From assembly GCF_027497255.1 (NCBI RefSeq), contig NZ_CP114903.1, positions 4,588,001-4,652,000 of the forward strand: a DNA stretch of 64,000 bases, given 5' to 3'. Below the pieces are notes generated by a model. It was not told the origin of the DNA, did no database searches, and saw only the letters and a list, made by a program, of their open reading frames with translations. Origin of the DNA: Micromonospora sp. WMMD882. GTDB taxonomy: Bacteria > Actinomycetota > Actinomycetes > Mycobacteriales > Micromonosporaceae. Every line of letters starts with the position of its first letter. The stretch's first letter is position 1. Made by a program: the position numbers and the translations under genes. Of this stretch, positions 1-64,000 are shown one piece after another.

Positions 1-255
1 GGTGAAGTCGAGCAGGCGCAGCCCACCGTCGAGCAACGGCAACCCGACCAGCTCGTCGGGCGCGCCCAGGCAGAGCAGCTCACAGCCGGCCGCGGACACG
101 GCGACGACCTTCGTCTCCAGGTCGATGAGCAGGCACGGCTCCAGGGCCCGGGAAACAGTGGTGGACCACTGCTCGAAGCCGTCGAACTCGGGCGCTGTCG
201 ACGACTCCGCCGCCGGCGCGAAGACGTCCGAAAGCGAGAGTTCGACGTGGGCCAC
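1..255 (-). CDS. PAS-like sensor protein, N-terminal fragment
   Basis: The frame starts at a GTG (253-255) with an AGAGGAGG ribosome binding site a few bases upstream, and runs off the left edge after 85 codons, so the C-terminus is missing. After an acidic N-terminal stretch, residues about 35-75 read like the start of a PAS fold: a hydrophobic strand (CLLIDLETKVVAVSAAG) followed by the typical cysteine/leucine-rich helix and 'LVGLPLLD'. PAS domains bind small ligands or cofactors and usually sit in signalling proteins. The output domain lies outside the window, so the function cannot be given. Confidence in the start is good; in the family, moderate. Confidence 0.6.
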   Translation of the reverse strand, partial: MAHVELSLSDVFAPAAESSTAPEFDGFEQWSTTVSRALEPCLLIDLETKVVAVSAAGCELLCLGAPDELVGLPLLDGGLRLLDFT

Positions 256-423
256 CGAGCCTCCTCTGTGCACCGCCGGGCTGTCCACGCTGGCCGGGCC
301 TCTGCTCGTCGACAACCCGCGAGGCCACCGGACCGCAGGTGGCGCGGGGCGCCTGCCAGCGGATGACCGGCGACAACGCGGACCTGGCGGTGAGCTCCGG
401 GCCGCGTGGCGTCGCCGGTGACG

Positions 424-1164
424 TTACCGGTGGTTGGCCCGCTTGTCAGCGGCCATTCGGCTGTCCTCGTACCACCGGTAGTCGGCGGCTGGACGGTACG
501 TGCCGTCCATCCAGGTCGCGGGGTGCTGGGCGACCTGCGCGAGTTTCTCGGCGGTCGCCGGGCTGATCCGCGCGCCGCCGGCGACCAGCAGACGGTCGAG
601 CTCCCGGTGGGTGGCCATGAGGATGTCCTTCGGCAGGCCGTAGACGCTGATGTCACCGGAGCCGACGAAGGCCAGCACCGGGGCCACCGGGATCGTCTTG
701 CCCACCGCCTTGGTGAGGACCTTGCTGGCCCGCTTGGCGTCCCGGCGGGCGTCCGCGACGTACGGCGGGCGCTTGCCGTTGATCTGGACGACGTCCCCGG
801 CGACGAGCACCCGGTTGCGCCCGTGGTCGACGATGCTGATCGCGAAGAGCCCGCTGGGGCCGATGGCGAGGAACCCGGCGCGGTCGTCGTGCCCCGAGCC
901 GAGCAGCGCGTCCGACGGGTCGGCGCGCGGCCACTCGATCACGTGCCAGGCCGGCCCGAGGCTGTCGAGCTGGCCGAGCGCGCGGGCCCCGGCGGCCTCC
1001 ATCCGGCGGGCGCCGCGTTCCGCCCGGCGTCGACGGGCCCAGCCGAACGGCGACGGCCGGACCGGAGCGAGCGTTCCGGACGGCTCGTCCTGCGGCGGGT
1101 TGCCTCCGGTGGGCGGCAGTGCCCGACCGGCGGATACAGCTCGACGTGCGGGAAAGACAGACAT
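424..1164 (-). CDS. NERD (nuclease-related) domain-like protein
   Basis: This encodes a 246-residue soluble protein. The ATG at 1162-1164 is chosen because GGAGGT lies six bases upstream; a TTG five codons earlier has no such site. The N-terminal 80 residues are basic and proline-rich. The middle (about 95-185) has the strand pattern of NERD domains, with 'GFLAIGPSGLFAISIVDHG' followed by a short 'VLVAGDVVQING' strand and then a lysine-rich helix. The canonical E-x-K triad of active NERD nucleases is not obvious here, because the strand ends ISIVDHGRN, so it may be catalytically inactive or highly diverged. It is a stand-alone gene; no partner is evident. Confidence 0.55.
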   Translation of the reverse strand: MSVFPARRAVSAGRALPPTGGNPPQDEPSGTLAPVRPSPFGWARRRRAERGARRMEAAGARALGQLDSLGPAWHVIEWPRADPSDALLGSGHDDRAGFLAIGPSGLFAISIVDHGRNRVLVAGDVVQINGKRPPYVADARRDAKRASKVLTKAVGKTIPVAPVLAFVGSGDISVYGLPKDILMATHRELDRLLVAGGARISPATAEKLAQVAQHPATWMDGTYRPAADYRWYEDSRMAADKRANHR

Positions 1165-1260
1165 CGCGACCTCCGGCAAAAGGTCCCTCGAAGTTATGTC
1201 CTCACTACCCTACGTGGCTAGACCGGTGGGTCGGCAAGTCGAAGCACCGGAGTGAGTGCG

Positions 1261-1279
1261 GATGAATGCCGCATTCATC
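1261..1279. promoter_or_regulatory. ArgR-box-like palindrome upstream of arcA
   Basis: GATGAATGC-c-GCATTCATC is a perfect 9-bp inverted repeat around one central base, 48 bp before the arcA start. Arginine-repressor boxes are palindromes built on TGAAT...ATTCA; here the half-sites are exact, with 5 rather than 4 central bases. The position in front of an arginine-degrading enzyme fits ArgR/AhrC-type control. Binding is inferred. Confidence 0.5.
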
Positions 1280-1315
1280 GAGGCTTCTTTTCCCGGATGA
1301 CGCCAACACCTGGCC

Positions 1316-1321
1316 TAGGCT
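1316..1321 (+). promoter_or_regulatory. Putative -10 element of a leaderless arcA promoter
   Basis: TAGGCT ends six bases before the arcA GTG, and no Shine-Dalgarno sequence precedes that GTG. This spacing would put transcription start at or next to the first base of the start codon, as in the leaderless mRNAs common in actinobacteria. No convincing -35 was seen. Confidence 0.3.
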
Positions 1322-1327
1322 GCGTGG

Positions 1328-2536
1328 GTGACGCACTACGTGGACAGTGAGGTCGGTCGGCTCCGCACCGTGCTGCTGCACCGGCCCGGGCCCGAACTCG
1401 CGCGACTCACCCCCCGCAACAACGACTCCCTGCTGTTCGACGCAATCCCATGGGTGGGCCGGGCTCAGGAGGAGCACGACGCCTTCGCCGCCGCCCTGCG
1501 CGAACGCGGGGTGGAGGTGTTGTACCTCGCCACCCTACTGGCCGAGACGCTCGCCGTCGCCGAGGCCCGCGCCGAGTTGACCGACCAGGTGCTCCGGGAC
1601 CCCCGGCTCGGCGACACCCTCCGCCGCCGGGTCGCCGACCACCTGGCGTACCTCGATCCGGCCGGGCTGGCCGACGTGCTCGTCGCCGGCCTCGCCCACG
1701 ACGAGGTGCGGACCAGCGGGGACCGGCCCGGCGGGCTGGTCTACGCCCTGATGGACCGGCACGACTTCGTCATCGACCCGCTGCCGAACCTCCTCTTCAC
1801 CCGGGACTCTTCCCTCTGGATCCGGGACCGGGTCGGAGTGACCAGCCTGGCCATGCCGGCCCGGCGCAGGGAGACCAGCCTCACCCACGCCATCTACCGG
1901 CACCACCCGCGGTTCGCCGGCTCCGAGTCGATCTACCACCCCGGGCTCGAACACCTGGAGGGCGGCGACGTCCTCCTGCTCGCCCCCGGGGTGATCGCGG
2001 TCGGGGTGGGCGAGCGCACCACCCCGGCCGGCGCGGAACGGCTCGCCCGGCAGACCCTCGCCGCCGGACTGGCGCACACCATGCTGGTGGTGCCGATCGC
2101 CCAGGAACGGGCCACCATGCACCTGGACACCGTCTGCACGATGGTCGACGTCGACGCCGTGCTGATGTACCCGAACATCGCCGACACGCTGACGGCGTAC
2201 ACGGTGGTGGCTGGGCCGGACGGCGAGCCGAGGATCGACGGGCCGGCGCCCTTCCTCCGCGCCGCGGCCGACGCGATGGACCTCGACCGGCTCCGGGTGA
2301 TCGACACCGGCCTGGACCCGGTCACCGCCGAACGCGAGCAGTGGGACGACGGCAACAACACCCTCGCCCTGGCGCCCCGGCTGTGCGTCGGCTACGAACG
2401 CAACGTCGGGACCAACGCCCAGCTCGAACGGGCCGGCATCGAGATCGTCCCGATCGCCGGCTCCGAGCTGGGCTCCGGCCGGGGCGGCCCGCGCTGCATG
2501 TCCTGCCCCCTGGTCCGCGACCCCCTGCCGGGCTGA
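1328..2536 (+). CDS. arcA: Arginine deiminase
   Basis: This cytosolic enzyme hydrolyses L-arginine to citrulline and ammonia, the first step of the arginine deiminase pathway. The 402-residue length matches the family. All expected signature motifs are visible: [16 protein letters not shown] at the N-terminus, the substrate-binding 'NLLFTRDSS' (about 155), the catalytic-triad segment 'HLEGGD' (about 210), '[11 protein letters not shown]' (about 260), '[10 protein letters not shown]' (about 340), and the C-terminal '[10 protein letters not shown]' whose second cysteine (Cys393) is the expected nucleophile. No arcB, arcC or arcD lies next to it, so energy-yielding fermentation is not implied by context. 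The GTG start has no ribosome binding site, and an ArgR-like palindrome lies 48 bp upstream. Confidence 0.95.
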
Positions 2537-2673
2537 GACCACAGCCCCTCCCGACGTCGGGCCCGGTCCCGCACGGCGATGGCGCCCGCACGGCGGAGGG
2601 GCCCCTCGCGGACCGGGACCGGCCGGCGGTGCCCGCGTCCCGGTACGGAAGAGGCCCGTCCTCGCGTCCTGGC

Positions 2674-3558
2674 TCAGCGCAGCGTGAGCTGGCGGCCGAG
2701 CAGACCCTGGCGGACCCGGCGACCGGCCGCGTCCAGCGGGGTCGGGTCGGCGAGCGCGTCGGCGTACCGCTTGGTGAGCCCGGCCAACGGCTCCTCCCAC
2801 TCGGCGGCGGGGATCTGCCCCGGCAGATCCCAGACCGGCACCAGCCGGCCGTGGGCGCGGAACATGCCGGCGAACCGGGTCTGCTCGCCCAACGTCAGCG
2901 TGCCGGCCGTGCCGAGCCGGGCCAACGCGTCCAGGGCGGCGTCCTCGCCGTCGGCGAGCACCCACCGGACGTGGGCCTTCGCCGGCACCTGGCACCAGTA
3001 CGCGGCACGGGCGGCGGCGAGCCGGACGGTGGGGTAGACGGCGGCGTTGGCGCGTTCCAGCGACGCCTGCACGTTCGGGTCGTCCGCGACGCCCGGGTCC
3101 AGCCAGAACTCGAACCCGTCGTGCAGGGTCACCTCCAGCGGCCCGTCGACCAGGACGTCCTGGAGCCGGGGGCCGGGACCGGGCAGCGGCGGCACCGCCA
3201 CCGGCTGGCCCGGCTCGGTGCGCAACGCGCAGAGCAGCGCCTCCGCCAAATCCCGGGAGACGTCACCGGACTGGATGTGCCGCTGGAGGCCGACGAGGAT
3301 CCGACCGTCCGGCCGGACCATCGCCGGGCTCGCCATCGGCAGCACGGTGGCCAGGGCGACGTCGCGGTCGCCGTACTCCTCGACCAGCGCGGGCGCCAGC
3401 CGCAGCGGCGCGGACGCGGCCGGCACCAGCTCGCGCAGGGCGATCCATTCCGGCTCGTCGGTGAGTCCCTCGAACGGTCGGGGGACGAAGACGTCCCGCA
3501 CCTTCTCCCTTCTGGGGGTGGCTTCGGTGGTCCGCTGGTTCTTTCGACGCTTGCTCAC
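2674..3558 (-). CDS. DUF5926 family protein
   Basis: This 294-residue soluble protein begins with a basic stretch (VSKRRKNQRT) from a GTG start and continues with 'VFVPRPFEGLTDEPEWIALRELVPAA', features I associate with the actinobacterial DUF5926 family. The open frame continues upstream of the GTG, but that part overlaps the ATPase gene and has no bias, so the basic start is preferred. There are no membrane segments or catalytic motifs. It converges with arcA. The function is unknown. Confidence 0.8.
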   Translation of the reverse strand: MSKRRKNQRTTEATPRREKVRDVFVPRPFEGLTDEPEWIALRELVPAASAPLRLAPALVEEYGDRDVALATVLPMASPAMVRPDGRILVGLQRHIQSGDVSRDLAEALLCALRTEPGQPVAVPPLPGPGPRLQDVLVDGPLEVTLHDGFEFWLDPGVADDPNVQASLERANAAVYPTVRLAAARAAYWCQVPAKAHVRWVLADGEDAALDALARLGTAGTLTLGEQTRFAGMFRAHGRLVPVWDLPGQIPAAEWEEPLAGLTKRYADALADPTPLDAAGRRVRQGLLGRQLTLR

Positions 3559-3682
3559 GGCGAGACAGCCTAGGCGTCCGACGACGCCGGCAGGGGACCC
3601 GGCGTCGGAGACCCGGCTCAGCCGGCCGGGGACGCGGGGGGCGGCGGGGCCGCGGGTCGCGGTGTCAGCGGGCGGGCGCGGC

Positions 3683-4135
3683 TCAGCCGGCCGCCGGCAC
3701 CAGATCCGGCCGGTACGCCCCGGCGGGCGCGAAGTCGGCCCAGACGCTCTGCCCGAGGCCGTCGCGGTCCACGCCCCACCGGGTCGCCAGACCGGCCACG
3801 ATGTGCAGGCCACGCCCGTCGGCCGCGTGCGGCCCGGCCGAGCGGGGCATCGGCGCGGAGCCGCCCCCGCCATCGGTGACCTGGACCCGGACGTGCTGGC
3901 CACCGTCGGCCGTACGCAACCGCCAGGAGACCCGGACCACCCCGCCGGGCAGCGGATCGGCGTGCCGGACGGCGTTGCCGACCAGCTCGGCGAGGACGGC
4001 CACCAGATCGGCCAGCAGGGCCGGCGGCACCTCGTCGGCGAGAACCCCGGCGAGGCGGTGCCGGGCCAGGCGGGCGCCCGTCGGGTGGTGGGGCACCACC
4101 ACACACCACGACCGCTCCGTCGATCTCGTCGACAC
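3683..4135 (-). CDS. Anti-sigma-factor-type ATP-binding protein (HATPase_c_2)
   Basis: This 150-residue protein has a single GHKL-type ATPase fold. The N-box 'LAELVGNAVRHADP' (about 65-78), the G1 region 'VQVTDGGGGSAPM' and the G2 'GRGLHIVAGLATRWG' are visible. Such small RsbW/SpoIIAB-like proteins usually bind a sigma factor or phosphorylate an anti-anti-sigma factor. The GTG at 4133-4135 is preferred because GAGGAGG precedes it by six bases; upstream in-frame starts lack one. It lies 38 bp after the histidine kinase gene on the same strand, so both may be co-transcribed. No cognate sigma factor is adjacent. Confidence 0.75.
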   Translation of the reverse strand: MSTRSTERSWCVVVPHHPTGARLARHRLAGVLADEVPPALLADLVAVLAELVGNAVRHADPLPGGVVRVSWRLRTADGGQHVRVQVTDGGGGSAPMPRSAGPHAADGRGLHIVAGLATRWGVDRDGLGQSVWADFAPAGAYRPDLVPAAG

Positions 4136-4173
4136 GCCGTGCCTCCTCGCCGTGTGCCCGCGCCGGCGCGGTC

Positions 4174-5631
4174 TCATCCGCGCGGCAGCCGCACCTCTGC
4201 GACCGTACCCCCACCGGGCCTCGGACGTAGGGATACCCACCCGTTCTGCTGTTCCACGATCCGACGGACGAGATAGAGGCCGAGACCTGCCCCCGGATAC
4301 CGGCGACGGTCCCCCGACTCGCCCTGCCAGAACCGTTCGAAGGCCCGCTCCACGTGCTCGGGCCGGATGCCGATGCCCCGATCGCTGACCCGGAACGCCA
4401 CCGTCTGCTCGTCGGCGTCGGCGCTGATCTCGATGGGGGAGCGGGGGGAGGAGTACTTGTCGGCGTTGGTGGTCAGCTCGGTGAGCACGGTGGCCAGGTC
4501 GGACCGGCTGCCGAGCGCCCGGGGCAGCCCGGTCGGCAGCCGGAGGACGAGCCGTCGGCGCAGCTCCGCCGGGAGGTCGGCGACCGCGCAGCCGAGCGCC
4601 TCCGCGAGGTCGAACGCGGTACGCGGCGCGGCCCCGCCCGGCCCGGTGTCGGTGGCGGACGAGAGCAGCCGGTCGACCAGCCGGGCCAGCTCGTTGGCCC
4701 GCTGCGCGATCACCTGGGCCGCCTCGCGCCGGTCGGCGTCGGCGAGCGAGTCCCAGTGGTCGGCGAGGGTGTTCGCGTAGCCCTTGACCACGGTGACCGG
4801 GGTACGCAGCTCGTGGCTGGTCACCGCGACGAAAAGGTCCCGATCCTGGTCGCGGCGCTGCTGGTCGGTGATGTCCCGGAAGGTCACCACCCGCAGCGAG
4901 GTGGGCCCGGGCAGCTCACCGGCGACGATCCGCAGCCACCGCCCGTCCGGCAGCCGGTGGTCGAGCACCTGGCCGGGCGGGGGCAGCGGGAACGGCAGCG
5001 GCTGGTTGAGGGCCTGCGCCGAGCTGCGTCCGGTCACCTGGGCGGCGGCCGGGTTCCACAGTCGTACCAGCCCCTGGGGGTCGACCACGGCCAGCCCGTC
5101 GGCCAGCGCGGCGACCACCGGGCCGTCCCCGTGCACCGGCAGCCCGGCCTGGTCGCCGTACATGTGGGCGATGCAGGAGGCGAGGTAGCCGAGGACCGGG
5201 TGCTCGCCGGTGAACTCGTCGCAACCGGCCAGGTAGAACGCGTGCAGGCTGCCGACCGGCACCCCGGCGATCTCGGCGCGGGCGGCGAGCAGCCGGCAGA
5301 GCCCGCGCCGGGTCAGCTCCCCGGCGAGCCCTCCGGTGACCCGGTCCACCCGGACCCGCTGCATCCGGGGGCCGTGCATCAGGCAGACCGTGGCCGGATC
5401 GGACGGGGGCAGCGGCCGTCCGATCGCCCACTCCGCCGCGCCGGTCGCCGCGATCACCCGGCCGCCGTTCGGGGCGAACTCCACGAAGGCCATGCCGACC
5501 GCGCCGAGGGTCGGCTGGGCCACCTGGAGCAACTGGGTGAGCACGGGCAGCCCGGCGCCACCCGAATTGATCATTTCGAGGACGACGGTGTGGCCGGCGA
5601 TGAGAGCGGCATAGTCAGGTCGCTCCGGCAT
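4174..5631 (-). CDS. Soluble sensor histidine kinase (GAF-PAS-HisKA-HATPase)
   Basis: This 485-residue kinase has no membrane segment. Residues about 10-160 look like a GAF-type sensory domain, about 165-260 a PAS domain ('DGLAVVDPQGLVRLWNPAA'), then a HisKA dimerisation helix with the phospho-accepting His273 ('VTSHELRTPVTV'). The HATPase domain has an N-box 'LTELTTNADKYSS', G1 'VSDRGIGI' and G2 'GAGLGLYLV'. No response regulator is next to it, so it is an orphan; the downstream anti-sigma-like ATPase is the only signalling neighbour. The ATG at 5629-5631 was chosen because the frame upstream reads through non-coding and neighbouring sequence. Confidence 0.9.
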   Translation of the reverse strand: MPERPDYAALIAGHTVVLEMINSGGAGLPVLTQLLQVAQPTLGAVGMAFVEFAPNGGRVIAATGAAEWAIGRPLPPSDPATVCLMHGPRMQRVRVDRVTGGLAGELTRRGLCRLLAARAEIAGVPVGSLHAFYLAGCDEFTGEHPVLGYLASCIAHMYGDQAGLPVHGDGPVVAALADGLAVVDPQGLVRLWNPAAAQVTGRSSAQALNQPLPFPLPPPGQVLDHRLPDGRWLRIVAGELPGPTSLRVVTFRDITDQQRRDQDRDLFVAVTSHELRTPVTVVKGYANTLADHWDSLADADRREAAQVIAQRANELARLVDRLLSSATDTGPGGAAPRTAFDLAEALGCAVADLPAELRRRLVLRLPTGLPRALGSRSDLATVLTELTTNADKYSSPRSPIEISADADEQTVAFRVSDRGIGIRPEHVERAFERFWQGESGDRRRYPGAGLGLYLVRRIVEQQNGWVSLRPRPGGGTVAEVRLPRG

Positions 5632-5738
5632 GCCCCAGAGTGTGCCTTCCCGACCGGGATTTGGGCACCCCCGACCCGAGCCCCGGACCACCCAGCGGAC
5701 GGCCGGCGACCCGGCGCGGCTCGCCATATCGCTCAAGT

Positions 5739-5788
5739 GGCGGTATCCGGCCAGCCCGACACCGCCATCGCACGGAAATCGCGCTGAG
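5739..5788. repeat. Dispersed REP-like palindrome, copy A
   Basis: GGCGGTATCCGG and the inverted CCGACACCGCC form a hairpin (5739-5766), followed by a flank containing GGAAATCGCGC. The same arm-plus-flank combination recurs at about 33,600 and 62,650, and the flank alone at about 17,042. It is intergenic, between the histidine kinase start and the phosphodiesterase end. Confidence 0.6.
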
Positions 5789-5816
5789 CCCTCAGCGTCG
5801 GGCCCGGCCGGGCCCC

Positions 5817-5835
5817 GGGGTCGGGCGGGGGCGGG
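5817..5835 (+). other. G-quadruplex-forming motif
   Basis: Four G-runs (4, 3, 5 and 3 G) are separated by loops TC, C and C. More G-runs follow to about 5,895. The stretch is non-coding, just after the 3' end of the phosphodiesterase gene, on the strand opposite to it. Confidence 0.45.
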
Positions 5836-5909
5836 ACGGCGGCCGGGGCGCCGGGTCGGGGTCCGGCCGGGCCGGGGGCGGCGGGCGGGGGGCCGAACCC
5901 GGGGAGCGG

Positions 5910-6698
5910 TCAGGCGCGGCGGGCGAGGGCCAGGTCGGGGCGGTCGGTGATGATGCCGTCCACCCCGGCGGCGAGGGCCAGGTCGAGGTCGGCCGGCTCG
6001 TTGACCGTCCACACGTACACCTGGTGGCCGGCGGCCCGCAGCGCCGGCACGAGCCGTGGCCGGGCCCGGACCAGCGCGATCCCCGGCCCGGCGATGCGGA
6101 TGCCGATGGGCAGCCGACCGGACCGCAGCCACGGCGGCAGCGTCTCCAGCAGCAGGACCGTCGGCAGGGCCGGGGCGAGCTCCCGGATCCGGCGCACCGC
6201 CAGCAACGCGAACGACATCACCACCACCTGGACGCGGGCGTCCGGCCGCGGCTCGGTGAGCCCGTACCGCTGGAGCAGCGCGACCAGCTTGCGTTCGACG
6301 GCGCCGCCGTACCGGCTGGGGTGTTTCGTCTCGATCAGCAGGCGGACCGGTCGGTCGGCGGCGTGCGCCGCGTCGAGGAGCCGGGCCAGGGTGAGCAGCC
6401 GGGTACGGGACTCGTCGGCCGGCTCGTCCGGGCCGGCCGGCGGGGCGCCGGGGTGCCACGAGCCGAAGTCCAGCGCCTCCAACTGGGCGAGGGTGTGCGC
6501 GCTGACCCGGCCCCGCCCGGTGCTGGTCCGGTCCAGCCGCCGGTCGTGTACGCAGACCAGGTGGCCGTCCCGGGTCAGCCGGACGTCGCACTCCAGCCCG
6601 TCGGCGCCCTCCTCGATCGCCCGCAGGTACGCCGCGAGGGTGTGCTCGGGCAGGGCGACGGAGGCGCCACGATGGGCGAAGACCAGCGGACCGGTCAT
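5910..6698 (-). CDS. Glycerophosphodiester phosphodiesterase
   Basis: This 262-residue TIM-barrel enzyme is predicted to hydrolyse glycerophosphodiesters to an alcohol and glycerol 3-phosphate. The family motifs are clear: 'VFAHRGASVALPEHTLAAY' at the N-terminus (metal- and acid-base residues), 'GADGLECDVRLTRDGHLVCVHD' about 25 residues on, a central 'LLIETKHP', and the C-terminal 'VYVWTVNEPADLDLALAAG' and 'DGIITDRPDLAL'. There is no signal peptide, so a cytoplasmic site is expected. The ATG at 6696-6698 begins right at the first conserved strand. The upstream rhodanese gene ends ten bases before, suggesting a two-gene operon. Confidence 0.9.
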   Translation of the reverse strand: MTGPLVFAHRGASVALPEHTLAAYLRAIEEGADGLECDVRLTRDGHLVCVHDRRLDRTSTGRGRVSAHTLAQLEALDFGSWHPGAPPAGPDEPADESRTRLLTLARLLDAAHAADRPVRLLIETKHPSRYGGAVERKLVALLQRYGLTEPRPDARVQVVVMSFALLAVRRIRELAPALPTVLLLETLPPWLRSGRLPIGIRIAGPGIALVRARPRLVPALRAAGHQVYVWTVNEPADLDLALAAGVDGIITDRPDLALARRA

Positions 6699-6708
6699 CG
6701 TCGGCGGA

Positions 6709-7020
6709 TCAGACGACCCGCCCCGGCGTGCCGTCGTCGGTGGTGACCGGCCGGCCGGCGGCCGCCCACTGCCGCATCCCGCCCTCGACGTTGCGGACCT
6801 GCTCCCATCCGTTGTTGAGCAGGTATCCGACGACCTGCGCGGAGCGGCCACCGGAGCGGCAGATCACCGCCACGTCGACGTCGGTGGGCACCTCGGCCAT
6901 CCGGGCGGGCAGTTCCATCATCGGCAGGTGGCGGGCGCCGGGCGCGTGCCCCGCCGTCCACTCGTCGTCCTCCCGCACGTCCAGCAGGTAGGTGTCGTCG
7001 CTGATCTCGGTCACGGTCAT
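6709..7020 (-). CDS. Single-domain rhodanese-like sulfurtransferase
   Basis: This 103-residue single rhodanese domain has the active-site loop 'CRSGGRS' with the catalytic cysteine, 'YLLDVREDDEWTAGHAPGA' near the N-terminus and 'NVEGGMRQW' near the end. The six-residue loop of the Cys-x-x-x-x-R type fits sulfurtransferases, which move sulfane sulfur from thiosulfate or persulfides to thiol acceptors. The ATG at 7018-7020 is used; a TTG 11 codons upstream is the only alternative. It precedes the phosphodiesterase gene by ten bases. Confidence 0.9.
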   Translation of the reverse strand: MTVTEISDDTYLLDVREDDEWTAGHAPGARHLPMMELPARMAEVPTDVDVAVICRSGGRSAQVVGYLLNNGWEQVRNVEGGMRQWAAAGRPVTTDDGTPGRVV

Positions 7021-7071
7021 CGTGGGTACCTGGGGTCCGAACACGGATACCAAGGCTAGTCGCCCGGTGGG

Positions 7072-8019
7072 TCAGAGCCGGTTCACCCACCGGCGATTCG
7101 CGGCGGCCCACTGCGCCGCGCGGGCGGTCCGCACCGACTCGAACAGGCCGTTGCCCCCGTCGACCAGCACCACGTACGACACCTGGTCGATCGTCTGCGG
7201 CGCGGAGGGTACCTGGACGCCGACCAGCCCGTCGGTGGGCAGCGCGCGTAGCGACAACACCAGGTCCTCCAGCGGTACGCCGTTGGTGTCCACGGTCAGC
7301 GAGCCGCCCACCGCCCGGATGATCTGGTCGGTGCGCAGCGGGTTGCCCCGCAGGTCGGTCTCGCCCGCCCGCTGGAGCATCGCCCGGAGCAGTTGCTGCT
7401 GGTGCCGCTGCCGGTCGTAGTCGCCGCCGGGCAGATCGTAGCGCTGCCGGACGTAGTCCAGCGCCCGTGCGCCGTCCATCTGCTGGCAGCCGGGGACGAA
7501 GACGGTGCCGGTGTGCACCGAGCGGACTTCGGTGTCGACGCACATCCGGACCCCGCCGAGCAGGTCGATCACCGTACGGAGGCCGGTGAAGTCGATCGAG
7601 GCGGCGCCGTCGAACTCCAGCCCGGTCAGCCGGTGCAGGGTGGCCGAGAGGAGTCGGCTGCCCGCCTCGCCCCCGCCGCCGAGGTCGTACGCGGCGTTGA
7701 TCTTGTCCTGGCCGCCGCGGTAGCCGTTCGGGGCGGGCGGGATCGCCACCAGCAGGTCCCGGGGTACGGAGATGAGGTAGGCCCGGTGCAGGCCGGCGGG
7801 CAGGTGCGCGATCAGGATGGTGTCCGAGCGCTCGTCGACGTGCTCTCCCGAGCTGCGGAAGCGGTCGGAGCCGACCAGCAGGTAGGTCAGCGGCCCGTCG
7901 GGGTCGGTCCGCTCCCGGCGGGCCCGGTCGTCGAGCAGGTGGCCCCGGGCCACCGAGTTGTCGTACCGGTCGGTGAGGGCCTGGATGCCGATCGTCCCGG
8001 CGGTCGCCAGCAGGGCCAA
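7072..8019 (-). CDS. LytR-CpsA-Psr (LCP) family protein, start uncertain
   Basis: LCP proteins attach glycopolymers such as teichoic acid or arabinogalactan to peptidoglycan at the outer face of the membrane. The LCP domain is seen from 'TYLLVGSDRFRSSGEHVDERSDTILIAHLP' pieces through 'YLISVPRDLLVAIP', 'GGQDKINAAYDLGG' and 'ALDYVRQRY', with the conserved Asp and Arg residues present. The only in-frame standard start is a TTG at 8017-8019, which cuts into a transmembrane helix continuing upstream (ARLLIGLGLALALLATAG). The frame stays open to a stop at 8156-8158 without ATG or GTG, and a GGGGAGG sits at about 8112. The true start is probably near 8,105 at an unusual codon. Confidence 0.85.
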   Translation of the reverse strand: MALLATAGTIGIQALTDRYDNSVARGHLLDDRARRERTDPDGPLTYLLVGSDRFRSSGEHVDERSDTILIAHLPAGLHRAYLISVPRDLLVAIPPAPNGYRGGQDKINAAYDLGGGGEAGSRLLSATLHRLTGLEFDGAASIDFTGLRTVIDLLGGVRMCVDTEVRSVHTGTVFVPGCQQMDGARALDYVRQRYDLPGGDYDRQRHQQQLLRAMLQRAGETDLRGNPLRTDQIIRAVGGSLTVDTNGVPLEDLVLSLRALPTDGLVGVQVPSAPQTIDQVSYVVLVDGGNGLFESVRTARAAQWAAANRRWVNRL

Positions 8020-8210
8020 CGCGAGCCCGAGGCCGATCAGCAGGCGCGCCCAGCGCGGCGGGCGGGCGCGTCCCGTGCCCGTGCTGAGCCGTGCCGACCT
8101 GGCCGTGACGCCTCCCCGTGAGCCCGATCCGTGAGTCCGGATCGTGAGTCCTGCTCACCTCAGGCTAGGGGCGTGATCTGCGGCACGTACGGCATTTCGC
8201 CGAATCTGCC

Positions 8211-8286
8211 GACCGCCGACCGCCGACCGCCGACCGCCGACCGCCGACCGCCGGGCCGACGAGCCGCCACGCCGACGAGCCGCCAC
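8211..8286. repeat. Short tandem repeats between two LCP genes
   Basis: Six copies of a 7-bp unit (GACCGCC, 8211-8252) are followed by two copies of a 16-bp unit beginning GCCGACGAGCC (8255-8286). They are intergenic, between the start of the first LCP gene and the end of the second. Confidence 0.8.
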
Positions 8287-8319
8287 GCCGGCTGGCGGGC
8301 GGCTGGCGGCCGGCGGGCG

Positions 8320-9546
8320 CTACTTACGGGTGGAGAGCACGGTCGGGTTGGCGAACACGAACTCGGCGAGCTTGTCCTGCTTGACCGCAGTGAACATGTC
8401 CATGGTCAACGGGCTGAGCGACTCCCGGCCGTGCGCGTTGGCGTGGTAGGTGCCGTTGTTCGTCCGGAGCATGGTCAACTCGTTGGCGGTCACCCCGCGC
8501 ATGGTGAAGACCAGGTCCGCCATCTCGGCCCGGCCGGTGTCCAGCACGAGCGTGTCGCCGGCCGCCTCCATCAGCCGCTTCAGTTTCATCGGGTTGGTCA
8601 TCACGCCGTCGTCGATCGCCTTCTTCGCCATCGCCTTGATGAGCTGCTGCTGGTTCTGCTGACGGTCGTAGTCGCTGTTCTTCAGGCCGTACCGCTGCCG
8701 GGAGTAGTCGAGCGCCTCCCAGCCCTCCATCTCCCGGCAGCCCTTCTTGTGCACCACCGGCTTCATCTCCTTGCCGGTCTTCTTGGCTGCCGCGTTCCAC
8801 ATCGGCTTTCCGTCGACCAGTTTCATGTGGTACGACGTCACTTCCTGGCTGACGCAGATGCGTACGGTGCCCAGCGCGTCGATCACCTTCTTGAAACCGC
8901 CGAAGTTGATGATCGCGGCCCCGTCGAAACTGACCCCGGTCATCTTCCGGATCGTCTGCGCCATGAGCTGCGCGCCACCTGACCAACCGCCGCCGTTGCG
9001 CATCCCGAACTGGAACGCCGCGTTGATCTTGTCGGTGCCGCCCGGGAAACCGGTCTTCTCGAACGCCGGGATGTGCGCCTCGGTGTCCCGGGGTATCGAG
9101 ATCAGGTACGCCTGGTCGTGGCTGGCCGGAATGTGCAGCATGATGATGCTGTCGGCGCGTACGTCGTCACCGGAGTCGGCCCGCGCGTCCACCCCGAGCA
9201 GCAGCATGTCGATCGGGCCGTCCAGGGTGTCGCCGCCCTCGGCGTCGCTCTTGCCCGCGTCCCCGAGCAGGTTCTGCTGGGAGATGCTGCCGGTGGCCTG
9301 GCCGATGATCGCCTTGGTGCCCACGATGGCGGCGCCACTGGTCACCATCAGCACCGCGCCGACGATCACGGCGAGCCGGGCCCAGAGCGGATCCTTGCGG
9401 CGCTTCCGCTTGCCGGGTTTGCCGGGGCCACGGCCCGCGCCGGAGTGGGGCGCCGGAACGGCGCCGGTGGGAGGGGCAGGCGTGGAGCGTCGGCCAGCCG
9501 GGGAGGATTCCCGCGACGAGGGGCGACGACGGGCCTGAACCGGCAT
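8320..9546 (-). CDS. LytR-CpsA-Psr (LCP) family protein
   Basis: This 408-residue type II membrane protein has a basic, proline-rich cytoplasmic tail (about 1-55), one transmembrane helix (about 56-78, 'LAVIVGAVLMVTSGAAIVG') and an extracellular LCP domain. Diagnostic parts are 'DMLLLGVDAR', 'RADSIIMLHIP', 'AYLISIPRDTEAHIP', 'GGTDKINAAFQFG' and 'ALDYSRQRYGL'. Relative to the other two copies it has an insertion of about 25 residues between the beta-core and the RQR motif, rich in lysine. It is expected to transfer lipid-linked glycopolymers to the cell wall. The ATG at 9544-9546 has GGAG upstream. Confidence 0.93.
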   Translation of the reverse strand: MPVQARRRPSSRESSPAGRRSTPAPPTGAVPAPHSGAGRGPGKPGKRKRRKDPLWARLAVIVGAVLMVTSGAAIVGTKAIIGQATGSISQQNLLGDAGKSDAEGGDTLDGPIDMLLLGVDARADSGDDVRADSIIMLHIPASHDQAYLISIPRDTEAHIPAFEKTGFPGGTDKINAAFQFGMRNGGGWSGGAQLMAQTIRKMTGVSFDGAAIINFGGFKKVIDALGTVRICVSQEVTSYHMKLVDGKPMWNAAAKKTGKEMKPVVHKKGCREMEGWEALDYSRQRYGLKNSDYDRQQNQQQLIKAMAKKAIDDGVMTNPMKLKRLMEAAGDTLVLDTGRAEMADLVFTMRGVTANELTMLRTNNGTYHANAHGRESLSPLTMDMFTAVKQDKLAEFVFANPTVLSTRK

Positions 9547-9839
9547 GCGTACTCCAGCTCGCGGGGATCGGGGGCGGGATCACTTTACGGATCCGATTCC
9601 GATCTGGCGAGTTCATCGAGGCGTCATCTTCTGATCCTTGACCGTCGATGCCCGTCAGTGTGACCGAAAGGTCGGCCCGACCCGGCCGATCGGTGATCAG
9701 CGCCCCCGCCCGGCCACTCCGACCGCCGCCCGGGCGGAACCGGTGAGCGTGGCCGGGCGGGCGCGGGCAAGCCGGTCAGCGTAAGTGGCCGGGCAGGGCC
9801 GGTCAGCGGGCGTGGCCGGGTGGGAGCGGGCGGGGCCGG
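9547..9839. other. Intergenic stretch with imperfect repeats
   Basis: This is 293 bp between two LCP genes. From about 9,745 to 9,845 there are three imperfect direct copies of a GTGGCCGGG...GCCGGTCAGCG block. The part next to the downstream gene (9547-9660) is less GC-rich and probably holds its promoter; TAAAGT at about 9,580 on the minus strand is a possible -10. Confidence 0.4.
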
Positions 9840-11054
9840 TCAGCGGCCGGAGCCGGCGCCCGGCGGGTTCGCCTTGACCCAGGCCGTCATCTCGTCCTTC
9901 GCCATCGCCCGGTACATCGCCAGCGCCTTCTCCCGGTCCGAGACCACCACCGACTCGCCGTTGATCGTGTCGCTGCCGTTGTGCGGGCTGGTCACGAAGG
10001 TCAGGTTCTCACCCCGCAGCTTCCGGAACTGCACCGCCATGTCGACGAGCGAGAACCCCTCGTCCACGGTGACCGCGTCGGTGACCGAGGTGAGGAAGGC
10101 GTTCAGCTTCCGGGGGCTGGCGAGCGTGCCGCTGCTGGCCGCCTTGTCCATCAACGCGCGGAGGAACTCCTGCTGGTGCCGCATCCGGGCGAAGTCGCCC
10201 TGGGGGAACTGCTTGCGCTGGCGGATCCAGTCCAGCGCCTCCTCGCCGTTCATGTGGTTGACGCCCTTGGTGAACGTCCGGTACGGCTTGTGGATCGAGG
10301 TGATGGTCCGCTCCACCGGCAGGTCGACCCCGCCCAGCGCGTCGGTGACCTGCTTGAAACCGGCGAAGTCGATCGCCATCACGTGATCCAGGTGCACGTC
10401 GGTGAAGCACTCCACGGTCCGTACCGCCAACGGCAGGCCGCCGAAGGCGAAGGCCGCGTTGATCTTCCCGCGCTCACCCGAGCCGCAGTCGGCGTTCGCG
10501 TCGGAGGGAATCGGCACGTACAGGTCCCGGGGGATGGAGACGAGGTACGCCTCGGCGTGGCTCGACGGGATGTGCATGACGATGATCGTGTCGGCCCGCC
10601 ACTCGCCCTTCTGGTCGACCGGGGCGTCCGGATCCCGCGAGTCGCTGCCGACCAGCAGGATGTTCAGCGCGCCGTCCACCGCCTTGGCCGGCCGGTCCTC
10701 GGTGATCTGCGAGAACGGGTCCGTCCGGGCCAGGTCGTCGTCGAGGTTGCGGGCGTAGAGCCACCCGCCCACCCCGCCGAGCAGCGCGAGCACCAGCACG
10801 ACCACGCCGGCCACCAGCGCGATCCGCCCCCAGCGCGGGCGGGGACCGGGGCGTCCGGGTCCGCCCGGTCGCCCGGGGCCGCCCGGGCCCGCCGGGCCAC
10901 CGCCGACCCGTGCGGGCCGGTCGTCGTCGAGACGCCGCTCGGTGGACGGACCGGCGGGGCGGGTCGCCCGCCCGGAGCCCGGTACCGGGGCGCGCCCGGC
11001 GGAGCTCCGGTGCAGGTGCGGGAGCGGGACGCCGGCAGGCATGGTCGCTGACAT
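9840..11054 (-). CDS. LytR-CpsA-Psr (LCP) family protein
   Basis: This 404-residue LCP protein is the third in the row. It has a long cytoplasmic tail with a Gly-Pro-Arg-rich low-complexity part (about 50-72), one membrane helix (about 77-98), then the LCP domain with 'NILLVGSDSRDPD', 'RADTIIVMHIPS', 'YLVSIPRDLYVPIP', 'GKINAAFAFGGLPL' and 'ALDWIRQRKQFPQGD'. Two cysteines (in 'ADCGSGE' and 'VECFTD') could form a disulfide outside the cell. The expected role is the same as its neighbours, but their sequences differ enough to suggest different polymers. The start is an ATG at 11052-11054. Confidence 0.93.
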   Translation of the reverse strand: MSATMPAGVPLPHLHRSSAGRAPVPGSGRATRPAGPSTERRLDDDRPARVGGGPAGPGGPGRPGGPGRPGPRPRWGRIALVAGVVVLVLALLGGVGGWLYARNLDDDLARTDPFSQITEDRPAKAVDGALNILLVGSDSRDPDAPVDQKGEWRADTIIVMHIPSSHAEAYLVSIPRDLYVPIPSDANADCGSGERGKINAAFAFGGLPLAVRTVECFTDVHLDHVMAIDFAGFKQVTDALGGVDLPVERTITSIHKPYRTFTKGVNHMNGEEALDWIRQRKQFPQGDFARMRHQQEFLRALMDKAASSGTLASPRKLNAFLTSVTDAVTVDEGFSLVDMAVQFRKLRGENLTFVTSPHNGSDTINGESVVVSDREKALAMYRAMAKDEMTAWVKANPPGAGSGR

Positions 11055-11130
11055 GTAACTCAGGGTACGTACCCGAAGCCAGTCCCGCCTTCAGGTGAAG
11101 CGGCCCGGTTCGCCTCCTATTACCGGACGG

Positions 11131-12108
11131 TCACCCCATTCGCCGCCGGAAGTGGGCGATCGTGCGCCGCAGCCCCTCCTCGGGGGCCACCCGCGGCTCG
11201 TACCCGAGCCGTTCCCGGGCCAGGGTCAGGTCGGGGCGACGCATCTCCGGATCGTCGGCGGCCCGGGTGACGTAGGCCACCTCGGAGCCGCTGCCGGCGA
11301 GCGACACGATCAGCTCGGCCAGTTGGCGCATGGACATCTCGTGCTCGGTGCCGCAGTTGATCGGCCCGGTCTCGGTGGAGTCGAGCAGCAGCAGGATGCC
11401 CCGCACCAGGTCGTCGACGTAGCAGATCGAGCGGGTCTGCGCCCCGGTGCCGTGCACCGTGATCGGCTCACCGCGCAACGCCTGGGCGACGAAGGTGGGG
11501 ATGGCCCGGCCGTCGTCCGGCCGCATCCGGGGACCGTACGTGTTGAAGATCCGTACGATCGCCACGTCCACGCCGTGGAAGCGGTGGTACGCCATGGTGG
11601 CCGCCTCGGAGAACCGCTTCGCCTCGTCGTAGACGCTGCGTACGCCGATCGGGTTCACGTTGCCCCAGTACGTCTCGCGCTGGGGGTGCTCCTTCGGGTC
11701 GCCGTACGCCTCGGAGGTGGAGGCCAGCAGGAAGCGGGCGTTGTCGGCGCGGGCCCGGTCCAGCAGGTGCAGGGTGGCGACCGAACCGACCCGGAGGATC
11801 TCCACCGGCAGGGTGGCGAAGTCGGTGGGGCTGGCCGGCGAGGCCATGTGCAGGATCGCGTCGAACCGTTCGGCGAGCGCCGGGTGGTGGGTCGGCAGCC
11901 CGTCGGAGACGTCCGCCTCGACGAGCGTGAAGGTGTCGCGGTCGGCGAGGTGGGCCACGTTCTCCTTGGCGCCGGTGACGAAGTTGTCCACCGCGACCAC
12001 CGCGCACCCGCGGTCGAGCAGCGCCTCCACCAGGTGTGACGGAACGAAACCGGCGCCGCCGGTGACCAGGACGCGGTGGCCTGCGCCGAAGCGGGGAGCG
12101 ACGTTCAT
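11131..12108 (-). CDS. NAD-dependent UDP-sugar epimerase/decarboxylase (UXS-like SDR)
   Basis: This 325-residue extended short-chain dehydrogenase has the NAD-binding 'VTGGAGFVPSHLVEAL' (about 12-27), the catalytic Y-x-x-x-K in 'SVYDEAKR', 'STSEAYGDP', 'NTYGPRM', and 'ICYVDDLVRGI'. This set is closest to UDP-glucuronate decarboxylases (UDP-xylose synthase) and related nucleotide-sugar epimerases. The usual GGAGFIGSHL has a proline (FVPSHL). The ATG at 12106-12108 is preferred over an upstream in-frame ATG because the fold starts right after it. Together with the adjacent LCP genes it fits cell-wall polysaccharide synthesis. Confidence 0.85.
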   Translation of the reverse strand: MNVAPRFGAGHRVLVTGGAGFVPSHLVEALLDRGCAVVAVDNFVTGAKENVAHLADRDTFTLVEADVSDGLPTHHPALAERFDAILHMASPASPTDFATLPVEILRVGSVATLHLLDRARADNARFLLASTSEAYGDPKEHPQRETYWGNVNPIGVRSVYDEAKRFSEAATMAYHRFHGVDVAIVRIFNTYGPRMRPDDGRAIPTFVAQALRGEPITVHGTGAQTRSICYVDDLVRGILLLLDSTETGPINCGTEHEMSMRQLAELIVSLAGSGSEVAYVTRAADDPEMRRPDLTLARERLGYEPRVAPEEGLRRTIAHFRRRMG

Positions 12109-12166
12109 GCCGGCCAGCCTACTCAGCGGGCCCCGGTCATGCCGGGCGACCAGCCGGGGACGTCGA

Positions 12167-12212
12167 CAGGGCTCCTGCCAGGATAGAGGCAAACACCTGG
12201 ACAGGAGCCCTG
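12167..12212 (-). terminator. Hairpin terminator after actP
   Basis: A perfect 11-bp stem (CAGGGCTCCTG / CAGGAGCCCTG) carries a second inner stem CCAGG/CCTGG separated by one bulged base. It begins 60 bases after the actP stop. No U-tract follows, as is common in actinobacteria. Confidence 0.7.
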
Positions 12213-12271
12213 CGACTGGTCCGGGACGTGCCCCGCGTCGGGCATTCGCCGGACCGGTCCGTGACGACGCC

Positions 12272-13945
12272 TCAGTGGGCGCCGATGCCGGTGAGGGAAC
12301 GCACCTCCAACTCGGCGTACTTGTCGTCGTCGGTCTCCTTGGAGATCAGCGTGCCGATCCAGCCGCAGAGGAAACCGAACGGGATGGACAGGATGCCCGG
12401 GTTGGACAGCGGGAACCACTGCCAGTCGTGGTCGGGGAACATCGCGGTCGGCGCCCCGGAGACCACCGGCGAGAAGAACACCAGGCCGACGGCGGAGAGC
12501 AGGCCGCCGTAGATCGCCCAGACCGCGCCGGAGGTGTTGAACCGCCGCCAGAAGAGGCTGTAGAGGATCGCCGGCAGGTTGCCCGACGCGGCCACCGCGA
12601 AGGCCAACGCGACCAGGAACGCCACGTTCAGGTTCTGCGCGAAGATCGACAACAGGATCGACACCGCGCCGATGGCCAGGGCGGAGATCCGGGCTACCCG
12701 CACCTCCTGCCGTTCCGAGGTCTGGCCCTTCTTGATGACGTTGGCGTAGAAGTCGTGCGCCAGGCTGGACGAGGAGGCCAGGGTCAGGCCGGCCACCACC
12801 GCCAGGATGGTGGCGAACGCGACCGCCGCGATGATCGCCAACAGCGCCGCGCCGCCCAGGTCGCCGCCGAGGAAGTCGGCGCCCAGCACCTCGGCCAACT
12901 GTGGCGCGGCCGTGTTGCCCGCCTTGTCCTGGGCGGTGATCGCCTCACCGCCGACCAGCGCCGCCGCCCCGAAGCCGAGGGCCAGGGTGAGCAGGTAGAA
13001 GGTGCCGATGATGCCGATCGCCCAGAGCACGCTCTTGCGGGCCGCCCTGGCGGTGGGCACCGTGTAGAACCGGATCAGGATGTGCGGCAGACCGGCCGTG
13101 CCCAGCACCAGCGCGATGCCGAGCGAGAGCAGGTCGACCTTGTTGTAGAAGGTCTGGGTGGCGTTCCCGGCGACCTCGACGCCGTATCTCAGCCCCGGTT
13201 CCAGGAAGGCGCTCCCCTTGCCGGAGGAGGCCGCCGCGTCACCGAGTAGCGAGGACAGGTTGAACTTGTACTTCGCCAGCACCAGCAGCGTCATGATCAG
13301 CGCGCCGCCCATCAGCAGGAACGCCTTGGCGATCTGGACGTACGTGGTGCCCTTCATCCCGCCGACCGTGACGTAGATGATCATGAGGGCGCCGACCATG
13401 ATGATGGTGGCGACCTTCGCGGTGGACGCGTCCATGCCGAGGAAGGTGGTGCCCGGGCGGATGCCCAGCAGCAGCGCCACCAGCGCGCCCGCGCCGACCA
13501 TCTGGGCCAGCAGGTAGAAGATCGACACGGTGATGGTGGAGGCCGCCGCCGCCGTCCGCACCGGCCGCTGCCGCATCCGGAACGCCAGCACGTCGGCCAT
13601 CGTGTACCGGCCGGAGTTACGCAGCAGCTCGGCGACCAGCAGCAGGGCCACCAGCCAGGCGACCAGGAAGCCGATCGAGTAGAGGAAGCCGTCGTAGCCG
13701 TACAGGGCGATGATGCCGGCGATGCCCAGGAACGACGCCGCCGACATGTAGTCGCCGCCGATCGCCATGCCGTTCTGGAAGCCGGAGAACGACCGGCCCC
13801 CGGCGTAGAAGTCGGTGGCCGTCTTGGTCTGCCGGCTCGCCCAGATGGTGATCGCGAGCGTGGCCGCCACGAAGACCAGGAACAGGACGATGGTCAGGTT
13901 ACGGGCGGTGGTGCTGCCCGCCTCAGCCGCGAGAATCGTCTGCAC
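12272..13945 (-). CDS. actP: Cation/acetate symporter (sodium:solute symporter family)
   Basis: This 557-residue polytopic membrane protein has about 13 hydrophobic segments. The SSS family core is clear: 'TDFYAGGRSFSGFQNGMAIGGDYMSAASFLG' pieces near the N-terminus, 'GTTYVQIAKAFLLMGG', 'LPHILIRFYTVP', and a final loop with 'WQWFPLSNPGI'. The ActP branch imports acetate and other short monocarboxylates with Na+ or H+. It follows a DUF485 gene with a 23-base overlap, the standard pair. A CRP-like site lies about 125 bp upstream of the pair, and a long hairpin terminator follows. A second DUF485/SSS pair is found at 23-25 kb. Confidence 0.92.
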   Translation of the reverse strand: MQTILAAEAGSTTARNLTIVLFLVFVAATLAITIWASRQTKTATDFYAGGRSFSGFQNGMAIGGDYMSAASFLGIAGIIALYGYDGFLYSIGFLVAWLVALLLVAELLRNSGRYTMADVLAFRMRQRPVRTAAAASTITVSIFYLLAQMVGAGALVALLLGIRPGTTFLGMDASTAKVATIIMVGALMIIYVTVGGMKGTTYVQIAKAFLLMGGALIMTLLVLAKYKFNLSSLLGDAAASSGKGSAFLEPGLRYGVEVAGNATQTFYNKVDLLSLGIALVLGTAGLPHILIRFYTVPTARAARKSVLWAIGIIGTFYLLTLALGFGAAALVGGEAITAQDKAGNTAAPQLAEVLGADFLGGDLGGAALLAIIAAVAFATILAVVAGLTLASSSSLAHDFYANVIKKGQTSERQEVRVARISALAIGAVSILLSIFAQNLNVAFLVALAFAVAASGNLPAILYSLFWRRFNTSGAVWAIYGGLLSAVGLVFFSPVVSGAPTAMFPDHDWQWFPLSNPGILSIPFGFLCGWIGTLISKETDDDKYAELEVRSLTGIGAH

Positions 13946-14288
13946 GGCTCACCTCCCCCATCTCGGCGCGGATCCGGTCGGCCACCGGGTCGATCTTCCG
14001 GTCGGCGTACCGGGCGTACAGCCAGGCGATCAGGAACGTCGAGACGAACTGGAGGAGCCCGAAGACCAGCGCGACGTTGATGTTGCTGCCGAAGAGTTTC
14101 GTGCCCATGAAACCCCGCGCGTACGCGGAGAGGATCACGTAGAGCGCGTACCACAGGAAGAAGGCCACGGTCATCGGGAAGACGAAGCCGCGTAGCGCGC
14201 GGCGCAGACCGGCGAACTCGTCCGAACGCTGTACGGCGACGTAGCGCTCACCGCTCACCGTGTCGGCCGGGGGTGTGTCCGTCGACAT
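13923..14288 (-). CDS. DUF485 membrane protein, ActP partner
   Basis: This 121-residue protein has two transmembrane helices ('MTVAFFLWYALYVILSAYA' and 'VALVFGLLQFVSTFLIAWLY') joined by a short loop, the DUF485 (YjcH) pattern. DUF485 proteins are encoded almost always directly before ActP-type symporters and probably assist them. The ATG at 14286-14288 with AAAGGTGG upstream is preferred to an earlier in-frame start. Its last 23 bases overlap actP. Confidence 0.88.
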   Translation of the reverse strand: MSTDTPPADTVSGERYVAVQRSDEFAGLRRALRGFVFPMTVAFFLWYALYVILSAYARGFMGTKLFGSNINVALVFGLLQFVSTFLIAWLYARYADRKIDPVADRIRAEMGEVSRADDSRG

Positions 14289-14411
14289 CTGTGGATCACC
14301 ACCTTTCGCGGGCGTGGGGTTGCGCGCACGGTAGGGACGACGCGCGCCGATGGGGAAGGGGAAGATCGGCAACGGTCGCTCGGTGCGCCGAACGGCAGAT
14401 TGGCTGCGCCG

Positions 14412-14427
14412 AGTGACCTGGATCACT
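14412..14427. promoter_or_regulatory. CRP-like operator upstream of DUF485-actP
   Basis: AGTGACCTGGATCACT matches the CRP/FNR-family pattern GTGA-N6-TCAC exactly, with A/T outer bases. It lies about 125-140 bp upstream of the DUF485 start and 117 bp from the divergent GNAT gene. cAMP-receptor proteins control acetate uptake genes in several bacteria. Binding is inferred. Confidence 0.45.
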
Positions 14428-14543
14428 CCGCTCAACGGTCGGCCGGCCAGCTCGTCGGTCGGCCGGTACTGCTGGTCGGGCCGGCTCGCCGGCGCGCGTT
14501 TATCGGGTGACCGGCAAGGGCGACCGGCACTACCGTCCCGGTC

Positions 14544-15182
14544 GTGAACGCCCTACCGCCCCACGGGAGCCAGCTCCCGCCGCCCGGCCTGACAGTGCGG
14601 CCCGAGGCGACCCACGACCACGAGGCGGTGCTCGACCTGCACCGGCAGGCGTTCGGCGCGCACGGCCGCGTGGTGGCGGACCTGGTACGCGGCCTGCGCC
14701 GGGACGACCCCACGGCCCTCTCGCTGGTCGCCGACGTACGGGGCGATGCCCTCGGGCACGTCATGTTCAGCCGTGCGCTGCTCGACGCGCCCCGACGGCT
14801 GGTCGCCGTGCAGGTGCTCAGCCCGCTCGCGGTCGCCCCACGGTGGCAGCGGCGGGGCGTCGGGGCCGCCCTGGTCCGGTACGGCCTGGACCTGCTCGAC
14901 CAGCGCGACGTACCCCTGGTCTTCCTGGAGGGCGACCCCCGGTACTACGCCCGGTTCGGGTTCGCGCCCGGCGGCCCGGACGGCTTCCGCCGACCGTCGC
15001 TGCGGATCCCGGAAGCCGCCTTCCAGGTGCGGCGGCTCGCCGCGTACGAGCCGTGGATGACCGGCACGCTGGTCTACCCGGCGACCTTCTGGGAGCACGA
15101 CTGCGTCGGCCTGCGCGACCCCCGCGCCTCCCCGTCCGACCCGGACGATGCCTCCCCGTCCGACCCGGACGACGGGTGCTGA
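14544..15182 (+). CDS. GNAT family N-acetyltransferase
   Basis: This 212-residue GNAT fold has the acetyl-CoA-binding motif A 'LAVAPRWQRRGVGAALVRYG' (about 98-117) and the following 'VFLEGDPRYYARFGFAPGG', which is typical of the YhbS-like subgroup. The substrate is unknown. The C-terminal tail contains two copies of the octapeptide ASPSDPDD, produced by a 24-bp direct repeat, so this acidic tail is probably a recent expansion. The GTG start is used. It is divergent from the DUF485-actP operon. Confidence 0.85.
   Translation: MNALPPHGSQLPPPGLTVRPEATHDHEAVLDLHRQAFGAHGRVVADLVRGLRRDDPTALSLVADVRGDALGHVMFSRALLDAPRRLVAVQVLSPLAVAPRWQRRGVGAALVRYGLDLLDQRDVPLVFLEGDPRYYARFGFAPGGPDGFRRPSLRIPEAAFQVRRLAAYEPWMTGTLVYPATFWEHDCVGLRDPRASPSDPDDASPSDPDDGC
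15126..15173. repeat. 24-bp direct repeat, two copies
   Basis: Two adjacent 24-bp copies beginning GCCTCCCCGTCCGACCC lie at the 3' end of the GNAT gene. They differ by one base and encode the acidic tail repeat. Confidence 0.85.
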
Positions 15183-15245
15183 GCGGTACGGCTGCCCGGT
15201 CGTGACCGGTCGGGCGGCGTGGTGGTCTCGGCTCCGGCCCGCCCG

Positions 15246-15818
15246 TCAGCCTGCCAGTTCCCGGTACCGCCCCCGGTGGTGCAGTAACGGATCACTCCCG
15301 TCGGCCAGGTCGACCGTCTCGACGACCCCCTCGACCAGCAGCCCCCAGCCGCACTCCCGGCTGTCGTCCAGACGGCAGCCGGCCCAGCCCCCGGCGTCGG
15401 ACGGCACCGGCCCGTACGGGGTGTCGACCCACTCGTCCAGCGCGAAGAGGCCGCCAGGTGAGGGGAACAGGCCGGCGAACCGGTCGGCGAGCTGCCGATG
15501 TGTGGGCCCGAGCACGGCGACCGCGAACCGACCGGACTCCTCGACGGCGGCCCAGAGGTCGGCCTCCGGATCCACCAGCCCGAGCAGCCGGTCCGGCTCA
15601 CCCTCGGCCACCATGGTCGACGAGACGGTCAGCCCGGCCGGACCGGCCGCCGTCCACAGGGTCACCGGGGCGGCCAGCCGCCCGCGTAACCGACGTGCCG
15701 GTGAGCGCTGCCCGGCCGGCGTGGCGAACGGGTCGACGTGGTGGATCTCCGCACCTGGATTCACGTGAAACATTGTGACCCCGCGAGGGCCGCCCGGTGC
15801 GCTGGTCGACCAGGTCAC
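15246..15818 (-). CDS. Flavin reductase-like protein (FMN-binding split barrel)
   Basis: This 190-residue protein is of the flavin-reductase-like family. 'PVTLWTAAGPAGLTVSSTMVAEGEPDRLLGLV' pieces show the expected FMN-binding strand-loop, with 'SGRFAVAVLGPTHRQLADRFAG' following. Such proteins reduce or bind flavins or act as heme/flavin oxidoreductases; the substrate is unknown. The GTG at 15816-15818 is chosen because GGGAGGAG lies seven bases upstream; the internal ATG at 15771-15773 lacks a good site. A near-perfect parS-like sequence (15758-15771) lies inside the first codons. Confidence 0.75.
   Translation of the reverse strand: MTWSTSAPGGPRGVTMFHVNPGAEIHHVDPFATPAGQRSPARRLRGRLAAPVTLWTAAGPAGLTVSSTMVAEGEPDRLLGLVDPEADLWAAVEESGRFAVAVLGPTHRQLADRFAGLFPSPGGLFALDEWVDTPYGPVPSDAGGWAGCRLDDSRECGWGLLVEGVVETVDLADGSDPLLHHRGRYRELAG
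15758..15771. promoter_or_regulatory. parS-like site (ParB-binding consensus, 13 of 14)
   Basis: GATTCACGTGAAAC differs at a single position from the palindromic parS consensus GTTTCACGTGAAAC used by ParB in Streptomyces and Bacillus. It lies within the 5' part of the flavin reductase gene, which is common for parS. The sequence match is direct; function is inferred. Confidence 0.5.
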
Positions 15819-15969
15819 GCTGGAACTCCTCCCGACCGGTACCTAGGCCGGTCCTTCTCGGCCGGTCCTTCTCGGTTGGGCCGCACGGCTCGGTGGCCCC
15901 GGCTGGCATGCCGGCCCGGTGGCCTCCGGCAGTCCCCGAGGTGGCGCCGCTCGTGGCCCAGGCCACCCA

Positions 15970-16084
15970 GGCCGATCACTTCGGACCGGTTGGCGACGGG
16001 CCGATCACTCCCGGCCGATCACGTCGGGCCGGTTGGCGACGGGCCGATCACTCCCGGCCGATCACGTCGGGCCGGTTGGCGGCG
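15970..16084. repeat. 43-bp tandem repeat, about 2.7 copies
   Basis: The unit starts GGCCGATCAC and copies begin at 15970, 16013 and 16056; copies 1 and 2 differ at only two positions. The third, partial copy extends into the last codons of the SRPBCC gene. Confidence 0.85.
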
Positions 16085-16589
16085 AGCCGGGCGGCACGTC
16101 CACCGAGGAATAACCCGACCGTGCGGCGGCCAGCACCGTCGGGTCGACGCAGCCGGCGGCGTACCCGGCGATCCGGCGACGGATGTCCCGGCCCAGCAGC
16201 CACCGCCCGAGCCGGTCCGCCACCGGACGCAGCCACGCCGGGCGGCAGCGGAAGTTGTACCGCCAGGTGGCGATCGTGGTGTCCGGCTCGGGGCCGGGCG
16301 CGAACCGCCAGCCGCCCGCGAACATCTCGAAGAACCACGGGCCCCGGACCATCTTCATCCCCACGTGGCTCGGCGGGGCGTAGGAGACGTACTCGCTGAC
16401 CATGATCAACCCGTGCCGGGACCGGGTGAAGGTGCGCACCCCCCGGCCGGGACGGGTCGCGCCGTCGACGAAGTGCTGCTCGCGGACGAACGGATCCCAC
16501 CGGTACCGCACCGGCGCGACGGTCTGGGAGACGGCGAAGGCCAGCTCGGGCGACACCGGAACGGTGACCACGGCTTCCACGACCGGCAT
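16062..16589 (-). CDS. SRPBCC (START-like) family protein
   Basis: This 175-residue polyketide-cyclase/START-like helix-grip protein shows 'MPVVEAVVTVPVSPELAFAV' as the first strand and helix, 'RYRWDPFVREQHFVDG', and later 'TTIATWRYNFRCRP'. These folds enclose a hydrophobic ligand pocket; no ligand can be named. The ATG at 16587-16589 begins right at the first strand. The C-terminal 10 residues are encoded by the edge of the 43-bp tandem repeat, so the stop position may vary between strains. Confidence 0.7.
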   Translation of the reverse strand: MPVVEAVVTVPVSPELAFAVSQTVAPVRYRWDPFVREQHFVDGATRPGRGVRTFTRSRHGLIMVSEYVSYAPPSHVGMKMVRGPWFFEMFAGGWRFAPGPEPDTTIATWRYNFRCRPAWLRPVADRLGRWLLGRDIRRRIAGYAAGCVDPTVLAAARSGYSSVDVPPGSPPTGPT

Positions 16590-16664
16590 CGCTCCAGTGT
16601 GCCCGATCGGCACCGTGCCCACCGTCCGCGGGCGGGTCGTGGCGGCGAGACCTATCGTGCGGGC

Positions 16665-16919
16665 ATGGCCCCCGTGACGGCACAGCAGCTCGCCCAGACC
16701 CGGCTCGTCCCCGCCGACGCGGTACTCCGGCAGGAGGTCGACTTCCGGAGCTACCCGTACCGGCATGTCGCGGTCGTCGCCCGCGCGAAGTTCGGCAAGA
16801 GCAACGCCACCCAACTCCTGGAGGCCGTCGAGTACCTGGGCCAGTACGGCTGGACGCTCGTCAACGTCACCACCGGACCCGGCGGTCACCTCTTCTACGC
16901 GCTCCTCCGCCGCGCCTGA
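16665..16919 (+). CDS. Small DUF4177-like protein
   Basis: An 84-residue soluble protein starts at the ATG at 16665. 'HVAVVARAKFGKSNATQLLEAVEYLGQYGW' pieces followed by 'TLVNVT' and 'HLFYALLRR' resemble the strand-helix-strand of DUF4177-type small proteins, in which a Gly-Trp pair closes the helix. The function is unknown. It is divergent from the SRPBCC gene. The frame remains open far upstream, but codon bias and the position of the conserved part support this short start. Confidence 0.6.
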   Translation: MAPVTAQQLAQTRLVPADAVLRQEVDFRSYPYRHVAVVARAKFGKSNATQLLEAVEYLGQYGWTLVNVTTGPGGHLFYALLRRA

Positions 16920-16950
16920 CCCCGAAACGGCCGCTGTGCCGACCGCGACG

Positions 16951-16997
16951 CCCGTTGGCTGGCCGTAACGCCCGTTGGCTGGCCGTAACGCCCGTGG
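16951..16997. repeat. 20-bp tandem repeat
   Basis: Two perfect copies of CCCGTTGGCTGGCCGTAACG and a degenerate start of a third follow directly after the small DUF4177-like gene. Confidence 0.85.
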
Positions 16998-17041
16998 GCC
17001 GACTCCAGATCCTGGCAACGGCGCCTTCCGCGTCCCTGGAC

Positions 17042-17062
17042 AGCGCGATATCCGGGAAACGG
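17042..17062. repeat. Dispersed REP-like element, half copy B
   Basis: AGCGCGATATCCGGGAAAC matches the flank of the REP-like palindrome near 62,690 (inverted) with about two mismatches, but the hairpin part is missing. Confidence 0.4.
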
Positions 17063-17071
17063 CCACGCGGG

Positions 17072-17126
17072 CCGGGCCGGGCCGGGCCGGGCGGGCGGGC
17101 CGGGCGGGTGGGAGGGTGGGAGGGGG
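17072..17126 (+). other. G-quadruplex-forming tract at the 3' end of the ABC permease gene
   Basis: From 17102 to 17126 six G-runs (five of 3 and one of 5) are separated by single bases (C, T, A, T, A). More GGG runs with short loops extend back to 17072. It ends one base before the permease stop codon and lies on the strand opposite to that gene. Confidence 0.6.
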
Positions 17127-18818
17127 TCAGCGGCGGGGGGTGATGGAGGTCAGCAGTTCGGGCATGCGGCGGTCGAGCACGTCACCGGCCAGGTACGCGC
17201 CGAGCAGCGCCGCGCCCACCCCGTACGCCAGACCGACCGGCAGGGCCAGCCAGAGCCAGACCGTCCCGCCCAGCGCCGCCCCCAGCACCAGCGGCACCGA
17301 GGCGGCAGCCGCGCCGACCATGCTGAGCAGGCTCAGGAAACTCTTCGCCACCCCGGCGCCGGTGTTGACGGCGAACGGGTTGCTCGTCTCCGGCAGCGCG
17401 TACGCGCCGAGCACCGAGACGAACAGGTTCACCGCCAGCCCCACCCCGTACGTGCCGAGCAGGGTGCCCGCCGCCAGGCCGAGCCAGGCTGGCTGGCCCA
17501 GCACCAGCGCCACCACCACGCTGATGCCCAGCAGGATCGGCACCACGTAGATCGAGAAGGCTGCCATCCGGGCCTGCAACTCGACCCGGCCGGGCACTCC
17601 GGCGACCACGTTCGCCGCGTACGCGCTGCCGTCGAAGCCGAACTGGTTGGCCAGGGTGAGCGAGGCGAGCACCCCGACGAACAGCAGCGAGAAGGTGACC
17701 ACCAGCGGTGAGACGTCGAACCCGGGCCCGTCGGCCCCGAAGCCGGAGCCGCCCAGGTTCACCATGAGCGGCACGAAGACCCCGACCACGCCGAGGGTGA
17801 TCAGGTTGGCCCGGCGGCGGGCGTCCCGCCACCAGTAACGGCATTCCCGGGCGACCAGCGCGCCGAACCGGTCCCGCCGCGCCCAGCCCACCGCCTTCGG
17901 GAAGAGCTGCTCCACGGCGGCGCCCCGGGCTGCGGCGCTCCGGGCCGGGGCGGGGCCGGCGCCGCTCGCGCCGACCATCGCCGACTCCAGCGACCGGGAC
18001 CACCAGGCCAGCAGCGCGACGATGGTCGCCACGGCGATCAGTAGTTTGACCGGGACCGCCCAGGCCCGTCCCTCGGCGACGTCGATGCCGACCGTCCAGG
18101 GGGCGCCGAACGGGGTCCAGCCGACCACCCGGGCCACCCCGGCCAGCCGTTCCCAGTCGGCCCGTTCGGCGGCGGCGACCACCGCGAGCTGCACCGGCCC
18201 GAGCAGCGCGGCGAGCACGGCGAGCAGCACGGCGGCCAGGTCACGGACCCGGCGGGACCGCAGCATGCTGGCGAACGCGCTGGTGAGCGCACGGCTCGCG
18301 GCGACGCAGAGCAGCAGGCCGGCGACCACCCCGACCATTTCCACCAGCCCGGCGGCCCAGCCGCCGGTCAGCCACGCGGTGACCACCAGGCCGCTGGTGG
18401 CGAGCAGGGTGGCCAGCGCGGGCAGGCTGACCAGGGCGGCGGCGAAGAGCCCGCCGACCAGGGTGCGCCGGGTCAGTGGCAGCAGCGCGAAGCGGGCCGG
18501 GTCGAGCGTCTCGTCCACGCCGAAGAAGACCAGCGGCAGCAGCGCCCAGCCGAGCAGCAGCAGGCCACCGCCGAAGCCGGCGGCGAGCACCGCGAACTCC
18601 GGCGCGTCGGCCAACCCGGGGCCGGCGAGCAGGAAGAACCCGACCCCGGTGAACCAGAGCGCGAAGACGAGACCGACCACGAAGAGGATCACCCGCCAGC
18701 GTTGGCCGCGGGTGCTGTTCGCCGTGACGCGAAGTTTCAGCCGGACGAAGTGCCGGGCCGACACCGACCGGACCGGATCGGCGGGCGTCAGCGCGTCCGG
18801 GGTCACGTCGACAGCCAC
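17127..18818 (-). CDS. ABC transporter permease, ABC-2-like
   Basis: This 563-residue integral membrane protein has about 12-14 hydrophobic helices, for example 'VILFVVGLVFALWFTGVGFFLLAG', 'GLVEMVGVVAGLLLCVAA' and 'FSIYVVPILLGISVVVAL'. The GTG at 18816-18818 has GAGGAG five bases upstream and overlaps the end of the ATPase gene by 16 bases, showing translational coupling. The partner ATPase makes this a two-component exporter of ABC-2 type. The substrate is unknown. The AfsR-like regulator gene directly upstream may control it. Confidence 0.82.
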   Translation of the reverse strand: MAVDVTPDALTPADPVRSVSARHFVRLKLRVTANSTRGQRWRVILFVVGLVFALWFTGVGFFLLAGPGLADAPEFAVLAAGFGGGLLLLGWALLPLVFFGVDETLDPARFALLPLTRRTLVGGLFAAALVSLPALATLLATSGLVVTAWLTGGWAAGLVEMVGVVAGLLLCVAASRALTSAFASMLRSRRVRDLAAVLLAVLAALLGPVQLAVVAAAERADWERLAGVARVVGWTPFGAPWTVGIDVAEGRAWAVPVKLLIAVATIVALLAWWSRSLESAMVGASGAGPAPARSAAARGAAVEQLFPKAVGWARRDRFGALVARECRYWWRDARRRANLITLGVVGVFVPLMVNLGGSGFGADGPGFDVSPLVVTFSLLFVGVLASLTLANQFGFDGSAYAANVVAGVPGRVELQARMAAFSIYVVPILLGISVVVALVLGQPAWLGLAAGTLLGTYGVGLAVNLFVSVLGAYALPETSNPFAVNTGAGVAKSFLSLLSMVGAAAASVPLVLGAALGGTVWLWLALPVGLAYGVGAALLGAYLAGDVLDRRMPELLTSITPRR

Positions 18819-19567
18819 GACAGCTCCTCGCCGGTCGCGGTCCGTCCGCCGACCACCTCGACGAAGACCTCCTCCAGGGAACGGTCCCCGCGTACCTCGG
18901 TCAGCGTGCCGACCCGCTTGATCGTCCCGTCCGCGAGGATCGCCACGTGGGTGCAGAGCCGCTCGACGACCTCCATCACGTGGCTGGAGAAGACCACCGT
19001 GCCGCCGCCGGTCACGTACCGGTGCAGGATGTCCCGGATCAGCGCCGCCGACACCGGGTCGACCGCCTCGAACGGCTCGTCCAGCACCAGCAGCCGGGGG
19101 CCGTGCAGCAGCGCGCAGGCCAGGCCGATCTTCTTCTTCATGCCGGCGGAGTAGTCGACCACCAGGGTCCGCCCGGCGTCGCCGAGGGCGAGCACGTCGA
19201 GCAGCTCGGCCGCCCGCCGGTCGACCACCGCCGGGTCCATGCCGCGCAGCAGGCCGTGGTACGCGAGCAGCTCCGCCCCGGTGAGCCGGTCGAAGAGGCG
19301 TACGCCGTCCGGCATCACGCCGAGCAGCCGCTTGGCCTGCACCGGGTCGCCCCACACGTCGTACCCGAGGACCCAGGCCCGGCCGGCGTCGGGGCGCAGC
19401 AGGCCGACGGACATCGACAGGGTGGTGGTCTTGCCGGCGCCGTTCGGGCCGAGCAGGCCGTAGAACGACCCGGCCGGTACGTCGAGGTCGACGCCGGCCA
19501 CCGCCACCTTGCTGTCGAACCGTTTGGCCAGCCCACGCAGGGCCAGCGCCGGGTGGGCACCAGTCAT
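18803..19567 (-). CDS. ABC transporter ATP-binding protein
   Basis: This 254-residue ATPase has Walker A 'LLGPNGAGKTTTLSM' (about 38-52), a signature region that is degenerate ('YSAGMKKK' in place of LSGGQ), Walker B 'LLVLDEPFEAVDP' and a switch histidine in 'VVFSSHVMEVVERLC'. The degenerate signature is usual in the ABC-2/daunorubicin-type exporter ATPases. The start is an ATG nine bases after the regulator gene. It powers the permease encoded next. Confidence 0.93.
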   Translation of the reverse strand: MTGAHPALALRGLAKRFDSKVAVAGVDLDVPAGSFYGLLGPNGAGKTTTLSMSVGLLRPDAGRAWVLGYDVWGDPVQAKRLLGVMPDGVRLFDRLTGAELLAYHGLLRGMDPAVVDRRAAELLDVLALGDAGRTLVVDYSAGMKKKIGLACALLHGPRLLVLDEPFEAVDPVSAALIRDILHRYVTGGGTVVFSSHVMEVVERLCTHVAILADGTIKRVGTLTEVRGDRSLEEVFVEVVGGRTATGEELSWLST

Positions 19568-19576
19568 GGACCGAAC

Positions 19577-22500
19577 CTATCCGGCCCCGGCAACCCTTCC
19601 GCTCCTGCTCAGGGACGATCTCGACCTCCACCTCGGGGTGGTGTCGCGGCGGCGACCGACCGTCCCGCCCGGGACCACCCCGGTGCCCGGCAGCGGGCGG
19701 GGGCGACGTCCGGTGGCGTTCCTGGCGTCCGGTAGCGGGCGGGGGCGGCGTCCGGTGGCCTTCGCCAGGCCGGCCCGCGCACGGGCCTGTTCGTCCGCCT
19801 CGTTGATCCGGTCGGCGATCTCCTGGGCCACCCGGTGGCTCCGCCGGGCCGCCGCGCGGTGACCGGCGAGCAGGTACGCCTCACCGAGGGTGTTCCACAC
19901 GTTCGCCTGGAGGTCGGGGCTGAGGCCACGGGCGAGGTCGAGCGCCGCCCGGCCGGACCGGAGCGCCACCCCGGGGCGGCCCAGCCTGATGTGGCTGAGG
20001 GCGAGGTTGGCCAGCGCGTTGGCCTGGCCCGGGCGGCTCAGCCAACGCCGTCTCATCAACAGCAGCGCCCGCCGGCTGTGGCGGATCGCCTCGGCGTGCC
20101 GCCCCAGCCGGGCGTAGAGCAGACCGAGGTTGATCTCCATGCTCGCCACGCCGGGGCCGCCGGACCGTCGTTGCAGCGCCAGCGCCTGCTGGATGTACGT
20201 CAGAGCCTCCCGGTCCCGGCCGAGCAGGTGCAGGTCGATGCCGAGGTTGCTCAGCACGGTGGCCGTCCACTGCCGGCCCAGGTCCGACCTGAGCAGCGCG
20301 ATCGCCCGGCGGTACTCGTCGACCGCCGCCCGGTGCCGACCGAGCCGGCGGTACACCAGACCGAGCTGGTTGCGGGTGATCCCCTCGCCGTCGAGCTGAC
20401 CGAGCCGCTGGTGCAGGGCGAGCGCCTCGGCGAGTCGGGCCAGCGCCGGCTCCGTCCGCCCGGCGCTGTCGTACGCCTGGCCGAGCATCGTCAGGGTGTA
20501 CGCCTCGGCGCCCCGGTCACCCGTCCGACGGGCGACCGCCTCGGCGCGGAGCAGGACGTCGCGCCAGTCGTCCAGGTGCCCCTTGCGGATCAGGTACGGC
20601 GGCAGCAGGTGGGCGAGGCGCAGCACGTGCCGGTCCCCGACCCCGTCCGGGGCGGCCCGGATCGCGGCGAGGATGTTCGGGTACTCCGCGTCGAGCCAGG
20701 CGAGCGCCTCCGGCTCGTCGGCGAACCGCTCCGGTGGGGTCCGGGGGGTCGGGGGCAGCCCCACCGGCAGCACGGGGTACCTGCGGATCAGCCGGGTCGC
20801 CGCGTCGACGGTCGCCACGTACCAGTCGAGCAGGCGCTCCCGGGCGGGCCCGACACCGGCCGGGTCCTCGGCGGCGCACCGCCGCCCGGCGTACTCCCGC
20901 AGCAGGTCGTGCAGTTGGTACCGGTGCGGCTCCACCTGTTGCAGGAGGTGCTCGTCGAGCAGCGATTCGAGCGCGTCCCGGGCGGTCTTCCGGTCCGCGC
21001 CGACCAGCGCCGCCACCGAGGCCGCGGTCACGTCGTTGCCCGGGTGCACGCCGAGCAGTCGGAACTGCCGTCGCCGTTCGGGCGTCAACGCCCGGTACGA
21101 CAGGGCCAGGACGCTCTCGACCGCCCGTCCCCCGGCGTGGAGCTCGTCGAGCCGGTGGTTCTCGTCGGTGAGCCGGGTGACGAGGTGGCCGAGCTGCCAC
21201 GCCGGTCGGGCGCGTAGCCGCCGCGCGGCGATCGCCACGGCCAGCGGCAGGTGGCCGCAGCAGGTCAGTAACGCGTCGGCGGCGGCGGGTTCGGCGGTCA
21301 CCCGGTCCGGGCCGAGGATCATGGTGAGCAGGTCCCACGACTCCGTCCGGTCCAGCACGTCCAGTCGGATCGGGTGGGCGCCGTCCACGGCCAGACTGCG
21401 CCGGCTCGTCACGATCACCAGGCAGCCGGGGCCGGTCGGCAGCAGCGGGAGGAGCTGCGCCTCGTCTGCCGCGTTGTCCAGCACGAGCAGCACCCGCTGG
21501 CCGGACAGCCGGTCCCGGAACACCGCCGCGCGGGCCTCCACGGTCGCCGGGACGCTGGACGCGGGGACACCCAGCAGCCTGAGCAGGGACTCCAGCACTT
21601 CGGCGGGGTCGGCCGGGGCGGCGTCCGCGGTGAAGCCGCGCAGGTCGACGTAGAGCTGACCGTCGGGGTACGCGCCGGTGAGGCGGTGCGCGGCGTGCAC
21701 CGCCAGCCGGGTCTTGCCCACCCCGGCCATCCCCTCGATGGTGACGACGGGGACGGCGGTCTCCGACGTGTCGGTGACGCTGATGTCCCGTACCGCCGCC
21801 AGCTCGGCCCGTCGGCCGACGAACTCCGTGATGTCGGGTGGCAGGTGCCGGTACGCGCTGGCCAGCGCGCGACCCGCGTCGGGCGGCTGGCCAGCGCCGT
21901 CCGCGTGCCCGGTGTCGGGTCCGGGCCGACCGCTCGGCCCGGGATCTCCCGTGACGATCCGCCGGTGCAGCTCCCGGGTCTGCTCCGACGGCTCGGCGCC
22001 CAACTCGGTCACCGTCCGTCGGCGCAGCTCCCGGAAGACGGTCAGCGCGTCGGAGCGCCGCCCGACCCGGCTGTGCGCCGTCATGAGCTGCCGGGCGAAG
22101 CGCTCGTCCAGCGGATGCTCGGCGACCAGCCGGACCAGCTCGGGGGTCAGGCCGGCGAGCTGGCCGTCGGCGAGGCGCGCGTCGACGTACGCCGCGATCG
22201 CGTCGGTCCGGGCCTCGTTCAGGGCCGCCGCGCTGAGTTCGATCACCAGCCCCGACAGGCCGCTGAAGGCGGGACCCCGCCAGAGTCGGAGGGCGGCGCG
22301 CAGCAGCCGGATCGCGGCCGCCGTGTCGCCGTGGCCGCGCGCGGTCTCGGCGGCGGCGACCGCGGCCCGGAACTGGTCGAGGTCGCACTGCTCCGGCGCC
22401 ACCTGGAGCTGGTAGGCCGAGGAGCTGGTGACGATGGGCGCGGCGGCGCGGCTGCCGCCCGGGGACAGCCGTCGGCGCAGGTCCGAGACGAGTCCCTGGA

Positions 22501-22708
22501 GCTGCACCCGGTGGGACCGGGGTGGGGAGTCCGGCCAGAGCTCGTCGACGATGAGGTCCACCGGGACGGGCTGGTTGGCGTGGGCGAGGAGCAGCGCGAG
22601 CACCAGGGTCCGTTGTGGACCGCCGAGGTCCACCGGCGTGCCGCCCGACTCGACGGCCACCGGGCCGAGCGCCCGGAAGTACAGCTCCACACGAGGCTCC
22701 ACGGTCAC
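19577..22708 (-). CDS. AfsR/SARP-type transcriptional regulator (BTAD, NB-ARC, TPR)
   Basis: This is a 1043-residue regulator. In order: an OmpR-like winged helix (about 10-100, 'GGPQRTLVLALLLAHANQPV'), a BTAD domain (about 105-250, ending 'LGAEPSEQTRELHRRIV'), an NB-ARC ATPase with P-loop 'GMAGVGKTRLAVHAA' and 'VLLVLDNAADEAQLLPLLP', and at least six TPR units from about residue 700 (GNQLGLVYRRLGRHRAAVDEY-like). AfsR-type proteins activate secondary metabolism genes after nucleotide-dependent oligomerisation. The C-terminus carries two copies of 'ATGRRPRPLP', made by a direct DNA repeat. The gene is followed after nine bases by the ABC exporter, so its nearest likely target is that exporter. 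Confidence 0.92.
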   Translation of the reverse strand: MTVEPRVELYFRALGPVAVESGGTPVDLGGPQRTLVLALLLAHANQPVPVDLIVDELWPDSPPRSHRVQLQGLVSDLRRRLSPGGSRAAAPIVTSSSAYQLQVAPEQCDLDQFRAAVAAAETARGHGDTAAAIRLLRAALRLWRGPAFSGLSGLVIELSAAALNEARTDAIAAYVDARLADGQLAGLTPELVRLVAEHPLDERFARQLMTAHSRVGRRSDALTVFRELRRRTVTELGAEPSEQTRELHRRIVTGDPGPSGRPGPDTGHADGAGQPPDAGRALASAYRHLPPDITEFVGRRAELAAVRDISVTDTSETAVPVVTIEGMAGVGKTRLAVHAAHRLTGAYPDGQLYVDLRGFTADAAPADPAEVLESLLRLLGVPASSVPATVEARAAVFRDRLSGQRVLLVLDNAADEAQLLPLLPTGPGCLVIVTSRRSLAVDGAHPIRLDVLDRTESWDLLTMILGPDRVTAEPAAADALLTCCGHLPLAVAIAARRLRARPAWQLGHLVTRLTDENHRLDELHAGGRAVESVLALSYRALTPERRRQFRLLGVHPGNDVTAASVAALVGADRKTARDALESLLDEHLLQQVEPHRYQLHDLLREYAGRRCAAEDPAGVGPARERLLDWYVATVDAATRLIRRYPVLPVGLPPTPRTPPERFADEPEALAWLDAEYPNILAAIRAAPDGVGDRHVLRLAHLLPPYLIRKGHLDDWRDVLLRAEAVARRTGDRGAEAYTLTMLGQAYDSAGRTEPALARLAEALALHQRLGQLDGEGITRNQLGLVYRRLGRHRAAVDEYRRAIALLRSDLGRQWTATVLSNLGIDLHLLGRDREALTYIQQALALQRRSGGPGVASMEINLGLLYARLGRHAEAIRHSRRALLLMRRRWLSRPGQANALANLALSHIRLGRPGVALRSGRAALDLARGLSPDLQANVWNTLGEAYLLAGHRAAARRSHRVAQEIADRINEADEQARARAGLAKATGRRPRPLPDARNATGRRPRPLPGTGVVPGGTVGRRRDTTPRWRSRSSLSRSGRVAGAG

Positions 22709-23042
22709 GTCGTCACCCAGGCGTTACCGTCACCGGTCCGTCATGTCGTGTCATGTCACCTGTCCGTCAGACTACCCGAAGTGGCGCTTAGCGATTAGTT
22801 AGTGACCGTTGCTAACGTCCGGGCTCCCGGGGCGCGGCGGACCGGCCGCCTGTCGTCCGGGAAGGTGACCGAGGTGTCCGACCGGGTCCACGCCGCTCGC
22901 GCAGCGGCCTGCCGCCCGGAGGTACGGGGGTGGGCGCCCGGCACGTCCCGGACCACAGTGGACCCGGACGGACCGCGACGTCGTGCGGCCTCCCGGCAGG
23001 GGAGCGACCGCACGACGTCGCGGTCCGGACCGCCCCGGCCGC
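22709..23042. other. Intergenic stretch with regulator promoter and symporter terminator
   Basis: This is 334 bp without a convincing gene. The half near the AfsR-like gene contains direct repeats (TCATGTC twice, 22741-22756), repeated TTAG tetramers and a GTTAG-N9-CTAAC inverted repeat (22798-22816), a plausible operator. The other half holds the hairpin at 22969-23027. A short open frame on the plus strand lacks codon bias support. Confidence 0.5.
22969..23027 (-). terminator. Strong hairpin terminator after the second symporter gene
   Basis: A perfect 20-bp inverted repeat (arms 22969-22988 and 23008-23027, core GACGTCGTGCGG) with a 19-base loop lies 15 bases after the stop codon of the symporter gene. 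No U-tract. Confidence 0.85.
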
Positions 23043-24701
23043 TCAGGCGGGCGTCCTGCCGTGCAGCCGTAGTGACTCCGGGGTGTGCAGGCGGAGCATG
23101 GTGGTGGCGATGTCGGCGGGGGCGCGGCGGCGGGACGCCACCGAGACGGCCACCATGACCGTGAAGGCCAGCGGGACCGTCCAGGCGGCCGGTTGGGCGA
23201 TCAGGGTGGCCGGCCAGCCGGTCAGCGGCGGGCCGAGCACGGTCAGCAGCACCGCGCCGACGGCCGCGCCGCCGCCGGCCAGGATGCCGGCGGCCGCGCC
23301 CACGTCGGTCAGGCCGCGCCACCAGATGCCCAGCACCAGCAGCGGGCAGAAGCTGGACGCGGCCACCGCGAAGGCCAACCCGACGACCTGCGACACGTCC
23401 AGCCCGGAGACGTTCAGCGCCAGCGCCGCCGGCACCGCCCCGGCGATCAGGGTGGCCAGCCGGAAGCCGCGTACCGAGCCCTGGCCGAGCACGTCGGTGG
23501 AGATCACCCCGGCGACGCTGGTGAGTAGCCCGGACGAGGTGGACAGGAACGCGGCGAACGCCCCGGCGGCGACCAGCGCGGCGAGCAGCCGGCCGGTGGT
23601 CCCGTCGCCGAGGGCGGCCCCGGGCAGCAGCACCACCACCGCGTCGGTCTGCCCGGTGACCAGCAGGTGCGGGGTGTAGATCCGGCCGAGCACCCCGTAC
23701 AGGGTGGGCAGCAGGTAGAACGCGCCGACCAGGGCGAGCACCACCAGGGTGGTCCGGCGGGCCGCCGCGCCGTCCGGGTTGGTGTAGAAACGCACCAGCA
23801 CGTGCGGCAGCCCCATGGTCCCGAGGAACGTCGCCAGGATCAGCGAGTACGTGCCGAACAGCCCCCGGTCGTCGTCCCCGGCGGTGCTGGGCAGCAGCCA
23901 GTCGGCGGCGTCGGTGTCGACTCCGGTGACCTCCGGCACCGGGTCACCGGCGGCGAAGGTCAGCTCGTCGCCGGGACGTACCTCGCGGACCGTCCCGTCG
24001 GGGAAGGTGAGCGCCGCCGGGTGCTCGACCACGACGGTGGTCGCGGTCCGAAACGCCGGCCCGTCGGGCGGGGTCACCGCCGGGCGGCCGTCGGCCTGCC
24101 ACTGCAACACCAGGAAGATCACCGGTACGGCCAGCGCGGTCAGCTTCAGCCAGTACTGGAACGCCTGCACGAAGGTGATCGCCCGCATCCCGCCGAACGC
24201 CACGTTCGCGGTGACCACCGCCGCGACCAGCAGCGCCCCGACCGGGTACGGCGAGCCGGTCAGCGTGGTCAGGATCAGCCCCGCCCCCTGGAGCTGCGGC
24301 ACCAGGTACAACCACCCGATGAAGATCACGAAGACGGTGGCCAGCGCCCGCAGCTTGCGGGAGCCCAGCCGCAGCTCGCAGAAGTCCGGCAGGGTGAACG
24401 CGCCGGAGCGGCGCAGCGGGGCGGCCACGAACAGCAGCAACGCCAGGTAGCCGGCGGCGAACCCGACCGGGTACCAGAGCACGTCCACGCCGTGCTTGAG
24501 GATCAGGCCGGCGATGCCGAGGAAGGACGCCGCCGACAGGTACTCCCCGCCGATCGCGGCGGCGTTCCAGGTCGGGCTGACCGTGCGGGAGGCGACCAGG
24601 AAGTCGGAGGTGGTCCGGGCCACCCGCAGGCCGTAGAAGCCGATCGCCACGGTGGCCAGGGTGACCGCCACGATCGCCGGCACCACGTACCCGTTGCCCA
24701 C
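23043..24701 (-). CDS. Sodium:solute symporter, second ActP-like copy
   Basis: This 552-residue polytopic protein of the SSS family has 'TSDFLVASRTVSPTWNAAAIGGEYLSAASFLGIAG' pieces, 'TFVQAFQYWLKLTALAVPV' and 'LPHVLVRFYTNPDGAAARR'. Compared with the first copy it has an extra hydrophilic loop (about 210-275, with charged repeats 'GTVREVRPGDELTFAAGD') between two membrane helices. The substrate is likely a monocarboxylate but is not proven. It starts one base after the small DUF485-like gene and ends in a very strong hairpin. Confidence 0.88.
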   Translation of the reverse strand: MGNGYVVPAIVAVTLATVAIGFYGLRVARTTSDFLVASRTVSPTWNAAAIGGEYLSAASFLGIAGLILKHGVDVLWYPVGFAAGYLALLLFVAAPLRRSGAFTLPDFCELRLGSRKLRALATVFVIFIGWLYLVPQLQGAGLILTTLTGSPYPVGALLVAAVVTANVAFGGMRAITFVQAFQYWLKLTALAVPVIFLVLQWQADGRPAVTPPDGPAFRTATTVVVEHPAALTFPDGTVREVRPGDELTFAAGDPVPEVTGVDTDAADWLLPSTAGDDDRGLFGTYSLILATFLGTMGLPHVLVRFYTNPDGAAARRTTLVVLALVGAFYLLPTLYGVLGRIYTPHLLVTGQTDAVVVLLPGAALGDGTTGRLLAALVAAGAFAAFLSTSSGLLTSVAGVISTDVLGQGSVRGFRLATLIAGAVPAALALNVSGLDVSQVVGLAFAVAASSFCPLLVLGIWWRGLTDVGAAAGILAGGGAAVGAVLLTVLGPPLTGWPATLIAQPAAWTVPLAFTVMVAVSVASRRRAPADIATTMLRLHTPESLRLHGRTPA

Positions 24702-24702
24702 C

Positions 24703-25110
24703 TCAGCGCTCCGGCCGCTGGACCAGGTCGGTGAAGTCCTGTTCGTTGCGTTCGGCCAGCCACACGTACGTCCAGCCGACGGCGACCAGGAACGGGAAGG
24801 CGGCCACCCCGAGCAGCAGCCAGGGCAGGTTCACCCCGGCCACGGTGACCCGGCTGACGGTGGGCGCGATGGCGAACAGCCAGGGCAGCCCGCCCAGCCC
24901 GATCAGCACCACCGCGGCGAGCCGCAGCGCCAGCGCGAGCTGGGCCCGGACCAGCCCCCGGACGAGCGCCTCGCCGACCCGGGTCTGCTCGGTCAGCTCG
25001 CTGCGGGTCCGTTCGACGCCCCGCCGGGACACCTCGGCCAGCACGATCCGCGTCCGCCGGGGTGGGGTCGGCGTGCGGGGGGACGGCACCGGCTCGGTGG
25101 GGGCGGCCAC
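24703..25110 (-). CDS. Small membrane partner protein of the symporter (DUF485-like)
   Basis: A 135-residue protein has a charged N-terminal half and two membrane helices ('LALRLAAVVLIGLGGLPWLFAI' and 'LPWLLLGVAAFPFLVAVGWTY') near the C-terminus. The arrangement (two helices, directly before a symporter gene, one-base spacing) matches the accessory subunit of ActP-like systems, although the sequence is divergent from the other copy. The last residues 'AERNEQDFTDLVQ' are charged and cytoplasmic. Confidence 0.7.
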   Translation of the reverse strand: MAAPTEPVPSPRTPTPPRRTRIVLAEVSRRGVERTRSELTEQTRVGEALVRGLVRAQLALALRLAAVVLIGLGGLPWLFAIAPTVSRVTVAGVNLPWLLLGVAAFPFLVAVGWTYVWLAERNEQDFTDLVQRPER

Positions 25111-25155
25111 TGACGCAGTCTCACCGTCCCGGGCCGTTTGTCAAGTGCCGGAGAA

Positions 25156-25198
25156 CGCCGGGCCGGTTGTGCACAACCTGTGGACAACCGGCCCGGCG
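25156..25198 (-). terminator. Hairpin terminator after the secreted repeat protein gene
   Basis: A perfect 15-bp stem (CGCCGGGCCGGTTGT and its complement, 25156-25170 and 25184-25198) with a 13-base loop sits 17 bases after the stop codon. Confidence 0.8.
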
Positions 25199-25209
25199 TC
25201 TGTGGATAA
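25167..25209. promoter_or_regulatory. Cluster of three DnaA-box-like 9-mers
   Basis: TTGTGCACA (25167-25175), TTGTCCACA on the minus strand (25179-25187) and TTATCCACA on the minus strand (25201-25209). The last two are exact consensus boxes for Streptomyces-type and E. coli-type DnaA. The first two overlap the terminator hairpin. Confidence 0.45.
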
Positions 25210-25214
25210 CTCGC

Positions 25215-27290
25215 TCAGCTTGTGGAAATCGTCAGGTTCGCGGTGAGCGTCCCGCTGGCCGGCACGGTGAACCTGGCTACCCGGAGCACACCCTCCGCGT
25301 CCAGCTCCTTGTACGTGCCGGAGTGGTACGTGTCGTCGATCCGGGCGTTGTAGGTGAAGTAGATCCGCTGCTTCCCGACCACCTGCGTCCGGTACCGCCC
25401 GTTCTCCACCGGCGAGTACCCGGCGATGTCGCCGGTGTCCGCGCTGCGGGCGATGACGTACCCGTCGACGAACGGCCGACCGTCGGCGTCGGTGACGTCG
25501 CCGGCCACCGTGCTGCCGGCGCGCACCGTCATGTCGTACGTGCTGACGCCGCCGGTGGTGACGGTGACCGGGGTGGCGGTGAACCGGCTGACCGCGTTCC
25601 CCGACCACTGCTGCGGGTACGGGTGACCGGCGAACACCACCGGCCAGGCGTACGGCCCGAGCCGCTCCAGCGTGTACCGGCCGTCGTCGTCGGTGATCGC
25701 GTCGTCCACGCCCAGGCCCGGGTGCCCGGTGAGCACCGAGACGTCGACCTGGCGTACCGGTTGCCCGGAGGTCGCGTCGGTGACCACGCCGCTGATCCTT
25801 CCGGCCCGGTCCAGCTTCACCTGCGGGCCGGTCACCACCGTGCCGACCGTCGTGGCGACCGGGACGGCCTGCCGCTCGTCACCGGTGCCGCCGTCCGCCC
25901 CGACCCACTGCCGCCCGTACGGCGAGTCGCGCGGGTCGGCGAACAGCTTGTACGTGCCGGTGGACAGCGGGCCGATGTTGATCCGGCCGGCGCTGTCGCT
26001 GCACCGCCCGTACCCGTCCGGCAGGGCGGCCTGCTTGGGCAGGAAAGCCGCGACGCAGACCCCGGAGACCGGCGCGCCGGTCTGCCGGTCCACGATCGTG
26101 GTGGTGATCACCGCGCCGGGACGCATCTTCGGCGTGAGCCTGGTGGTGCGGTCGGCCACCACCCGGACGTCGCTCAGCTCCCGATGGTGGTACTGACCGG
26201 TGCGGGTGTAGAGGGAGATCAGGTGGCGACCCTCGGGCAGGCCGGTCAGGAGCACCTTGCCGGTGCCCTGGCTGCACTTGTCCACCGCGCAGAAGTCGGC
26301 GATCGACGCCCCGGTGACCGAGTCGACGGCGGAGATCTCCACCGAGCCCTCGCCCAGCAGACTCTCGTCGACCGTGGTGGCCTGGCCACCGGTCACCGTC
26401 ACCGGGTCGGCCTGCTGGTGGTCGAGCTTGCCCCGGTAGAACTGCTGCCGCTCACCGGCGTAGAAGGCCAGCTTGTAGGTGCCGGCGAGCAGCGCCGGCA
26501 CGCTGAACCGGCCGTTGGCGTCGGTGTTGGCGTCCACCGCGCCGTACATGTTCGCGGTGTTGATCGCCACGTACGCGTCGGCCACCGGAGCGCCGGCCGC
26601 GGTGGTCAGCGTGCCGGACATGCTGCCGGTCGGCAGCACCGTCTCGTCCACGACGAGCTCCGCCCCGGCGGTGACGGTGTACCGGCCGGCGGCCTCGGTG
26701 TCGAGCTTGCCCGGGACGTACTGGGTCTGCCAGAGCCCCTCGATCGGCCGGAACGAGATCAGGTACGTGCCGCCGAACGCGCCGATCCGGTACCGGCCGT
26801 CGGGCTCGGTCCGCGCCCACGCCCGGACCTGGGTGTCCACCTCGACCGCCTCGACCAGCAGGTCGGAGACGGGCGCGCCGGCCGCGTCGCGGATCTGCCC
26901 GGTGATCGTCCCGGTGGCGAAGAGCTGGTCGTCGGCGGTGACCGTGTCCCCGGCGGTGACGGTCACCGTGTCGGCGTCCCACGGGGTCGTCTTCTGCCGG
27001 TAGTACTGCTCGGCGGCTTCGGCCGGCTCGAAGGCGACGGCGTAGCGGCCCGGGGCCAGGCCGGGCACGCTCCAGTTGCCGTCACTGTCGGTGCTGGTCC
27101 AGTCGACGCCGAAGAAGTCCGGGGTGTAGATCCGCACCCCGACGTCGGCGGCCGGGGCGCCGGCGCTGGTGGTCAGCCGCCCGCTGACCGTGCCGGTTGT
27201 CGCCGCCTGCGCCGGGAGCGCCCCGGGCGCGAGAAGGGACGCGACGACGACGCCCACCAGGGCGACGCGACGCGGTAGGGAAAGTCGCAT
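25215..27290 (-). CDS. Secreted carboxypeptidase-regulatory-like (Ig-fold) repeat protein
   Basis: This 691-residue exported protein has a signal peptide (about 1-30, 'VALVGVVVASLLAPGALPAQA'). The mature part consists of about seven repeats of 80-90 residues, each with the pattern 'G.v.G.vtdaaGapV.da.V.....' then 'T.a.G.Y.v..L.pGtY.l.F', which is the CarboxypepD_reg / SdrD-B-like beta-sandwich. No LPXTG sorting signal or C-terminal anchor was seen, so it is probably secreted or loosely bound. The ATG at 27288-27290 precedes the basic n-region. It sits between a LytTR two-component system and a symporter pair. Confidence 0.82.
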   Translation of the reverse strand: MRLSLPRRVALVGVVVASLLAPGALPAQAATTGTVSGRLTTSAGAPAADVGVRIYTPDFFGVDWTSTDSDGNWSVPGLAPGRYAVAFEPAEAAEQYYRQKTTPWDADTVTVTAGDTVTADDQLFATGTITGQIRDAAGAPVSDLLVEAVEVDTQVRAWARTEPDGRYRIGAFGGTYLISFRPIEGLWQTQYVPGKLDTEAAGRYTVTAGAELVVDETVLPTGSMSGTLTTAAGAPVADAYVAINTANMYGAVDANTDANGRFSVPALLAGTYKLAFYAGERQQFYRGKLDHQQADPVTVTGGQATTVDESLLGEGSVEISAVDSVTGASIADFCAVDKCSQGTGKVLLTGLPEGRHLISLYTRTGQYHHRELSDVRVVADRTTRLTPKMRPGAVITTTIVDRQTGAPVSGVCVAAFLPKQAALPDGYGRCSDSAGRINIGPLSTGTYKLFADPRDSPYGRQWVGADGGTGDERQAVPVATTVGTVVTGPQVKLDRAGRISGVVTDATSGQPVRQVDVSVLTGHPGLGVDDAITDDDGRYTLERLGPYAWPVVFAGHPYPQQWSGNAVSRFTATPVTVTTGGVSTYDMTVRAGSTVAGDVTDADGRPFVDGYVIARSADTGDIAGYSPVENGRYRTQVVGKQRIYFTYNARIDDTYHSGTYKELDAEGVLRVARFTVPASGTLTANLTISTS

Positions 27291-27459
27291 ACCTGTCCAA
27301 ACGTGAGGGTGGTGGGGCGTCGGAGGCAGCACGACGCCGCACCGACCCCGCGCCCCGTACCGGATCGGCACCGGGAGCATAGGCGACCGGCGATCTTCCT
27401 CGACTCCACTTTTCGGCCGTGGTCCGGGCGGACTCCGGTCCGCCGCGCGTCGGCTCCGG

Positions 27460-28218
27460 TCAGCGGTTCCAGTCCTGTTTGGCGGCGCGGACCAGTTTGT
27501 CCTTCAGCTCCCGGGTGTGCCGGCGGCTCACCGGCAGCTCGGCGGCGTCCACCACCACCACGTAGCCGGAGTTGACCAGCCGCAGCTCGGCGATCAGCCG
27601 CAACTGCACCAGGTACGACCGGTGGATCCGGACGAAACCGGCGTCCGCCCAGCGTTCGGCGAGCGTCGCCAGCGACACCCGGACCAGGTGCGACCCGTCG
27701 GCGGTGTGCAGCCGGGCGTAGTCGCCCTGCGCCTCCACCCAGCGCACCGCCGAGCGGGGCAGCATCCGGGTCGTCCCGGCCAACTCGACCGGGATGGTCG
27801 GATCGTCCTCGGCGCGGGCCGCCGCGGCCGGATGACTCGCCACCACCCGGGCGCCGGTGACCCGGCGCAACGACTCGGCGAGCCGTTCGGCGCGGACCGG
27901 TTTGCGCACGTAGTCGGTGGCGCCCAGGTCGAACGCGTCGGCCGCCCCGTCGTCGTACGCGGTGACGAAGACGATCGCCGGCGGCCGGGCGAACCGGCGC
28001 AGCACCCGGGCCAGCTCCATGCCGTCCAGGCCGGGCATCCGGATGTCCAGGAAGACCACGTCCACGTCGTCGTCGCGGAGCACCCGCAGCGCCTCGGTGG
28101 CGTCCGAGGCGGTGTGCAGCCGGGCCACCCGGGGGTCGGCGCGCAGGTGGTACGCCAGCTCGTCCAGCGCCGGCGGCTCGTCGTCGACCGCCAGTACCCG
28201 GAGGAAACCGCTGGTCAC
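27460..28218 (-). CDS. LytTR-family response regulator
   Basis: This 252-residue protein has a receiver domain (1-125) with acidic residues 'VDDE' (about 11-14), phospho-acceptor Asp58 in 'VVFLDIRMPG' and Lys in 'DYVRKPV'. A LytTR DNA-binding domain (about 145-250) has 'WVEAQGDYARLHTADG' and 'FVRIHRSYLVQL'. LytTR regulators bind direct repeats upstream of target genes. The GTG start overlaps the kinase stop by four bases (GTGA), so both are translated as a unit. Confidence 0.95.
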   Translation of the reverse strand: MTSGFLRVLAVDDEPPALDELAYHLRADPRVARLHTASDATEALRVLRDDDVDVVFLDIRMPGLDGMELARVLRRFARPPAIVFVTAYDDGAADAFDLGATDYVRKPVRAERLAESLRRVTGARVVASHPAAAARAEDDPTIPVELAGTTRMLPRSAVRWVEAQGDYARLHTADGSHLVRVSLATLAERWADAGFVRIHRSYLVQLRLIAELRLVNSGYVVVVDAAELPVSRRHTRELKDKLVRAAKQDWNR

Positions 28219-29498
28219 GAGCCTGCCCGCACGCCGGGGTGGAATTTCGGGATGCGCATGCTCACCTTGGTGCCCGCTCCCGGGCCGGTCTCCACGACCA
28301 GGCCGAACCGGTCCCCGAAGGCCGACCGGAGCCGCTCGTCGACGTTGGAGAGCCCGACGTGCTGGCCCGGATCGTCCCGGACCCCGCTGGAAGCTCCCGA
28401 CCTGCCCGGTTCGGCCAGCTCCGCGACGCCGCCGGCCGGCGTCTCCCGGCCGGCGGTCAGCTCCGCGATGCCGGCGGTCAACGTCGCCGGGTCCATTCCC
28501 ACGCCGTCGTCCTCCACGGTGAGGTGACACTCCGCGCCCGCGTCCCGGGCCTCGATGCTCACCATGCCCGTCCCGGGCTTGCGGGACAACCCGTGCCGGA
28601 CGGCGTTCTCCACCAGCGGTTGCAGGCACAGGAACGGCAGCGTCACCGGCAGCACCTCCGGGGCGATCTGGAGGCGCACCTGGAGCCGGTCACCGAAGCG
28701 GGCCCGCTCGATGGTCAGGTAGCGGTCGATCGAGCGCAGCTCCTCGGCGAGCGTGGTGAACTCGCCGTGCGCCCGGAACGAGTACCTGGTGAACTCGGCG
28801 AACTCCAGGATCAGCTCCCGGGCGCGTTCCGGGTCGGTCCGGACGAACGAGGCGATCGCGGTCAACGCGTTGTAGATGAAGTGCGGGCTGATCTGGGCGC
28901 GCAGCGCGCGCACCTCGGCCCGGGCCAGCCGCTCCCGGGACGAGTCCAGCTCGGCCAGGGCGATCTGGTTGCCGGCCCAGTCGGCGGTCTCCAGGGCGGC
29001 CTGCACCAGCCCCGGCGCGGGGGCGCTGTCGGCGACCGCGACCAGCGCGCCGACCACCCGGCCGTCCGGGCCGCTGAGCGGGGCGACGACCGCTCCGCGT
29101 ACCGGGCAGTCCACCCGGTCGCAGCGCAGCTCCGACTCGCCGAGCACGGTCGACCGGCCGGCCGCCGCCGCCCGCCGCGCCGCCGCCCGCAACTGGGCCG
29201 TGTGGTGACCGCCCTGCCCGTCGAGGGCGAGCAGGTCGTCCCGGTCCGCCAGGGCCAGCCCGGCCGACCCCACCAGGGCCCGCAGATGGCGTACGGCCTT
29301 GCCGGCGCTGCCCGCGTCCAGGCCGGCGCGCAGCGGCTCGGCGGCCAGCCCGGCGGTGTGCAGCACCTCGTAGGTGGCCCGCTGCCCGGCGGTGGCGATG
29401 CCCCGTCGGGCGCGCAGCCGGCCCACCCCGAGCACGGCGACGACGAGCGCGGTGACCAGGGCGACGACCGCGAGCGCCGCGGAGAGGTTGCCGCTCAC
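28215..29498 (-). CDS. LytS-like sensor histidine kinase
   Basis: A 427-residue kinase with one short N-terminal membrane helix (about 5-27, 'AALAVVALVTALVVAVLGV'), a GAF-like region (about 40-165) containing a 'RCDRVDCPV' pair of cysteines, and the His_kinase domain with 'AQISPHFIYNALTAIASFV', followed by the HATPase 'LQPLVENAVRHGLSRK' and 'VEDDGVGMD'. It pairs with the LytTR regulator. In many actinobacteria such LytS/LytTR pairs lie directly before DUF485/symporter genes; here one secreted-protein gene separates them. Confidence 0.92.
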   Translation of the reverse strand: MSGNLSAALAVVALVTALVVAVLGVGRLRARRGIATAGQRATYEVLHTAGLAAEPLRAGLDAGSAGKAVRHLRALVGSAGLALADRDDLLALDGQGGHHTAQLRAAARRAAAAGRSTVLGESELRCDRVDCPVRGAVVAPLSGPDGRVVGALVAVADSAPAPGLVQAALETADWAGNQIALAELDSSRERLARAEVRALRAQISPHFIYNALTAIASFVRTDPERARELILEFAEFTRYSFRAHGEFTTLAEELRSIDRYLTIERARFGDRLQVRLQIAPEVLPVTLPFLCLQPLVENAVRHGLSRKPGTGMVSIEARDAGAECHLTVEDDGVGMDPATLTAGIAELTAGRETPAGGVAELAEPGRSGASSGVRDDPGQHVGLSNVDERLRSAFGDRFGLVVETGPGAGTKVSMRIPKFHPGVRAGS

Positions 29499-29537
29499 GC
29501 TCAGATCATGGCCGGTTCCGCCGGGTACGCCAAGAGG

Positions 29538-31097
29538 TCAGTACGCGCCCTTGCGGGCCAGCACCACGCCGACCGTACGCCACAGGATGCTCAGGTCGTA
29601 CGCCAGCGACCAGTTGTCGACGTAGTAGAGGTCCAGCCGGACCGCCTCGTCCCAGGAGAGGTCGGAGCGGCCGGAGACCTGCCACAACCCGGTCATCCCG
29701 GGCCGGACCAGCAGCCGACGTCGGACGTCGCCCAGGAAGTCGCCGTCGTCGGCGGGGAGCGGACGCGGCCCCACCAGCGACATCTCCCCCCACAACACGT
29801 TGATCAACTGGGGCAGCTCGTCCATCGAGGAGGCGCGCAGGAACCGGCCGACCGGGAACACCCGGGGGTCCCGCTTCATCTTGAACAGCATGCCGTCGGT
29901 CTCGTTCTGGTCGACCAGGCTGGCCAGCCGTTCCTCGGCGTCCACGTACATGGTGCGGAACTTCCACACCCGGAACGTGCGTCCCTCGTGCCCCACCCGG
30001 GGCTGGCGGAAGAACACCGGGCCGGGGTCGGAGATCCGGATCGCCACCGCGATGGCCAGGAACACCGGGACCAGCGCCAGCAGGCCCAGCCCGGCGGCCA
30101 CCCGGTCCATCAGGTTCTTCACCAGCAGCGCCGGCCCGGACAGGGTCGGCTCCTCCACGTGCAGCAGCGGCAGGCCCTGGATCGGCCGGATGTGCACCCG
30201 GGGACCGGCGATGTCGGTGAGCTGCGGGGCGACCACCAGGTCGACGCCGGAGCCCTCCAACTGCCAGGCCAGCCGACGCAGCTCACCCGGCTCGGAGCTG
30301 GCCGAGCCGCAGACCGCGATGGTGTCCCCGCCGACCTCCCGCACCAGGGCGAGCACGTCCCGGCCGGCGTACACCGGCACCGGGGTGTCGATGCCCCGGG
30401 CGGCGGCGTACCCGTCGGTGAGGTGGATCGCCACCGGCATCAGCCCGGCGGCCGGGCTGCGGGTGACCGCCGCGTACACCTCCAGGCACTCCGGCAGGGT
30501 GCCCATCAGCACCATCCGGTGCGCGGCGTGCCCCGTCCGGTGCCGCACCCAGTGCAGGACGGACCGGCCCACCATCCGGCCGAACAGGATGAGCGCGGCC
30601 GCGCCGAGCAGCGCGGTGCCGACGGTGTAGCGGGAGAGGTCCGTCTTGGTGGCGAAGGCCAGGAACGACACGCTGGCCGCCACCGTCACCGAGGCGCGGA
30701 TCACCCGTTTGAACTCGTCCGGCCCGAGACCCAGGTAGCGACGGTCGTACGCGCGGTTGCTCCACAGGGTGATCACCCAGCCCAGCGGGAGCAGCACGCA
30801 CGACACGGTGTAGAACCAGGTCGGATCGCTCTCGGCCTCGGTGAACCCGGAGGCCGCCTGGTCGAAGAGCTGGATGGCGACCCAACTGGCCAGCGCCGCC
30901 AGCCCGAAATCCAGCAGCAGCAGCAACAGGGTGTAGGGGCGGTGCCACCGGGAGACCCGGCGGCTGACCCGCGCCCACGCCGACCGGGGTACGCCGTTGG
31001 GTGGCGGGGTCGGCGGCTGGATCTCGAAGCTGTCGACGTGCCGCACGAGTTTGCTCCGGCCTTCGCTCTTCACCGGGCGCTGGAGGCTTGTCGTCAC
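29538..31097 (-). CDS. Exopolysaccharide polyprenyl glycosylphosphotransferase
   Basis: A 519-residue membrane enzyme that starts polysaccharide assembly by moving a sugar-1-phosphate to undecaprenyl phosphate. There are about four N-terminal membrane helices (about 50-150), a CoA-binding-like middle region, one helix at about 320 and the catalytic bacterial sugar transferase domain with 'PVFFRQPRVGHEGRTFRVWK', 'FRTM', 'DELPQLINVLWGEMSLVGPR' and 'RPGMTGLWQVSGRSDL'. The GTG start (31095-31097) follows a region with an inverted repeat. The glycosyltransferase gene at 32-33 kb may act in the same pathway. Confidence 0.93.
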   Translation of the reverse strand: MTTSLQRPVKSEGRSKLVRHVDSFEIQPPTPPPNGVPRSAWARVSRRVSRWHRPYTLLLLLLDFGLAALASWVAIQLFDQAASGFTEAESDPTWFYTVSCVLLPLGWVITLWSNRAYDRRYLGLGPDEFKRVIRASVTVAASVSFLAFATKTDLSRYTVGTALLGAAALILFGRMVGRSVLHWVRHRTGHAAHRMVLMGTLPECLEVYAAVTRSPAAGLMPVAIHLTDGYAAARGIDTPVPVYAGRDVLALVREVGGDTIAVCGSASSEPGELRRLAWQLEGSGVDLVVAPQLTDIAGPRVHIRPIQGLPLLHVEEPTLSGPALLVKNLMDRVAAGLGLLALVPVFLAIAVAIRISDPGPVFFRQPRVGHEGRTFRVWKFRTMYVDAEERLASLVDQNETDGMLFKMKRDPRVFPVGRFLRASSMDELPQLINVLWGEMSLVGPRPLPADDGDFLGDVRRRLLVRPGMTGLWQVSGRSDLSWDEAVRLDLYYVDNWSLAYDLSILWRTVGVVLARKGAY

Positions 31098-31124
31098 CTC
31101 AACCTAGGTCCTCCCGCATGACAC

Positions 31125-31149
31125 GCGCCGCTCACGTTGTGAGGGGCGC
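31125..31149. promoter_or_regulatory. Inverted repeat upstream of the glycosylphosphotransferase gene
   Basis: GCGCCGCTCAC - GTT - GTGAGGGGCGC is an 11-bp inverted repeat with one mismatch, 28 bp before the start codon on the minus strand. It may be an operator or a 5' leader hairpin. The remaining 31150-31373 shows no clear feature. Confidence 0.35.
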
Positions 31150-31373
31150 GGTCGCCCACCGTTACCAGTCTCCCACGCATGCCCCGACACCGACGTCGAC
31201 CCAGACGAGATGACACCGGTGTGGCGGCTGGGATCCGGCCGACTCCGATCAGCGGAAGCCGGGGACCGGGCCACTATACCGATGGATCGGGACGGGGGTG
31301 GAGTCGCGCAGCCGGTGGTATCGACCCGGCTGGGCGATTCAGCCAGTGGTCATCGGGCGGTCACCCGGAGTGC

Positions 31374-32234
31374 TCACCGGACGATCCTCGACAGCCGCCG
31401 ATCGGCCAGTGGCCGACCACCGGTCTGGCAGCCGGGGCAGTACTGGAGGCTGGAGTCGGCGAACGACACCTCCCGTACCGTGTCGCCGCATACCGGACAG
31501 GGCAGCCCGGTCCGGGCGTGCACCGCCAGTCCCGACCGCTTCTCCGCCTTCAGCTCCGCCGCCCGCTGGCCCACCGACCGGGCCACCGCGTCACCCAGCA
31601 CCCGCCCGGTCGCCTCGTGCAGGGCCGCGAGCTGCGCGTCGGTCAGCTTGTCGGTGAGCGCGAACGGCGACAGCCTCGCCGCGTGCAGGATCTCGTCCGA
31701 GTACGCGTTGCCGACGCCGGCCAGGATCTGCTGGTCGGTCAGCACCCCCTTGACCTGGCCCCGCCGGCTGCGCAGCCGCTCGGCGAAGGTCGCCAGGTCG
31801 GCGGTGAGCGCGTCCGGGCCGAGCCGGGCCACCCCGGGCACCTGCCCCACGTCGGTCACCAGGTACGCGGCCAGGCTCTTCTGGGTGCCCGCCTCGGTCA
31901 GGTCGAAGCCGGAGCCGTCGTCGAGGCGGACCCGTACCGCGATCGGCCCCTTGCCGGGGCGCAGCGGGGTCGCCGACGGGAACGACTCCCGGTAGTGCAG
32001 CCAGCCGGCCCGGGCCAGGTGCGTCACCAGCCGCAGCTCGTCGTCGAACGTCACGTCCAGGAACTTGCCGTGCCGGCCGGCGCCGGTCACCGTCCGCCCG
32101 GCCACCGCGCCCGCCGGCGGGTCGTACGTCTTCAGGGCGCTGATCGCGGCGATCTCCAGCCGCTCGACCCGCCGCCCGACGGCACGTCGGCGCAGGTGAT
32201 CGGCGAGCGCTTCCACCTCGGGCAGCTCAGGCAC
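31374..32234 (-). CDS. Fpg/Nei-family DNA glycosylase
   Basis: This 286-residue base-excision-repair enzyme removes oxidised bases and cleaves at the resulting abasic site. Evidence: N-terminal PELPEVE with the catalytic Pro after Met removal and Glu next to it, the conserved lysine in 'GAGRHGKFLDV', the helix-two-turn-helix region 'DQQILAGVGNAYSDEIL', and the C-terminal zinc finger C-x2-C-x16-C-x2-C ('CPVCGD' ... 'YCPGC'). Whether it prefers purines (Fpg) or pyrimidines (Nei) cannot be decided by eye. Confidence 0.92.
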   Translation of the reverse strand: MPELPEVEALADHLRRRAVGRRVERLEIAAISALKTYDPPAGAVAGRTVTGAGRHGKFLDVTFDDELRLVTHLARAGWLHYRESFPSATPLRPGKGPIAVRVRLDDGSGFDLTEAGTQKSLAAYLVTDVGQVPGVARLGPDALTADLATFAERLRSRRGQVKGVLTDQQILAGVGNAYSDEILHAARLSPFALTDKLTDAQLAALHEATGRVLGDAVARSVGQRAAELKAEKRSGLAVHARTGLPCPVCGDTVREVSFADSSLQYCPGCQTGGRPLADRRLSRIVR

Positions 32235-32314
32235 CTCCTAACGGTAGCCTTCGTACCCGTGAGCGTGAGGAACGAGCTTGCGAGTCCCGCAATCGCGAAC
32301 GAAGGGCAAGCTCA

Positions 32315-33499
32315 GTGAGAATCGTGGTGGCGCACAACAGGTACCGCCAGGCCCAGCCGTCCGGCGAGAACACCATCGTCGACGCGGAGATCGCCCAGCT
32401 CACGGCGGCCGGCGTCGAGGTGCTGCCGTTCCTGCGCAGCTCCGACGAGATCCCCGCGATGTCCGGCGCGGCCAAGGCGCTGCTGCCGATCTCGCCGATC
32501 TACGCGCCGCGGGCGCAACAGGACCTCGGCCGGCTGCTCACCGAACACCGACCGGACGTGCTGCACCTGCACAACCCGTACCCGCTGCTCTCACCGTGGG
32601 TGGTGCGGACCGCGCACCGGCACGGCGTGCCGGTGGTGCAGACGGTGCACAACTACCGGCAGGTCTGTTCCTCCGGGGTGTACTTCCGGGACGGCGCGAT
32701 CTGCCAGGACTGCAAGGGCCGGACGCTGGGCGTGCCGGCGATCCGCAACCGCTGCTACCGGGGCTCGACGGTGCAGAGCGCCCTGATGGCGACCACCCTG
32801 GCCGTGCACCGCCCCACCTGGCGGTCGGTGGACCGGTTCGTCGCGCTCACCTCGCAGATCGCCGCCCACCTGCGCGAGTACGGCATCCCGGCGGACCGGA
32901 TCGTGGTCAAGCCGAACGGCATCCCCGACCCCGGCCGGCCCGCCCCGCTCGGCGAGGGCTTCTGCTATCTGGGTCGGCTCTCTCCGGAGAAGGGCCTCGG
33001 TCTGCTGCTCGACGCCTGGCGGCGGCACCCGGACGGCGCGCTCGGCCCACTGCGCATCGCCGGGGACGGCGAACTGCGGCACCTCGCCGAGGCGGCTACC
33101 GCCGAACGCGCCGACGTCACGTACCTCGGCTCGGTGGACCGGGACGGGGTGCGGGCGGTGATGGCGGCCAGCGCGGTGGTGATCGCCGCCTCGATGTGGC
33201 ACGACGTGCTGCCGACCGTGGTGATCGAGGCGATGGCGAACGGGCGGCCGGTGCTCGGCACCGACCTGGGCGGCATCCCGTACCTGGTCGGCGCGGACGA
33301 CCCGGCCGGCGCGGTGGGCTGGGTGGTGCCCGCCGACCCGGCCGCGATGGCCGCCGCCCTGCCGGTCGCGGCGGCCGGCGCGGCCGGGCTCTCCGCTGCG
33401 GCCCGGTTGCGCTACGAGGGCGCCTTCCACCCCGACGTGGTCACCAAACGCCTGATCGACGTGTACGCGGGCCTGCGGGGCGGGGCCCGCCCCAGGTAG
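32315..33499 (+). CDS. Glycosyltransferase family 4
   Basis: A 394-residue GT-B enzyme. The N-terminal half has 'QPSGENTIVDAEIAQLTAAG' and a run of cysteines in 'QVCSSGVYFRDGAICQDC' and 'RNRCYRG', a feature of one GT4 subgroup. The C-terminal half has 'YLGRLSPEKGLGLLLDAW' and the nucleotide-sugar-binding E-x7-E region 'LPTVVIEAMANGRPVLGTD'. It probably acts in exopolysaccharide synthesis with the glycosylphosphotransferase encoded on the opposite strand. The GTG start lies next to an 8-bp inverted repeat (GAGCTTGC / GCAAGCTC) in the short leader. Confidence 0.88.
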   Translation: MRIVVAHNRYRQAQPSGENTIVDAEIAQLTAAGVEVLPFLRSSDEIPAMSGAAKALLPISPIYAPRAQQDLGRLLTEHRPDVLHLHNPYPLLSPWVVRTAHRHGVPVVQTVHNYRQVCSSGVYFRDGAICQDCKGRTLGVPAIRNRCYRGSTVQSALMATTLAVHRPTWRSVDRFVALTSQIAAHLREYGIPADRIVVKPNGIPDPGRPAPLGEGFCYLGRLSPEKGLGLLLDAWRRHPDGALGPLRIAGDGELRHLAEAATAERADVTYLGSVDRDGVRAVMAASAVVIAASMWHDVLPTVVIEAMANGRPVLGTDLGGIPYLVGADDPAGAVGWVVPADPAAMAAALPVAAAGAAGLSAAARLRYEGAFHPDVVTKRLIDVYAGLRGGARPR

Positions 33500-33600
33500 C
33501 GGCAGCCCGTCGTCCCGACCGGCCGCGGCTCGACGGCGGCCGGGTCGGTGCGGCGGGGTGCTGCGCCCTCCCGCCTCAAGGTCAACTCGTCATCCCGGAC

Positions 33601-33640
33601 ATGGCGGTATCCGCTGTGCGGGACACCGCCTTTTCAGGGA
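33601..33640 (+). terminator. REP-like palindrome copy C, terminator-like
   Basis: GGCGGTATCCGC - TGTG - CGGGACACCGCC (33603-33630) is followed directly by TTTT, so for the plus-strand glycosyltransferase gene it looks like an intrinsic terminator. The arms are the same as in copy A near 5,740. Confidence 0.6.
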
Positions 33641-33708
33641 TCTCTCTCCGGGCGGAGCGCGCTGTCAGACGCGAATCGATCACCGGGACCGGTCGGGTGG
33701 GCGGCGGT

Positions 33709-34212
33709 TCAGCCGGGCAGGCTGTTGCGGGCCCGGTTGCGGGCCACCAGGGTCACCGGTACGGCGTGCCCGAGCACGCCGACGCCCCAGCCGAGGATCG
33801 GCCAGATCGGCCACGGGTACCAGGCGTCGGCGCTGACCGCGATGATCAGCCAGAGGGCGACCATGAACAGCGAGGCGGCCAGGTAGACGCCGACGTGGAC
33901 GCGGACCCCCAGCAGGGCGGCCCGGGTCAGTCGGGCCCGGCGCTCGTCCCGGCCGATCCGGTGCAGCAGGTCCGGCGGCAGGTCGTGGGTGAGGGCGTCG
34001 AGGTCGGCGCGGTCCCGGGCCAGGGCGGCCCGCGCGCTGCGCTCCTCGAACTCGGCGAAGGTCAGGTAGTCGGCGCTGACCGCCTCGCTGAGCAGGGCGA
34101 TGACGCGGTCGCGTTCGGGTCGGCCGACGCGGCGGCGGTCGGGACCGGCCGTCGACCGGGGCGCCCCGCCGGGCACGGCCGGGGTCTCCCGGGTGCCGGG
34201 GTCGATGGTCAT
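33709..34212 (-). CDS. DUF1707 domain protein with a two-helix membrane domain
   Basis: A 167-residue protein. Residues about 28-85 form the DUF1707 unit ('GRPERDRVIALLSEAVSADYLTFAEFEERSARA'-type pattern with many acidic residues), followed by a two-helix membrane domain (about 100-150, 'LLGVRVHVGVYLAASLFMVALW' and 'WPIWPILGWGVGVLGHAV' in pieces). These proteins are common in actinobacteria; their function is not known. The start is an ATG with GGAGG upstream (AGGTGTCC region). It converges with the glycosyltransferase gene. Confidence 0.85.
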   Translation of the reverse strand: MTIDPGTRETPAVPGGAPRSTAGPDRRRVGRPERDRVIALLSEAVSADYLTFAEFEERSARAALARDRADLDALTHDLPPDLLHRIGRDERRARLTRAALLGVRVHVGVYLAASLFMVALWLIIAVSADAWYPWPIWPILGWGVGVLGHAVPVTLVARNRARNSLPG

Positions 34213-34395
34213 CTTGCGGACACCTCCAGGAGGGCGGGTGGGACCGCGCGGCCCGGGGCCGGTCGGCGGAGCTTGATGTGAACGGCCTCTTACATCAATC
34301 AGTCTAGCCCCCGCCCGACACCCCCGCCAGCCAACTCGTGCCGTCCCGGTCGAGCGCCCGATCCCGCTGTCGGCGGAGTGTTAGTGTGCGTCAAC

Positions 34396-35097
34396 ATGAC
34401 CGAGCGGGGACCGGAGGCGGCGGTGACCGGCGCGACCCGCGCCCGCTACCACCACGGAAACCTCCGGCAGGCGCTGATGGACGCCGCGGTCGACCTCATC
34501 GCCCGTCACGGCGTGCCGGGCTTCAGCCTCAACGCGGCGGCGCGGGCCGCGGGGGTGAGCACCGCCGCCCCGTACCGGCACTTCGCCACCAAGGAAGCGC
34601 TGCTGGCGGCCGTGGTGGAGCGCGGCTGGGACCAGTTCGGGGCGGCGCTGCGGGATGCCGCCGGGCGGCATCCCGACGATCCGCTGGAGCGGCTGGCCGC
34701 CCTCGGCCGGACGTACCTCGAATTCGCGGTCGACCGGCCGGCGGTGTTCCGGCTGCTCTTCGGCGAACGTGAGCGCGAGCCGCAGCGTTCCGCCGCCGGA
34801 CCGGCCACCTTCGCCACCCTGCTGACCTGCGTACGGCAGGCGCGGGAGCAGGGCCAGACCCGGCCCGGCCTCGACGACCGGGGGGTCGCCCGGTCCGCGT
34901 GGGGGCTGGTGCACGGCCTGGCCACCCTGCACATCGACGACGTGCTGGGGGTCGTCGAGCCGGACGCCTCGCCGTACCGGCTGGGCGGCGCCGCCATCGA
35001 CCTGTTCATCGACGGCCTGCGCGACCGTGCGCCGGGGCCCCCGGGGTCGCCAGGGTCGTCGGCCCGCCCGGGGCCGGGGGGCGTCGGCGGGGGCTGA
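34396..35097 (+). CDS. TetR-family regulator (WHG-type C-terminus)
   Basis: A 233-residue TetR repressor with the helix-turn-helix 'FSLNAAARAAGVSTAAPYRHF' in pieces (about 40-65) after 'YHHGNLRQALMDAAVDLI'. The latter is characteristic of the group with a C-terminal WHG ligand-binding domain ('AWGLVHGLATLHIDDVLG'). The C-terminal tail is Gly/Pro-rich. The ATG is preferred to the GTG six codons upstream. TAGTGT eight bases before the ATG could be a -10 element of a leaderless transcript. It is divergent from the DUF1707 gene. Confidence 0.87.
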   Translation: MTERGPEAAVTGATRARYHHGNLRQALMDAAVDLIARHGVPGFSLNAAARAAGVSTAAPYRHFATKEALLAAVVERGWDQFGAALRDAAGRHPDDPLERLAALGRTYLEFAVDRPAVFRLLFGEREREPQRSAAGPATFATLLTCVRQAREQGQTRPGLDDRGVARSAWGLVHGLATLHIDDVLGVVEPDASPYRLGGAAIDLFIDGLRDRAPGPPGSPGSSARPGPGGVGGG

Positions 35098-35104
35098 CCC
35101 GCCG

Positions 35105-35278
35105 TTACCGCTCGGGCGTCGGCCGTTCGTCACCGACCGGGTCGGTCTCCGGTGGCGCGGTACGCGCGCCGAGCACGCGGTCGACCAGCCGCCCGGGCAC
35201 CGTGTCCGGCATGTCGCCGATCGACTTCCGCAACGACTCCATCGTCTCGTGAAGCTCTTCTTCTCTGATGTGGTCCAT
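35105..35278 (-). CDS. Small conserved-looking protein, unknown
   Basis: A 57-residue acidic protein starting at the ATG at 35276-35278 with AAGGG upstream. It begins MDHIREEELHETMESLRKSI, a predicted amphipathic helix, and ends in a disordered Pro-rich tail. No family recognised. It converges with the TetR gene and has only a seven-base gap to it. Confidence 0.5.
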   Translation of the reverse strand: MDHIREEELHETMESLRKSIGDMPDTVPGRLVDRVLGARTAPPETDPVGDERPTPER

Positions 35279-35368
35279 CGTTCGTGACCCTTCGGATCGA
35301 TCTCCCCTCACACCTACGGAAAGTGACACCAAGACTACGGGGGATCAGCGTCGCTGCTCAAGTGCTGG

Positions 35369-35935
35369 TCAGGGTAGCGCGTGGTGGGAAGCTGCTCTCC
35401 AGTTCGGCTCCCGCCGGCCACCCGGGCCCCTGGGCGTCAGGCCGGTGACGGCGGCCAGCCCGAGCGGTGGGACGTCCAGGTAGAAGCTGGAGATCCCGTC
35501 CCGGGGCACCCGGTAGATCTCGTGCCACAACCCGACGCCACCGGCCGACGAGCGGACCATCCGCTCGAACTCCCGCCAGGCCGCCCGGTGCCGGTGCCCG
35601 GGGTCGGTGGCGAAGGCCAGCAGTTGCTCCCGACTGGCCCAGTACTGCAGGACCGTCATCTCCCGGGGGGTCGGACCGAAGAGGATCCGGTGCCCCCGGT
35701 AACCGGAGTCGTGGTCGTCGTGCAGATCGTCCAGCAGGCGCAGCATCGAGGTCACGACGCGCAGCCCGCCCCGCAGCGAACGCAGCCGGTTGATCCGCAG
35801 GCCGATCAGGAACAACGCGATGTCGGAGTCCGGGTCCGCGGCGTGGCGGCCGGGCGCCGGGGCGTCCGACGCCCGCGTCCCCGGCGGACCGCTGACCGTG
35901 CGTCGGAACGCGTCCACCCTCCGCCGGGCACGCAC
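35369..35935 (-). CDS. DUF4188 family protein (monooxygenase-like)
   Basis: A 188-residue protein. 'ALFLIGLRINRLRSLRGG' followed by 'ILFGPTPREMTVLQYWASREQLLAFA' and 'GGVGLWHEIYRVPRDGISSFYLD' matches the DUF4188 / phenylacetaldoxime-dehydratase-like dimeric alpha-beta barrel pattern, a fold often found in heme- or cofactor-free monooxygenases. The GTG at 35933-35935 has GGGAGG upstream. A perfect hairpin separates it from the MFS gene, so it is probably not part of the lipid operon. Confidence 0.65.
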   Translation of the reverse strand: MRARRRVDAFRRTVSGPPGTRASDAPAPGRHAADPDSDIALFLIGLRINRLRSLRGGLRVVTSMLRLLDDLHDDHDSGYRGHRILFGPTPREMTVLQYWASREQLLAFATDPGHRHRAAWREFERMVRSSAGGVGLWHEIYRVPRDGISSFYLDVPPLGLAAVTGLTPRGPGGRREPNWRAASHHALP

Positions 35936-35967
35936 CGGACGTACCTCCCTCTCGAATCGCCGGGTCT

Positions 35968-36014
35968 GCGGCGGTGGCGTCGGGCCGGATCCGCCGACCC
36001 GACGCCACCGCCGC
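35968..36014 (-). terminator. Terminator at the end of the secondary-lipid operon
   Basis: A perfect 17-bp inverted repeat (core GGTGGCGTCGGG; arms 35968-35984 and 35998-36014) with a 13-base loop begins two bases after the MFS stop codon. Confidence 0.85.
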
Positions 36015-36016
36015 CG

Positions 36017-37537
36017 TCACACCCGGGCCCAGTCGGTCTCCCGTGGGCCGGAGTCGGCCAGCGGGCCGCTCCCGCCGCTCGACGGCGAACCGGTCGTCCC
36101 GGTGACCGCCGGCGAGACCGGGGCGTCGGCCGGGGTCGCGGTCGGCCCGGACGCCGGCTTCTGCCGGCGGATCAGCGCGCCGGCCAGGGCGCCCACGGCC
36201 ACCACCGCGGCGCCGACGTAGAGCGCCGGGACAAGACCGTCGAAGAACGCCTGCGGACCGGCCGTCGGGTCCGGGCCGACCACGCCGCCGGACTGCTGGA
36301 AGACCGTGGCCAGGACGGCGATGCCGAGCGCGCCACCGATCTCCCGGACCGTGCTGTTCGCGCCGGAGGCCTTGCCGTGCTCGTGCTCGCGGACCGCGGC
36401 CAGCACCGTCGCCGAGTTGGGGGCGAAGGTGAGCCCCATGCCGGTACCGGCGACGATCATGGCCGGGATCAGCGCGGTGTACTCGCGGCCCGGCTCGGCC
36501 AGCGCGCCGATCCAGAAGAGCGCGCCGGCCTGCAGGGCGAGCCCGAGGGCCATCAGCGGGCCGCCGCCGATCCGGCTGGTCAGGATGCCCGCCACCGGGG
36601 CGAGGAACATCGGCATCAGGGTCCACGGCAGGGTCCGTACGCCCGCCTCCAGGGGCGAGTAGCCGAGCGGGCCCTGGAGGTACTGCACCAGCAGGAAGAT
36701 CGAGCCGAAGACGCCGAAGTACATCGCCAGCGACACCAGGTTGCTCAGCACGAACGGCCGGCTGCGGTAGAAGGTCAACGGCAGCAGCGGGTCCCGGGTA
36801 CGCCGCTCCCAGACCACGAAGAGGACGGCCAGCAGCGCGGCGCCGCCGAACGCGCCCAGGATCTCCGGGCTGCCCCAGCCCCGCCCCTCGGCCTCGACGA
36901 TCGCCCAGACCGCGACGGTCACCGCGCCGCCACCGAGCAGCATGCCGAGCACGTCCAGGCCCTTGCCGTTGCCCCGGCCCTCGGCGAGCGCCCAGTAGAC
37001 CAGACCGATCGCGGCCAGCCCGATCGGCACGTTCACCCAGAAGATCCACTGCCAGTTGAGCCCCTCGGTGACCGCGCCGCCGACCAGCGGGCCGACCGCC
37101 ACGGCGGTGCCGGAGACCGCGCCCCAGAGCCCGACCGCCAGGTTGCGTCGGCGCTGCGGCACCCCGGCGGCGAGCAGGGTCAACGACAGCGGGAAGACCG
37201 CCGCCGCGCCGATGCCCTGTACCACCCGGGCGGCGATCAGCAGCTCGGTCGTCCCGGCCAGGGCGCAGGCGGCCGACGCCGCCACGAAGACCACGATGCC
37301 CCCGACGAAGACCCGGCGTCGGCCGAGCCGGTCGCCGAGCGCCGCCGCGGTCAACTGCAGGCCGGCGAAGGCCAGCACGTACGCGTTGACCACCCACTGG
37401 AGCTCGTTCAGGCTCGCGCCGAGGTCCTTGCCGATCTCGGGCAGCGCGTTGGTGACCACCAGGTTGTTCAGCGCCACCAGGAACATCGGGACGGAACTGG
37501 CCACGATGGTGGCCGCGAGACCACGGCGTGGACTCAT
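36017..37537 (-). CDS. MFS drug/metabolite exporter (EmrB/QacA, 14 helices)
   Basis: A 506-residue major facilitator of the DHA2 type with 14 predicted helices. Motif A 'LGDRLGRRRVFVGG' lies between helices 2 and 3, motif B 'RVVQGIGAAAVFPLS' in helix 4 and motif C 'GAVSGTAVAVGPLVGGAV' in helix 5. It has a disordered Pro/Ser/Gly-rich cytoplasmic tail. The ATG overlaps the phosphopantetheinyl transferase stop by four bases (ATGA), making it the last gene of the lipid operon; it probably exports the product or an intermediate. The predicted substrate is inferred from position only. Confidence 0.92.
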   Translation of the reverse strand: MSPRRGLAATIVASSVPMFLVALNNLVVTNALPEIGKDLGASLNELQWVVNAYVLAFAGLQLTAAALGDRLGRRRVFVGGIVVFVAASAACALAGTTELLIAARVVQGIGAAAVFPLSLTLLAAGVPQRRRNLAVGLWGAVSGTAVAVGPLVGGAVTEGLNWQWIFWVNVPIGLAAIGLVYWALAEGRGNGKGLDVLGMLLGGGAVTVAVWAIVEAEGRGWGSPEILGAFGGAALLAVLFVVWERRTRDPLLPLTFYRSRPFVLSNLVSLAMYFGVFGSIFLLVQYLQGPLGYSPLEAGVRTLPWTLMPMFLAPVAGILTSRIGGGPLMALGLALQAGALFWIGALAEPGREYTALIPAMIVAGTGMGLTFAPNSATVLAAVREHEHGKASGANSTVREIGGALGIAVLATVFQQSGGVVGPDPTAGPQAFFDGLVPALYVGAAVVAVGALAGALIRRQKPASGPTATPADAPVSPAVTGTTGSPSSGGSGPLADSGPRETDWARV

Positions 37538-38331
37538 CGGACGACTCCTTCCGGGAGCTGTCGGACGGACAGCGGGTACGGGGCCGGCGCGGGCCGGCGG
37601 ACGGCGACGGCCAGGGTGTGGCCGGTGTTCAGGTGTCCAAGGTGGAACTGCCAGCGACGGTTCCGGGTCACGGGCAGCCGTGGGTCGTGCACCGCGACCG
37701 GGCCGTCCGGCACGCCGTGCACCTCGATGCGGTGGAAGCCGTACTGGAGGCCGGCGCCGAGCGCCTTGGTGTAGGCCTCCTTCGTCGCCCAGACGTCCAC
37801 GACGGCCGCCGCCCGGCGACCCGGCTCGACGGCGTCCAGTCGGGCCAGTTCCCGGTCGGTCAGGGCCCTGCGGAAGTACGGCAGCGCCTCCGGGCGCAGC
37901 GGACCCTGCACGTCGACGCCGCAGGGCGCCCCCCGGGTGACCAGGCAGGCGATCAGCCCCTCGGTGTGCGAGAGGTTGAAGCGCAGCCCCCACGGGTTCG
38001 GCGACAGCTCCGGTCGGCCGTACCGGCCGGTGGTGAAGGAGAGCGCGGCCGGCCGAGTCCCGGCGTACCGGGCCAGCAGCAGCCGGCTCATCAGCCGGGC
38101 GCCCAGGCAGCGGCGACGCGCGCCCGACGTGGCCAGCCGGCCGATCCGGTCCAGCTCGCCGGTGGTGAGCACCTCGGCCGGGGGCAGGTCCGCGGCGAGC
38201 CGGGGCACCGCCGACTCGGCCAGCAGCCACACCGTCGCCCCGACCAGGTCGGCCACCCCGTCGTCGGGCGTCCGTCGTGGCCGGACCCCGACCGGGGCGG
38301 GGTGCCGGCGCGCCGGCGCGAGGACGCTCAC
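37534..38331 (-). CDS. Sfp-type 4'-phosphopantetheinyl transferase
   Basis: A 265-residue enzyme that converts apo-acyl carrier proteins to the holo form with CoA. The Sfp motifs are present: '[16 protein letters not shown]', 'CGVDVQGP' (Mg2+-binding Asp) and '[18 protein letters not shown]' (the W-x-x-K-E-A-x-x-K motif). The GTG start (38329-38331) overlaps the dehydrogenase stop by four bases and its own stop overlaps the MFS start, so it is translationally embedded in the operon. Its expected substrates are the free ACP and the ACP inside the first megasynthase. Confidence 0.94.
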
Positions 38332-40100
38332 CGTCGCTCCCCGGAGGCGCTGAGCTGGAACTGCCAGACCGAGAAGAGCCGGCGCTCGTCGTGCAGCCCA
38401 CGCAGGATCTCCACCACCCGGTCGACCACGCCGACGTCGGTGACCGGCCGGGCCGGGTCGAACTGCCGCCACGAGCGTTCCAGGCTCATCAGCAGCAGCG
38501 CGCCGTCCGGGAACGGCTCGGCCAGCGCCCGGGCCGAGCGGGTGAACAGGTGCACCGTCGCGGCGGCGGCGTGGATCGCGCAGTACTGCTCGGCCAGCCG
38601 GAACAGCTCGGCGGTGCCGGCGAAGCCCCGGCCGTGCCCGGCGCGCAGCGCCTGCGTCTCCGCGTCGATGCGCTCCAGTTGGCCGTACAGCGTCTCGGCC
38701 ACGTCGGCGGCCCGCAGCAGCCACTCCCGCTGCCGCTGGTCGGAGTGCGCCCCGGCCTGCTCCCGCAGCAGCCGGACCGAGTCCGGCAGCAGCAGCACGG
38801 TGTCGTCGCCGCCCCGGCTGAACAACTGCTGGTCCTCGGGCCGCCACTCCGGCAGGGTGGCGTCCAGGTCGTACTGCGCCTCGATCCGGGCCGCCGCCTC
38901 CGCGGAGACCGGGCCGCGCGCCGTCCTGAGCAGCCCCTCCAGTTGCAGGGCGATGTTCTTCAGGTTCACCACCGTGTTGCCGTCGGCGAAGATCGCCACC
39001 AGCACGTCCCGCAGCATCTTCTGGTAGATGCCGTAGTGCGGGTGCGAGCGCAGGTAGAGCCGCGCGCCGAGGACCACCGAGAGCTGGGACATCGTCCGCT
39101 CCAGCAGGGTCGGCACGAAGTACTTGACGGCCGACGAGAAGACGCTGGTCTGCCCCGGGTTGGCCTGCAACCCCCGCACCGCCCCGGTGCTGACGCACTC
39201 CGCCACGATCAGGTCCGCGAAACACTCGGCGAGCTGACGCCGGGTGTACGGCACGTCGACGACCTTCTGCCCGAAGATCACCCGCTCGGTGACGAAGTCC
39301 AGCGTCACCCGCAGGGCGGTGTCCACCGCGCCCAGCGCCATGCCGCTGATCGTCGTCCGGGCCACCTGCGCGCTCTTGAGCGCGATCTCCAGGCCCTGCC
39401 CCTCGGCGCCGAGGCGGGCCGAGTCCGGGACGAACAGCCGCTCCAGCCGGATGCCGCTCATGTCCAGGGCCCGCAGCCCGTGCAGCCGCTCGTTGGGCAG
39501 CTCCACCACCGCGCCGGCCGGGGCCTTGCGCTTCTCCACCGAGAAGATGGACCAGCCACCCGGGCCGCCCCGCTCGTCGGTACGCGCCTGCACGCTCACC
39601 GCGTCGGCGATGGTGGCGTTGCCGATCAGCCACTTCTCGCCGGTGAGCAGGTAGCCGCCCTCGACGCGTTCGGCGCGCATCTCGTTGCTGAGCACGTCGC
39701 TGCCGTGCTCCCGCTCGGAGAGCCCCCACGCCATCCGGGTGCCGTGGTTGATGGCGTCGACGAAGTACCGCTTCTGCTCGTCGGTGCCGGCGATCCAGGC
39801 CGGCATGAACGCCAGGTCGGTGAGCATCAGCGCGGTCGCCGACGTGGGGTCCCGGCGGGCCACCAGCCGCAGCAGGTTGAAGCCGACCTCCACGTCGCCG
39901 GCCCGCCCGCCGAAGGCCGCCGGCAGGCAGTACTCGTGCAGTCGCCAGCGTTGCAGCAGGCCCACCAGCTCGTGCGGGAACTCCTCGCGCTCGTCGTAGC
40001 CCAGCACCGTCGCGAAGGACATCGGGCTCGACGGGTCGTGCGGGTCACCCAGGTAGCGCTCCAGCTCCTCGGCCAGCGCGATCTGGTGCTTGACGGTCAC
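38328..40100 (-). CDS. Acyl-CoA dehydrogenase-like protein 1
   Basis: A 590-residue flavoprotein of the acyl-CoA dehydrogenase fold, longer than the usual 380-400 because of an extra C-terminal region of about 190 residues. N-terminal helical part: 'HEYCLPAAFGGRAGDVEVG'. FAD-binding middle: 'AWGLSEREHGSDVLSNEMRA' and 'GEKWLIGNATIADAVSVQAR'. C-terminal helices: 'ERVIFGQKVVDVPYTRRQLA'. Where medium-chain enzymes have the catalytic E-G-T, this one reads A-D-G-N-T. The GTG start overlaps the second dehydrogenase gene by four bases. It probably oxidises an ACP- or CoA-bound acyl chain made by the megasynthases; this is inferred from context. Confidence 0.85.
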   Translation of the reverse strand: MTVKHQIALAEELERYLGDPHDPSSPMSFATVLGYDEREEFPHELVGLLQRWRLHEYCLPAAFGGRAGDVEVGFNLLRLVARRDPTSATALMLTDLAFMPAWIAGTDEQKRYFVDAINHGTRMAWGLSEREHGSDVLSNEMRAERVEGGYLLTGEKWLIGNATIADAVSVQARTDERGGPGGWSIFSVEKRKAPAGAVVELPNERLHGLRALDMSGIRLERLFVPDSARLGAEGQGLEIALKSAQVARTTISGMALGAVDTALRVTLDFVTERVIFGQKVVDVPYTRRQLAECFADLIVAECVSTGAVRGLQANPGQTSVFSSAVKYFVPTLLERTMSQLSVVLGARLYLRSHPHYGIYQKMLRDVLVAIFADGNTVVNLKNIALQLEGLLRTARGPVSAEAAARIEAQYDLDATLPEWRPEDQQLFSRGGDDTVLLLPDSVRLLREQAGAHSDQRQREWLLRAADVAETLYGQLERIDAETQALRAGHGRGFAGTAELFRLAEQYCAIHAAAATVHLFTRSARALAEPFPDGALLLMSLERSWRQFDPARPVTDVGVVDRVVEILRGLHDERRLFSVWQFQLSASGERR

Positions 40101-41866
40101 GGGAGGTCCCCCTTCCTCTTGTCGGCGCGGTCGTGTTCGGCCAGCGGCAGCGCGGTCACGGAGAGCAGCCGGCCGTCGGCGTGCAGCCGGGCCAGCGACC
40201 GGTACGTCGGTTCCACCAGGTCGGCCGGGAGCCGCCAGACGCCGCCCTGGGCCCGGGCCAGCAGGACGCCGACCGTGGCGGCCAGCCAGGCCGGGTCGCC
40301 GGCACGGCCGCCCAGCAGCGGCTGCTCCCGGTTGGCCCACCACAGGTGCACGCAGCTCGCGGCGGCGTGCAGGAAGCAGAACCGTTCCGCCTCCTCCAGC
40401 AGGTCCGGCGCGGTCCGGCCCCGGTGGCTCTCCAGCAGCCCGGCCACCCGGGCGAGCTCACCGGCCAGCGCGGTACGCAACCGGGCGACCGCCTGCGCGG
40501 CGGCGTCGGCGAGCGGACCGCCGACGGCGGCGAGCTCGGCCCGTACCCGGTCGGCGACCAGCGGCAGGCCACCGGTGACCGGGTCGTCCCGGCCGGCCAC
40601 CGCCAGCGCGTCCAGCCGGACCGGCGGCGGTGGCGTGGACAGGTCGAACAGCGCGGCGGTGTCCAGCGTGGAGCCGGGCTGGCCGGTCAGCGCCCACTGG
40701 GTCAGCACGGTGCCGACCAGGCGCAGGTTCGCCACCGGCCCGGTGTCGATGTGCCGGACCACCGCGTTGTCCCGGCGGAACGTGTCGAAGGCGGCGGCGA
40801 AGCCCTCCCGCAGCAGGGCGTGGGTGCCGAGCAGGTCGCCGCAGCGCTGGAAGACGTCCGCCGAGGCGTCCGTGCAGACCTGCTTCACCACGCTCGACCA
40901 GAGCCCCTGCGCCTTCGGCGCGAGGTGCAGCGCGCGGGCCGCGCCGAGCGCGCCGGCCTCCATCGCCAGCAGCGTGGCGGCGGCCGTGGCGAGCTGCCGC
41001 CGGGTCGGCGTCAGGTCGGCCAGCGGCCGGTCGGCGACCCGGTGGGTGGCGGCGAAGTCCGACGCCCAGCGCAGCGCCGAGTCGGCGGCGGCCAGGTTCG
41101 CCCCGGTGCTCATCACCCGGACGTACTGCATCGCCCGCATCGCCACGTCCAGACCCCGCCCGACCGGCCCCACCAGGGCCTCCGCCGGGACCGGGACGCC
41201 GGCGAAGTCGAAGCCGGTCAGACCGATCCCGCGCATCCCGCTGCTGCGGCGCACCCCGGTACGGCAGGCCGCGACCACCGGCCCCTCCAGCAGCACCAGC
41301 GTGAACGCGCCCGGACCCCGTCGCCCGGTACGGGCACAGACCAGCAGCGCCTCCGCCCGGTCCCCGAGCCCGACCAGCCACTTGTCGCCCCACAGCCGGT
41401 AGCCGCCGGAACCGTCCGGCTCCAGCCGGCAGCCGTTGGCGAGCAGGTCGCTGCCGTGCTCCACCTCGGTCAGCGCGAAGCCGACCGCGCCGCCCCGGCC
41501 GAGCAGCTCCACCACCCGGGCCCGCTGGCCGGCGTCCCCGGCCAGCAGGACGCAGGTGGCGGCGGTGATGCTGAACATGGTCGCCGGCATCACCGTCAGG
41601 TCCCGCCGGGCGGCGACCCGTACCGTCATCAGGGTCTCGTCGGCGCCGCCCAGCGTGCCCCCGTCGGTCTGCGGCACGTAGGAGCGGCGCAGCGCCGGGC
41701 CGACGGCGGCGGCCAGCGCCTCCGGGAAGGCCGCCGCCTCGTCCCGGGCCACCGCCGCGTCGAAGCCGTACGGGTTGCGCCAGTCGGTGGGGTCGCCGAG
41801 CGACCGGTCCAGGTCGGCGGCGACGGCGAACCGGGTCAGCGGCCCGGCCTCCAGGGTGCCGGTCAT
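40097..41866 (-). CDS. Acyl-CoA dehydrogenase-like protein 2
   Basis: A 589-residue paralogue of the preceding protein, equally long. Visible: 'VGFALTEVEHGSDLLANGCR', 'GDKWLVGLGDRAEALLVCAR', 'SSGMRGIGLTGFDFAGVPV' and 'SALRWASDFAATHRVADRPL'. The segment aligned with the catalytic E-G-T reads I-D-T-G, and the Arg-x-x-Phe-Gly motif of the helix bundle is not conserved, so activity is less certain than for protein 1. The two may form a heterodimer or act in sequence. The ATG (41864-41866) overlaps the pfaD stop (ATGA). Confidence 0.82.
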   Translation of the reverse strand: MTGTLEAGPLTRFAVAADLDRSLGDPTDWRNPYGFDAAVARDEAAAFPEALAAAVGPALRRSYVPQTDGGTLGGADETLMTVRVAARRDLTVMPATMFSITAATCVLLAGDAGQRARVVELLGRGGAVGFALTEVEHGSDLLANGCRLEPDGSGGYRLWGDKWLVGLGDRAEALLVCARTGRRGPGAFTLVLLEGPVVAACRTGVRRSSGMRGIGLTGFDFAGVPVPAEALVGPVGRGLDVAMRAMQYVRVMSTGANLAAADSALRWASDFAATHRVADRPLADLTPTRRQLATAAATLLAMEAGALGAARALHLAPKAQGLWSSVVKQVCTDASADVFQRCGDLLGTHALLREGFAAAFDTFRRDNAVVRHIDTGPVANLRLVGTVLTQWALTGQPGSTLDTAALFDLSTPPPPVRLDALAVAGRDDPVTGGLPLVADRVRAELAAVGGPLADAAAQAVARLRTALAGELARVAGLLESHRGRTAPDLLEEAERFCFLHAAASCVHLWWANREQPLLGGRAGDPAWLAATVGVLLARAQGGVWRLPADLVEPTYRSLARLHADGRLLSVTALPLAEHDRADKRKGDLP

Positions 41867-43461
41867 GCCGACGCACCCCCCGGCCGGTACGACCGCGCCG
41901 ACACCGGCAGCCGGATCCCGCTCAGGGTGAGCTGCTGCACCCGGCTGGCGTACGCCGCGCCGCGCATCAGCTCCGCCGCCACCCGGGCCACCCGGCGGTT
42001 GCCCGGCTCGGCCAGGTCGGTGCCGGCCACCCACTCGTTGAACGCGCCCATCGCCGGGCCGCACCACACCTGGTAGTCCGGGGCCCGGTCGCCCTCGCCG
42101 ACGCTGGCCCAGCGGGAGGCCATGCCGAGGTACCAGCGGAAGATCAGCGCCATCTTGCGGCGCGGCTCCCGACCGGCCCGTGCCAACTGCTCCGGGTCGC
42201 GGCGGGTGAAGTACTCCCGCACGTCGGTCCAGATGTCGTCGAGCGGCCGGCGGAAGATCTGGGTCTCCAGCCGGGCGCGTTCGTCGGCCGGCAGCGCCTC
42301 GATGCCGTCGTAGAGCTTGTACAGCTCGTACAGCCGGCGGGCCCGCATCGGGAAGAGGGTGCCCTTGCGGAGCACCTGGAGGTCCACGCCGAGCTCGAAC
42401 ATGTCGGCCGCCGGGGCCATGTCGCAGTCGGCCACCCCGGCCGCGGCGAGCATCCGACGGACCTGGTCGGAGGTGCCCGACTCGACGCACGCCTGGTGCA
42501 CCGAGCCGACCACCACGTAGTCGGCGCCCAGGCCGTACGCGGCGGCGACCGAGGTCGGGGTGCCCAGCCCGCCGGCGGCCCCGATCCGCACCGGGTACCC
42601 GAGGCGGCGCTGGGCCTCCTCGCGCAGCGCGGCGATCACCGGGAACAGGGCGACCAGCGGACGCCGGTCGGTGTGCCCGCCGGAGTCACCCTCGACGGTG
42701 ATGTCGTCGGCCATCGGCACCAGCCGGGCCAGCTCCGCCTGCTCGGCGGTGACCAGCCCCCGGGCCAGCAGGTCGGCGACCATCGACGCGGGCGGCGGGG
42801 CGAGGAACTTCGCGGCGACCTCGGGGCGGGACACCTTGGCGACGACCCGGTTGCCGACCGCGACCCGGCCCTGCGGGTCCCGGCCGAGGCCGGCGACCCG
42901 GTAGCGGACGATGTGCGGGGTGAGGTCCATGAAGGCCGACGCCTCCACGCAGCGCACCCCGTGCCGCAGGAACAGCTCCACCCCGGCGCGCTCCAGTTGC
43001 TCCTCGCTCGGGGCGTGGATCAGGTTCACCGCGTACGGCAGGCCCCCGAGCTCGCCGCGGAAGCGCAGCAGGGCCCGCTCGATGCGCTCCGGCAGCAGCC
43101 CGGCCGCGCCGAAGGAGCCGAGGTACCCGGCCCGGGCCAGCTCGACGGTCAGGTCCTCGGAGGCGATCCCGCCGGCCATCGCGCCACCCATGTAGGCGTA
43201 GCGCACGCCGTGGCGGGCTCGGAAACCGGCGTCACCGAGGCGTTCCGGGGTGAGCGGGCCGACGGCGGCGAGCACCGTGGTCGTCGCGGCGGGCTGCTGG
43301 TTGGTCACGCCGATCCCGTTGCCGGCGCGGACCACGTACACCGGCTCCTCCAGCCGGGCCAGGGCGGCCCGGATCCCGGCGGGATCGACGTGCGCCGGGC
43401 TCTGCCCGACGGGTACGGCACGTCCGGCGGTGGCGACGGCCGGTTGGACGGTGACGGTCAT
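41863..43461 (-). CDS. pfaD: PfaD-type trans-acting enoyl reductase (nitronate monooxygenase fold)
   Basis: A 532-residue FMN protein, the normal length for PfaD. 'MGGAMAGGIASEDLTVELARAGYLGSFGAAGL' pieces near the N-terminus, 'VNLIHAPSEEQLERAGVELF', 'DITVEGDSGGHTDRRPL', 'RIGAAGGLGTPTSVAAAYGLGADYVVVGSVHQ' pieces, and the C-terminal 'FELGVDLQVLRKGTLFPMRA' and 'IWTDVREYFTRRDPEQL' are the family signatures. In polyunsaturated fatty acid synthases this protein reduces enoyl-ACP intermediates in trans. It lies six bases after the second megasynthase gene. Its presence implies that at least some double bonds in the chain are saturated. Confidence 0.95.
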   Translation of the reverse strand: MTVTVQPAVATAGRAVPVGQSPAHVDPAGIRAALARLEEPVYVVRAGNGIGVTNQQPAATTTVLAAVGPLTPERLGDAGFRARHGVRYAYMGGAMAGGIASEDLTVELARAGYLGSFGAAGLLPERIERALLRFRGELGGLPYAVNLIHAPSEEQLERAGVELFLRHGVRCVEASAFMDLTPHIVRYRVAGLGRDPQGRVAVGNRVVAKVSRPEVAAKFLAPPPASMVADLLARGLVTAEQAELARLVPMADDITVEGDSGGHTDRRPLVALFPVIAALREEAQRRLGYPVRIGAAGGLGTPTSVAAAYGLGADYVVVGSVHQACVESGTSDQVRRMLAAAGVADCDMAPAADMFELGVDLQVLRKGTLFPMRARRLYELYKLYDGIEALPADERARLETQIFRRPLDDIWTDVREYFTRRDPEQLARAGREPRRKMALIFRWYLGMASRWASVGEGDRAPDYQVWCGPAMGAFNEWVAGTDLAEPGNRRVARVAAELMRGAAYASRVQQLTLSGIRLPVSARSYRPGGASA

Positions 43462-43467
43462 GACGGC

Positions 43468-46400
43468 TCACTCTCCCCGGCCGGCGGCGCCGCCGGACCG
43501 AACCTCGACAGCGACATCGGTCAACTCGTAGATGCGCAGGCCCGGCTTCCAGACGCTGGCGTCCGCGACGACCAGCAGCCGGTCGGCCTCCCGGCGGATC
43601 TCCTTCACGTGCAGGTCGAAGGTCATCTCCCGGTCGGTGCGCAGGATCTGGCCCCGGTACTTCCAGCCCATCGCCACGTCCACCGGGGAGGCGAAGCGGG
43701 CGTCCGGGACGTCGTCGGCGAGCCCGGCCTCGATCACGTACGCCTGGAGGCCCTGGATCACCGACTCCACGCCGAGCGAGCCGGGCATCACCGGGTCGCG
43801 GTGGAAGTGGCAGGTGAAGTACCAGTCGGCCGGGTCGATCACCCGGGTGCCGAGCAGGTAGCCCCGGCCGTACCGGCCGCCGTCGGTGACCACGGTGACC
43901 TCGTCGACCAGCTCCAGGTGCCCGTCGCCGAGACGCAGCCCGCTGCGCGGGTCCGGGGTACGCCAGCGCTGGTCGGCGCGGACCGGCAGCCGGCGGACCC
44001 GGTCGTCGGTCAGGTCGGTCTGCTCCTCGAGCCACGGCGCGACGTACTGGCCGGAGTCCAGCCCCACCTGGTTGGCCAGCGCCGCCTCGACGAAGTAGCC
44101 GAACATCGACTCACCGACGTAGAAGACCTCGCCGTCGGCGGAGAGCTCGTACCGGAAGCTCTGCAGGGTCGCGCCGGTGACCGCCTGGCTGGAGAGCATC
44201 GTGGTGTGCTGCCGGATCGTCCTGCCGGCCAGGTCGATGTCCTTGACCAGGGTGGCCTTGCCGTCCAGGTTGCGGATGGCGAACTCGTCGTCGGGGTGGG
44301 CGAGGGTCGCGCCGAGGTAGTAGCCGCAGAGGATCGCCGCCTGGAGCGAGGTCTCCATCAGCACGCAGTTCGGCATGTTGCCGGTCGGGCTGTCGGCGTA
44401 GTACCAGGCCTCCGGCGGGGAGTCGTACTCGGTGACCATCTCGGCGCCCGGCTTCAGCACGCCCCGCTCGCCCTTGAGCGACATGATCCGGTCGACGAAC
44501 TGGAAGTCGCCGTTGGGGATGTGCGGCGCCCGCCGGTCGCGGTAGATGTCGAACTCGGGGCCCATCGCGGTGCCCAGGTCGCCCTTGGCGGCGTGCGCCA
44601 GGTGCAGCTCGTTGATGAACGCGGTCTCGCCGAGGGCGTTGCGCCGGCCGAGGAACTCCGGGATCCCGCCCGCGCCCGGCCGGTACGGGGCGCCCGGCTT
44701 CTCCCGGATCTGCACGCCGAAGTTGCGCATCGCCACCATCGGCTTGTCGCCGACGTAGACGGTCAGGTCGGCGATCACCGTCGGGCGGGGCAGCATGGTC
44801 AGCTCGATGATCTCCGCGTGGTACCGGATCTCGGTGGTCTCCGGGGTGATCTGGCCACGCACCTTGACCTCGGTGCGCAGCCCCGGCACCGACTGGAACT
44901 CGGCGTCCGGCAGGACCAGGTGCATGCCCAGGTACATCGCGTACGTCTGGAGCAGTTGCACGCCGCCCTCGGCGACCAGCGAGCCGGCGAGCACCGGGTC
45001 GCCGGGGAAGTGGCAGGTGAAGTACCAGCCGTCCGGCGTCAGCCGCTTGACCGCGGTCAGCTCGCCGAGCCCGCACGGCCCGCCGAGCCGGTCGATCTGC
45101 GGGATCTCGTCGATCATGCGCAGCATCCCGGCGGGCAGCCGCAGCGAACGGTTCGCGTCGCCCTGCTCCCAGGCCGGGCCGAAGACCTCGGCGCGGCGGC
45201 CCTCGGACAGCAGCTCCAGGTCCGCGGCGTCCAGGGCGGCGCGGTCGGTCCGAGCCAGCGGCTTGAACCAGGTCCGCTTGAGCTCCGCGCGCCGCCGACG
45301 GTCGGCGTCGCTGAGGATCACCCCGAGGGAGTTGTCCAGCTCGTTGCGGTTGAAGTACCCGGCGCAGGCGTCGAGCAGCTCCAGGATCAGCTCCCCGTCG
45401 GCGTAGCACTTGTAGCTGAAGAAGAACAGCAGCGCGTCGTTGTTCCAGACGAACCGGTTGATCGAGATGTCGTAGCGCAGCGTCTGGCCCTCGCGGGGCA
45501 GCGGGCCGTGGAAGACCAGGGTGCTGTCCAGCAGCCGGTAGACCCGCTCACCCTTGTTGCGCAGGTCGATGCCGAGGTAGCTGATCAGCAGCAGGTCGCA
45601 CTGCCCGGCCTCGATGGTGACCGCGCAGGGCACCAGACCGTCCACGCTGTACCAGGCGCCGACCGGCACGTCGTACTCGGTGGTGATGGTGGACGGCTCG
45701 AAGACCCCGCGTCGCCCGGTCAGCTCGGTGACCCGGGTGACGAACAGGTACGGCGGCTCGGGCAGCCGGGTCCGCACCGGGTAGCTGTCGACCTCCGCGT
45801 AGTCCGGCCCGAAGACCTTCGCCACCTGGCCGGAGGCGAACTCCAGCAGGTCCGCCTCGTCCCAGATCGGACGCGCGCCGGTCGGCTCGGGCGTGCCGCC
45901 GCCGGTGCCGTTGCCGCCGCCGCCGGCGGTGCCGTTGCCGCCGCCGCCGGCGGTGCCGTTGCCGCCGCCGCCGGCGGTGCCGTTGCCGCCGCCGCCGGCG
46001 GTGCCGTTGTCGCCGCCGCCGCCCGGCCGTCCCGGGCCGGTCGTGCCGTCGACGGAGAGCTCCAGCCGGGTGACCGCGTTGTCGATGATCACGTGGTGGG
46101 CGCGCAGCGCCGCCCGGTGCGCCTCGGCGACCCGGCCGGCCAGGGCCTCCACCGCCGCCACCGGGTTCGGCGCGGGACGCTGGAGCTGCCCGGCCGACCA
46201 GCGCGTACGCAGCCGCTGCGGGCCGGTGCGCGGCGCGTGCACCCGACGCGTCGGCAGCGTGCCGTCCCCGTCGACGAGCGCGGTCAGCTCGGCGACCGAG
46301 ATGTGCCGATCCGGGGGCTCGACCGACCGGCCGGTGGGGGCCGACGTCGCCGTGGCGGGCGTGGGCGTCGCGGTCGGGGACGTCGCGGTCGGGGCGGACG

Positions 46401-49400
46401 CCGCGGACGCGGCGGGGGGCAGAAAGACGAACGGCTCACCGTCGACGGTGATGATCTCTTCGGGCCAGTGGACGGTGGGATCGGTCATGGCGGGGGGCAC
46501 CACCTCGGGGGCCTGCGGGACGACGGTCGGCGTCTCGCGTTCGGTCTGGTTGAGGACTTCGGCGGCCCGGTCGGCGACCCGCCGGACGATCGACTCACCG
46601 CCACAGGGGACGGTCCGCACCAGGCGGCGGCCAGCGGCGGCCTCCACCACGGGCTCGTCGCCGCCGAGCAGCCGACCCAGGTCGACGGGGAGGCCGTGAC
46701 TGGCCAGCCGGGCCAGCGCCTGGGCGAGAGCGGTGGCCACCGGCACGCCCCGGCGGTCCACCGAGACCGCCACGTGCGGCTGGCCGGCGAGGGTCTCGCC
46801 GATCCAGCGGGCGCAGGTCGCGCCGGGACCCACCTCGACGAAGAAGCGGAAACCCCGGTCGTACGCGGTGCGGGTGAGCTGGGCGAAGTCGATGGTGCTG
46901 CGCAGCGTCCAGGCGATCCGCTCGGCGATGGTGTCCAGGTCGGTCGGGTCGACCCGGTCGTTGTCGAAGGCGGAGAGCAGCTCCAGCGCGGGCTCGGCGA
47001 CGCCCGCCGGGTACCGGTTCAGCTCGGCCAGCTCGGCCAGCCCCGGGTCGACCACCGGGCAGTGCATCACGTGGTTGGCCGGCGCCTTGGCGGCCTGGCA
47101 ACCGACCCGCCTGATCAGCTCCTTGACCTGGGCCGGGTCACCGCCCACCACCACCTCTCGGGGGGTGTTGACGTGGGTGAGGAAGACCCGGTCCAGGCCG
47201 GCCATCCCGGCCCGTACCGGCTCCTCGCCGGCGAGCAGGACGTAGCTGGCCCAGACCGCGCTGTCCGGGGTGTCCGCCGGCAGCGACCAGGTCTCGCGGA
47301 CCAGGTGCTTGGGGCCGCGCAGCCGGTCCCGGAACAGCGGCGTGGCCGCCAGCTTCGCGTCGTCACGGGCGGCGGCGGCCCAGACGTCCATCGCGAAGAG
47401 CATGCTGCTCTCGCCGAGGCTGTAGCCGAAGCCGCCCTGCGGGACGATGCCGAGCACGTCCCGCAGCAACTGGGTACGGAGCACCGCGGTGTTGGTGCCG
47501 GTGGCGAGCAGGACCGGGATCTCCTCGATCAGCCGTTCCTCGTGCCGCATCAGGTCCCGGCGCTGCGTCGGCCGCGCGCCACGCGGATACAGCCAGCGGT
47601 GCTTGAACCGGTCCCGGGGCCGGTCCGCCTCGGCCTCGAAACGCTCCAGCAGACCGGGGAAGAGCCGGAACAGGTCCCGGTCCACGCCCGGGTAGCTGGT
47701 GAACGCGCCGGGGTAGACGAACGCGACCCGACCCTCGCCGACCGGACGGCCGGTGCAGAAGCTTCCGGCCGGGGTGGCCCACTCGCCGCCCTCGTCGAGC
47801 ACTGCCGGCAGGTCCCGCTCGGCGGCGTCGAGCTCCCGGCGCAGCCGCTCGCCGTCCGCGGCGACCAGCACGGCGGTGAAGCGTCGGCTGCCGCTGTGCG
47901 GGGCCGCCTCGCGGCACAGCTCCCACGGGTCGCGGCCCTGCTCCAGCGCGGACCGGTGCCGCCGGACCAGGTCGGTCATGCCGGTCGCGTCGTCGGCGCT
48001 GACCGCCAGCATCAGGTGCCCGGTGGTGGACCGCCAGTCGACCTCGACCCGCGTGCCGACGGTGTCCGCGCCCGCCACGACCAGGTGCGCGGCCGTGTCC
48101 GCGCCGGCCAGCGGCCGGGTGTCCCAGGCCGCCACGGCGGCGACCCGGGGGGCGTCCCGGCGGCGACGCAGCCACGGCATCGCCTCGGTCGACACCTCCA
48201 GCCGGGAGGCCGGCAGCCCGGTCAGCGCCTCGCGCAGCGGCACGGGCGTGGCGGGCAGCTCGGCCCGGTGCAGCCAGCACGCCGCGTTGACCAGCGCGGT
48301 CAGCACCGAGGCCTGCTGGGTCTCGCCCACCAGCGCGGCGGCCCCACCGATCACGCAGCCACCCCCGGCCCCGCCGACCGGGCTGTCATCGCCGTCGTCG
48401 GAAGCGCCGACCAGACCGCCACCCTCGGGGGCGCCGCCCGGCCAGGCCCCGGCCAGGTCGGCCAGCACGTCGGCGGCGGATGACGAGGCCAGCTCCAGGT
48501 AGTCCACCTCGGTGACGTCCCGGCCGGCGGCGGCGAGTCCGGCGCGGCTCGCCGCGGCCAGCGCCGCCCCCGCGCCGGCCGGGTCGCTGGTCACCGCCAC
48601 CGACTCCACGGTGGCGTAGACCCGCCGCCCGGCGGTGGCGTCGGGCCGGGTCACCACGACCACGGCCGCGCTGTCCCCGACCACCGGCGGCACGGTCGCG
48701 CCGGCGGCGGCCACCGCGGCCCGGGTGATCACGTTCTCGACGCCGCCGGCCAGGTCCACCCCGCCGACCACGACCGCCTCCACGGTCGGGTCGAGCAGCA
48801 GCAGTTGGGCCACCTCCAGGGCGCGGGCCCCGGAGGTCGCATCGGCGGCGACCGTGAACGACGGGCCGACCAGGTTCCGCGAGGAGGAGATCCGGCTGGC
48901 CATGATGCTGCCGATGTAGCTGAGCACCTCGTTCGCGCCGATCGGGTCGTGCACCCCGCCGCGTACCGCGCTCTCCAGCCGGGCCAGCGTCTCCTCGTCG
49001 AGGCTCAGCCCGGCCCGCGCGCACTCCGCGCGCACGTGCGCGCCGATGTCGAAGCGGGCCCGGTGGGTGTGGGTACGCGGCTCCATCTCCATCGCGACGA
49101 CCACCGCCACCCGCCGCTTCGGCAACTGATCGGCGCGTACCCCGGCCGGCGGCGGGTCGTAGCCGGCGTCGGCCAGCGCCTGCTCGGCCGCCTCGAAGAG
49201 GAGCAGGTGCTGCGGGTTGGCGAAGTCCAGCTCACCCGGGGGGATCCGGTAGGTCCGGGCGTCCACGTCGACGGTCTCGGCGTACCCGGCCCGCCCGGCG
49301 TTCTCCGGGGCGGCCCCGTCGAGCCCGTACCAGCGGTGTTCCGGGCGGTCGACCAGCGCCGGCGTGCCGGTGCGGGCGACGGCCTGCCAGGCCGCCACGT

Positions 49401-50961
49401 CCTGCACCGGCCCGGCCCGCAGCCCCAGCCCGACCAGGGCGAGCCGCCCGCCGCCGGCCGCGTTCTCCCCGGCGGCGGCGACCTCGGTGGTCCCGCCGGC
49501 CGGGGTGACCTCCGAGGCCGTTGCGGCCGGGTCGGTCTTCGGGGTCAGCACCGCGTCGGCGGCGGCGTCGGTGGTCAGGACGGCGTGCGCGTTGATGCCG
49601 CCGAAGCCGAACGCCGAGACCGCCGCGACCCGGTGCGTCGCGTCCCGGTCGGTGCGCGGCGCCGGCCAGGACGCCTCGGCCCGAACCACCCGGTCGGCGG
49701 CCGGCAGCGCGTCGGCGGGACGCAGCGGCTGCTCCACCCCGGGCGTCGCCGGGAGGGTGCCGTGCCGCAGCGCCAGGATCGCCTTGAGCATGCTGGTGAA
49801 GCCGGCGACGGTGAGCAGGTGCCCCACGTTGCCCTTGACCGAGCCCAGCAGCGGCACGCCGCCCCGCCCGGTGAAGAACTCGGCCACCCCGCGCAGCTCG
49901 GTGCCGTCGCCGAGCGGGGTGCCGGTGGCGTGGCACTCGATGTAGTCGACCTGCGCCGGGTCCAGGCCGTTGTCCAGGTAGGCGCGCTGGTACGCCTCCA
50001 TCTGGCCGTCCTTGCGCGGGGTGAGCAGGTGCCCGCCGGCCCCGTCGTTGCTCAGCCCGATCGGACCGAGCACCGCGTGGATGGTGTCGCCGTCGCGCCG
50101 CGCGTCGGCGAGCCGCTTCAGGACGAAGATGCCGGTGCCCTGACCGGTGACGATGCCCGCCGACCGGGCGTCGAAGGGCTGGCTGGTCCCGTTGGCGGGG
50201 AACGCCTGTAGATCGGAGAAGGACAGGTGGATCAGGAGCGGGTCCGGGGCGCAGACCGCCCCGGCCAGCATCACGTCGGCCTGGCCCGTGACCAGGTAGC
50301 CCCGGGCCAGGTACAACGCGTACAACGCGGAGGAGCAGGCCGCGTCCAGGGTCAGCCGGGCGCCGCCGAGGCCCAGGGCGTCGGCGAGCACCGTGGCCGG
50401 CAGACCGAAGGGCCACAGCTCCGCCGGGTCGGCGTCGGACGCGTCCGTCCGCGCCGACTCCGGCAGGTCCAGCCCCGCCTGCCGCAGGCCGGCGGTCACC
50501 GCGTCCCGGACCAGCGGCAGGCAGGCCCGCACCGACGACTCGGTGGGGAAGGCGTAGTTGCCCAGGACCACGCCGGTCCGGGCCAGCGCCGGCGAGTCCT
50601 CGCCGATGCCGGCGTCGGCCAGCGCCCGGCGGGCGGTGTGCAACGGCCACCGGACCACCTTGTCCAGCCGACCCAGCGTCTCCGCCGGGATCCGCAGACC
50701 GGTCAGGTCGATGGTGGGCTCGGTGACGAACCCGCCCCGGGTGGCGGTGACCCGGTGCTCCGGGTCACCCCACCCGCCGGGGACGGTCTCGTCCGTGCCG
50801 AACACCTCGCGGCCCCCGGGGCGACGCAGGTCCGCCCCGGACCGTAGGTTGGCCCAGAACTGCTCGGGTGAATCCGCGCCGGGCAGCAGGCAGGAGACCC
50901 CGACGATAGCCACGGGCTCCTGACCGGTGCTGGTCCCCGCGACATGCTCTGGCGTGGACAT
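43468..50961 (-). CDS. PfaC/Pfa3-like megasynthase: KS-CLF-AT-(hotdog)4
   Basis: A 2497-residue protein. Domains: a ketosynthase (about 15-440; Cys209 in 'DAACSS', His in 'ECHATGTPLGDG' and 'GSVKGNVGHL'), a chain-length-factor-like KS (about 505-920) with threonine near residue 708 where the active Cys should be ('ADATSG'), an acyltransferase (about 1050-1400; Ser1181 in 'GYSLGES'), a Gly/Asn/Thr-rich linker (about 1647-1686), then two FabA-like dehydratase pairs. The second hotdog of each pair has the catalytic His ('WYFTCHF', His1984 and His2385); the first of each pair lacks it. The order resembles the third Pfa protein of myxobacterial synthases, but there is no C-terminal acyl-glycerol acyltransferase. 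The ATG (50959-50961) is chosen although the frame stays open upstream into the neighbouring gene. Confidence 0.9.
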   Translation of the reverse strand: MSTPEHVAGTSTGQEPVAIVGVSCLLPGADSPEQFWANLRSGADLRRPGGREVFGTDETVPGGWGDPEHRVTATRGGFVTEPTIDLTGLRIPAETLGRLDKVVRWPLHTARRALADAGIGEDSPALARTGVVLGNYAFPTESSVRACLPLVRDAVTAGLRQAGLDLPESARTDASDADPAELWPFGLPATVLADALGLGGARLTLDAACSSALYALYLARGYLVTGQADVMLAGAVCAPDPLLIHLSFSDLQAFPANGTSQPFDARSAGIVTGQGTGIFVLKRLADARRDGDTIHAVLGPIGLSNDGAGGHLLTPRKDGQMEAYQRAYLDNGLDPAQVDYIECHATGTPLGDGTELRGVAEFFTGRGGVPLLGSVKGNVGHLLTVAGFTSMLKAILALRHGTLPATPGVEQPLRPADALPAADRVVRAEASWPAPRTDRDATHRVAAVSAFGFGGINAHAVLTTDAAADAVLTPKTDPAATASEVTPAGGTTEVAAAGENAAGGGRLALVGLGLRAGPVQDVAAWQAVARTGTPALVDRPEHRWYGLDGAAPENAGRAGYAETVDVDARTYRIPPGELDFANPQHLLLFEAAEQALADAGYDPPPAGVRADQLPKRRVAVVVAMEMEPRTHTHRARFDIGAHVRAECARAGLSLDEETLARLESAVRGGVHDPIGANEVLSYIGSIMASRISSSRNLVGPSFTVAADATSGARALEVAQLLLLDPTVEAVVVGGVDLAGGVENVITRAAVAAAGATVPPVVGDSAAVVVVTRPDATAGRRVYATVESVAVTSDPAGAGAALAAASRAGLAAAGRDVTEVDYLELASSSAADVLADLAGAWPGGAPEGGGLVGASDDGDDSPVGGAGGGCVIGGAAALVGETQQASVLTALVNAACWLHRAELPATPVPLREALTGLPASRLEVSTEAMPWLRRRRDAPRVAAVAAWDTRPLAGADTAAHLVVAGADTVGTRVEVDWRSTTGHLMLAVSADDATGMTDLVRRHRSALEQGRDPWELCREAAPHSGSRRFTAVLVAADGERLRRELDAAERDLPAVLDEGGEWATPAGSFCTGRPVGEGRVAFVYPGAFTSYPGVDRDLFRLFPGLLERFEAEADRPRDRFKHRWLYPRGARPTQRRDLMRHEERLIEEIPVLLATGTNTAVLRTQLLRDVLGIVPQGGFGYSLGESSMLFAMDVWAAAARDDAKLAATPLFRDRLRGPKHLVRETWSLPADTPDSAVWASYVLLAGEEPVRAGMAGLDRVFLTHVNTPREVVVGGDPAQVKELIRRVGCQAAKAPANHVMHCPVVDPGLAELAELNRYPAGVAEPALELLSAFDNDRVDPTDLDTIAERIAWTLRSTIDFAQLTRTAYDRGFRFFVEVGPGATCARWIGETLAGQPHVAVSVDRRGVPVATALAQALARLASHGLPVDLGRLLGGDEPVVEAAAGRRLVRTVPCGGESIVRRVADRAAEVLNQTERETPTVVPQAPEVVPPAMTDPTVHWPEEIITVDGEPFVFLPPAASAASAPTATSPTATPTPATATSAPTGRSVEPPDRHISVAELTALVDGDGTLPTRRVHAPRTGPQRLRTRWSAGQLQRPAPNPVAAVEALAGRVAEAHRAALRAHHVIIDNAVTRLELSVDGTTGPGRPGGGGDNGTAGGGGNGTAGGGGNGTAGGGGNGTAGGGGNGTGGGTPEPTGARPIWDEADLLEFASGQVAKVFGPDYAEVDSYPVRTRLPEPPYLFVTRVTELTGRRGVFEPSTITTEYDVPVGAWYSVDGLVPCAVTIEAGQCDLLLISYLGIDLRNKGERVYRLLDSTLVFHGPLPREGQTLRYDISINRFVWNNDALLFFFSYKCYADGELILELLDACAGYFNRNELDNSLGVILSDADRRRRAELKRTWFKPLARTDRAALDAADLELLSEGRRAEVFGPAWEQGDANRSLRLPAGMLRMIDEIPQIDRLGGPCGLGELTAVKRLTPDGWYFTCHFPGDPVLAGSLVAEGGVQLLQTYAMYLGMHLVLPDAEFQSVPGLRTEVKVRGQITPETTEIRYHAEIIELTMLPRPTVIADLTVYVGDKPMVAMRNFGVQIREKPGAPYRPGAGGIPEFLGRRNALGETAFINELHLAHAAKGDLGTAMGPEFDIYRDRRAPHIPNGDFQFVDRIMSLKGERGVLKPGAEMVTEYDSPPEAWYYADSPTGNMPNCVLMETSLQAAILCGYYLGATLAHPDDEFAIRNLDGKATLVKDIDLAGRTIRQHTTMLSSQAVTGATLQSFRYELSADGEVFYVGESMFGYFVEAALANQVGLDSGQYVAPWLEEQTDLTDDRVRRLPVRADQRWRTPDPRSGLRLGDGHLELVDEVTVVTDGGRYGRGYLLGTRVIDPADWYFTCHFHRDPVMPGSLGVESVIQGLQAYVIEAGLADDVPDARFASPVDVAMGWKYRGQILRTDREMTFDLHVKEIRREADRLLVVADASVWKPGLRIYELTDVAVEVRSGGAAGRGE
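45905..46024. repeat. 24-bp minisatellite coding for a Gly-rich interdomain linker
   Basis: Five adjacent copies of a 24-bp unit (begins GTGCCGTTGCCGCCGCC on the plus strand), the last one degenerate. In the protein it gives repeats of GNGTAGGG between the AT and the dehydratase domains. Confidence 0.9.
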
Positions 50962-50984
50962 GACTACTCCATCCGCAGGGTGTG

Positions 50985-53900
50985 TCAGCGTGCGTTGGAC
51001 GTGGACTGCGTGACGCCGTTGTCCCGGACGATCGCCTGGACCCCGGTGAACCGGGCCAGGACGGCGCCGTCGGTGGCGCAGGCGCTGACCGTGCAGCGCA
51101 CGGTCGGGGCGCTGACCGTGACCTCGTCGACCACGACCAGGAAGGGCGCCCCGGTGGGGATCGGCGCGTACAGCTCGACCCGGTCGACGCCGGTCGGCAG
51201 ACTCGCCTGGCCGGTGTGCCGGCCCACCCAGACCAGCACCGCCTGCAACAGCAGGTCGGCCAGGGCCGGGTCGTACCGGTCGACGCCCCAGGCGCCGTCC
51301 GCGAGCGGGGTCTCGGGCAGCTCGGCCAGCAGGACCATCCGCCGGCCCGGGTCGAGGACCCGGCGCAGGCCGCGCAGCGTCTCCCCGTGGAACAGGGTGC
51401 CGTCGGCGTACGCCGTGGTCTCCTCCCCGGCGTCGACGGCGGGCAGCCCGGTCAGCCGGGGCGCCGTGCCGGGCTGCGCCGCCTCGACGACCGCCCGGTA
51501 CCGGGGCCGGTCGGCCTCGTCCCGTACGTCGACCCGGGCGTCCGCGCCGTCCGGCGTGACCCGGAAGCGCAGCCGCCGCGGCGCGTCGTCGTCGAGGACG
51601 ACGCCCTTGAGGACGGTGAAGTCCCGCGCCGCGGTCACCGGCGCGCCGGTCACCGCGGCGGCGGCGGCCAGCATCCCGCCCAGCGCCACCGTCGCCGGCA
51701 GCACCGGGTGTTCGCCGATGCGGTGGTCGGTCAGGACCGGCTCGTCGCCCAGCCCGGCCAGCTCCCGGACCACCGGGACCCCGTCGGCCGGCAGCGGCCG
51801 GGGCCCGGCCTCCGACAGCGGCTTGTCCGGCCCGATCACGGTGACCAGGTCGGCCGAGCGCGCCCCGTCGAACTGCTCGGTGAACATCCGGACCCCGGTC
51901 TCCAGCGGGATCAGGTCGACCCCCCGCTCGGTGAAGAGCCGGGCCAGCTCCGGGGTCACCATCCCGCCGGCCCAGGCGCCCCAGTTGATCGAGGTGATCC
52001 GGGCGTCCGGCCGGGCCCCGCGCAGCCGGGCGGCGATCCGGTTGAGCGCCTCGTTGGCCATCGCGTAGTCCGACTGCCCCCGGTTGCCGAAGAAGCCGGC
52101 GACCGAGGAGAAGAGGACCACGTGCCGCAGCCGGTCGGTGTCCAACGCGGCCAGCAGGCCGGCCAGGCCGGTCAGCTTGGTGCCCAGCACCCGGTCGATG
52201 TCCTCCGGGCGCTTGTCCACGATGAGCTGGTCGGCGAGGACACCCGCGCCGTGCACCACACCGGTGATCCGGTCCCGGTGCCCGGCCAGCGCCGCGCGCA
52301 GCGCGTCCGGGTCGGTCACGTCGGCCGGCAGGTAGCTGACCCGCGCCCCGCCGGCGGAGGCTTCCGCCAGCGTCTGGCGGATCTCCCGCTGGGCCTTCAG
52401 CTCCTGGAAGCGCCGCTCGACGTCCTTCGGGCTCACCTTCGCCCCGTCGGCCCGCAGCGCCCGGGCGATCACCCCCTTCAACTGGTCCAGGGGCACCCCC
52501 TGCGCCCACGCCGGCTCGTCGGCCAGCGGGGTACGGCCCAGCAGCAGCAGGCCGACGCCGTACCGACGGGCCAGGTCGCTCACGCAGGCCGCGGTGACGC
52601 CGCGACCGCCGCCGGTGACCACGAGCAGGTCCGCCGGTCCGGGCGGGGCGACCTCGGGGCCGTCCGCGTCCGCCGGTCCGGCCGTCAGCCGGGTGGTCCA
52701 CCGGGCCCCGTCCGCGTCGTGGCCCACCTCGCGTACCGCGACGGCGGCGTCGTGCAGCTCGGCCAGGAGCAGCTCGACCACCCGTGCCACCGGCAGCCCG
52801 GCCGCCACGTCGACCGCCCGGCAGTAGACCGACGGGGCCTCGACGGCCAGCGTCTTCACCAGACCGGAGAGACCGCCCAGGGCGACCGTGGCCAGCTCCG
52901 CCGACCCGGCCGGGCCCGCCGACGGGACCACGCCGAGCCGGCCGTCGAGCCGGGCCACCGTGACGAACGCCGCCCGGGAGCCGGCCGCCGTCCGCTCCAG
53001 GGGACGCTGCGTGTCGCGGGCCAGCAGGGCCGCCGCACGCAGCGCCGCGGTGGCGGCGGTGGTGTCGTCGGCCTGCTCCGGGGCCAGGTAGAGCACCAGG
53101 TCCAGGCCGTCGTCGTACGTCCCGCCGGCCTGACCGATCCGCCAGCCGGCGGCGGTCAGGGCGTCGGCGAGCGCGTCGGCGAGCGGGCCGCCGGCTCCGG
53201 CCAGCAGGGCCACCGGGGCGTCCCGGTACGCCTTCTCCTGCCGGTCGGGAGCGGGAAGCCGGGTCAGGCTGGCCTGCCACCGGTCGATCCGGGGCAGGCG
53301 CTCAGCTTTTGGGCCGCTCACCACCTCCGCCCCGGTCGAGCCGGCGGCGGCGCCGGCCACGAACTGGACGATGTCGTCGAGGGTGTGCAGCTCGGCCAGG
53401 CGCTCGGGGCTGGCCGACGGCGAGCCGGGGAACGACTCCCGCAGCGCGCCCATGATCTCCACCCGCTTGATGGAGTCGATGCCCAGGTCGGCCTCGACGT
53501 CCATCGAGGGGTCCAGCATGTCGGTCGGGTAGCCGGTCTTGTCGGCCACGATGTTCAGCAGCGCGGCGCGGACCGTGTCCGCGTCCGCGCCGGCGGCGGC
53601 CGGGGCCACGGCCGGGGAGACCGGCGCGGCGGCCGGGGAGACCGGCGCGGCGGCCGGGGTCGCGGCCGGCGCGGCGGCCGGGGTCGCCACCGGGGTCACG
53701 GCGGCGGAGACCGGCGCGGCGGCCGGGGTCGCCACCGGGCCGACGGCGGGGGAGATCGGGGCCACGGCCGGGGAGATCGGCGCGGCCTGCTCGACGGTGT
53801 CCGGCGCGTACGTCGGCGCGGTCGCCTGCGGCGCGTAGCCGACGCCGGTGAAGCCGTACGGCCGGGGCGCCCCGCCGATCGCCGGCTGCTGGTACGACGG

Positions 53901-56900
53901 CACGGTCGCCTGGTGGGTGACCGGGGCGTAGTCGATCGCCGCGCCCGGGGCGATCATGGTGGTCTCCAGTTGCGCGAAGCTGCGCAGCACCTCGCTGGCC
54001 ACGGCGTGGCTCTGCCCGATGGCCAGGCTGTGCTCGGCGACGGCGGTGATGCCGGCGAGCACCCGGTCGGCCGGCCCGTCCTGCTGCCGGCTGCCCTCCT
54101 CGACCAGGTTGGTCAGCCGCTCCGACAACCGGAGCTGGTTGTGCAGGTAGTCGCCGTGCATGGCGAGGTGGTTCGCGGCGATCGCGCCGACGCTCGGCAC
54201 GAGCTGACCGGGCGCGACGTGCCCGGTCCCGTTGTGCCCGTGGCCGTTGTGGCCGTTGCCGTTGTGGCCGTGGCCGTTGCTCGGCCCGGTCGGGGCGGTG
54301 GGGGCCGACGGGGCGGCCGGGACGCCCTCGACCCGGTAACCGTCGCGCAGCGCCTCCTGGTATTCGCGCCGGCGTCCCTCCGACACGTGGTTGACACCGT
54401 TCAACTCGATCATCATCCCCTCGGTGCGCGGCGGCAGGGTGACCTCCGCCTGGTAGCGGTTGAATCCGTCGATCGGCAGGCCCAGGACGGCCAACCGGGC
54501 GGCGAGCTGCTTCAGGGCCCGGTCGCTGTCACGACCGGGTCCGGCGTCGGCGGAGAGCACGACGACGTCGGGGCGGTCGGCCAGCACCCGCCGTACCAGG
54601 CCGGCCAGGACCTTCTTCGGTCCGAACTCGACGAAGACCCGGAAGCCGTCGTCGTACATCTGGGCGACCCGGGGCGCGAAGCCGACCGGGTTGGCAAGCT
54701 GCCGCACCAGGACCCGGGCGTTCTCGCCGGGGTCGGCGCCGTAGCCGGCGTCCTCGGTGTTGGCGTAGACCGGGATCCGCGGCTGGCCGACGGTGACCCG
54801 TTCGACCGCCGCGCCGAAGCGGTCCACGGCGTGGCTGACGTACCGGGTGTGGAAGGCCGCCGCCACCGGCAGCGGCTTCGCGTCGACCCCGGCCGCCCGG
54901 CAGGCCGCGACGAACGCCCCGACGGCCTCGGTGCCGCCCCCGACCACCAACTGGTCCGGCGCGTTGATGTTGCAGATGACGACGTCCGGGTGGCCGTCGA
55001 GCAGGCGCTCCACGGTCGGCCGGTCGGCCGGGACGGCCGCCATGGTGCCCGGGTCGTCGCTGTCGGCGTCGCCGCGTTCGGCCATCGCCACGCCACGGGC
55101 CCGGGCCAGCGCGTGGAAGTCCTCGTCGCCGAGGCTGCCGGCGGCCCAGAGCGCGGTCAGCTCACCGAAGCTGTGCCCGAGCGCGCCCTCCGCGGTGAAG
55201 CCGAGTTCCCGCAGGTAGGCGTACTGGCCGGCGGAGACCGCGCCGATCGCCGGCTGGGCGTAGTCGGTGCGCCGCAGCGCCTCCTCCTGCCGCTTGCGGG
55301 TGGCGTCGTCGAAGGCCGGCGGCGGGAAGACCACCCGGCCCAGCGGCTCGGCCCCGGCGAAGTGCGCCGCCGCCGCGTCCAGGGCCGCCCGCACCGGCGG
55401 CACCGAGATCGCCGCCTCGGTCGCCATCGAGACGTACTGGCTGCCCTGCCCGGCGAAGAGCGCGGCCACCCTGCCGGTCTCCGCCGCCGACCGCCGGTAG
55501 TACGCCCCGCCGGGCAGCTCGAACGACTCGATCTCCGGGTTGTCGGCGATCCGCTGGCAGGCCTGCTCCCGCAGCTCGTCGCGCTCGGCGTCGGTCCGGG
55601 CGACCACGGCGAGGCGGGCGTGCCCGGCCGGCGGCGGGGCGTCCCCGGCCGGCCCGTCCGGGTGCTCGCGGGCCTGGGTCAGCAGCGCCTGCGGGTCCGC
55701 GCCGTGCCAGAGGTGCACCTTCGCGGTACGGTGCAGCACGGTCAGCCCGGCGCCGGTCGGGTCGTGCTCCTCCAGGACACAGTGGAAGTTCGTGCCACCG
55801 AAGCCGAACGACGAGACCGCCGCCCGCCGGCGGGGACGCTCCGGTTCGAGGATCCACGGCCGGGTGACGGTGTTGACGTAGAACGGGGAGTCGGCGAAGC
55901 CCATCGCCTCGCGGGGCTGGTCGACGTTGATCGTCGGCGGCAGGAGCTTGTGGTACAACGCCAGCGTCGACTTGATCATGCCGGCCGCGCCGGCCGCGGC
56001 CTTGGTGTGCCCGATCTGGCTCTTGACGCTGCCCACCGCGGCGAAGTTGCGCTCGTCGGTGACCGCCGCGAAGACCTCCTTGAGGGCGCTCACCTCGGTC
56101 AGGTCACCGACGGCGGTGCCGGTGCCGTGGCACTCGACCAGACCGACCTGCTCGGGGCCGAAGCCCGCGTCCTCGTACGCCCGGCGCAGCGCGACGACCT
56201 GGCCCTCCTTGCGGGGGGCGTAGATGCTCTTGAACCGGCCGTCGCTGGAGGTGCCGATGCCGCGCAGCACCGCGTAGATCCGGTCCCCGTCGCGTTCGGC
56301 GTCGGCCAGCCGCTTGAGCGCCAGCATGCCGATGCCCTCACCGATCAGGGTGCCGTCGGCGTTCTCGTCGAACGGCCGGATCTCGCCGGCCTTCGAGAAC
56401 GCCGGGGTCTTGGAGAAGCACAGGTACATCAGGATGGTGTTCTCGGCGTCGCAGCCGCCGGTGATCATCAGGTCGGCCCGGCCGGAGATCAGCTCCGCCG
56501 CCGCCGCGTGCACCGCCGTCAGCGAGCTGGCGCAGGCCGCGTCCACCGTGAAGTTGCTGCCACCGAAGTCGAACCGGTTGGCGATCCGGCCGGCCACGAC
56601 GTTGCCGAGCATGCCCGGGAAGGAGTGCTCCTCCCACGGCGCGAACGCCTTGACGAACTTCGCCGAGATCTCCTCGGCGTCGCGCTCGCTGAGCCCGCAG
56701 CTACGGACGACCTCCTTGAGCACCGGCGTCTGCAACCGGGTCGCCAGCGGCTGGGTCAGCGAGTTCGCCCCGGTGATGCCGAGCACCACGCCGGTCCGCT
56801 CCTTGCGGTACCACTCGGCGTCCGGCGCGCCGGCGTCGGCCAGGGTCTGCTTCGCCACCACCAGGCTGAGCAGTTGCAGCACGTCGGTGACCTCAAGGGT

Positions 56901-58136
56901 GTTCGGCGGCAGGCCGAACTCCAGCGGGTTGAACGGCACCGTGGGCACGAAGCCGCCGCGCTTGGCGTACGTCTTGTCCGGCGCCTTGGGGTCGGGGTCG
57001 TAGTGGTCGGAGATCCGCCAGTGCGTCTCGGGCACGTCCTCGATGCAGTCGGCGGCGTCGACCACGTTGCTCCAGAACTCCCCCAGGTCACCGGAGCGCG
57101 GGTAGAGCGCGCCGAGCCCGACGATCGCGATGGGGGTGTCCGCCGTCCGGCGGGGAGAGGTGTTGTCGCGGTCCATGACACGGTCCGTTCCGGTCGATGA
57201 CGCCTCATGGTCGGTGCCGGGCGACCGGTCGGCGGCGTGGGCGCCGCCCCCGGTGGACGCCGGTTCGGCGCCCTCGCCCAGCAGGTCACGGGCCGTACCG
57301 GCGATCCGGTCCACGGCCGTGGGCTCCTGCAACATCGTGTAGTGGTCGCCGGGGCAGCCCAGCACCGTCAGGTCCCCGGTCAACGACCGCCAACCCAACG
57401 GGTCCGGACCGTCCAGCAGGCCCCGCTCGGGCCGGACCAGCGTCACCGGCACCGGCGCGCGACGCGGCTCGTACGCCTGCGCCAGCCGGTTGTTGCGGAC
57501 CAGCCCCTGCAGGTACGTGTCGAGCACCTTGCGCAGCCCCGGCAGGGTGGTGTCGGCGCGGACCGCCTTGTGCTCGCGGGCCACCTCCAGCACCGTGCGC
57601 AGGCCGGCCTCCCGGTCCCCGGCGGGCAGCGCGGCCACCGGCAGCTCGACGCCCTTGCGGGCGCCCAGGTACATGGCGAACCAGCGCAGCACCTCGGCGT
57701 CGTCGAGGTCGCCGTCGAGCGCGGTGTACTCCGGCACCGGCGCGATGCTGTCCAGGGTGAGCAGCGCGACCGGGCGCTCGGCCGGCGCGAGCAGCGCGGC
57801 CAGCTCCAGCGCCACCACGCCGCCGAACGACCAGCCGGCCAGGCACCACCGGCCGGTGGTCAGGTCACGCCGGCGCAGCTCGTCGGCGACCCGCTGGGCC
57901 AGGGCCGGGATGGAGGTGCCGGGGTCCCCGCCGCGCAGCGCCGCCTCGAAGTACTCCGGGACGTGTTCCAGGTTGACCACGTGCAGCGCGGCGGCGGGCG
58001 CCAGCGCGGCGGCGAGTCCGGTGTAGACGGTGGCCGGCAGCGCCCCCGGGTGCACCAGGACCACCGCGTCGGCGCCGCGGCCGGCCTTCCCGACGCGGGT
58101 CACCACCTCACGGGGTCGCCGTTCACCTCGTCGCAT
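50985..58136 (-). CDS. TE-KS-AT-ACP-KR-DH megasynthase, PfaA-like with N-terminal thioesterase
   Basis: A 2383-residue protein. Domains: an alpha/beta-hydrolase thioesterase (about 15-290; Ser103 in 'GWSFGG', His265 in 'PGDHYTM'), an Ala/Gly/Thr linker, KS (about 332-770; Cys535 in 'DAACASS', His in 'ECHGTGTAVGD' and 'SVKSQIGHTKA'), AT (about 870-1180; Ser989 in 'GHSFGE'), a His-Gly-Asn-rich linker, a Pro-Ala-rich linker, one ACP (Ser1555 in 'LGIDSIKRVEI', the Pfa type), KR (about 1830-2100, 'TGGGRGVTAA', Tyr near 2025 in 'SDYAMANEALN') and a C-terminal dehydratase-like hotdog ('HRIGEHPVLPA'). The ATG at 58134-58136 overlaps the ACP gene by 14 bases. An internal ATG (57174-57176) just before the KS has only a weak ribosome site, so a fused protein is preferred. 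Confidence 0.9.
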   Translation of the reverse strand: MRRGERRPREVVTRVGKAGRGADAVVLVHPGALPATVYTGLAAALAPAAALHVVNLEHVPEYFEAALRGGDPGTSIPALAQRVADELRRRDLTTGRWCLAGWSFGGVVALELAALLAPAERPVALLTLDSIAPVPEYTALDGDLDDAEVLRWFAMYLGARKGVELPVAALPAGDREAGLRTVLEVAREHKAVRADTTLPGLRKVLDTYLQGLVRNNRLAQAYEPRRAPVPVTLVRPERGLLDGPDPLGWRSLTGDLTVLGCPGDHYTMLQEPTAVDRIAGTARDLLGEGAEPASTGGGAHAADRSPGTDHEASSTGTDRVMDRDNTSPRRTADTPIAIVGLGALYPRSGDLGEFWSNVVDAADCIEDVPETHWRISDHYDPDPKAPDKTYAKRGGFVPTVPFNPLEFGLPPNTLEVTDVLQLLSLVVAKQTLADAGAPDAEWYRKERTGVVLGITGANSLTQPLATRLQTPVLKEVVRSCGLSERDAEEISAKFVKAFAPWEEHSFPGMLGNVVAGRIANRFDFGGSNFTVDAACASSLTAVHAAAAELISGRADLMITGGCDAENTILMYLCFSKTPAFSKAGEIRPFDENADGTLIGEGIGMLALKRLADAERDGDRIYAVLRGIGTSSDGRFKSIYAPRKEGQVVALRRAYEDAGFGPEQVGLVECHGTGTAVGDLTEVSALKEVFAAVTDERNFAAVGSVKSQIGHTKAAAGAAGMIKSTLALYHKLLPPTINVDQPREAMGFADSPFYVNTVTRPWILEPERPRRRAAVSSFGFGGTNFHCVLEEHDPTGAGLTVLHRTAKVHLWHGADPQALLTQAREHPDGPAGDAPPPAGHARLAVVARTDAERDELREQACQRIADNPEIESFELPGGAYYRRSAAETGRVAALFAGQGSQYVSMATEAAISVPPVRAALDAAAAHFAGAEPLGRVVFPPPAFDDATRKRQEEALRRTDYAQPAIGAVSAGQYAYLRELGFTAEGALGHSFGELTALWAAGSLGDEDFHALARARGVAMAERGDADSDDPGTMAAVPADRPTVERLLDGHPDVVICNINAPDQLVVGGGTEAVGAFVAACRAAGVDAKPLPVAAAFHTRYVSHAVDRFGAAVERVTVGQPRIPVYANTEDAGYGADPGENARVLVRQLANPVGFAPRVAQMYDDGFRVFVEFGPKKVLAGLVRRVLADRPDVVVLSADAGPGRDSDRALKQLAARLAVLGLPIDGFNRYQAEVTLPPRTEGMMIELNGVNHVSEGRRREYQEALRDGYRVEGVPAAPSAPTAPTGPSNGHGHNGNGHNGHGHNGTGHVAPGQLVPSVGAIAANHLAMHGDYLHNQLRLSERLTNLVEEGSRQQDGPADRVLAGITAVAEHSLAIGQSHAVASEVLRSFAQLETTMIAPGAAIDYAPVTHQATVPSYQQPAIGGAPRPYGFTGVGYAPQATAPTYAPDTVEQAAPISPAVAPISPAVGPVATPAAAPVSAAVTPVATPAAAPAATPAAAPVSPAAAPVSPAVAPAAAGADADTVRAALLNIVADKTGYPTDMLDPSMDVEADLGIDSIKRVEIMGALRESFPGSPSASPERLAELHTLDDIVQFVAGAAAGSTGAEVVSGPKAERLPRIDRWQASLTRLPAPDRQEKAYRDAPVALLAGAGGPLADALADALTAAGWRIGQAGGTYDDGLDLVLYLAPEQADDTTAATAALRAAALLARDTQRPLERTAAGSRAAFVTVARLDGRLGVVPSAGPAGSAELATVALGGLSGLVKTLAVEAPSVYCRAVDVAAGLPVARVVELLLAELHDAAVAVREVGHDADGARWTTRLTAGPADADGPEVAPPGPADLLVVTGGGRGVTAACVSDLARRYGVGLLLLGRTPLADEPAWAQGVPLDQLKGVIARALRADGAKVSPKDVERRFQELKAQREIRQTLAEASAGGARVSYLPADVTDPDALRAALAGHRDRITGVVHGAGVLADQLIVDKRPEDIDRVLGTKLTGLAGLLAALDTDRLRHVVLFSSVAGFFGNRGQSDYAMANEALNRIAARLRGARPDARITSINWGAWAGGMVTPELARLFTERGVDLIPLETGVRMFTEQFDGARSADLVTVIGPDKPLSEAGPRPLPADGVPVVRELAGLGDEPVLTDHRIGEHPVLPATVALGGMLAAAAAVTGAPVTAARDFTVLKGVVLDDDAPRRLRFRVTPDGADARVDVRDEADRPRYRAVVEAAQPGTAPRLTGLPAVDAGEETTAYADGTLFHGETLRGLRRVLDPGRRMVLLAELPETPLADGAWGVDRYDPALADLLLQAVLVWVGRHTGQASLPTGVDRVELYAPIPTGAPFLVVVDEVTVSAPTVRCTVSACATDGAVLARFTGVQAIVRDNGVTQSTSNAR
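53595..53780. repeat. Degenerate 21-bp repeats coding for a Pro-Ala linker
   Basis: About eight imperfect 21-bp units (GCCGGGGAGACCGGCGCGGC type) encode the APVSPAA-like linker before the ACP of the first megasynthase. Confidence 0.7.
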
Positions 58137-58413
58137 CGCGCTGCTTCTCCACGATGTAGCCGGCGAGCTCGTTGATGGTCGGGTGGTACCAGAGGGCGGT
58201 GGTCTCCAGCTCGAACCCGAGCCAGTTCTCCAGCTCCCCGGAGAGCACCAGCGCCTCGGTGGAGTCCAGGTCGAACTCGTCGAAGTACTGGTCGACGTTC
58301 ACCTGGTCGGCGGGCACGCCCAACCGGTGGGCGATCTTCCCGACCAGCCAGTCGCGGACCTCGTCCGCGGTCAGTGCGGCGGCCGGGCGGGTGGTGGTCA
58401 CCTGATTCGTCAT
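58123..58413 (-). CDS. Free-standing acyl carrier protein
   Basis: A 96-residue carrier protein with the phosphopantetheine site 'FDEFDLDSTEALVLSGELE' (serine in D-S-T) in the usual second helix and a short variable N-terminus. The D-S-T-E context differs from the D-S-I-K of the ACP inside the megasynthase, so it may be a starter or hand-off carrier. The ATG at 58411-58413 has AGGA five bases upstream; the in-frame start further upstream overlaps repeats. Its stop overlaps the megasynthase start by 14 bases, so both are translated together. Confidence 0.88.
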   Translation of the reverse strand: MTNQVTTTRPAAALTADEVRDWLVGKIAHRLGVPADQVNVDQYFDEFDLDSTEALVLSGELENWLGFELETTALWYHPTINELAGYIVEKQRDATR

Positions 58414-58467
58414 CGCATTCCTCGCTTCGGACCGTTTCCGGGCATGGCGAACCCATGCTCCGTTCAG

Positions 58468-58513
58468 GGCGGAACAGTGCGGCCGTTTCCGGCGGAACAG
58501 TGCGGCCGTTTCC
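58468..58513. repeat. 23-bp direct repeat upstream of the ACP-megasynthase genes
   Basis: Two perfect 23-bp copies (GGCGGAACAGTGCGGCCGTT core) end to end, and a partial third after them. They lie 55-100 bp upstream of the ACP start in a 144-bp intergenic gap, a position suiting an operator. Confidence 0.75.
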
Positions 58514-58524
58514 GGCGGATGCGT

Positions 58525-58546
58525 CGCCGGATATTTCACTCCGGCG
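58525..58546 (-). terminator. Weak hairpin between the flavoprotein and ACP genes
   Basis: CGCCGGA and TCCGGCG form a 7-bp stem with an 8-base loop, 12 bases after the flavoprotein stop. It could attenuate rather than fully stop transcription into the megasynthase genes. Confidence 0.4.
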
Positions 58547-58557
58547 TTGGCGGCGAT

Positions 58558-59859
58558 TTACCGGGGGGCCGCCCCGGCGGCACGACGGACGGCTTCGGCG
58601 GCGGCCAGACCGGAGTCGAAAGCCGACTCGTGACTGCCGATGATGTCGATCCCCATCTTCCGGGAATGGAAGTAGGAGCCGGCGAACTTGATGCGGGAAT
58701 CGTCGGCGTTGATCGAGTGGATGTCGCGCTGGAGGGCACGGACCTCGGTGGTGAGAATGGGGTGCCGGTAGGACATCTCGTGGATGACGAGCTCGTCGCG
58801 GACGTCGAGCGGGCAGTCGAGGGTGACGAAGTAGTCCCGTTCGGCGTCGAGGTGCTGCAACTTGTTCAGGTAGTAGACGACCCAGGACTGCTGCCCCGCG
58901 CCGTCGCCGACGCGTCCGTAGTTCCAGCTCCGCCACCGCTGCCGGTCGGCGGGCATGACCGAGGCGTCGCCGTGCAGCAGCGCCCGGGTGCCGTGGTAGC
59001 GGATCGGGTCGAGTCGCTGCTGGCTGGGGGTCGGCTCGGCGAGCATTCCGAGCGCGTCGTCGGCGTGCGTGGCGAGCACCACGTAGTCGAAGCGCTCCGG
59101 TCCGGTCGGGCCGTGCACGAGAACCTGGTCGTCTTCGGCGCGGACCTGCCCGACCGGCGCGTCGAGCCGGACGTCCACCCCGGACGCCGCGAACTGCTCG
59201 GCGACCTTGCGGACGTAGTTGACGCTGCCGCCGGTGACGGTGCGCCAGGGGGCGCTCTGCCCGCCCAGGCCCTCGTGGCCGTGCGCGAAGAAGAAGGCGA
59301 TGATCGTGCTGGCCGGCATCTCCCAGATCCGCTCCGCCGGCACCGACCAGGCGGCGGTGGCGATGAGCACCACGAAGCCGTACCGGAAGGCGGCGCTGTA
59401 GCCGTTGCGGTCGAGGTACTCGCCGAGCGGGATGTCGGCCCTGCGGCGGACGAAGTCGCGCGGCGCCTCGGTCTGGAAGCGTCGCGCCTCCCGCCACAGG
59501 TGGGCGAAGTCGGCGTCGTACCGCTGCCCGATCTGCTCCTCGGTCAGCTCGAAGTCCTCCGACACGTAGCTGCGCCGGCGGTCGAGGTCGAAGAAGCAGA
59601 ACTGTCCCGGGTGGTCCTGGGTCTGCACCCCCAGTTCACCGAAGAACTTGGCGATCAGCGGGTAGTGGGCCTCGTTGTAGACGATGAAGGCGGTGTCGAG
59701 ACCGAGCGCCCGGCCGCCTTCCTGGACCTCGATGGTGTTCGCGTGCCCACCCAGTCTCGAATCGGCTTCGAACAGCGTCACTTGAGCGTCGTCTCGCAGA
59801 TGGTACGCGGCGGACATACCCGCGATCCCCGCGCCGACCACTGCAACTCGAGGAGTCAC
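58558..59859 (-). CDS. FAD-dependent amine-oxidase-fold protein (COG2907-like)
   Basis: A 433-residue flavoprotein. 'VAVVGAGIAGMSAAYHLR' (dinucleotide fold), 'TLFEADSRLGGHANTIEV' and the C-terminal 'IKFAGSYFHSRKMGIDIIGS' are typical of the COG2907 NAD/FAD-binding family. Those proteins usually occur with DUF1365 and cyclopropane-fatty-acid synthase genes and act on fatty acyl chains; neither partner is present here. The GTG at 59857-59859 is chosen because GGGAGG lies six bases upstream and the dinucleotide fold starts four codons later. It is the first enzyme gene after the sigma factor in the lipid cluster, so a role in modifying the chain is inferred. Confidence 0.85.
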   Translation of the reverse strand: MTPRVAVVGAGIAGMSAAYHLRDDAQVTLFEADSRLGGHANTIEVQEGGRALGLDTAFIVYNEAHYPLIAKFFGELGVQTQDHPGQFCFFDLDRRRSYVSEDFELTEEQIGQRYDADFAHLWREARRFQTEAPRDFVRRRADIPLGEYLDRNGYSAAFRYGFVVLIATAAWSVPAERIWEMPASTIIAFFFAHGHEGLGGQSAPWRTVTGGSVNYVRKVAEQFAASGVDVRLDAPVGQVRAEDDQVLVHGPTGPERFDYVVLATHADDALGMLAEPTPSQQRLDPIRYHGTRALLHGDASVMPADRQRWRSWNYGRVGDGAGQQSWVVYYLNKLQHLDAERDYFVTLDCPLDVRDELVIHEMSYRHPILTTEVRALQRDIHSINADDSRIKFAGSYFHSRKMGIDIIGSHESAFDSGLAAAEAVRRAAGAAPR

Positions 59860-60174
59860 CCGTGTCCTCCCATCTCCGGCTTCTTCCTCATCGTGGAGAG
59901 CCGCCTTCGGCTTCCCCATCCATACAGAGAGGACGGTCGACGCGCCGGATACATCTTCGGGGAAGTTTTCTCGACGAATCTCAACGGTCAATGCAAACGG
60001 CCGGTCCGCAGGGTCGGACCGGCCGTTCGGGCAGGAAGGATCGCGTATGGCGAGAAGCGGTTGCCACGATTGTCGACAACCGCGAACGGGCCTCATTACC
60101 CACTCGGTGGAGGATCAAACCTCGGCGTTTCGGGTTTCTTCGCGTGGATCTCGTGCGGCGGTCCGGGCCGCCGC
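59860..60174. other. Intergenic stretch between sigma factor and flavoprotein genes
   Basis: 315 bp without a convincing gene. It holds the hairpin at 59996-60027, a possible promoter for the flavoprotein gene (TTGACC at about 59,987 on the minus strand), and a 7-bp inverted repeat GCGGTTG/CAACCGC (60057-60083). A short plus-strand open frame beginning at 60047 lacks support. Confidence 0.5.
59996..60027 (-). terminator. Hairpin terminator after the sigma factor gene
   Basis: A perfect 13-bp stem (AACGGCCGGTCCG and complement) with a 6-base loop. It separates the sigma factor transcript from the flavoprotein gene. Confidence 0.7.
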
Positions 60175-60825
60175 TCAACCGGCCAGGGCGAGCTGCGGCT
60201 GGACGCTTTCGCGCAGCCGGCGCAACAGGCGGTTGCGGGTGGGGCCGATCGAGCCGCGCGGGATGCCCAGGGCGGCGCTGATCTCGTCGTAGCTCATCGC
60301 GGGCTCGCGCAGGAGCATGGCCAGCAACGCCTGGTGCTGCTTCTCCAGACCCCGGAAGGCGGCCATCAGCCGGACGTCCGGGGACCGGTCGAGGATGGTC
60401 TCCTCCACCACCGCGGCGGCGTCGGGCCAGGCGTCGAAGGGCGAGTTGTCGCCGATCGGCACCTGCCGGCGATCCCGTTCCAGTTGCTTCATCGCCTCGC
60501 GCCGGGCGATGGTCACCAGCCAGGAGGCCAGTTTCTCCGGCTCGCGCAGCCGGTGGATGTTCTCCACCACCCGCAGCCAGGTGACCTGACAGACGTCCTC
60601 GCAGTCGGCGGTGCGCAACCGGAACGACCGGGCGACCGACCAGGGCACGGAAGAGTAGGCGCCGATCAGCTCGGCCCAGGCCGCCTGGTCCCCCGCCTGG
60701 CACGCGGCGACGAGCAGCGCCAAGGGGCTGAACAGGGCTGTCTCCGGTGTCGCCGTGTCGTCCGCCTCCGCGGTCCTGATACCTGCAAGGGTCTGCGTGC
60801 CGGGGCCCCGATCTGCCACATCCAC
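60175..60825 (-). CDS. ECF-type RNA polymerase sigma factor
   Basis: A 216-residue sigma-70 family factor with region 2 ('DQAAWAELIGAYSSVPWSVA', then 'DCEDVCQVTWLRVVENIHRL') and region 4 ('LLREPAMSYDEISAALGIPR', 'GSIGPTRNRLLRRLRE'); no region 3, as in ECF factors. No anti-sigma gene is adjacent. The GTG at 60823-60825 has GAGGAGG upstream. It is at the head of the lipid cluster on the same strand and divergent from a TetR gene, so it may direct transcription of the cluster; target promoters could not be identified by eye. Confidence 0.92.
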   Translation of the reverse strand: MDVADRGPGTQTLAGIRTAEADDTATPETALFSPLALLVAACQAGDQAAWAELIGAYSSVPWSVARSFRLRTADCEDVCQVTWLRVVENIHRLREPEKLASWLVTIARREAMKQLERDRRQVPIGDNSPFDAWPDAAAVVEETILDRSPDVRLMAAFRGLEKQHQALLAMLLREPAMSYDEISAALGIPRGSIGPTRNRLLRRLRESVQPQLALAG

Positions 60826-60866
60826 CTTGCCTGCCTCCTCCCCCTGGCAGTTTCAGCGATCGACAG

Positions 60867-60916
60867 TAACGTTAGCGTACCCTATGTACATCCGCTAGCA
60901 CGGGACGCTAAAGTTA
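60867..60916. promoter_or_regulatory. Inverted repeat between sigma factor and TetR genes
   Basis: TAACGTTAGCGT (60867-60878) and ACGCTAAAGTTA (60905-60916) are inverted copies with 11 of 12 matches and 26 bases between. The region is clearly more AT-rich than its surroundings and lies between two divergent genes, fitting a TetR operator over divergent promoters. Confidence 0.55.
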
Positions 60917-60992
60917 ACACCCGACAACGCAAACTCCATGAACCGGACACGCGTCACCTGTCGGGTTCACGCTGGAAGGAGGGCTCGAAGCC

Positions 60993-61727
60993 GTGGACAG
61001 AGCCGTGAACCCTCCCCTGACCCGACGTCAGCGGGTCCGGGACGCCACGCTTCGGGAGCTCATCTCGGTCAGCCGGGACATCCTGACCAGTGAGGGGATC
61101 GAAGCCCTGACGATCCGCGCGATCGCCCGCAAGATGGGCATGACCGCGCCGGGGATCTACCGCTACTTCGGCAGCCACCGCGACCTCATCGACGCCGTCA
61201 TCGTGGCCACCCTCGACGAGCTGACCGAACACATCTCCACCGAGGTCGAGCAGGTCGACCGGGGCGACACCGCCGCCCGGCTCATCGTGGCCAGCCGGGC
61301 GTTGCGCCGCTGGGCGGTCGAGCACAGCCGGGAGTTCCAGCTCTCCCTGATCGTCGCCGGTCCGCCGGGAGAGGAGGACGCGCAGGTCAGCCAGGCCCGC
61401 CGACAGGTGGGGGGGCTCTTCGGCATCATCTTCGCCGAGCTGTGGAACGAGTACGAGGTGCCCGCTGCCGAACCGGAGGGCCACTCCGCCGCCACCCGGG
61501 CGCTCGCCGGGCGGCTCCTGCACCGGCTGGAGGTGCCCCTGCCGAACGGTCTCGCCGCCATCACCTTCACCCGCTGCTGGCTACGCCTGTACGGGGTGGT
61601 CTGCCTGGAGTCGATGGGGCTGACCCGGTCCATCGGCGACGAGGCCGGCGTGCTCTTCGAGGCCGAGCTGGCCGACCTGGCCCGACTGCTGGGGCTGCCC
61701 GAGTCCGCGTTGGACGCCGGACGCTGA
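60993..61727 (+). CDS. TetR-family transcriptional regulator
   Basis: A 244-residue repressor with the N-terminal helix-turn-helix 'TIRAIARKMGMTAPGIYRYF' (about 45-64) after 'REL-I-VSRDILTSEGIEAL', and an all-helical ligand domain of the TetR_C_33-like type ('RALRRWAVEHSREFQLSLIV'). The GTG at 60993 is 9 bases from GGAGGG; another in-frame GTG is four codons later. It probably autoregulates from the inverted repeat upstream and controls the small membrane protein gene downstream and perhaps the divergent sigma factor. Confidence 0.9.
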   Translation: MDRAVNPPLTRRQRVRDATLRELISVSRDILTSEGIEALTIRAIARKMGMTAPGIYRYFGSHRDLIDAVIVATLDELTEHISTEVEQVDRGDTAARLIVASRALRRWAVEHSREFQLSLIVAGPPGEEDAQVSQARRQVGGLFGIIFAELWNEYEVPAAEPEGHSAATRALAGRLLHRLEVPLPNGLAAITFTRCWLRLYGVVCLESMGLTRSIGDEAGVLFEAELADLARLLGLPESALDAGR

Positions 61728-61740
61728 CCTGACCCTCCGC

Positions 61741-61794
61741 CACCCTCCGACCTTCCGCCACCCTCCGACCTTCCGCCACCCTCCGACCTTCCGC
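61741..61794. repeat. 18-bp tandem repeat, three copies
   Basis: Three perfect copies of CACCCTCCGACCTTCCGC directly after the TetR gene, with a partial copy before. Confidence 0.9.
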
Positions 61795-61888
61795 CACCAG
61801 CCGGCGCCGCGCGGTCCGCGCCGGCGCCGCTGCGGAACCCCGCCCCCACCGACCCCCGAAAACAGCGCCCGACCGAGACAGGAGAACC

Positions 61889-62305
61889 ATGAACACCCTC
61901 GCCCTCAGCACGGAGAGCCGGATCATCGCCGGCGCCGTCCTGCTGACCGTCGTCACCATCGCCTTCGGCGGCTGGTTCCTCAGCCGTGTCGTGCGGGGGC
62001 AGGTCGAGATGACCCCCTTCCAGGTGGCGTTCGCCCGCGCCGGCCACGCGCACGCCGGCGTCCTGGTGACGCTGGGCCTGGTGGGCCTGCTCTACGTCGA
62101 CTCCACCGGCCTGTCCGGCGTCGCCCTCTGGATCGCCCGGCTCGGCGTGCCGGTCGCGGCGGCCCTGATGTCCGCCGGGTTCTTCCTCTCCTCCATCGGC
62201 AGGGGGGTGACCCGGCCGAACAAGCTCATCGTCCTGCTCTGGGTCGGGGCGCTCAGCCTCTGCGCCGGGGTGATCGCCCTCGGTATCGGGCTGATCACCG
62301 CCTGA
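61889..62305 (+). CDS. Small four-helix membrane protein
   Basis: A 138-residue protein with four predicted transmembrane helices ('IIAGAVLLTVVTIAFGGWFL', 'HAHAGVLVTLGLVGLLYV', 'LGVPVAAALMSAGFFLS', 'LIVLLWVGALSLCAGVIALG'). 'FARAGHAHAG' with two histidines in the second helix is notable. The family is not recognised with confidence. It starts at an ATG with AGGAG upstream, 160 bp after the TetR gene on the same strand, so it is the likely primary target of that repressor. Confidence 0.75.
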   Translation: MNTLALSTESRIIAGAVLLTVVTIAFGGWFLSRVVRGQVEMTPFQVAFARAGHAHAGVLVTLGLVGLLYVDSTGLSGVALWIARLGVPVAAALMSAGFFLSSIGRGVTRPNKLIVLLWVGALSLCAGVIALGIGLITA

Positions 62306-62388
62306 GCCGGGCCGGTGGCCGTCCGTCGGGCCGTGACCCGGCCCGACGGACGCCCGCGCCGGCCGGGGCAGCAGGTGGCGAGCTTCAG

Positions 62389-62514
62389 TCAGTCCATCAG
62401 GTACGCCACCGACCGGCGCGGACCCGCGATCGCGGTGGTCGGCGGCGGTCGCCCGGGCGGGCGGACGTGGTCGGCCGGCTCCGGGTGGTCGGCGTACCAG
62501 CGACACTTCTTCTC
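62389..62514 (-). pseudogene. Short coding-like stretch without a start codon
   Basis: The frame reads 'EKKCRWYADHPEPADHV', a Pro-rich middle, then 'GPRRSVAYLMD' and a stop. Nearly all third positions are G or C, and the residue composition is protein-like. No ATG, GTG or TTG exists in this frame for over 180 bases upstream. A GTG at 62535-62537 lies in the frame shifted by one base, so a single-base indel in the gene (or in the assembly) would explain it. A CTG start at 62572-62574 is another option. No family recognised. Confidence 0.35.
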
Positions 62515-62647
62515 CTGACGGCGGCGGGGCGCTCCACAACGGAGCTCGACGTGATCGGGAGTCTTTCGCGGCAGCGCTGTTACCCCCGGGCTCCCGCCGC
62601 GAAACCGGGGCCGGCACGCGCCCGGGCGCGGCCGACCTACCAGACGG

Positions 62648-62700
62648 TTTCCCGGTGACGGCGGTGTCAGGCGGCCCCGACACCCCGATTTCCCGGAAGT
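62648..62700 (-). repeat. Dispersed REP-like palindrome, copy D, terminator-like
   Basis: GGTGTC - GACACC (62663-62668 and 62679-62684) form the hairpin core, flanked on both sides by TTTCCCGG (62648 and 62689). It lies about 75 bases after the stop of the RCC1-like gene and resembles copies A and C. Confidence 0.55.
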
Positions 62701-62775
62701 CGCGCCGCCCGCGGCGCCGCCCGCGCCGCTGCCTGAGGCGGCGGCGCGAGCGGCGGCAGTCGGCGCCGGTGGCGG

Positions 62776-63984
62776 TCAGGCCGGCAGGGTCACCTGCGCC
62801 GGGGTGGACCGGTGGGTGGTGGTGCCGTCGCCGAGCTGCCCGAAGCTGTTGTCGCCCCAGCACCACAGGCTGCCGTCGGTACGCGCCGCGCAGGCGTGGT
62901 AGGCCACGGCCAGGCTGCCCGTCCAGGTGGTGGCGGCGCCCACCCGGGTCGGGGTCGACCGGTGGGTGGTGGTGCCGTCGCCGAGCTGCCCGGAGCCGTT
63001 GTTGCCCCAGCACCACAGGCTGCCGTCGGTGCGCGTCGCGCACGACGAGTCGATGCTCGCCGCGACCTTCGTCCAGGTGGTGGCGGTGCCGACCTGGAGC
63101 GGGCTGGTCCGGTAGTTGCCGGCGCCCCCGCCCACCTGGCCGTACCCGTTCTCGCCCCAGCACCACAGGGTGCCGTCGGCCCGGACCGCGCAGGTGTGCG
63201 CGTACCCGGCCGTCACGCCGGTCCAGGTGGTCGCGGTGCCCACCTGGGCCGGGGTCGACCGGAAGTCCAGGCCGCCCAGCCCGAGCTGCCCGTCCGAGCT
63301 GCTGCCCCAACACCACAGGGTCCGGTCGGTGCGGACCGCGCAGGTGTGCGCGTAACCGGTGGTGACGCTCGCCCAGGTGGTGGCCGTGCCGACCTGCGTC
63401 GGGGTGGTCGCCTGGTAGGGGGTCGTGCCGATGCCGAGCTGCGCGTGCCGGTTCAGGCCCCAGCACCACAGCGTGCCGTTGGTCTGGACGGCGCAGGTGT
63501 GGTTGGTGCCGGCGCTGACGCTGGCCCAGGTGGTGGCGGCGCCGACCTGTACGGGGCTGTTCCGCCTCGTGGTCGTGCCGTCGCCGAGCTGTCCGCTGGA
63601 GTTGTTGCCCCAGCACCACAGCGTGCCGTCCGTGCGTACCCCGCAGACGTCGGCGCTGCCGGCGTCGATCCGCGACCAGGTGGTGGCGGCGCCGATCTGC
63701 ACCGGACCGGGCCGGCTCGTGTTGGTCCCGTCGCCGAGCTGGCCGTAGAAGTTGTTGCCCCAGCACCAGAGTGTGCCGTCGGTGCGGGTCACGCAGGTGT
63801 GCAGATCGCCCGTGGCGACCTGGGACACCGGCGCGGCGGCGAGCGCGGCGGACGCCGCGCCCCGGTCGACGGTGACGCCTGCCGTGGCCGTACCCGCCGT
63901 GGATCCGATGGCGAGCACGGTGACCGCGACAGAGGCTGCCGCGACGGCGGCGGTTCGGGCTGCCCGCCGCCATCGCGTCCGCAG
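62776..63984 (-). CDS. Secreted RCC1-like seven-repeat protein, CTG start proposed
   Basis: About 402 residues: a signal peptide (basic 'RTRWRRAAR', then 'TAAVAAASVAVTVLAIGS') and seven repeats of about 50 residues with 'TCAVRTDGTLWCWGNN.-GQLGDGTTT'-type cores. This is the RCC1 pattern, expected to fold as a seven-bladed propeller. Each repeat has the pair C-x9-C-W-G, consistent with a disulfide per blade outside the cell. The only ordinary in-frame start (GTG, 63916-63918) would cut the signal peptide and lacks a ribosome site. AGGAGGG lies five bases before a CTG at 63982-63984, which gives a complete signal peptide. The frame remains open to the window edge, so a start outside cannot be excluded. 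Confidence 0.82.
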   Translation of the reverse strand: MRTRWRRAARTAAVAAASVAVTVLAIGSTAGTATAGVTVDRGAASAALAAAPVSQVATGDLHTCVTRTDGTLWCWGNNFYGQLGDGTNTSRPGPVQIGAATTWSRIDAGSADVCGVRTDGTLWCWGNNSSGQLGDGTTTRRNSPVQVGAATTWASVSAGTNHTCAVQTNGTLWCWGLNRHAQLGIGTTPYQATTPTQVGTATTWASVTTGYAHTCAVRTDRTLWCWGSSSDGQLGLGGLDFRSTPAQVGTATTWTGVTAGYAHTCAVRADGTLWCWGENGYGQVGGGAGNYRTSPLQVGTATTWTKVAASIDSSCATRTDGSLWCWGNNGSGQLGDGTTTHRSTPTRVGAATTWTGSLAVAYHACAARTDGSLWCWGDNSFGQLGDGTTTHRSTPAQVTLPA

Positions 63985-64000
63985 CCGACCCTCCTGATGT

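Follow-up and report, generated by a model that had tools for sequence, protein, structure and literature searches.

The cluster at 36017–60825 of the window (the whole 64-kb stretch of DNA that was analysed) appears to couple a Pfa-type lipid synthase to a desaturation unit known from lipopeptide biosynthesis, and we consider the chances about even that its product is a secreted, extra-desaturated lipid, made by a Pfa synthase plugged into that unit. It is the recurrence of the same gene set in relatives that makes such a product probable, and the export and extra desaturation suggested in the first-pass annotation of this DNA are in our view plausible. All genes of the cluster lie on the minus strand in open frames and the gene set is intact by ORF analysis and Pfam/NCBIfam matches, which bear out the ECF sigma factor, FAD protein, acyl carrier protein (ACP), two megasynthases, PfaD, two acyl-CoA dehydrogenase paralogues (ACADs), phosphopantetheinyl transferase (PPTase) and MFS exporter originally listed. 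The features of the region are as follows.

35369–35935, minus strand: putative ABM-superfamily oxygenase, 188 aa (PF13826 'Monooxygenase af470-like', Pfam 96.8 bits, cut-off 25)
35968–36014, minus strand: hairpin, probable terminator, between the MFS and ABM genes (complementarity and folding energy)
36017–37537, minus strand: MFS exporter, DHA2/EmrB family (TIGR00711, 276 bits, cut-off 230)
37534–38331, minus strand: Sfp-type PPTase (Pfam ACPS, 52.9 bits)
38328–40100, minus strand: ACAD2, 590 aa (Pfam, own clade, Asp at base position)
40097–41866, minus strand: ACAD1, 589 aa (Pfam, own clade, Asp at base position)
41863–43461, minus strand: PfaD enoyl reductase (TIGR02814, 628 bits, cut-off 449)
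43468–50961, minus strand: PfaBC-like megasynthase KS-CLF-AT-DH-DH, 2497 aa (Pfam, 6riw match, motifs)
50985–58136, minus strand: PfaA-like megasynthase TE-KS-AT-ACP-KR-DH, 2383 aa (Pfam domains and motifs)
58123–58413, minus strand: free ACP, 96 aa (PP-binding, 48 bits)
58558–59859, minus strand: FAD protein of amine-oxidase fold, LkcE/UfaD-like, with a GTG start at 59859 (Pfam Amino_oxidase)
60175–60825, minus strand: ECF sigma factor (TIGR02937, 66 bits, cut-off 42.9)
60993–61727, plus strand: TetR-family regulator, divergent from the cluster (Pfam TetR_N, 43 bits)

The four 4-base overlaps previously described, which join PfaD, ACAD1, ACAD2, PPTase and MFS in succession, are exact by coordinates. 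True gene starts fall later than those of the longest ORFs (PfaC begins at 50961, not 53280). A tRNA-Ser call at 38442–38520 was rejected as a probable false positive because it lies inside the conserved ACAD2 frame.

The assignment to the Pfa-type secondary-lipid clusters stands, as a PfaC-type KS-CLF, PfaD and a pair of FabA-like DH domains are all present. The best PDB match of PfaBC, on which the CLF assignment rests, is 6riw (ORF10), covering residues 15–748 at 477 bits compared to 211 for the next PKS; we take 6riw to be the Moritella PfaC KS-CLF. PfaBC also matches Pfam FabA (252 bits) in two stretches and has two FabA-like HFxxDP motifs, and the other active-site motifs looked for are intact (TE GWSFGG, both KS Cys/His sets, AT GHSFGE, one ACP DSI, KR YAMAN). 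In domain order, as set against the text of the paper, the cluster resembles the Type C synthase of Shulse and Allen 2011, which has a pfaBC fusion (KS-CLF-AT-DH2) and a 3'-end pfaD. The source of Type C was a single deltaproteobacterium, and the main text of that paper (PMC3098273) mentions neither acyl-CoA dehydrogenase nor thioesterase. In a KS tree of 45 rows, built without characterised Pfa, Hgl or enediyne references and without rows from the Agrobacterium vitis, G198, G052, G220, G021 and G260 stretches, the eight PfaC KS rows from ACAD clusters formed one clade (100/99) with Persicobacter next, while the PfaA KS of the window grouped with cluster G114, Glycomyces, S. albogriseolus and G071/G051 (99/98), the last two lacking ACADs. 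Twelve rows of this tree, picked up at 25–30% identity, are CLF domains by placement.

PfaA in the window has one ACP, against the 4–9 tandem ACPs given for EPA/DHA synthases in the first-pass annotation, which took this as a clue to a different, shorter product. We reject that argument because the ACP count is 1, 1, 1, 1, 2, 4, 4 and 5 over eight clusters that share this accessory gene set. Nor is ACP number decisive for class membership, since other counts are given for type J/R relatives (PMC3098273), and it is the yield of PUFA, not the profile, that is reported to change with it (PMC5067506).

The two ACADs are unlike beta-oxidation enzymes and, judged by sequence, are members of the FAAL-linked lipopeptide ACAD family. 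ACAD1 and ACAD2 form two clades of 20 rows each, all 20 in place in both cases (SH-aLRT 100), and both join the FAAL-linked ACADs in a single group (88 rows, 100) from which six generic ACADs are separate, in a tree without the named Tar5/6, MlcH/I and LipB sequences. A FAAL match lies beside the ACAD in 17 of the 25 non-Pfa loci of the family found with ACAD2 and in all three Anabaena/Nostoc loci, and annotated lipopeptide examples have the gene order FAAL-ACAD-ACAD-ACP. The modelled ACAD1 has the ACAD fold (pLDDT 85). At the base position, Asp replaces the usual catalytic Glu in every row of both clades (20/20 ACAD1, 20/20 ACAD2), as it does in 21 of the 25 lipopeptide ACADs that come first in their pair. 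The friulimicin C3 double bond is attributed to LipB by gene disruption; C2 and C4 double bonds are ascribed to its relatives, whose presumed substrates are acids bound to FAAL or ACP (PMC9113097). Another ACAD, HliR of the TcsD clade (392 aa), carries out gamma,delta-dehydrogenation of an enoyl thioester (PMC4768178). However, neither protein falls inside the first- or second-ACAD clade of the lipopeptide enzymes in the tree, and both lack the His characteristic of the second (putative C4) ACAD, so that a strict C2 plus C4 division of labour is unsupported. Derivation of ACAD1 from the second lipopeptide ACAD was likewise considered and is supported neither by the tree nor by the base column.

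Together with the free ACP, the two ACADs are recognisable from their sequences as a unit of lipopeptide biosynthesis, which the first-pass annotation overlooked. Two lipopeptide ACPs match the free ACP at 37% identity (E 9e-16 and 1e-16), while a comparison with the ACP domain of PfaA gave no good match. The free ACP occurs along with the ACAD pair in all seven clusters for which the upstream end was available, and in none of six Pfa clusters without an ACAD match. The starter units of taromycin (Tar5/Tar6), malacidin (MlcH/MlcI) and friulimicin (LipB) share with the window their paired ACADs of ~590 aa, a small free ACP of the same type and, in most first ACADs, the Asp at the base position (PMC9113097). 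They differ from it in having FAAL and NRPS genes with a condensation domain, where in the window the Pfa synthase is the apparent acyl source, and in that the ACADs of the window belong to clades of their own.

The best solved relative of the FAD protein, both by sequence and by fold (TM 0.80), is LkcE, and as this is an amine oxidase/cyclase rather than a desaturase we counted it against a desaturase role. UfaD of furan fatty acid synthesis is a FAD desaturase yielding a conjugated diene (PMC7380195). Relatives of the FAD protein occur on 105 plasmid records, and the two inspected (37% and 38%) both adjoin a sigma factor, a ChrR or cupin gene and DUF1365, one of them also a CFA synthase, a context that resembles ufaD-ufaO-ufaM (PMC7380195); the putative likeness to UfaD is drawn through the gene context of these two relatives, and the cluster of the window lacks DUF1365 and CFA synthase genes.

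The gene set is not unique to the window. In all, 23 clusters were found, in Micromonosporaceae, Glycomyces, Sphaerisporangium, Streptomyces, Wenjunlia, Kitasatospora and a MAG, three of them on plasmids. Of one set of 34 candidate loci, three were FAAL loci from cyanobacteria and 14 matched other ACADs or matched weakly; L038 and L052, the same records as G151 and G163, were dropped before counting. The ACAD pair follows PfaC-PfaD in 23/23, and the ACAD pair, PfaD and PfaBC co-diverge across them (Mantel r 0.89–0.97, 0/999 permutations as high). Accessory genes accompany the megasynthases in other genera too, the opposite of what the first-pass annotation named as refuting its reading. The supposed ten-gene order varies: in three Streptomyces plasmid clusters TE stands as a gene of its own, and the ECF, PPTase, FAD and MFS genes shift position or go unseen among relatives. 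An ECF sigma homologue is present in at least 5 of the 23 (the window, G114, L047, L048 and L108), a lower bound because many stretches lack the upstream part. The cluster is rare. In a class-wide sample, 3 of 394 genomes matched at E<=1e-90, one of them being that of the window; as the matches in the remaining two were FAAL/NRPS loci, the sample held no further Pfa-type cluster at that threshold. No published description of the gene set was recognised from titles and abstract starts in the open-licence literature.

The hairpin reported after the last gene is real, with arms at 35968–35988 and 35994–36014 (21 nt, 95% complementary, first 17 perfect) and a folding energy of -51.1 kcal/mol (z -6.9), but it sits in the 81-bp gap between the MFS gene and a further gene on the same strand. 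Judged by its similarity, this overlooked ABM oxygenase gene appears to belong to the cluster: it is 68% identical to the gene following MFS in Sphaerisporangium L035. The stretches examined for G114, G151 and G172 gave no such gene, and both this and its position behind a strong hairpin in the window were counted against the pathway that we favour. Its match to PF13826 predicts an activity of the Fma-ABM type, for which oxidative cleavage of a polyene chain is described (PMC7020470, PMC11727611).

We propose that PfaA, PfaBC and PfaD, whose domains are intact, would assemble malonyl units in repeated rounds into a long acyl chain, the FabA-like dehydratase/isomerase domains leaving some double bonds. 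With the Pfa synthase in FAAL's place as acyl source, the chain would be handed to the free ACP, on which ACAD1 and ACAD2 may dehydrogenate it close to the thioester; a conjugated alpha,beta / gamma,delta system is the probable outcome, as their family membership suggests. By analogy with UfaD, the FAD protein could add or shift another double bond; at the weakest step of the scheme, the ABM-type oxygenase may act on the polyene, oxidising or cleaving it, and the acid would be freed by TE and then exported by MFS. It is possible, if doubtful, that this amounts to a logic for fully conjugated lipids, in which Pfa would supply a skipped polyene, ACAD1, ACAD2 and the UfaD-like FAD protein would remove hydrogens from the stretches between the existing double bonds while the chain sits on an ACP of its own, giving a long conjugated polyene, and ABM would shorten this to a polyene acid or diacid for export.

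Several other readings were weighed. The free ACP and ACADs might instead prepare a short unsaturated starter for elongation by the Pfa synthase, placing the extra double bonds at the far end of the chain. HliR makes a dienoyl starter thioester for a PKS (PMC4768178), and free ACP and TE genes directly precede PfaA in S. globosus and NBC_00503. We regard this as unlikely, however, as Pfam found no ligase or other starter loader among the cluster proteins, related ACADs are credited with desaturating C8–C15 lipid tails (PMC9113097), and a TE gene next to the ACP fits unloading better. A different fate for the chain, in which the acyl-ACP is not freed as an acid but given to a peptide or other scaffold encoded elsewhere, would suit an ACP and ACADs whose kin supply NRPS condensation domains. 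There are precedents in the Pfa-PKS-NRPS triple hybrids (zeamine, fabclavine, megapolipeptin, chitinimines), which share the PfaA/PfaBC/PfaD-like core, in some cases with stand-alone TE and PPTase, and whose description does not use 'acyl-CoA dehydrogenase' in its main text (PMC13291983). NRPS-like matches lie near, but outside, the core in 3 of the 23 stretches (G114, L108, L036), and a condensation-domain gene lies close to the end of the NBC_00503 stretch. Yet the window has no PKS-NRPS of the hybrid kind, its cluster proteins show no AMP-binding or condensation family by Pfam, one query each for FAAL and NRPS gave no match at E<=1e-10 in the window or 19 further stretches of the 23, and the cluster includes TE and an MFS exporter; we think donation of this kind distinctly unlikely.

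It is quite improbable that the ACAD-like proteins are oxygenases or other flavoenzymes giving an oxygenated rather than an extra-desaturated lipid, a reading consistent with the substituted base and with a weak match of ACAD1 to EpxF (E 4e-7), since the same Asp prevails in the first lipopeptide ACADs, whose family is credited with inserting double bonds. An ordinary membrane-PUFA operon with unrelated neighbours, which would explain the complete PfaA/BC/D set, is scarcely credible: it is already disfavoured by the conservation of the ACAD pair, which co-diverges with the synthase over the 23 clusters and recurs in several genera, and by the exporter and TE.

The cluster brings together in one small operon two gaps in current knowledge, as many types of Pfa-like secondary-lipid synthase have been described without a known product (PMC3098273) and, according to a review, mechanistic studies of lipopeptide ACADs have yet to be reported (PMC9113097). 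Named Streptomyces strains also carry the operon, in some cases on plasmids, and the ACAD-ACP desaturation unit may be a portable module, here without FAAL or NRPS neighbours. The conjugated-polyene version, if true, would be a new way of making fully conjugated lipids.

The divergent TetR gene was absent from the gene list of the first-pass annotation. It has matches at E<=1e-60 in one of 61 genomes of the genus, the window's own, and lies within 60175–62305, a segment that aligns at 82% to the closest cluster, G114.

We recognised no published description of this gene set in searches of open-licence literature, and the main text of two surveys of Pfa clusters (PMC3098273, PMC13291983) lacks the term acyl-CoA dehydrogenase. 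The genome holding the window is one contig of 6.37 Mb, and the cluster and its neighbours are laid out as follows.

60175-60825, minus strand: ECF sigma gene, first in transcription order
58558-59859, minus strand: FAD protein
58123-58413, minus strand: free ACP
50985-58136, minus strand: PfaA-like TE-KS-AT-ACP-KR-DH
43468-50961, minus strand: PfaBC-like (PfaC) KS-CLF-AT-DH-DH
41863-43461, minus strand: PfaD
40097-41866, minus strand: ACAD1
38328-40100, minus strand: ACAD2
37534-38331, minus strand: PPTase
36017-37537, minus strand: MFS
within the 81-bp gap between the MFS and ABM genes: hairpin
35369-35935, minus strand: ABM-type oxygenase gene, beyond the hairpin gap
60993-61727, opposite strand: TetR gene, divergent from the cluster

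The proteins belong to the families named, all active-site motifs inspected in them are intact, and the window gave no match to FAAL or NRPS queries (E<=1e-10). Four 4-base overlaps couple the genes from PfaD through MFS, the ACP and PfaA genes overlap by 14 bases, and gaps of 23 and 6 bases lie between PfaA and PfaC and between PfaC and PfaD, respectively. A tRNA-Ser called by ARAGORN (38442-38520, minus strand) falls inside the ACAD2 frame and is probably false. PfaBC carries a near-perfect Gly-rich tandem repeat, GGGGNGTA, at residues of about 1650-1690 in the linker preceding the DH domains, and the upstream neighbour (62776-63918, minus strand) has WCWG..GQLGDGT repeats and by eye appears RCC1-like.

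Sequence comparison identifies the core of the cluster as a Pfa synthase. PfaD scores 628 bits with TIGR02814, above the cut-off, and PDB 6riw 'ORF10', which we take to be Moritella PfaC, matches the KS-CLF half of PfaBC with 477 bits, the next polyketide synthase scoring 211. The architecture of the cluster, a pfaBC fusion (KS-CLF-AT-DH2) with pfaD downstream, is the one that Shulse and Allen 2011 (PMC3098273) describe in their text for Type C. The same genome encodes a second Pfa-like synthase of 2559 aa (G000:C1, about 3690092-3697771; L109:4093-11772), with domains NMO(PfaD-like)-KS-AT-three ACP stretches-KR and another KS match adjoining. A PfaD-like match in a same-genus genome (G209:C11:74285-75796) contains one in-frame TGA and is perhaps a decayed copy.

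Window PfaD has matches in 37 of 300 family genomes, its own included (E<=1e-60). An ACAD pair adjoins PfaD in four of nine other genomes inspected (G114, G151, G163, G172), and none was found within the stretches from the remaining five (G071, G051, G108, G135, G150). When one genome from each of 84,980 species was scanned with two peptide patterns taken from an ACAD2 alignment, 34 loci matched, and at 17 of them Pfa genes neighbour the ACAD (Sphaerisporangium album, Wenjunlia, 12 Streptomyces, Glycomyces, Kitasatospora and one MAG); further clusters lie on three Streptomyces plasmids (S. globosus, NBC_00503, S. albogriseolus). With two duplicates taken out, the set comprises 23 clusters, and PfaC, PfaD, ACAD1 and ACAD2 are consecutive in all 23. 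The accessory genes which the first-pass annotation had placed with the megasynthases are conserved with them in other genera. Pairwise distances of PfaD, PfaBC-DH, ACAD1 and ACAD2 correlate across the 23 clusters with Mantel r of 0.89-0.97, and MFS distances correlate with those of the synthase and ACAD proteins at only 0.74-0.79 (19 clusters); the ACAD and synthase genes have been inherited together. The closest cluster, G114, is from another genus and has flanking DNA in common with the window on both sides, and therefore the locus itself is shared.

The FAD gene is present in 19/23 clusters, the stretches of L035 (S. album), L047, L048 and G163 not reaching the upstream part, and an ECF gene in at least 5/23. 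An ABM-superfamily gene also occurs in 19/23, with none in the stretches of G114, G151 and G172 or at the G163 contig end. Four of these genes, those of the window, L035, L047 and L048, are of PF13826 type, and the remaining ones of DUF3291 type; Pfam assigns the L045, L069 and L037 proteins to DUF3291, with PF13826 under its cut-off in all three, and the L036 protein, encoded on the opposite strand and with no family match, was counted through BLAST kinship. Next after the ABM gene in S. album (L035:14632-18324) come genes that, judged from residues, resemble acetyl-CoA-carboxylase subunits and could possibly supply malonyl-CoA. The PfaA KS of the Pfa clusters in G071 (L026, L027) and G051 (L028, L029) groups with that of the window (74% identity); in the stretches of these clusters ACAD, free ACP, FAD gene and PfaC KS were all unseen, which suggests that the accessory unit was gained or lost as a block.

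Judged from sequence kinship, this accessory unit of ACAD pair and free ACP is derived from lipopeptide pathways. Plasmid matches to ACAD2 in Streptomyces NBC_01244 and Burkholderia glumae lie in FAAL-ACAD-ACAD-ACP sets adjoining NRPS genes. Of 30 family loci fetched with ACAD2, five hold Pfa clusters; among the 25 others a FAAL match lies within the short flank in 17, as it does beside the ACAD in all three Anabaena/Nostoc loci. In a tree of 94 rows (quick method, long branches flagged), 88 Pfa, lipopeptide-type and further ACADs are set apart from six generic ACADs (support 100). ACAD1 and ACAD2 each form one clade (20 rows each, SH-aLRT 100 each), and the second of the paired lipopeptide ACADs a separate one (18 rows); the first lipopeptide ACADs (25 rows) need four label changes, and five further rows, three cyanobacterial, need three. 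A fork with support 85 unites ACAD1, ACAD2 and three cyanobacterial FAAL-linked rows. The catalytic-Glu column holds Glu in 6/6 generic ACADs, Asp in 40/40 Pfa-cluster ACADs, Asp in 21/25 and Glu in 4/25 first lipopeptide ACADs, Asp in four and Glu in one of the five further rows, and His in 16/18 second lipopeptide ACADs (gap in 2/18). This His is a candidate clue to the origin of the second double bond.

Two lipopeptide ACPs share 37% identity with the free ACP and show hardly any match to the ACP domain of PfaA. The free ACP is present in 7/7 ACAD clusters examined with an upstream end and in 0/6 other Pfa clusters (G071, G108, G150, Rhodococcus, Persicobacter, S. cattleyicolor), within whose stretches there was no ACAD match. 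NRPS-like matches outside the core occur in 3/23 stretches (G114, L108, L036). The NRPS-like gene of G114 (L019 and L020 joined, about 32.8-34.7 kb) lies a few kb upstream of the cluster, with a weak FAAL-like match there, and NBC_00503 has adenylate-forming and condensation-domain genes some 10-20 kb further on, amid type II PKS genes.

The predicted ACAD1 structure (pLDDT 85) has the full ACAD fold plus an extra C-terminal helical part and matches MCAD, SCAD and VLCAD structures, so that ACAD1, as modelled, could be a working dehydrogenase. Baltz 2021 (PMC9113097) attributes double bonds of lipopeptide lipids to ACADs located between FAAL and ACP: C3 for LipB, by gene disruption, probably C2 for Tar5/MlcH and probably C4 for Tar6/MlcI. 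The same review gives FAAL- or ACP-bound acids as likely substrates and reports no mechanistic studies. HliR, an ACAD of a different clade, performs gamma,delta-dehydrogenation of an enoyl thioester (PMC4768178). The window FAD protein has its best-scoring match in Micromonospora sp. DT31 (91%), which makes Micromonospora the probable host genus. The best solved relative of this protein, by sequence and by fold, is LkcE (TM 0.80; model pLDDT 89). It has relatives in 105 plasmid records; the two with neighbourhoods inspected (37-38%) adjoin sigma, ChrR or cupin, and DUF1365 genes, and one also a CFA synthase gene. Similar genes neighbour ufaD/ufaO, UfaD being a FAD desaturase that yields a conjugated diene (PMC7380195). 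Fma-ABM (af470) is the enzyme that cleaves a polyene during fumagillin biosynthesis, and a homologue is proposed to act likewise for limocrocin (PMC7020470, PMC11727611). In the pathway that we propose, the Pfa-made chain would pass to the free ACP, be desaturated by ACAD1, ACAD2 and the FAD protein, optionally be oxidised by the ABM enzyme, and then be released by the TE and exported by the MFS protein.

The single ACP had been read, together with the TE and two dehydrogenases, as pointing to a product other than EPA or DHA, perhaps a shorter one. ACP number does not serve as such a pointer, since it varies from 1 to 5 under the same accessory set: one in the window, G114, G151 and G163, two in S. 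albogriseolus, four in G172 and NBC_00503, and five in S. globosus. Hayashi 2016 (PMC5067506) reports that ACP number alters yield, not profile. The TE is annotated as a stand-alone gene in S. globosus and NBC_00503 and by match coordinates lies in a different frame in S. albogriseolus; the S. globosus TE and the fused TE of the window share 46% identity.
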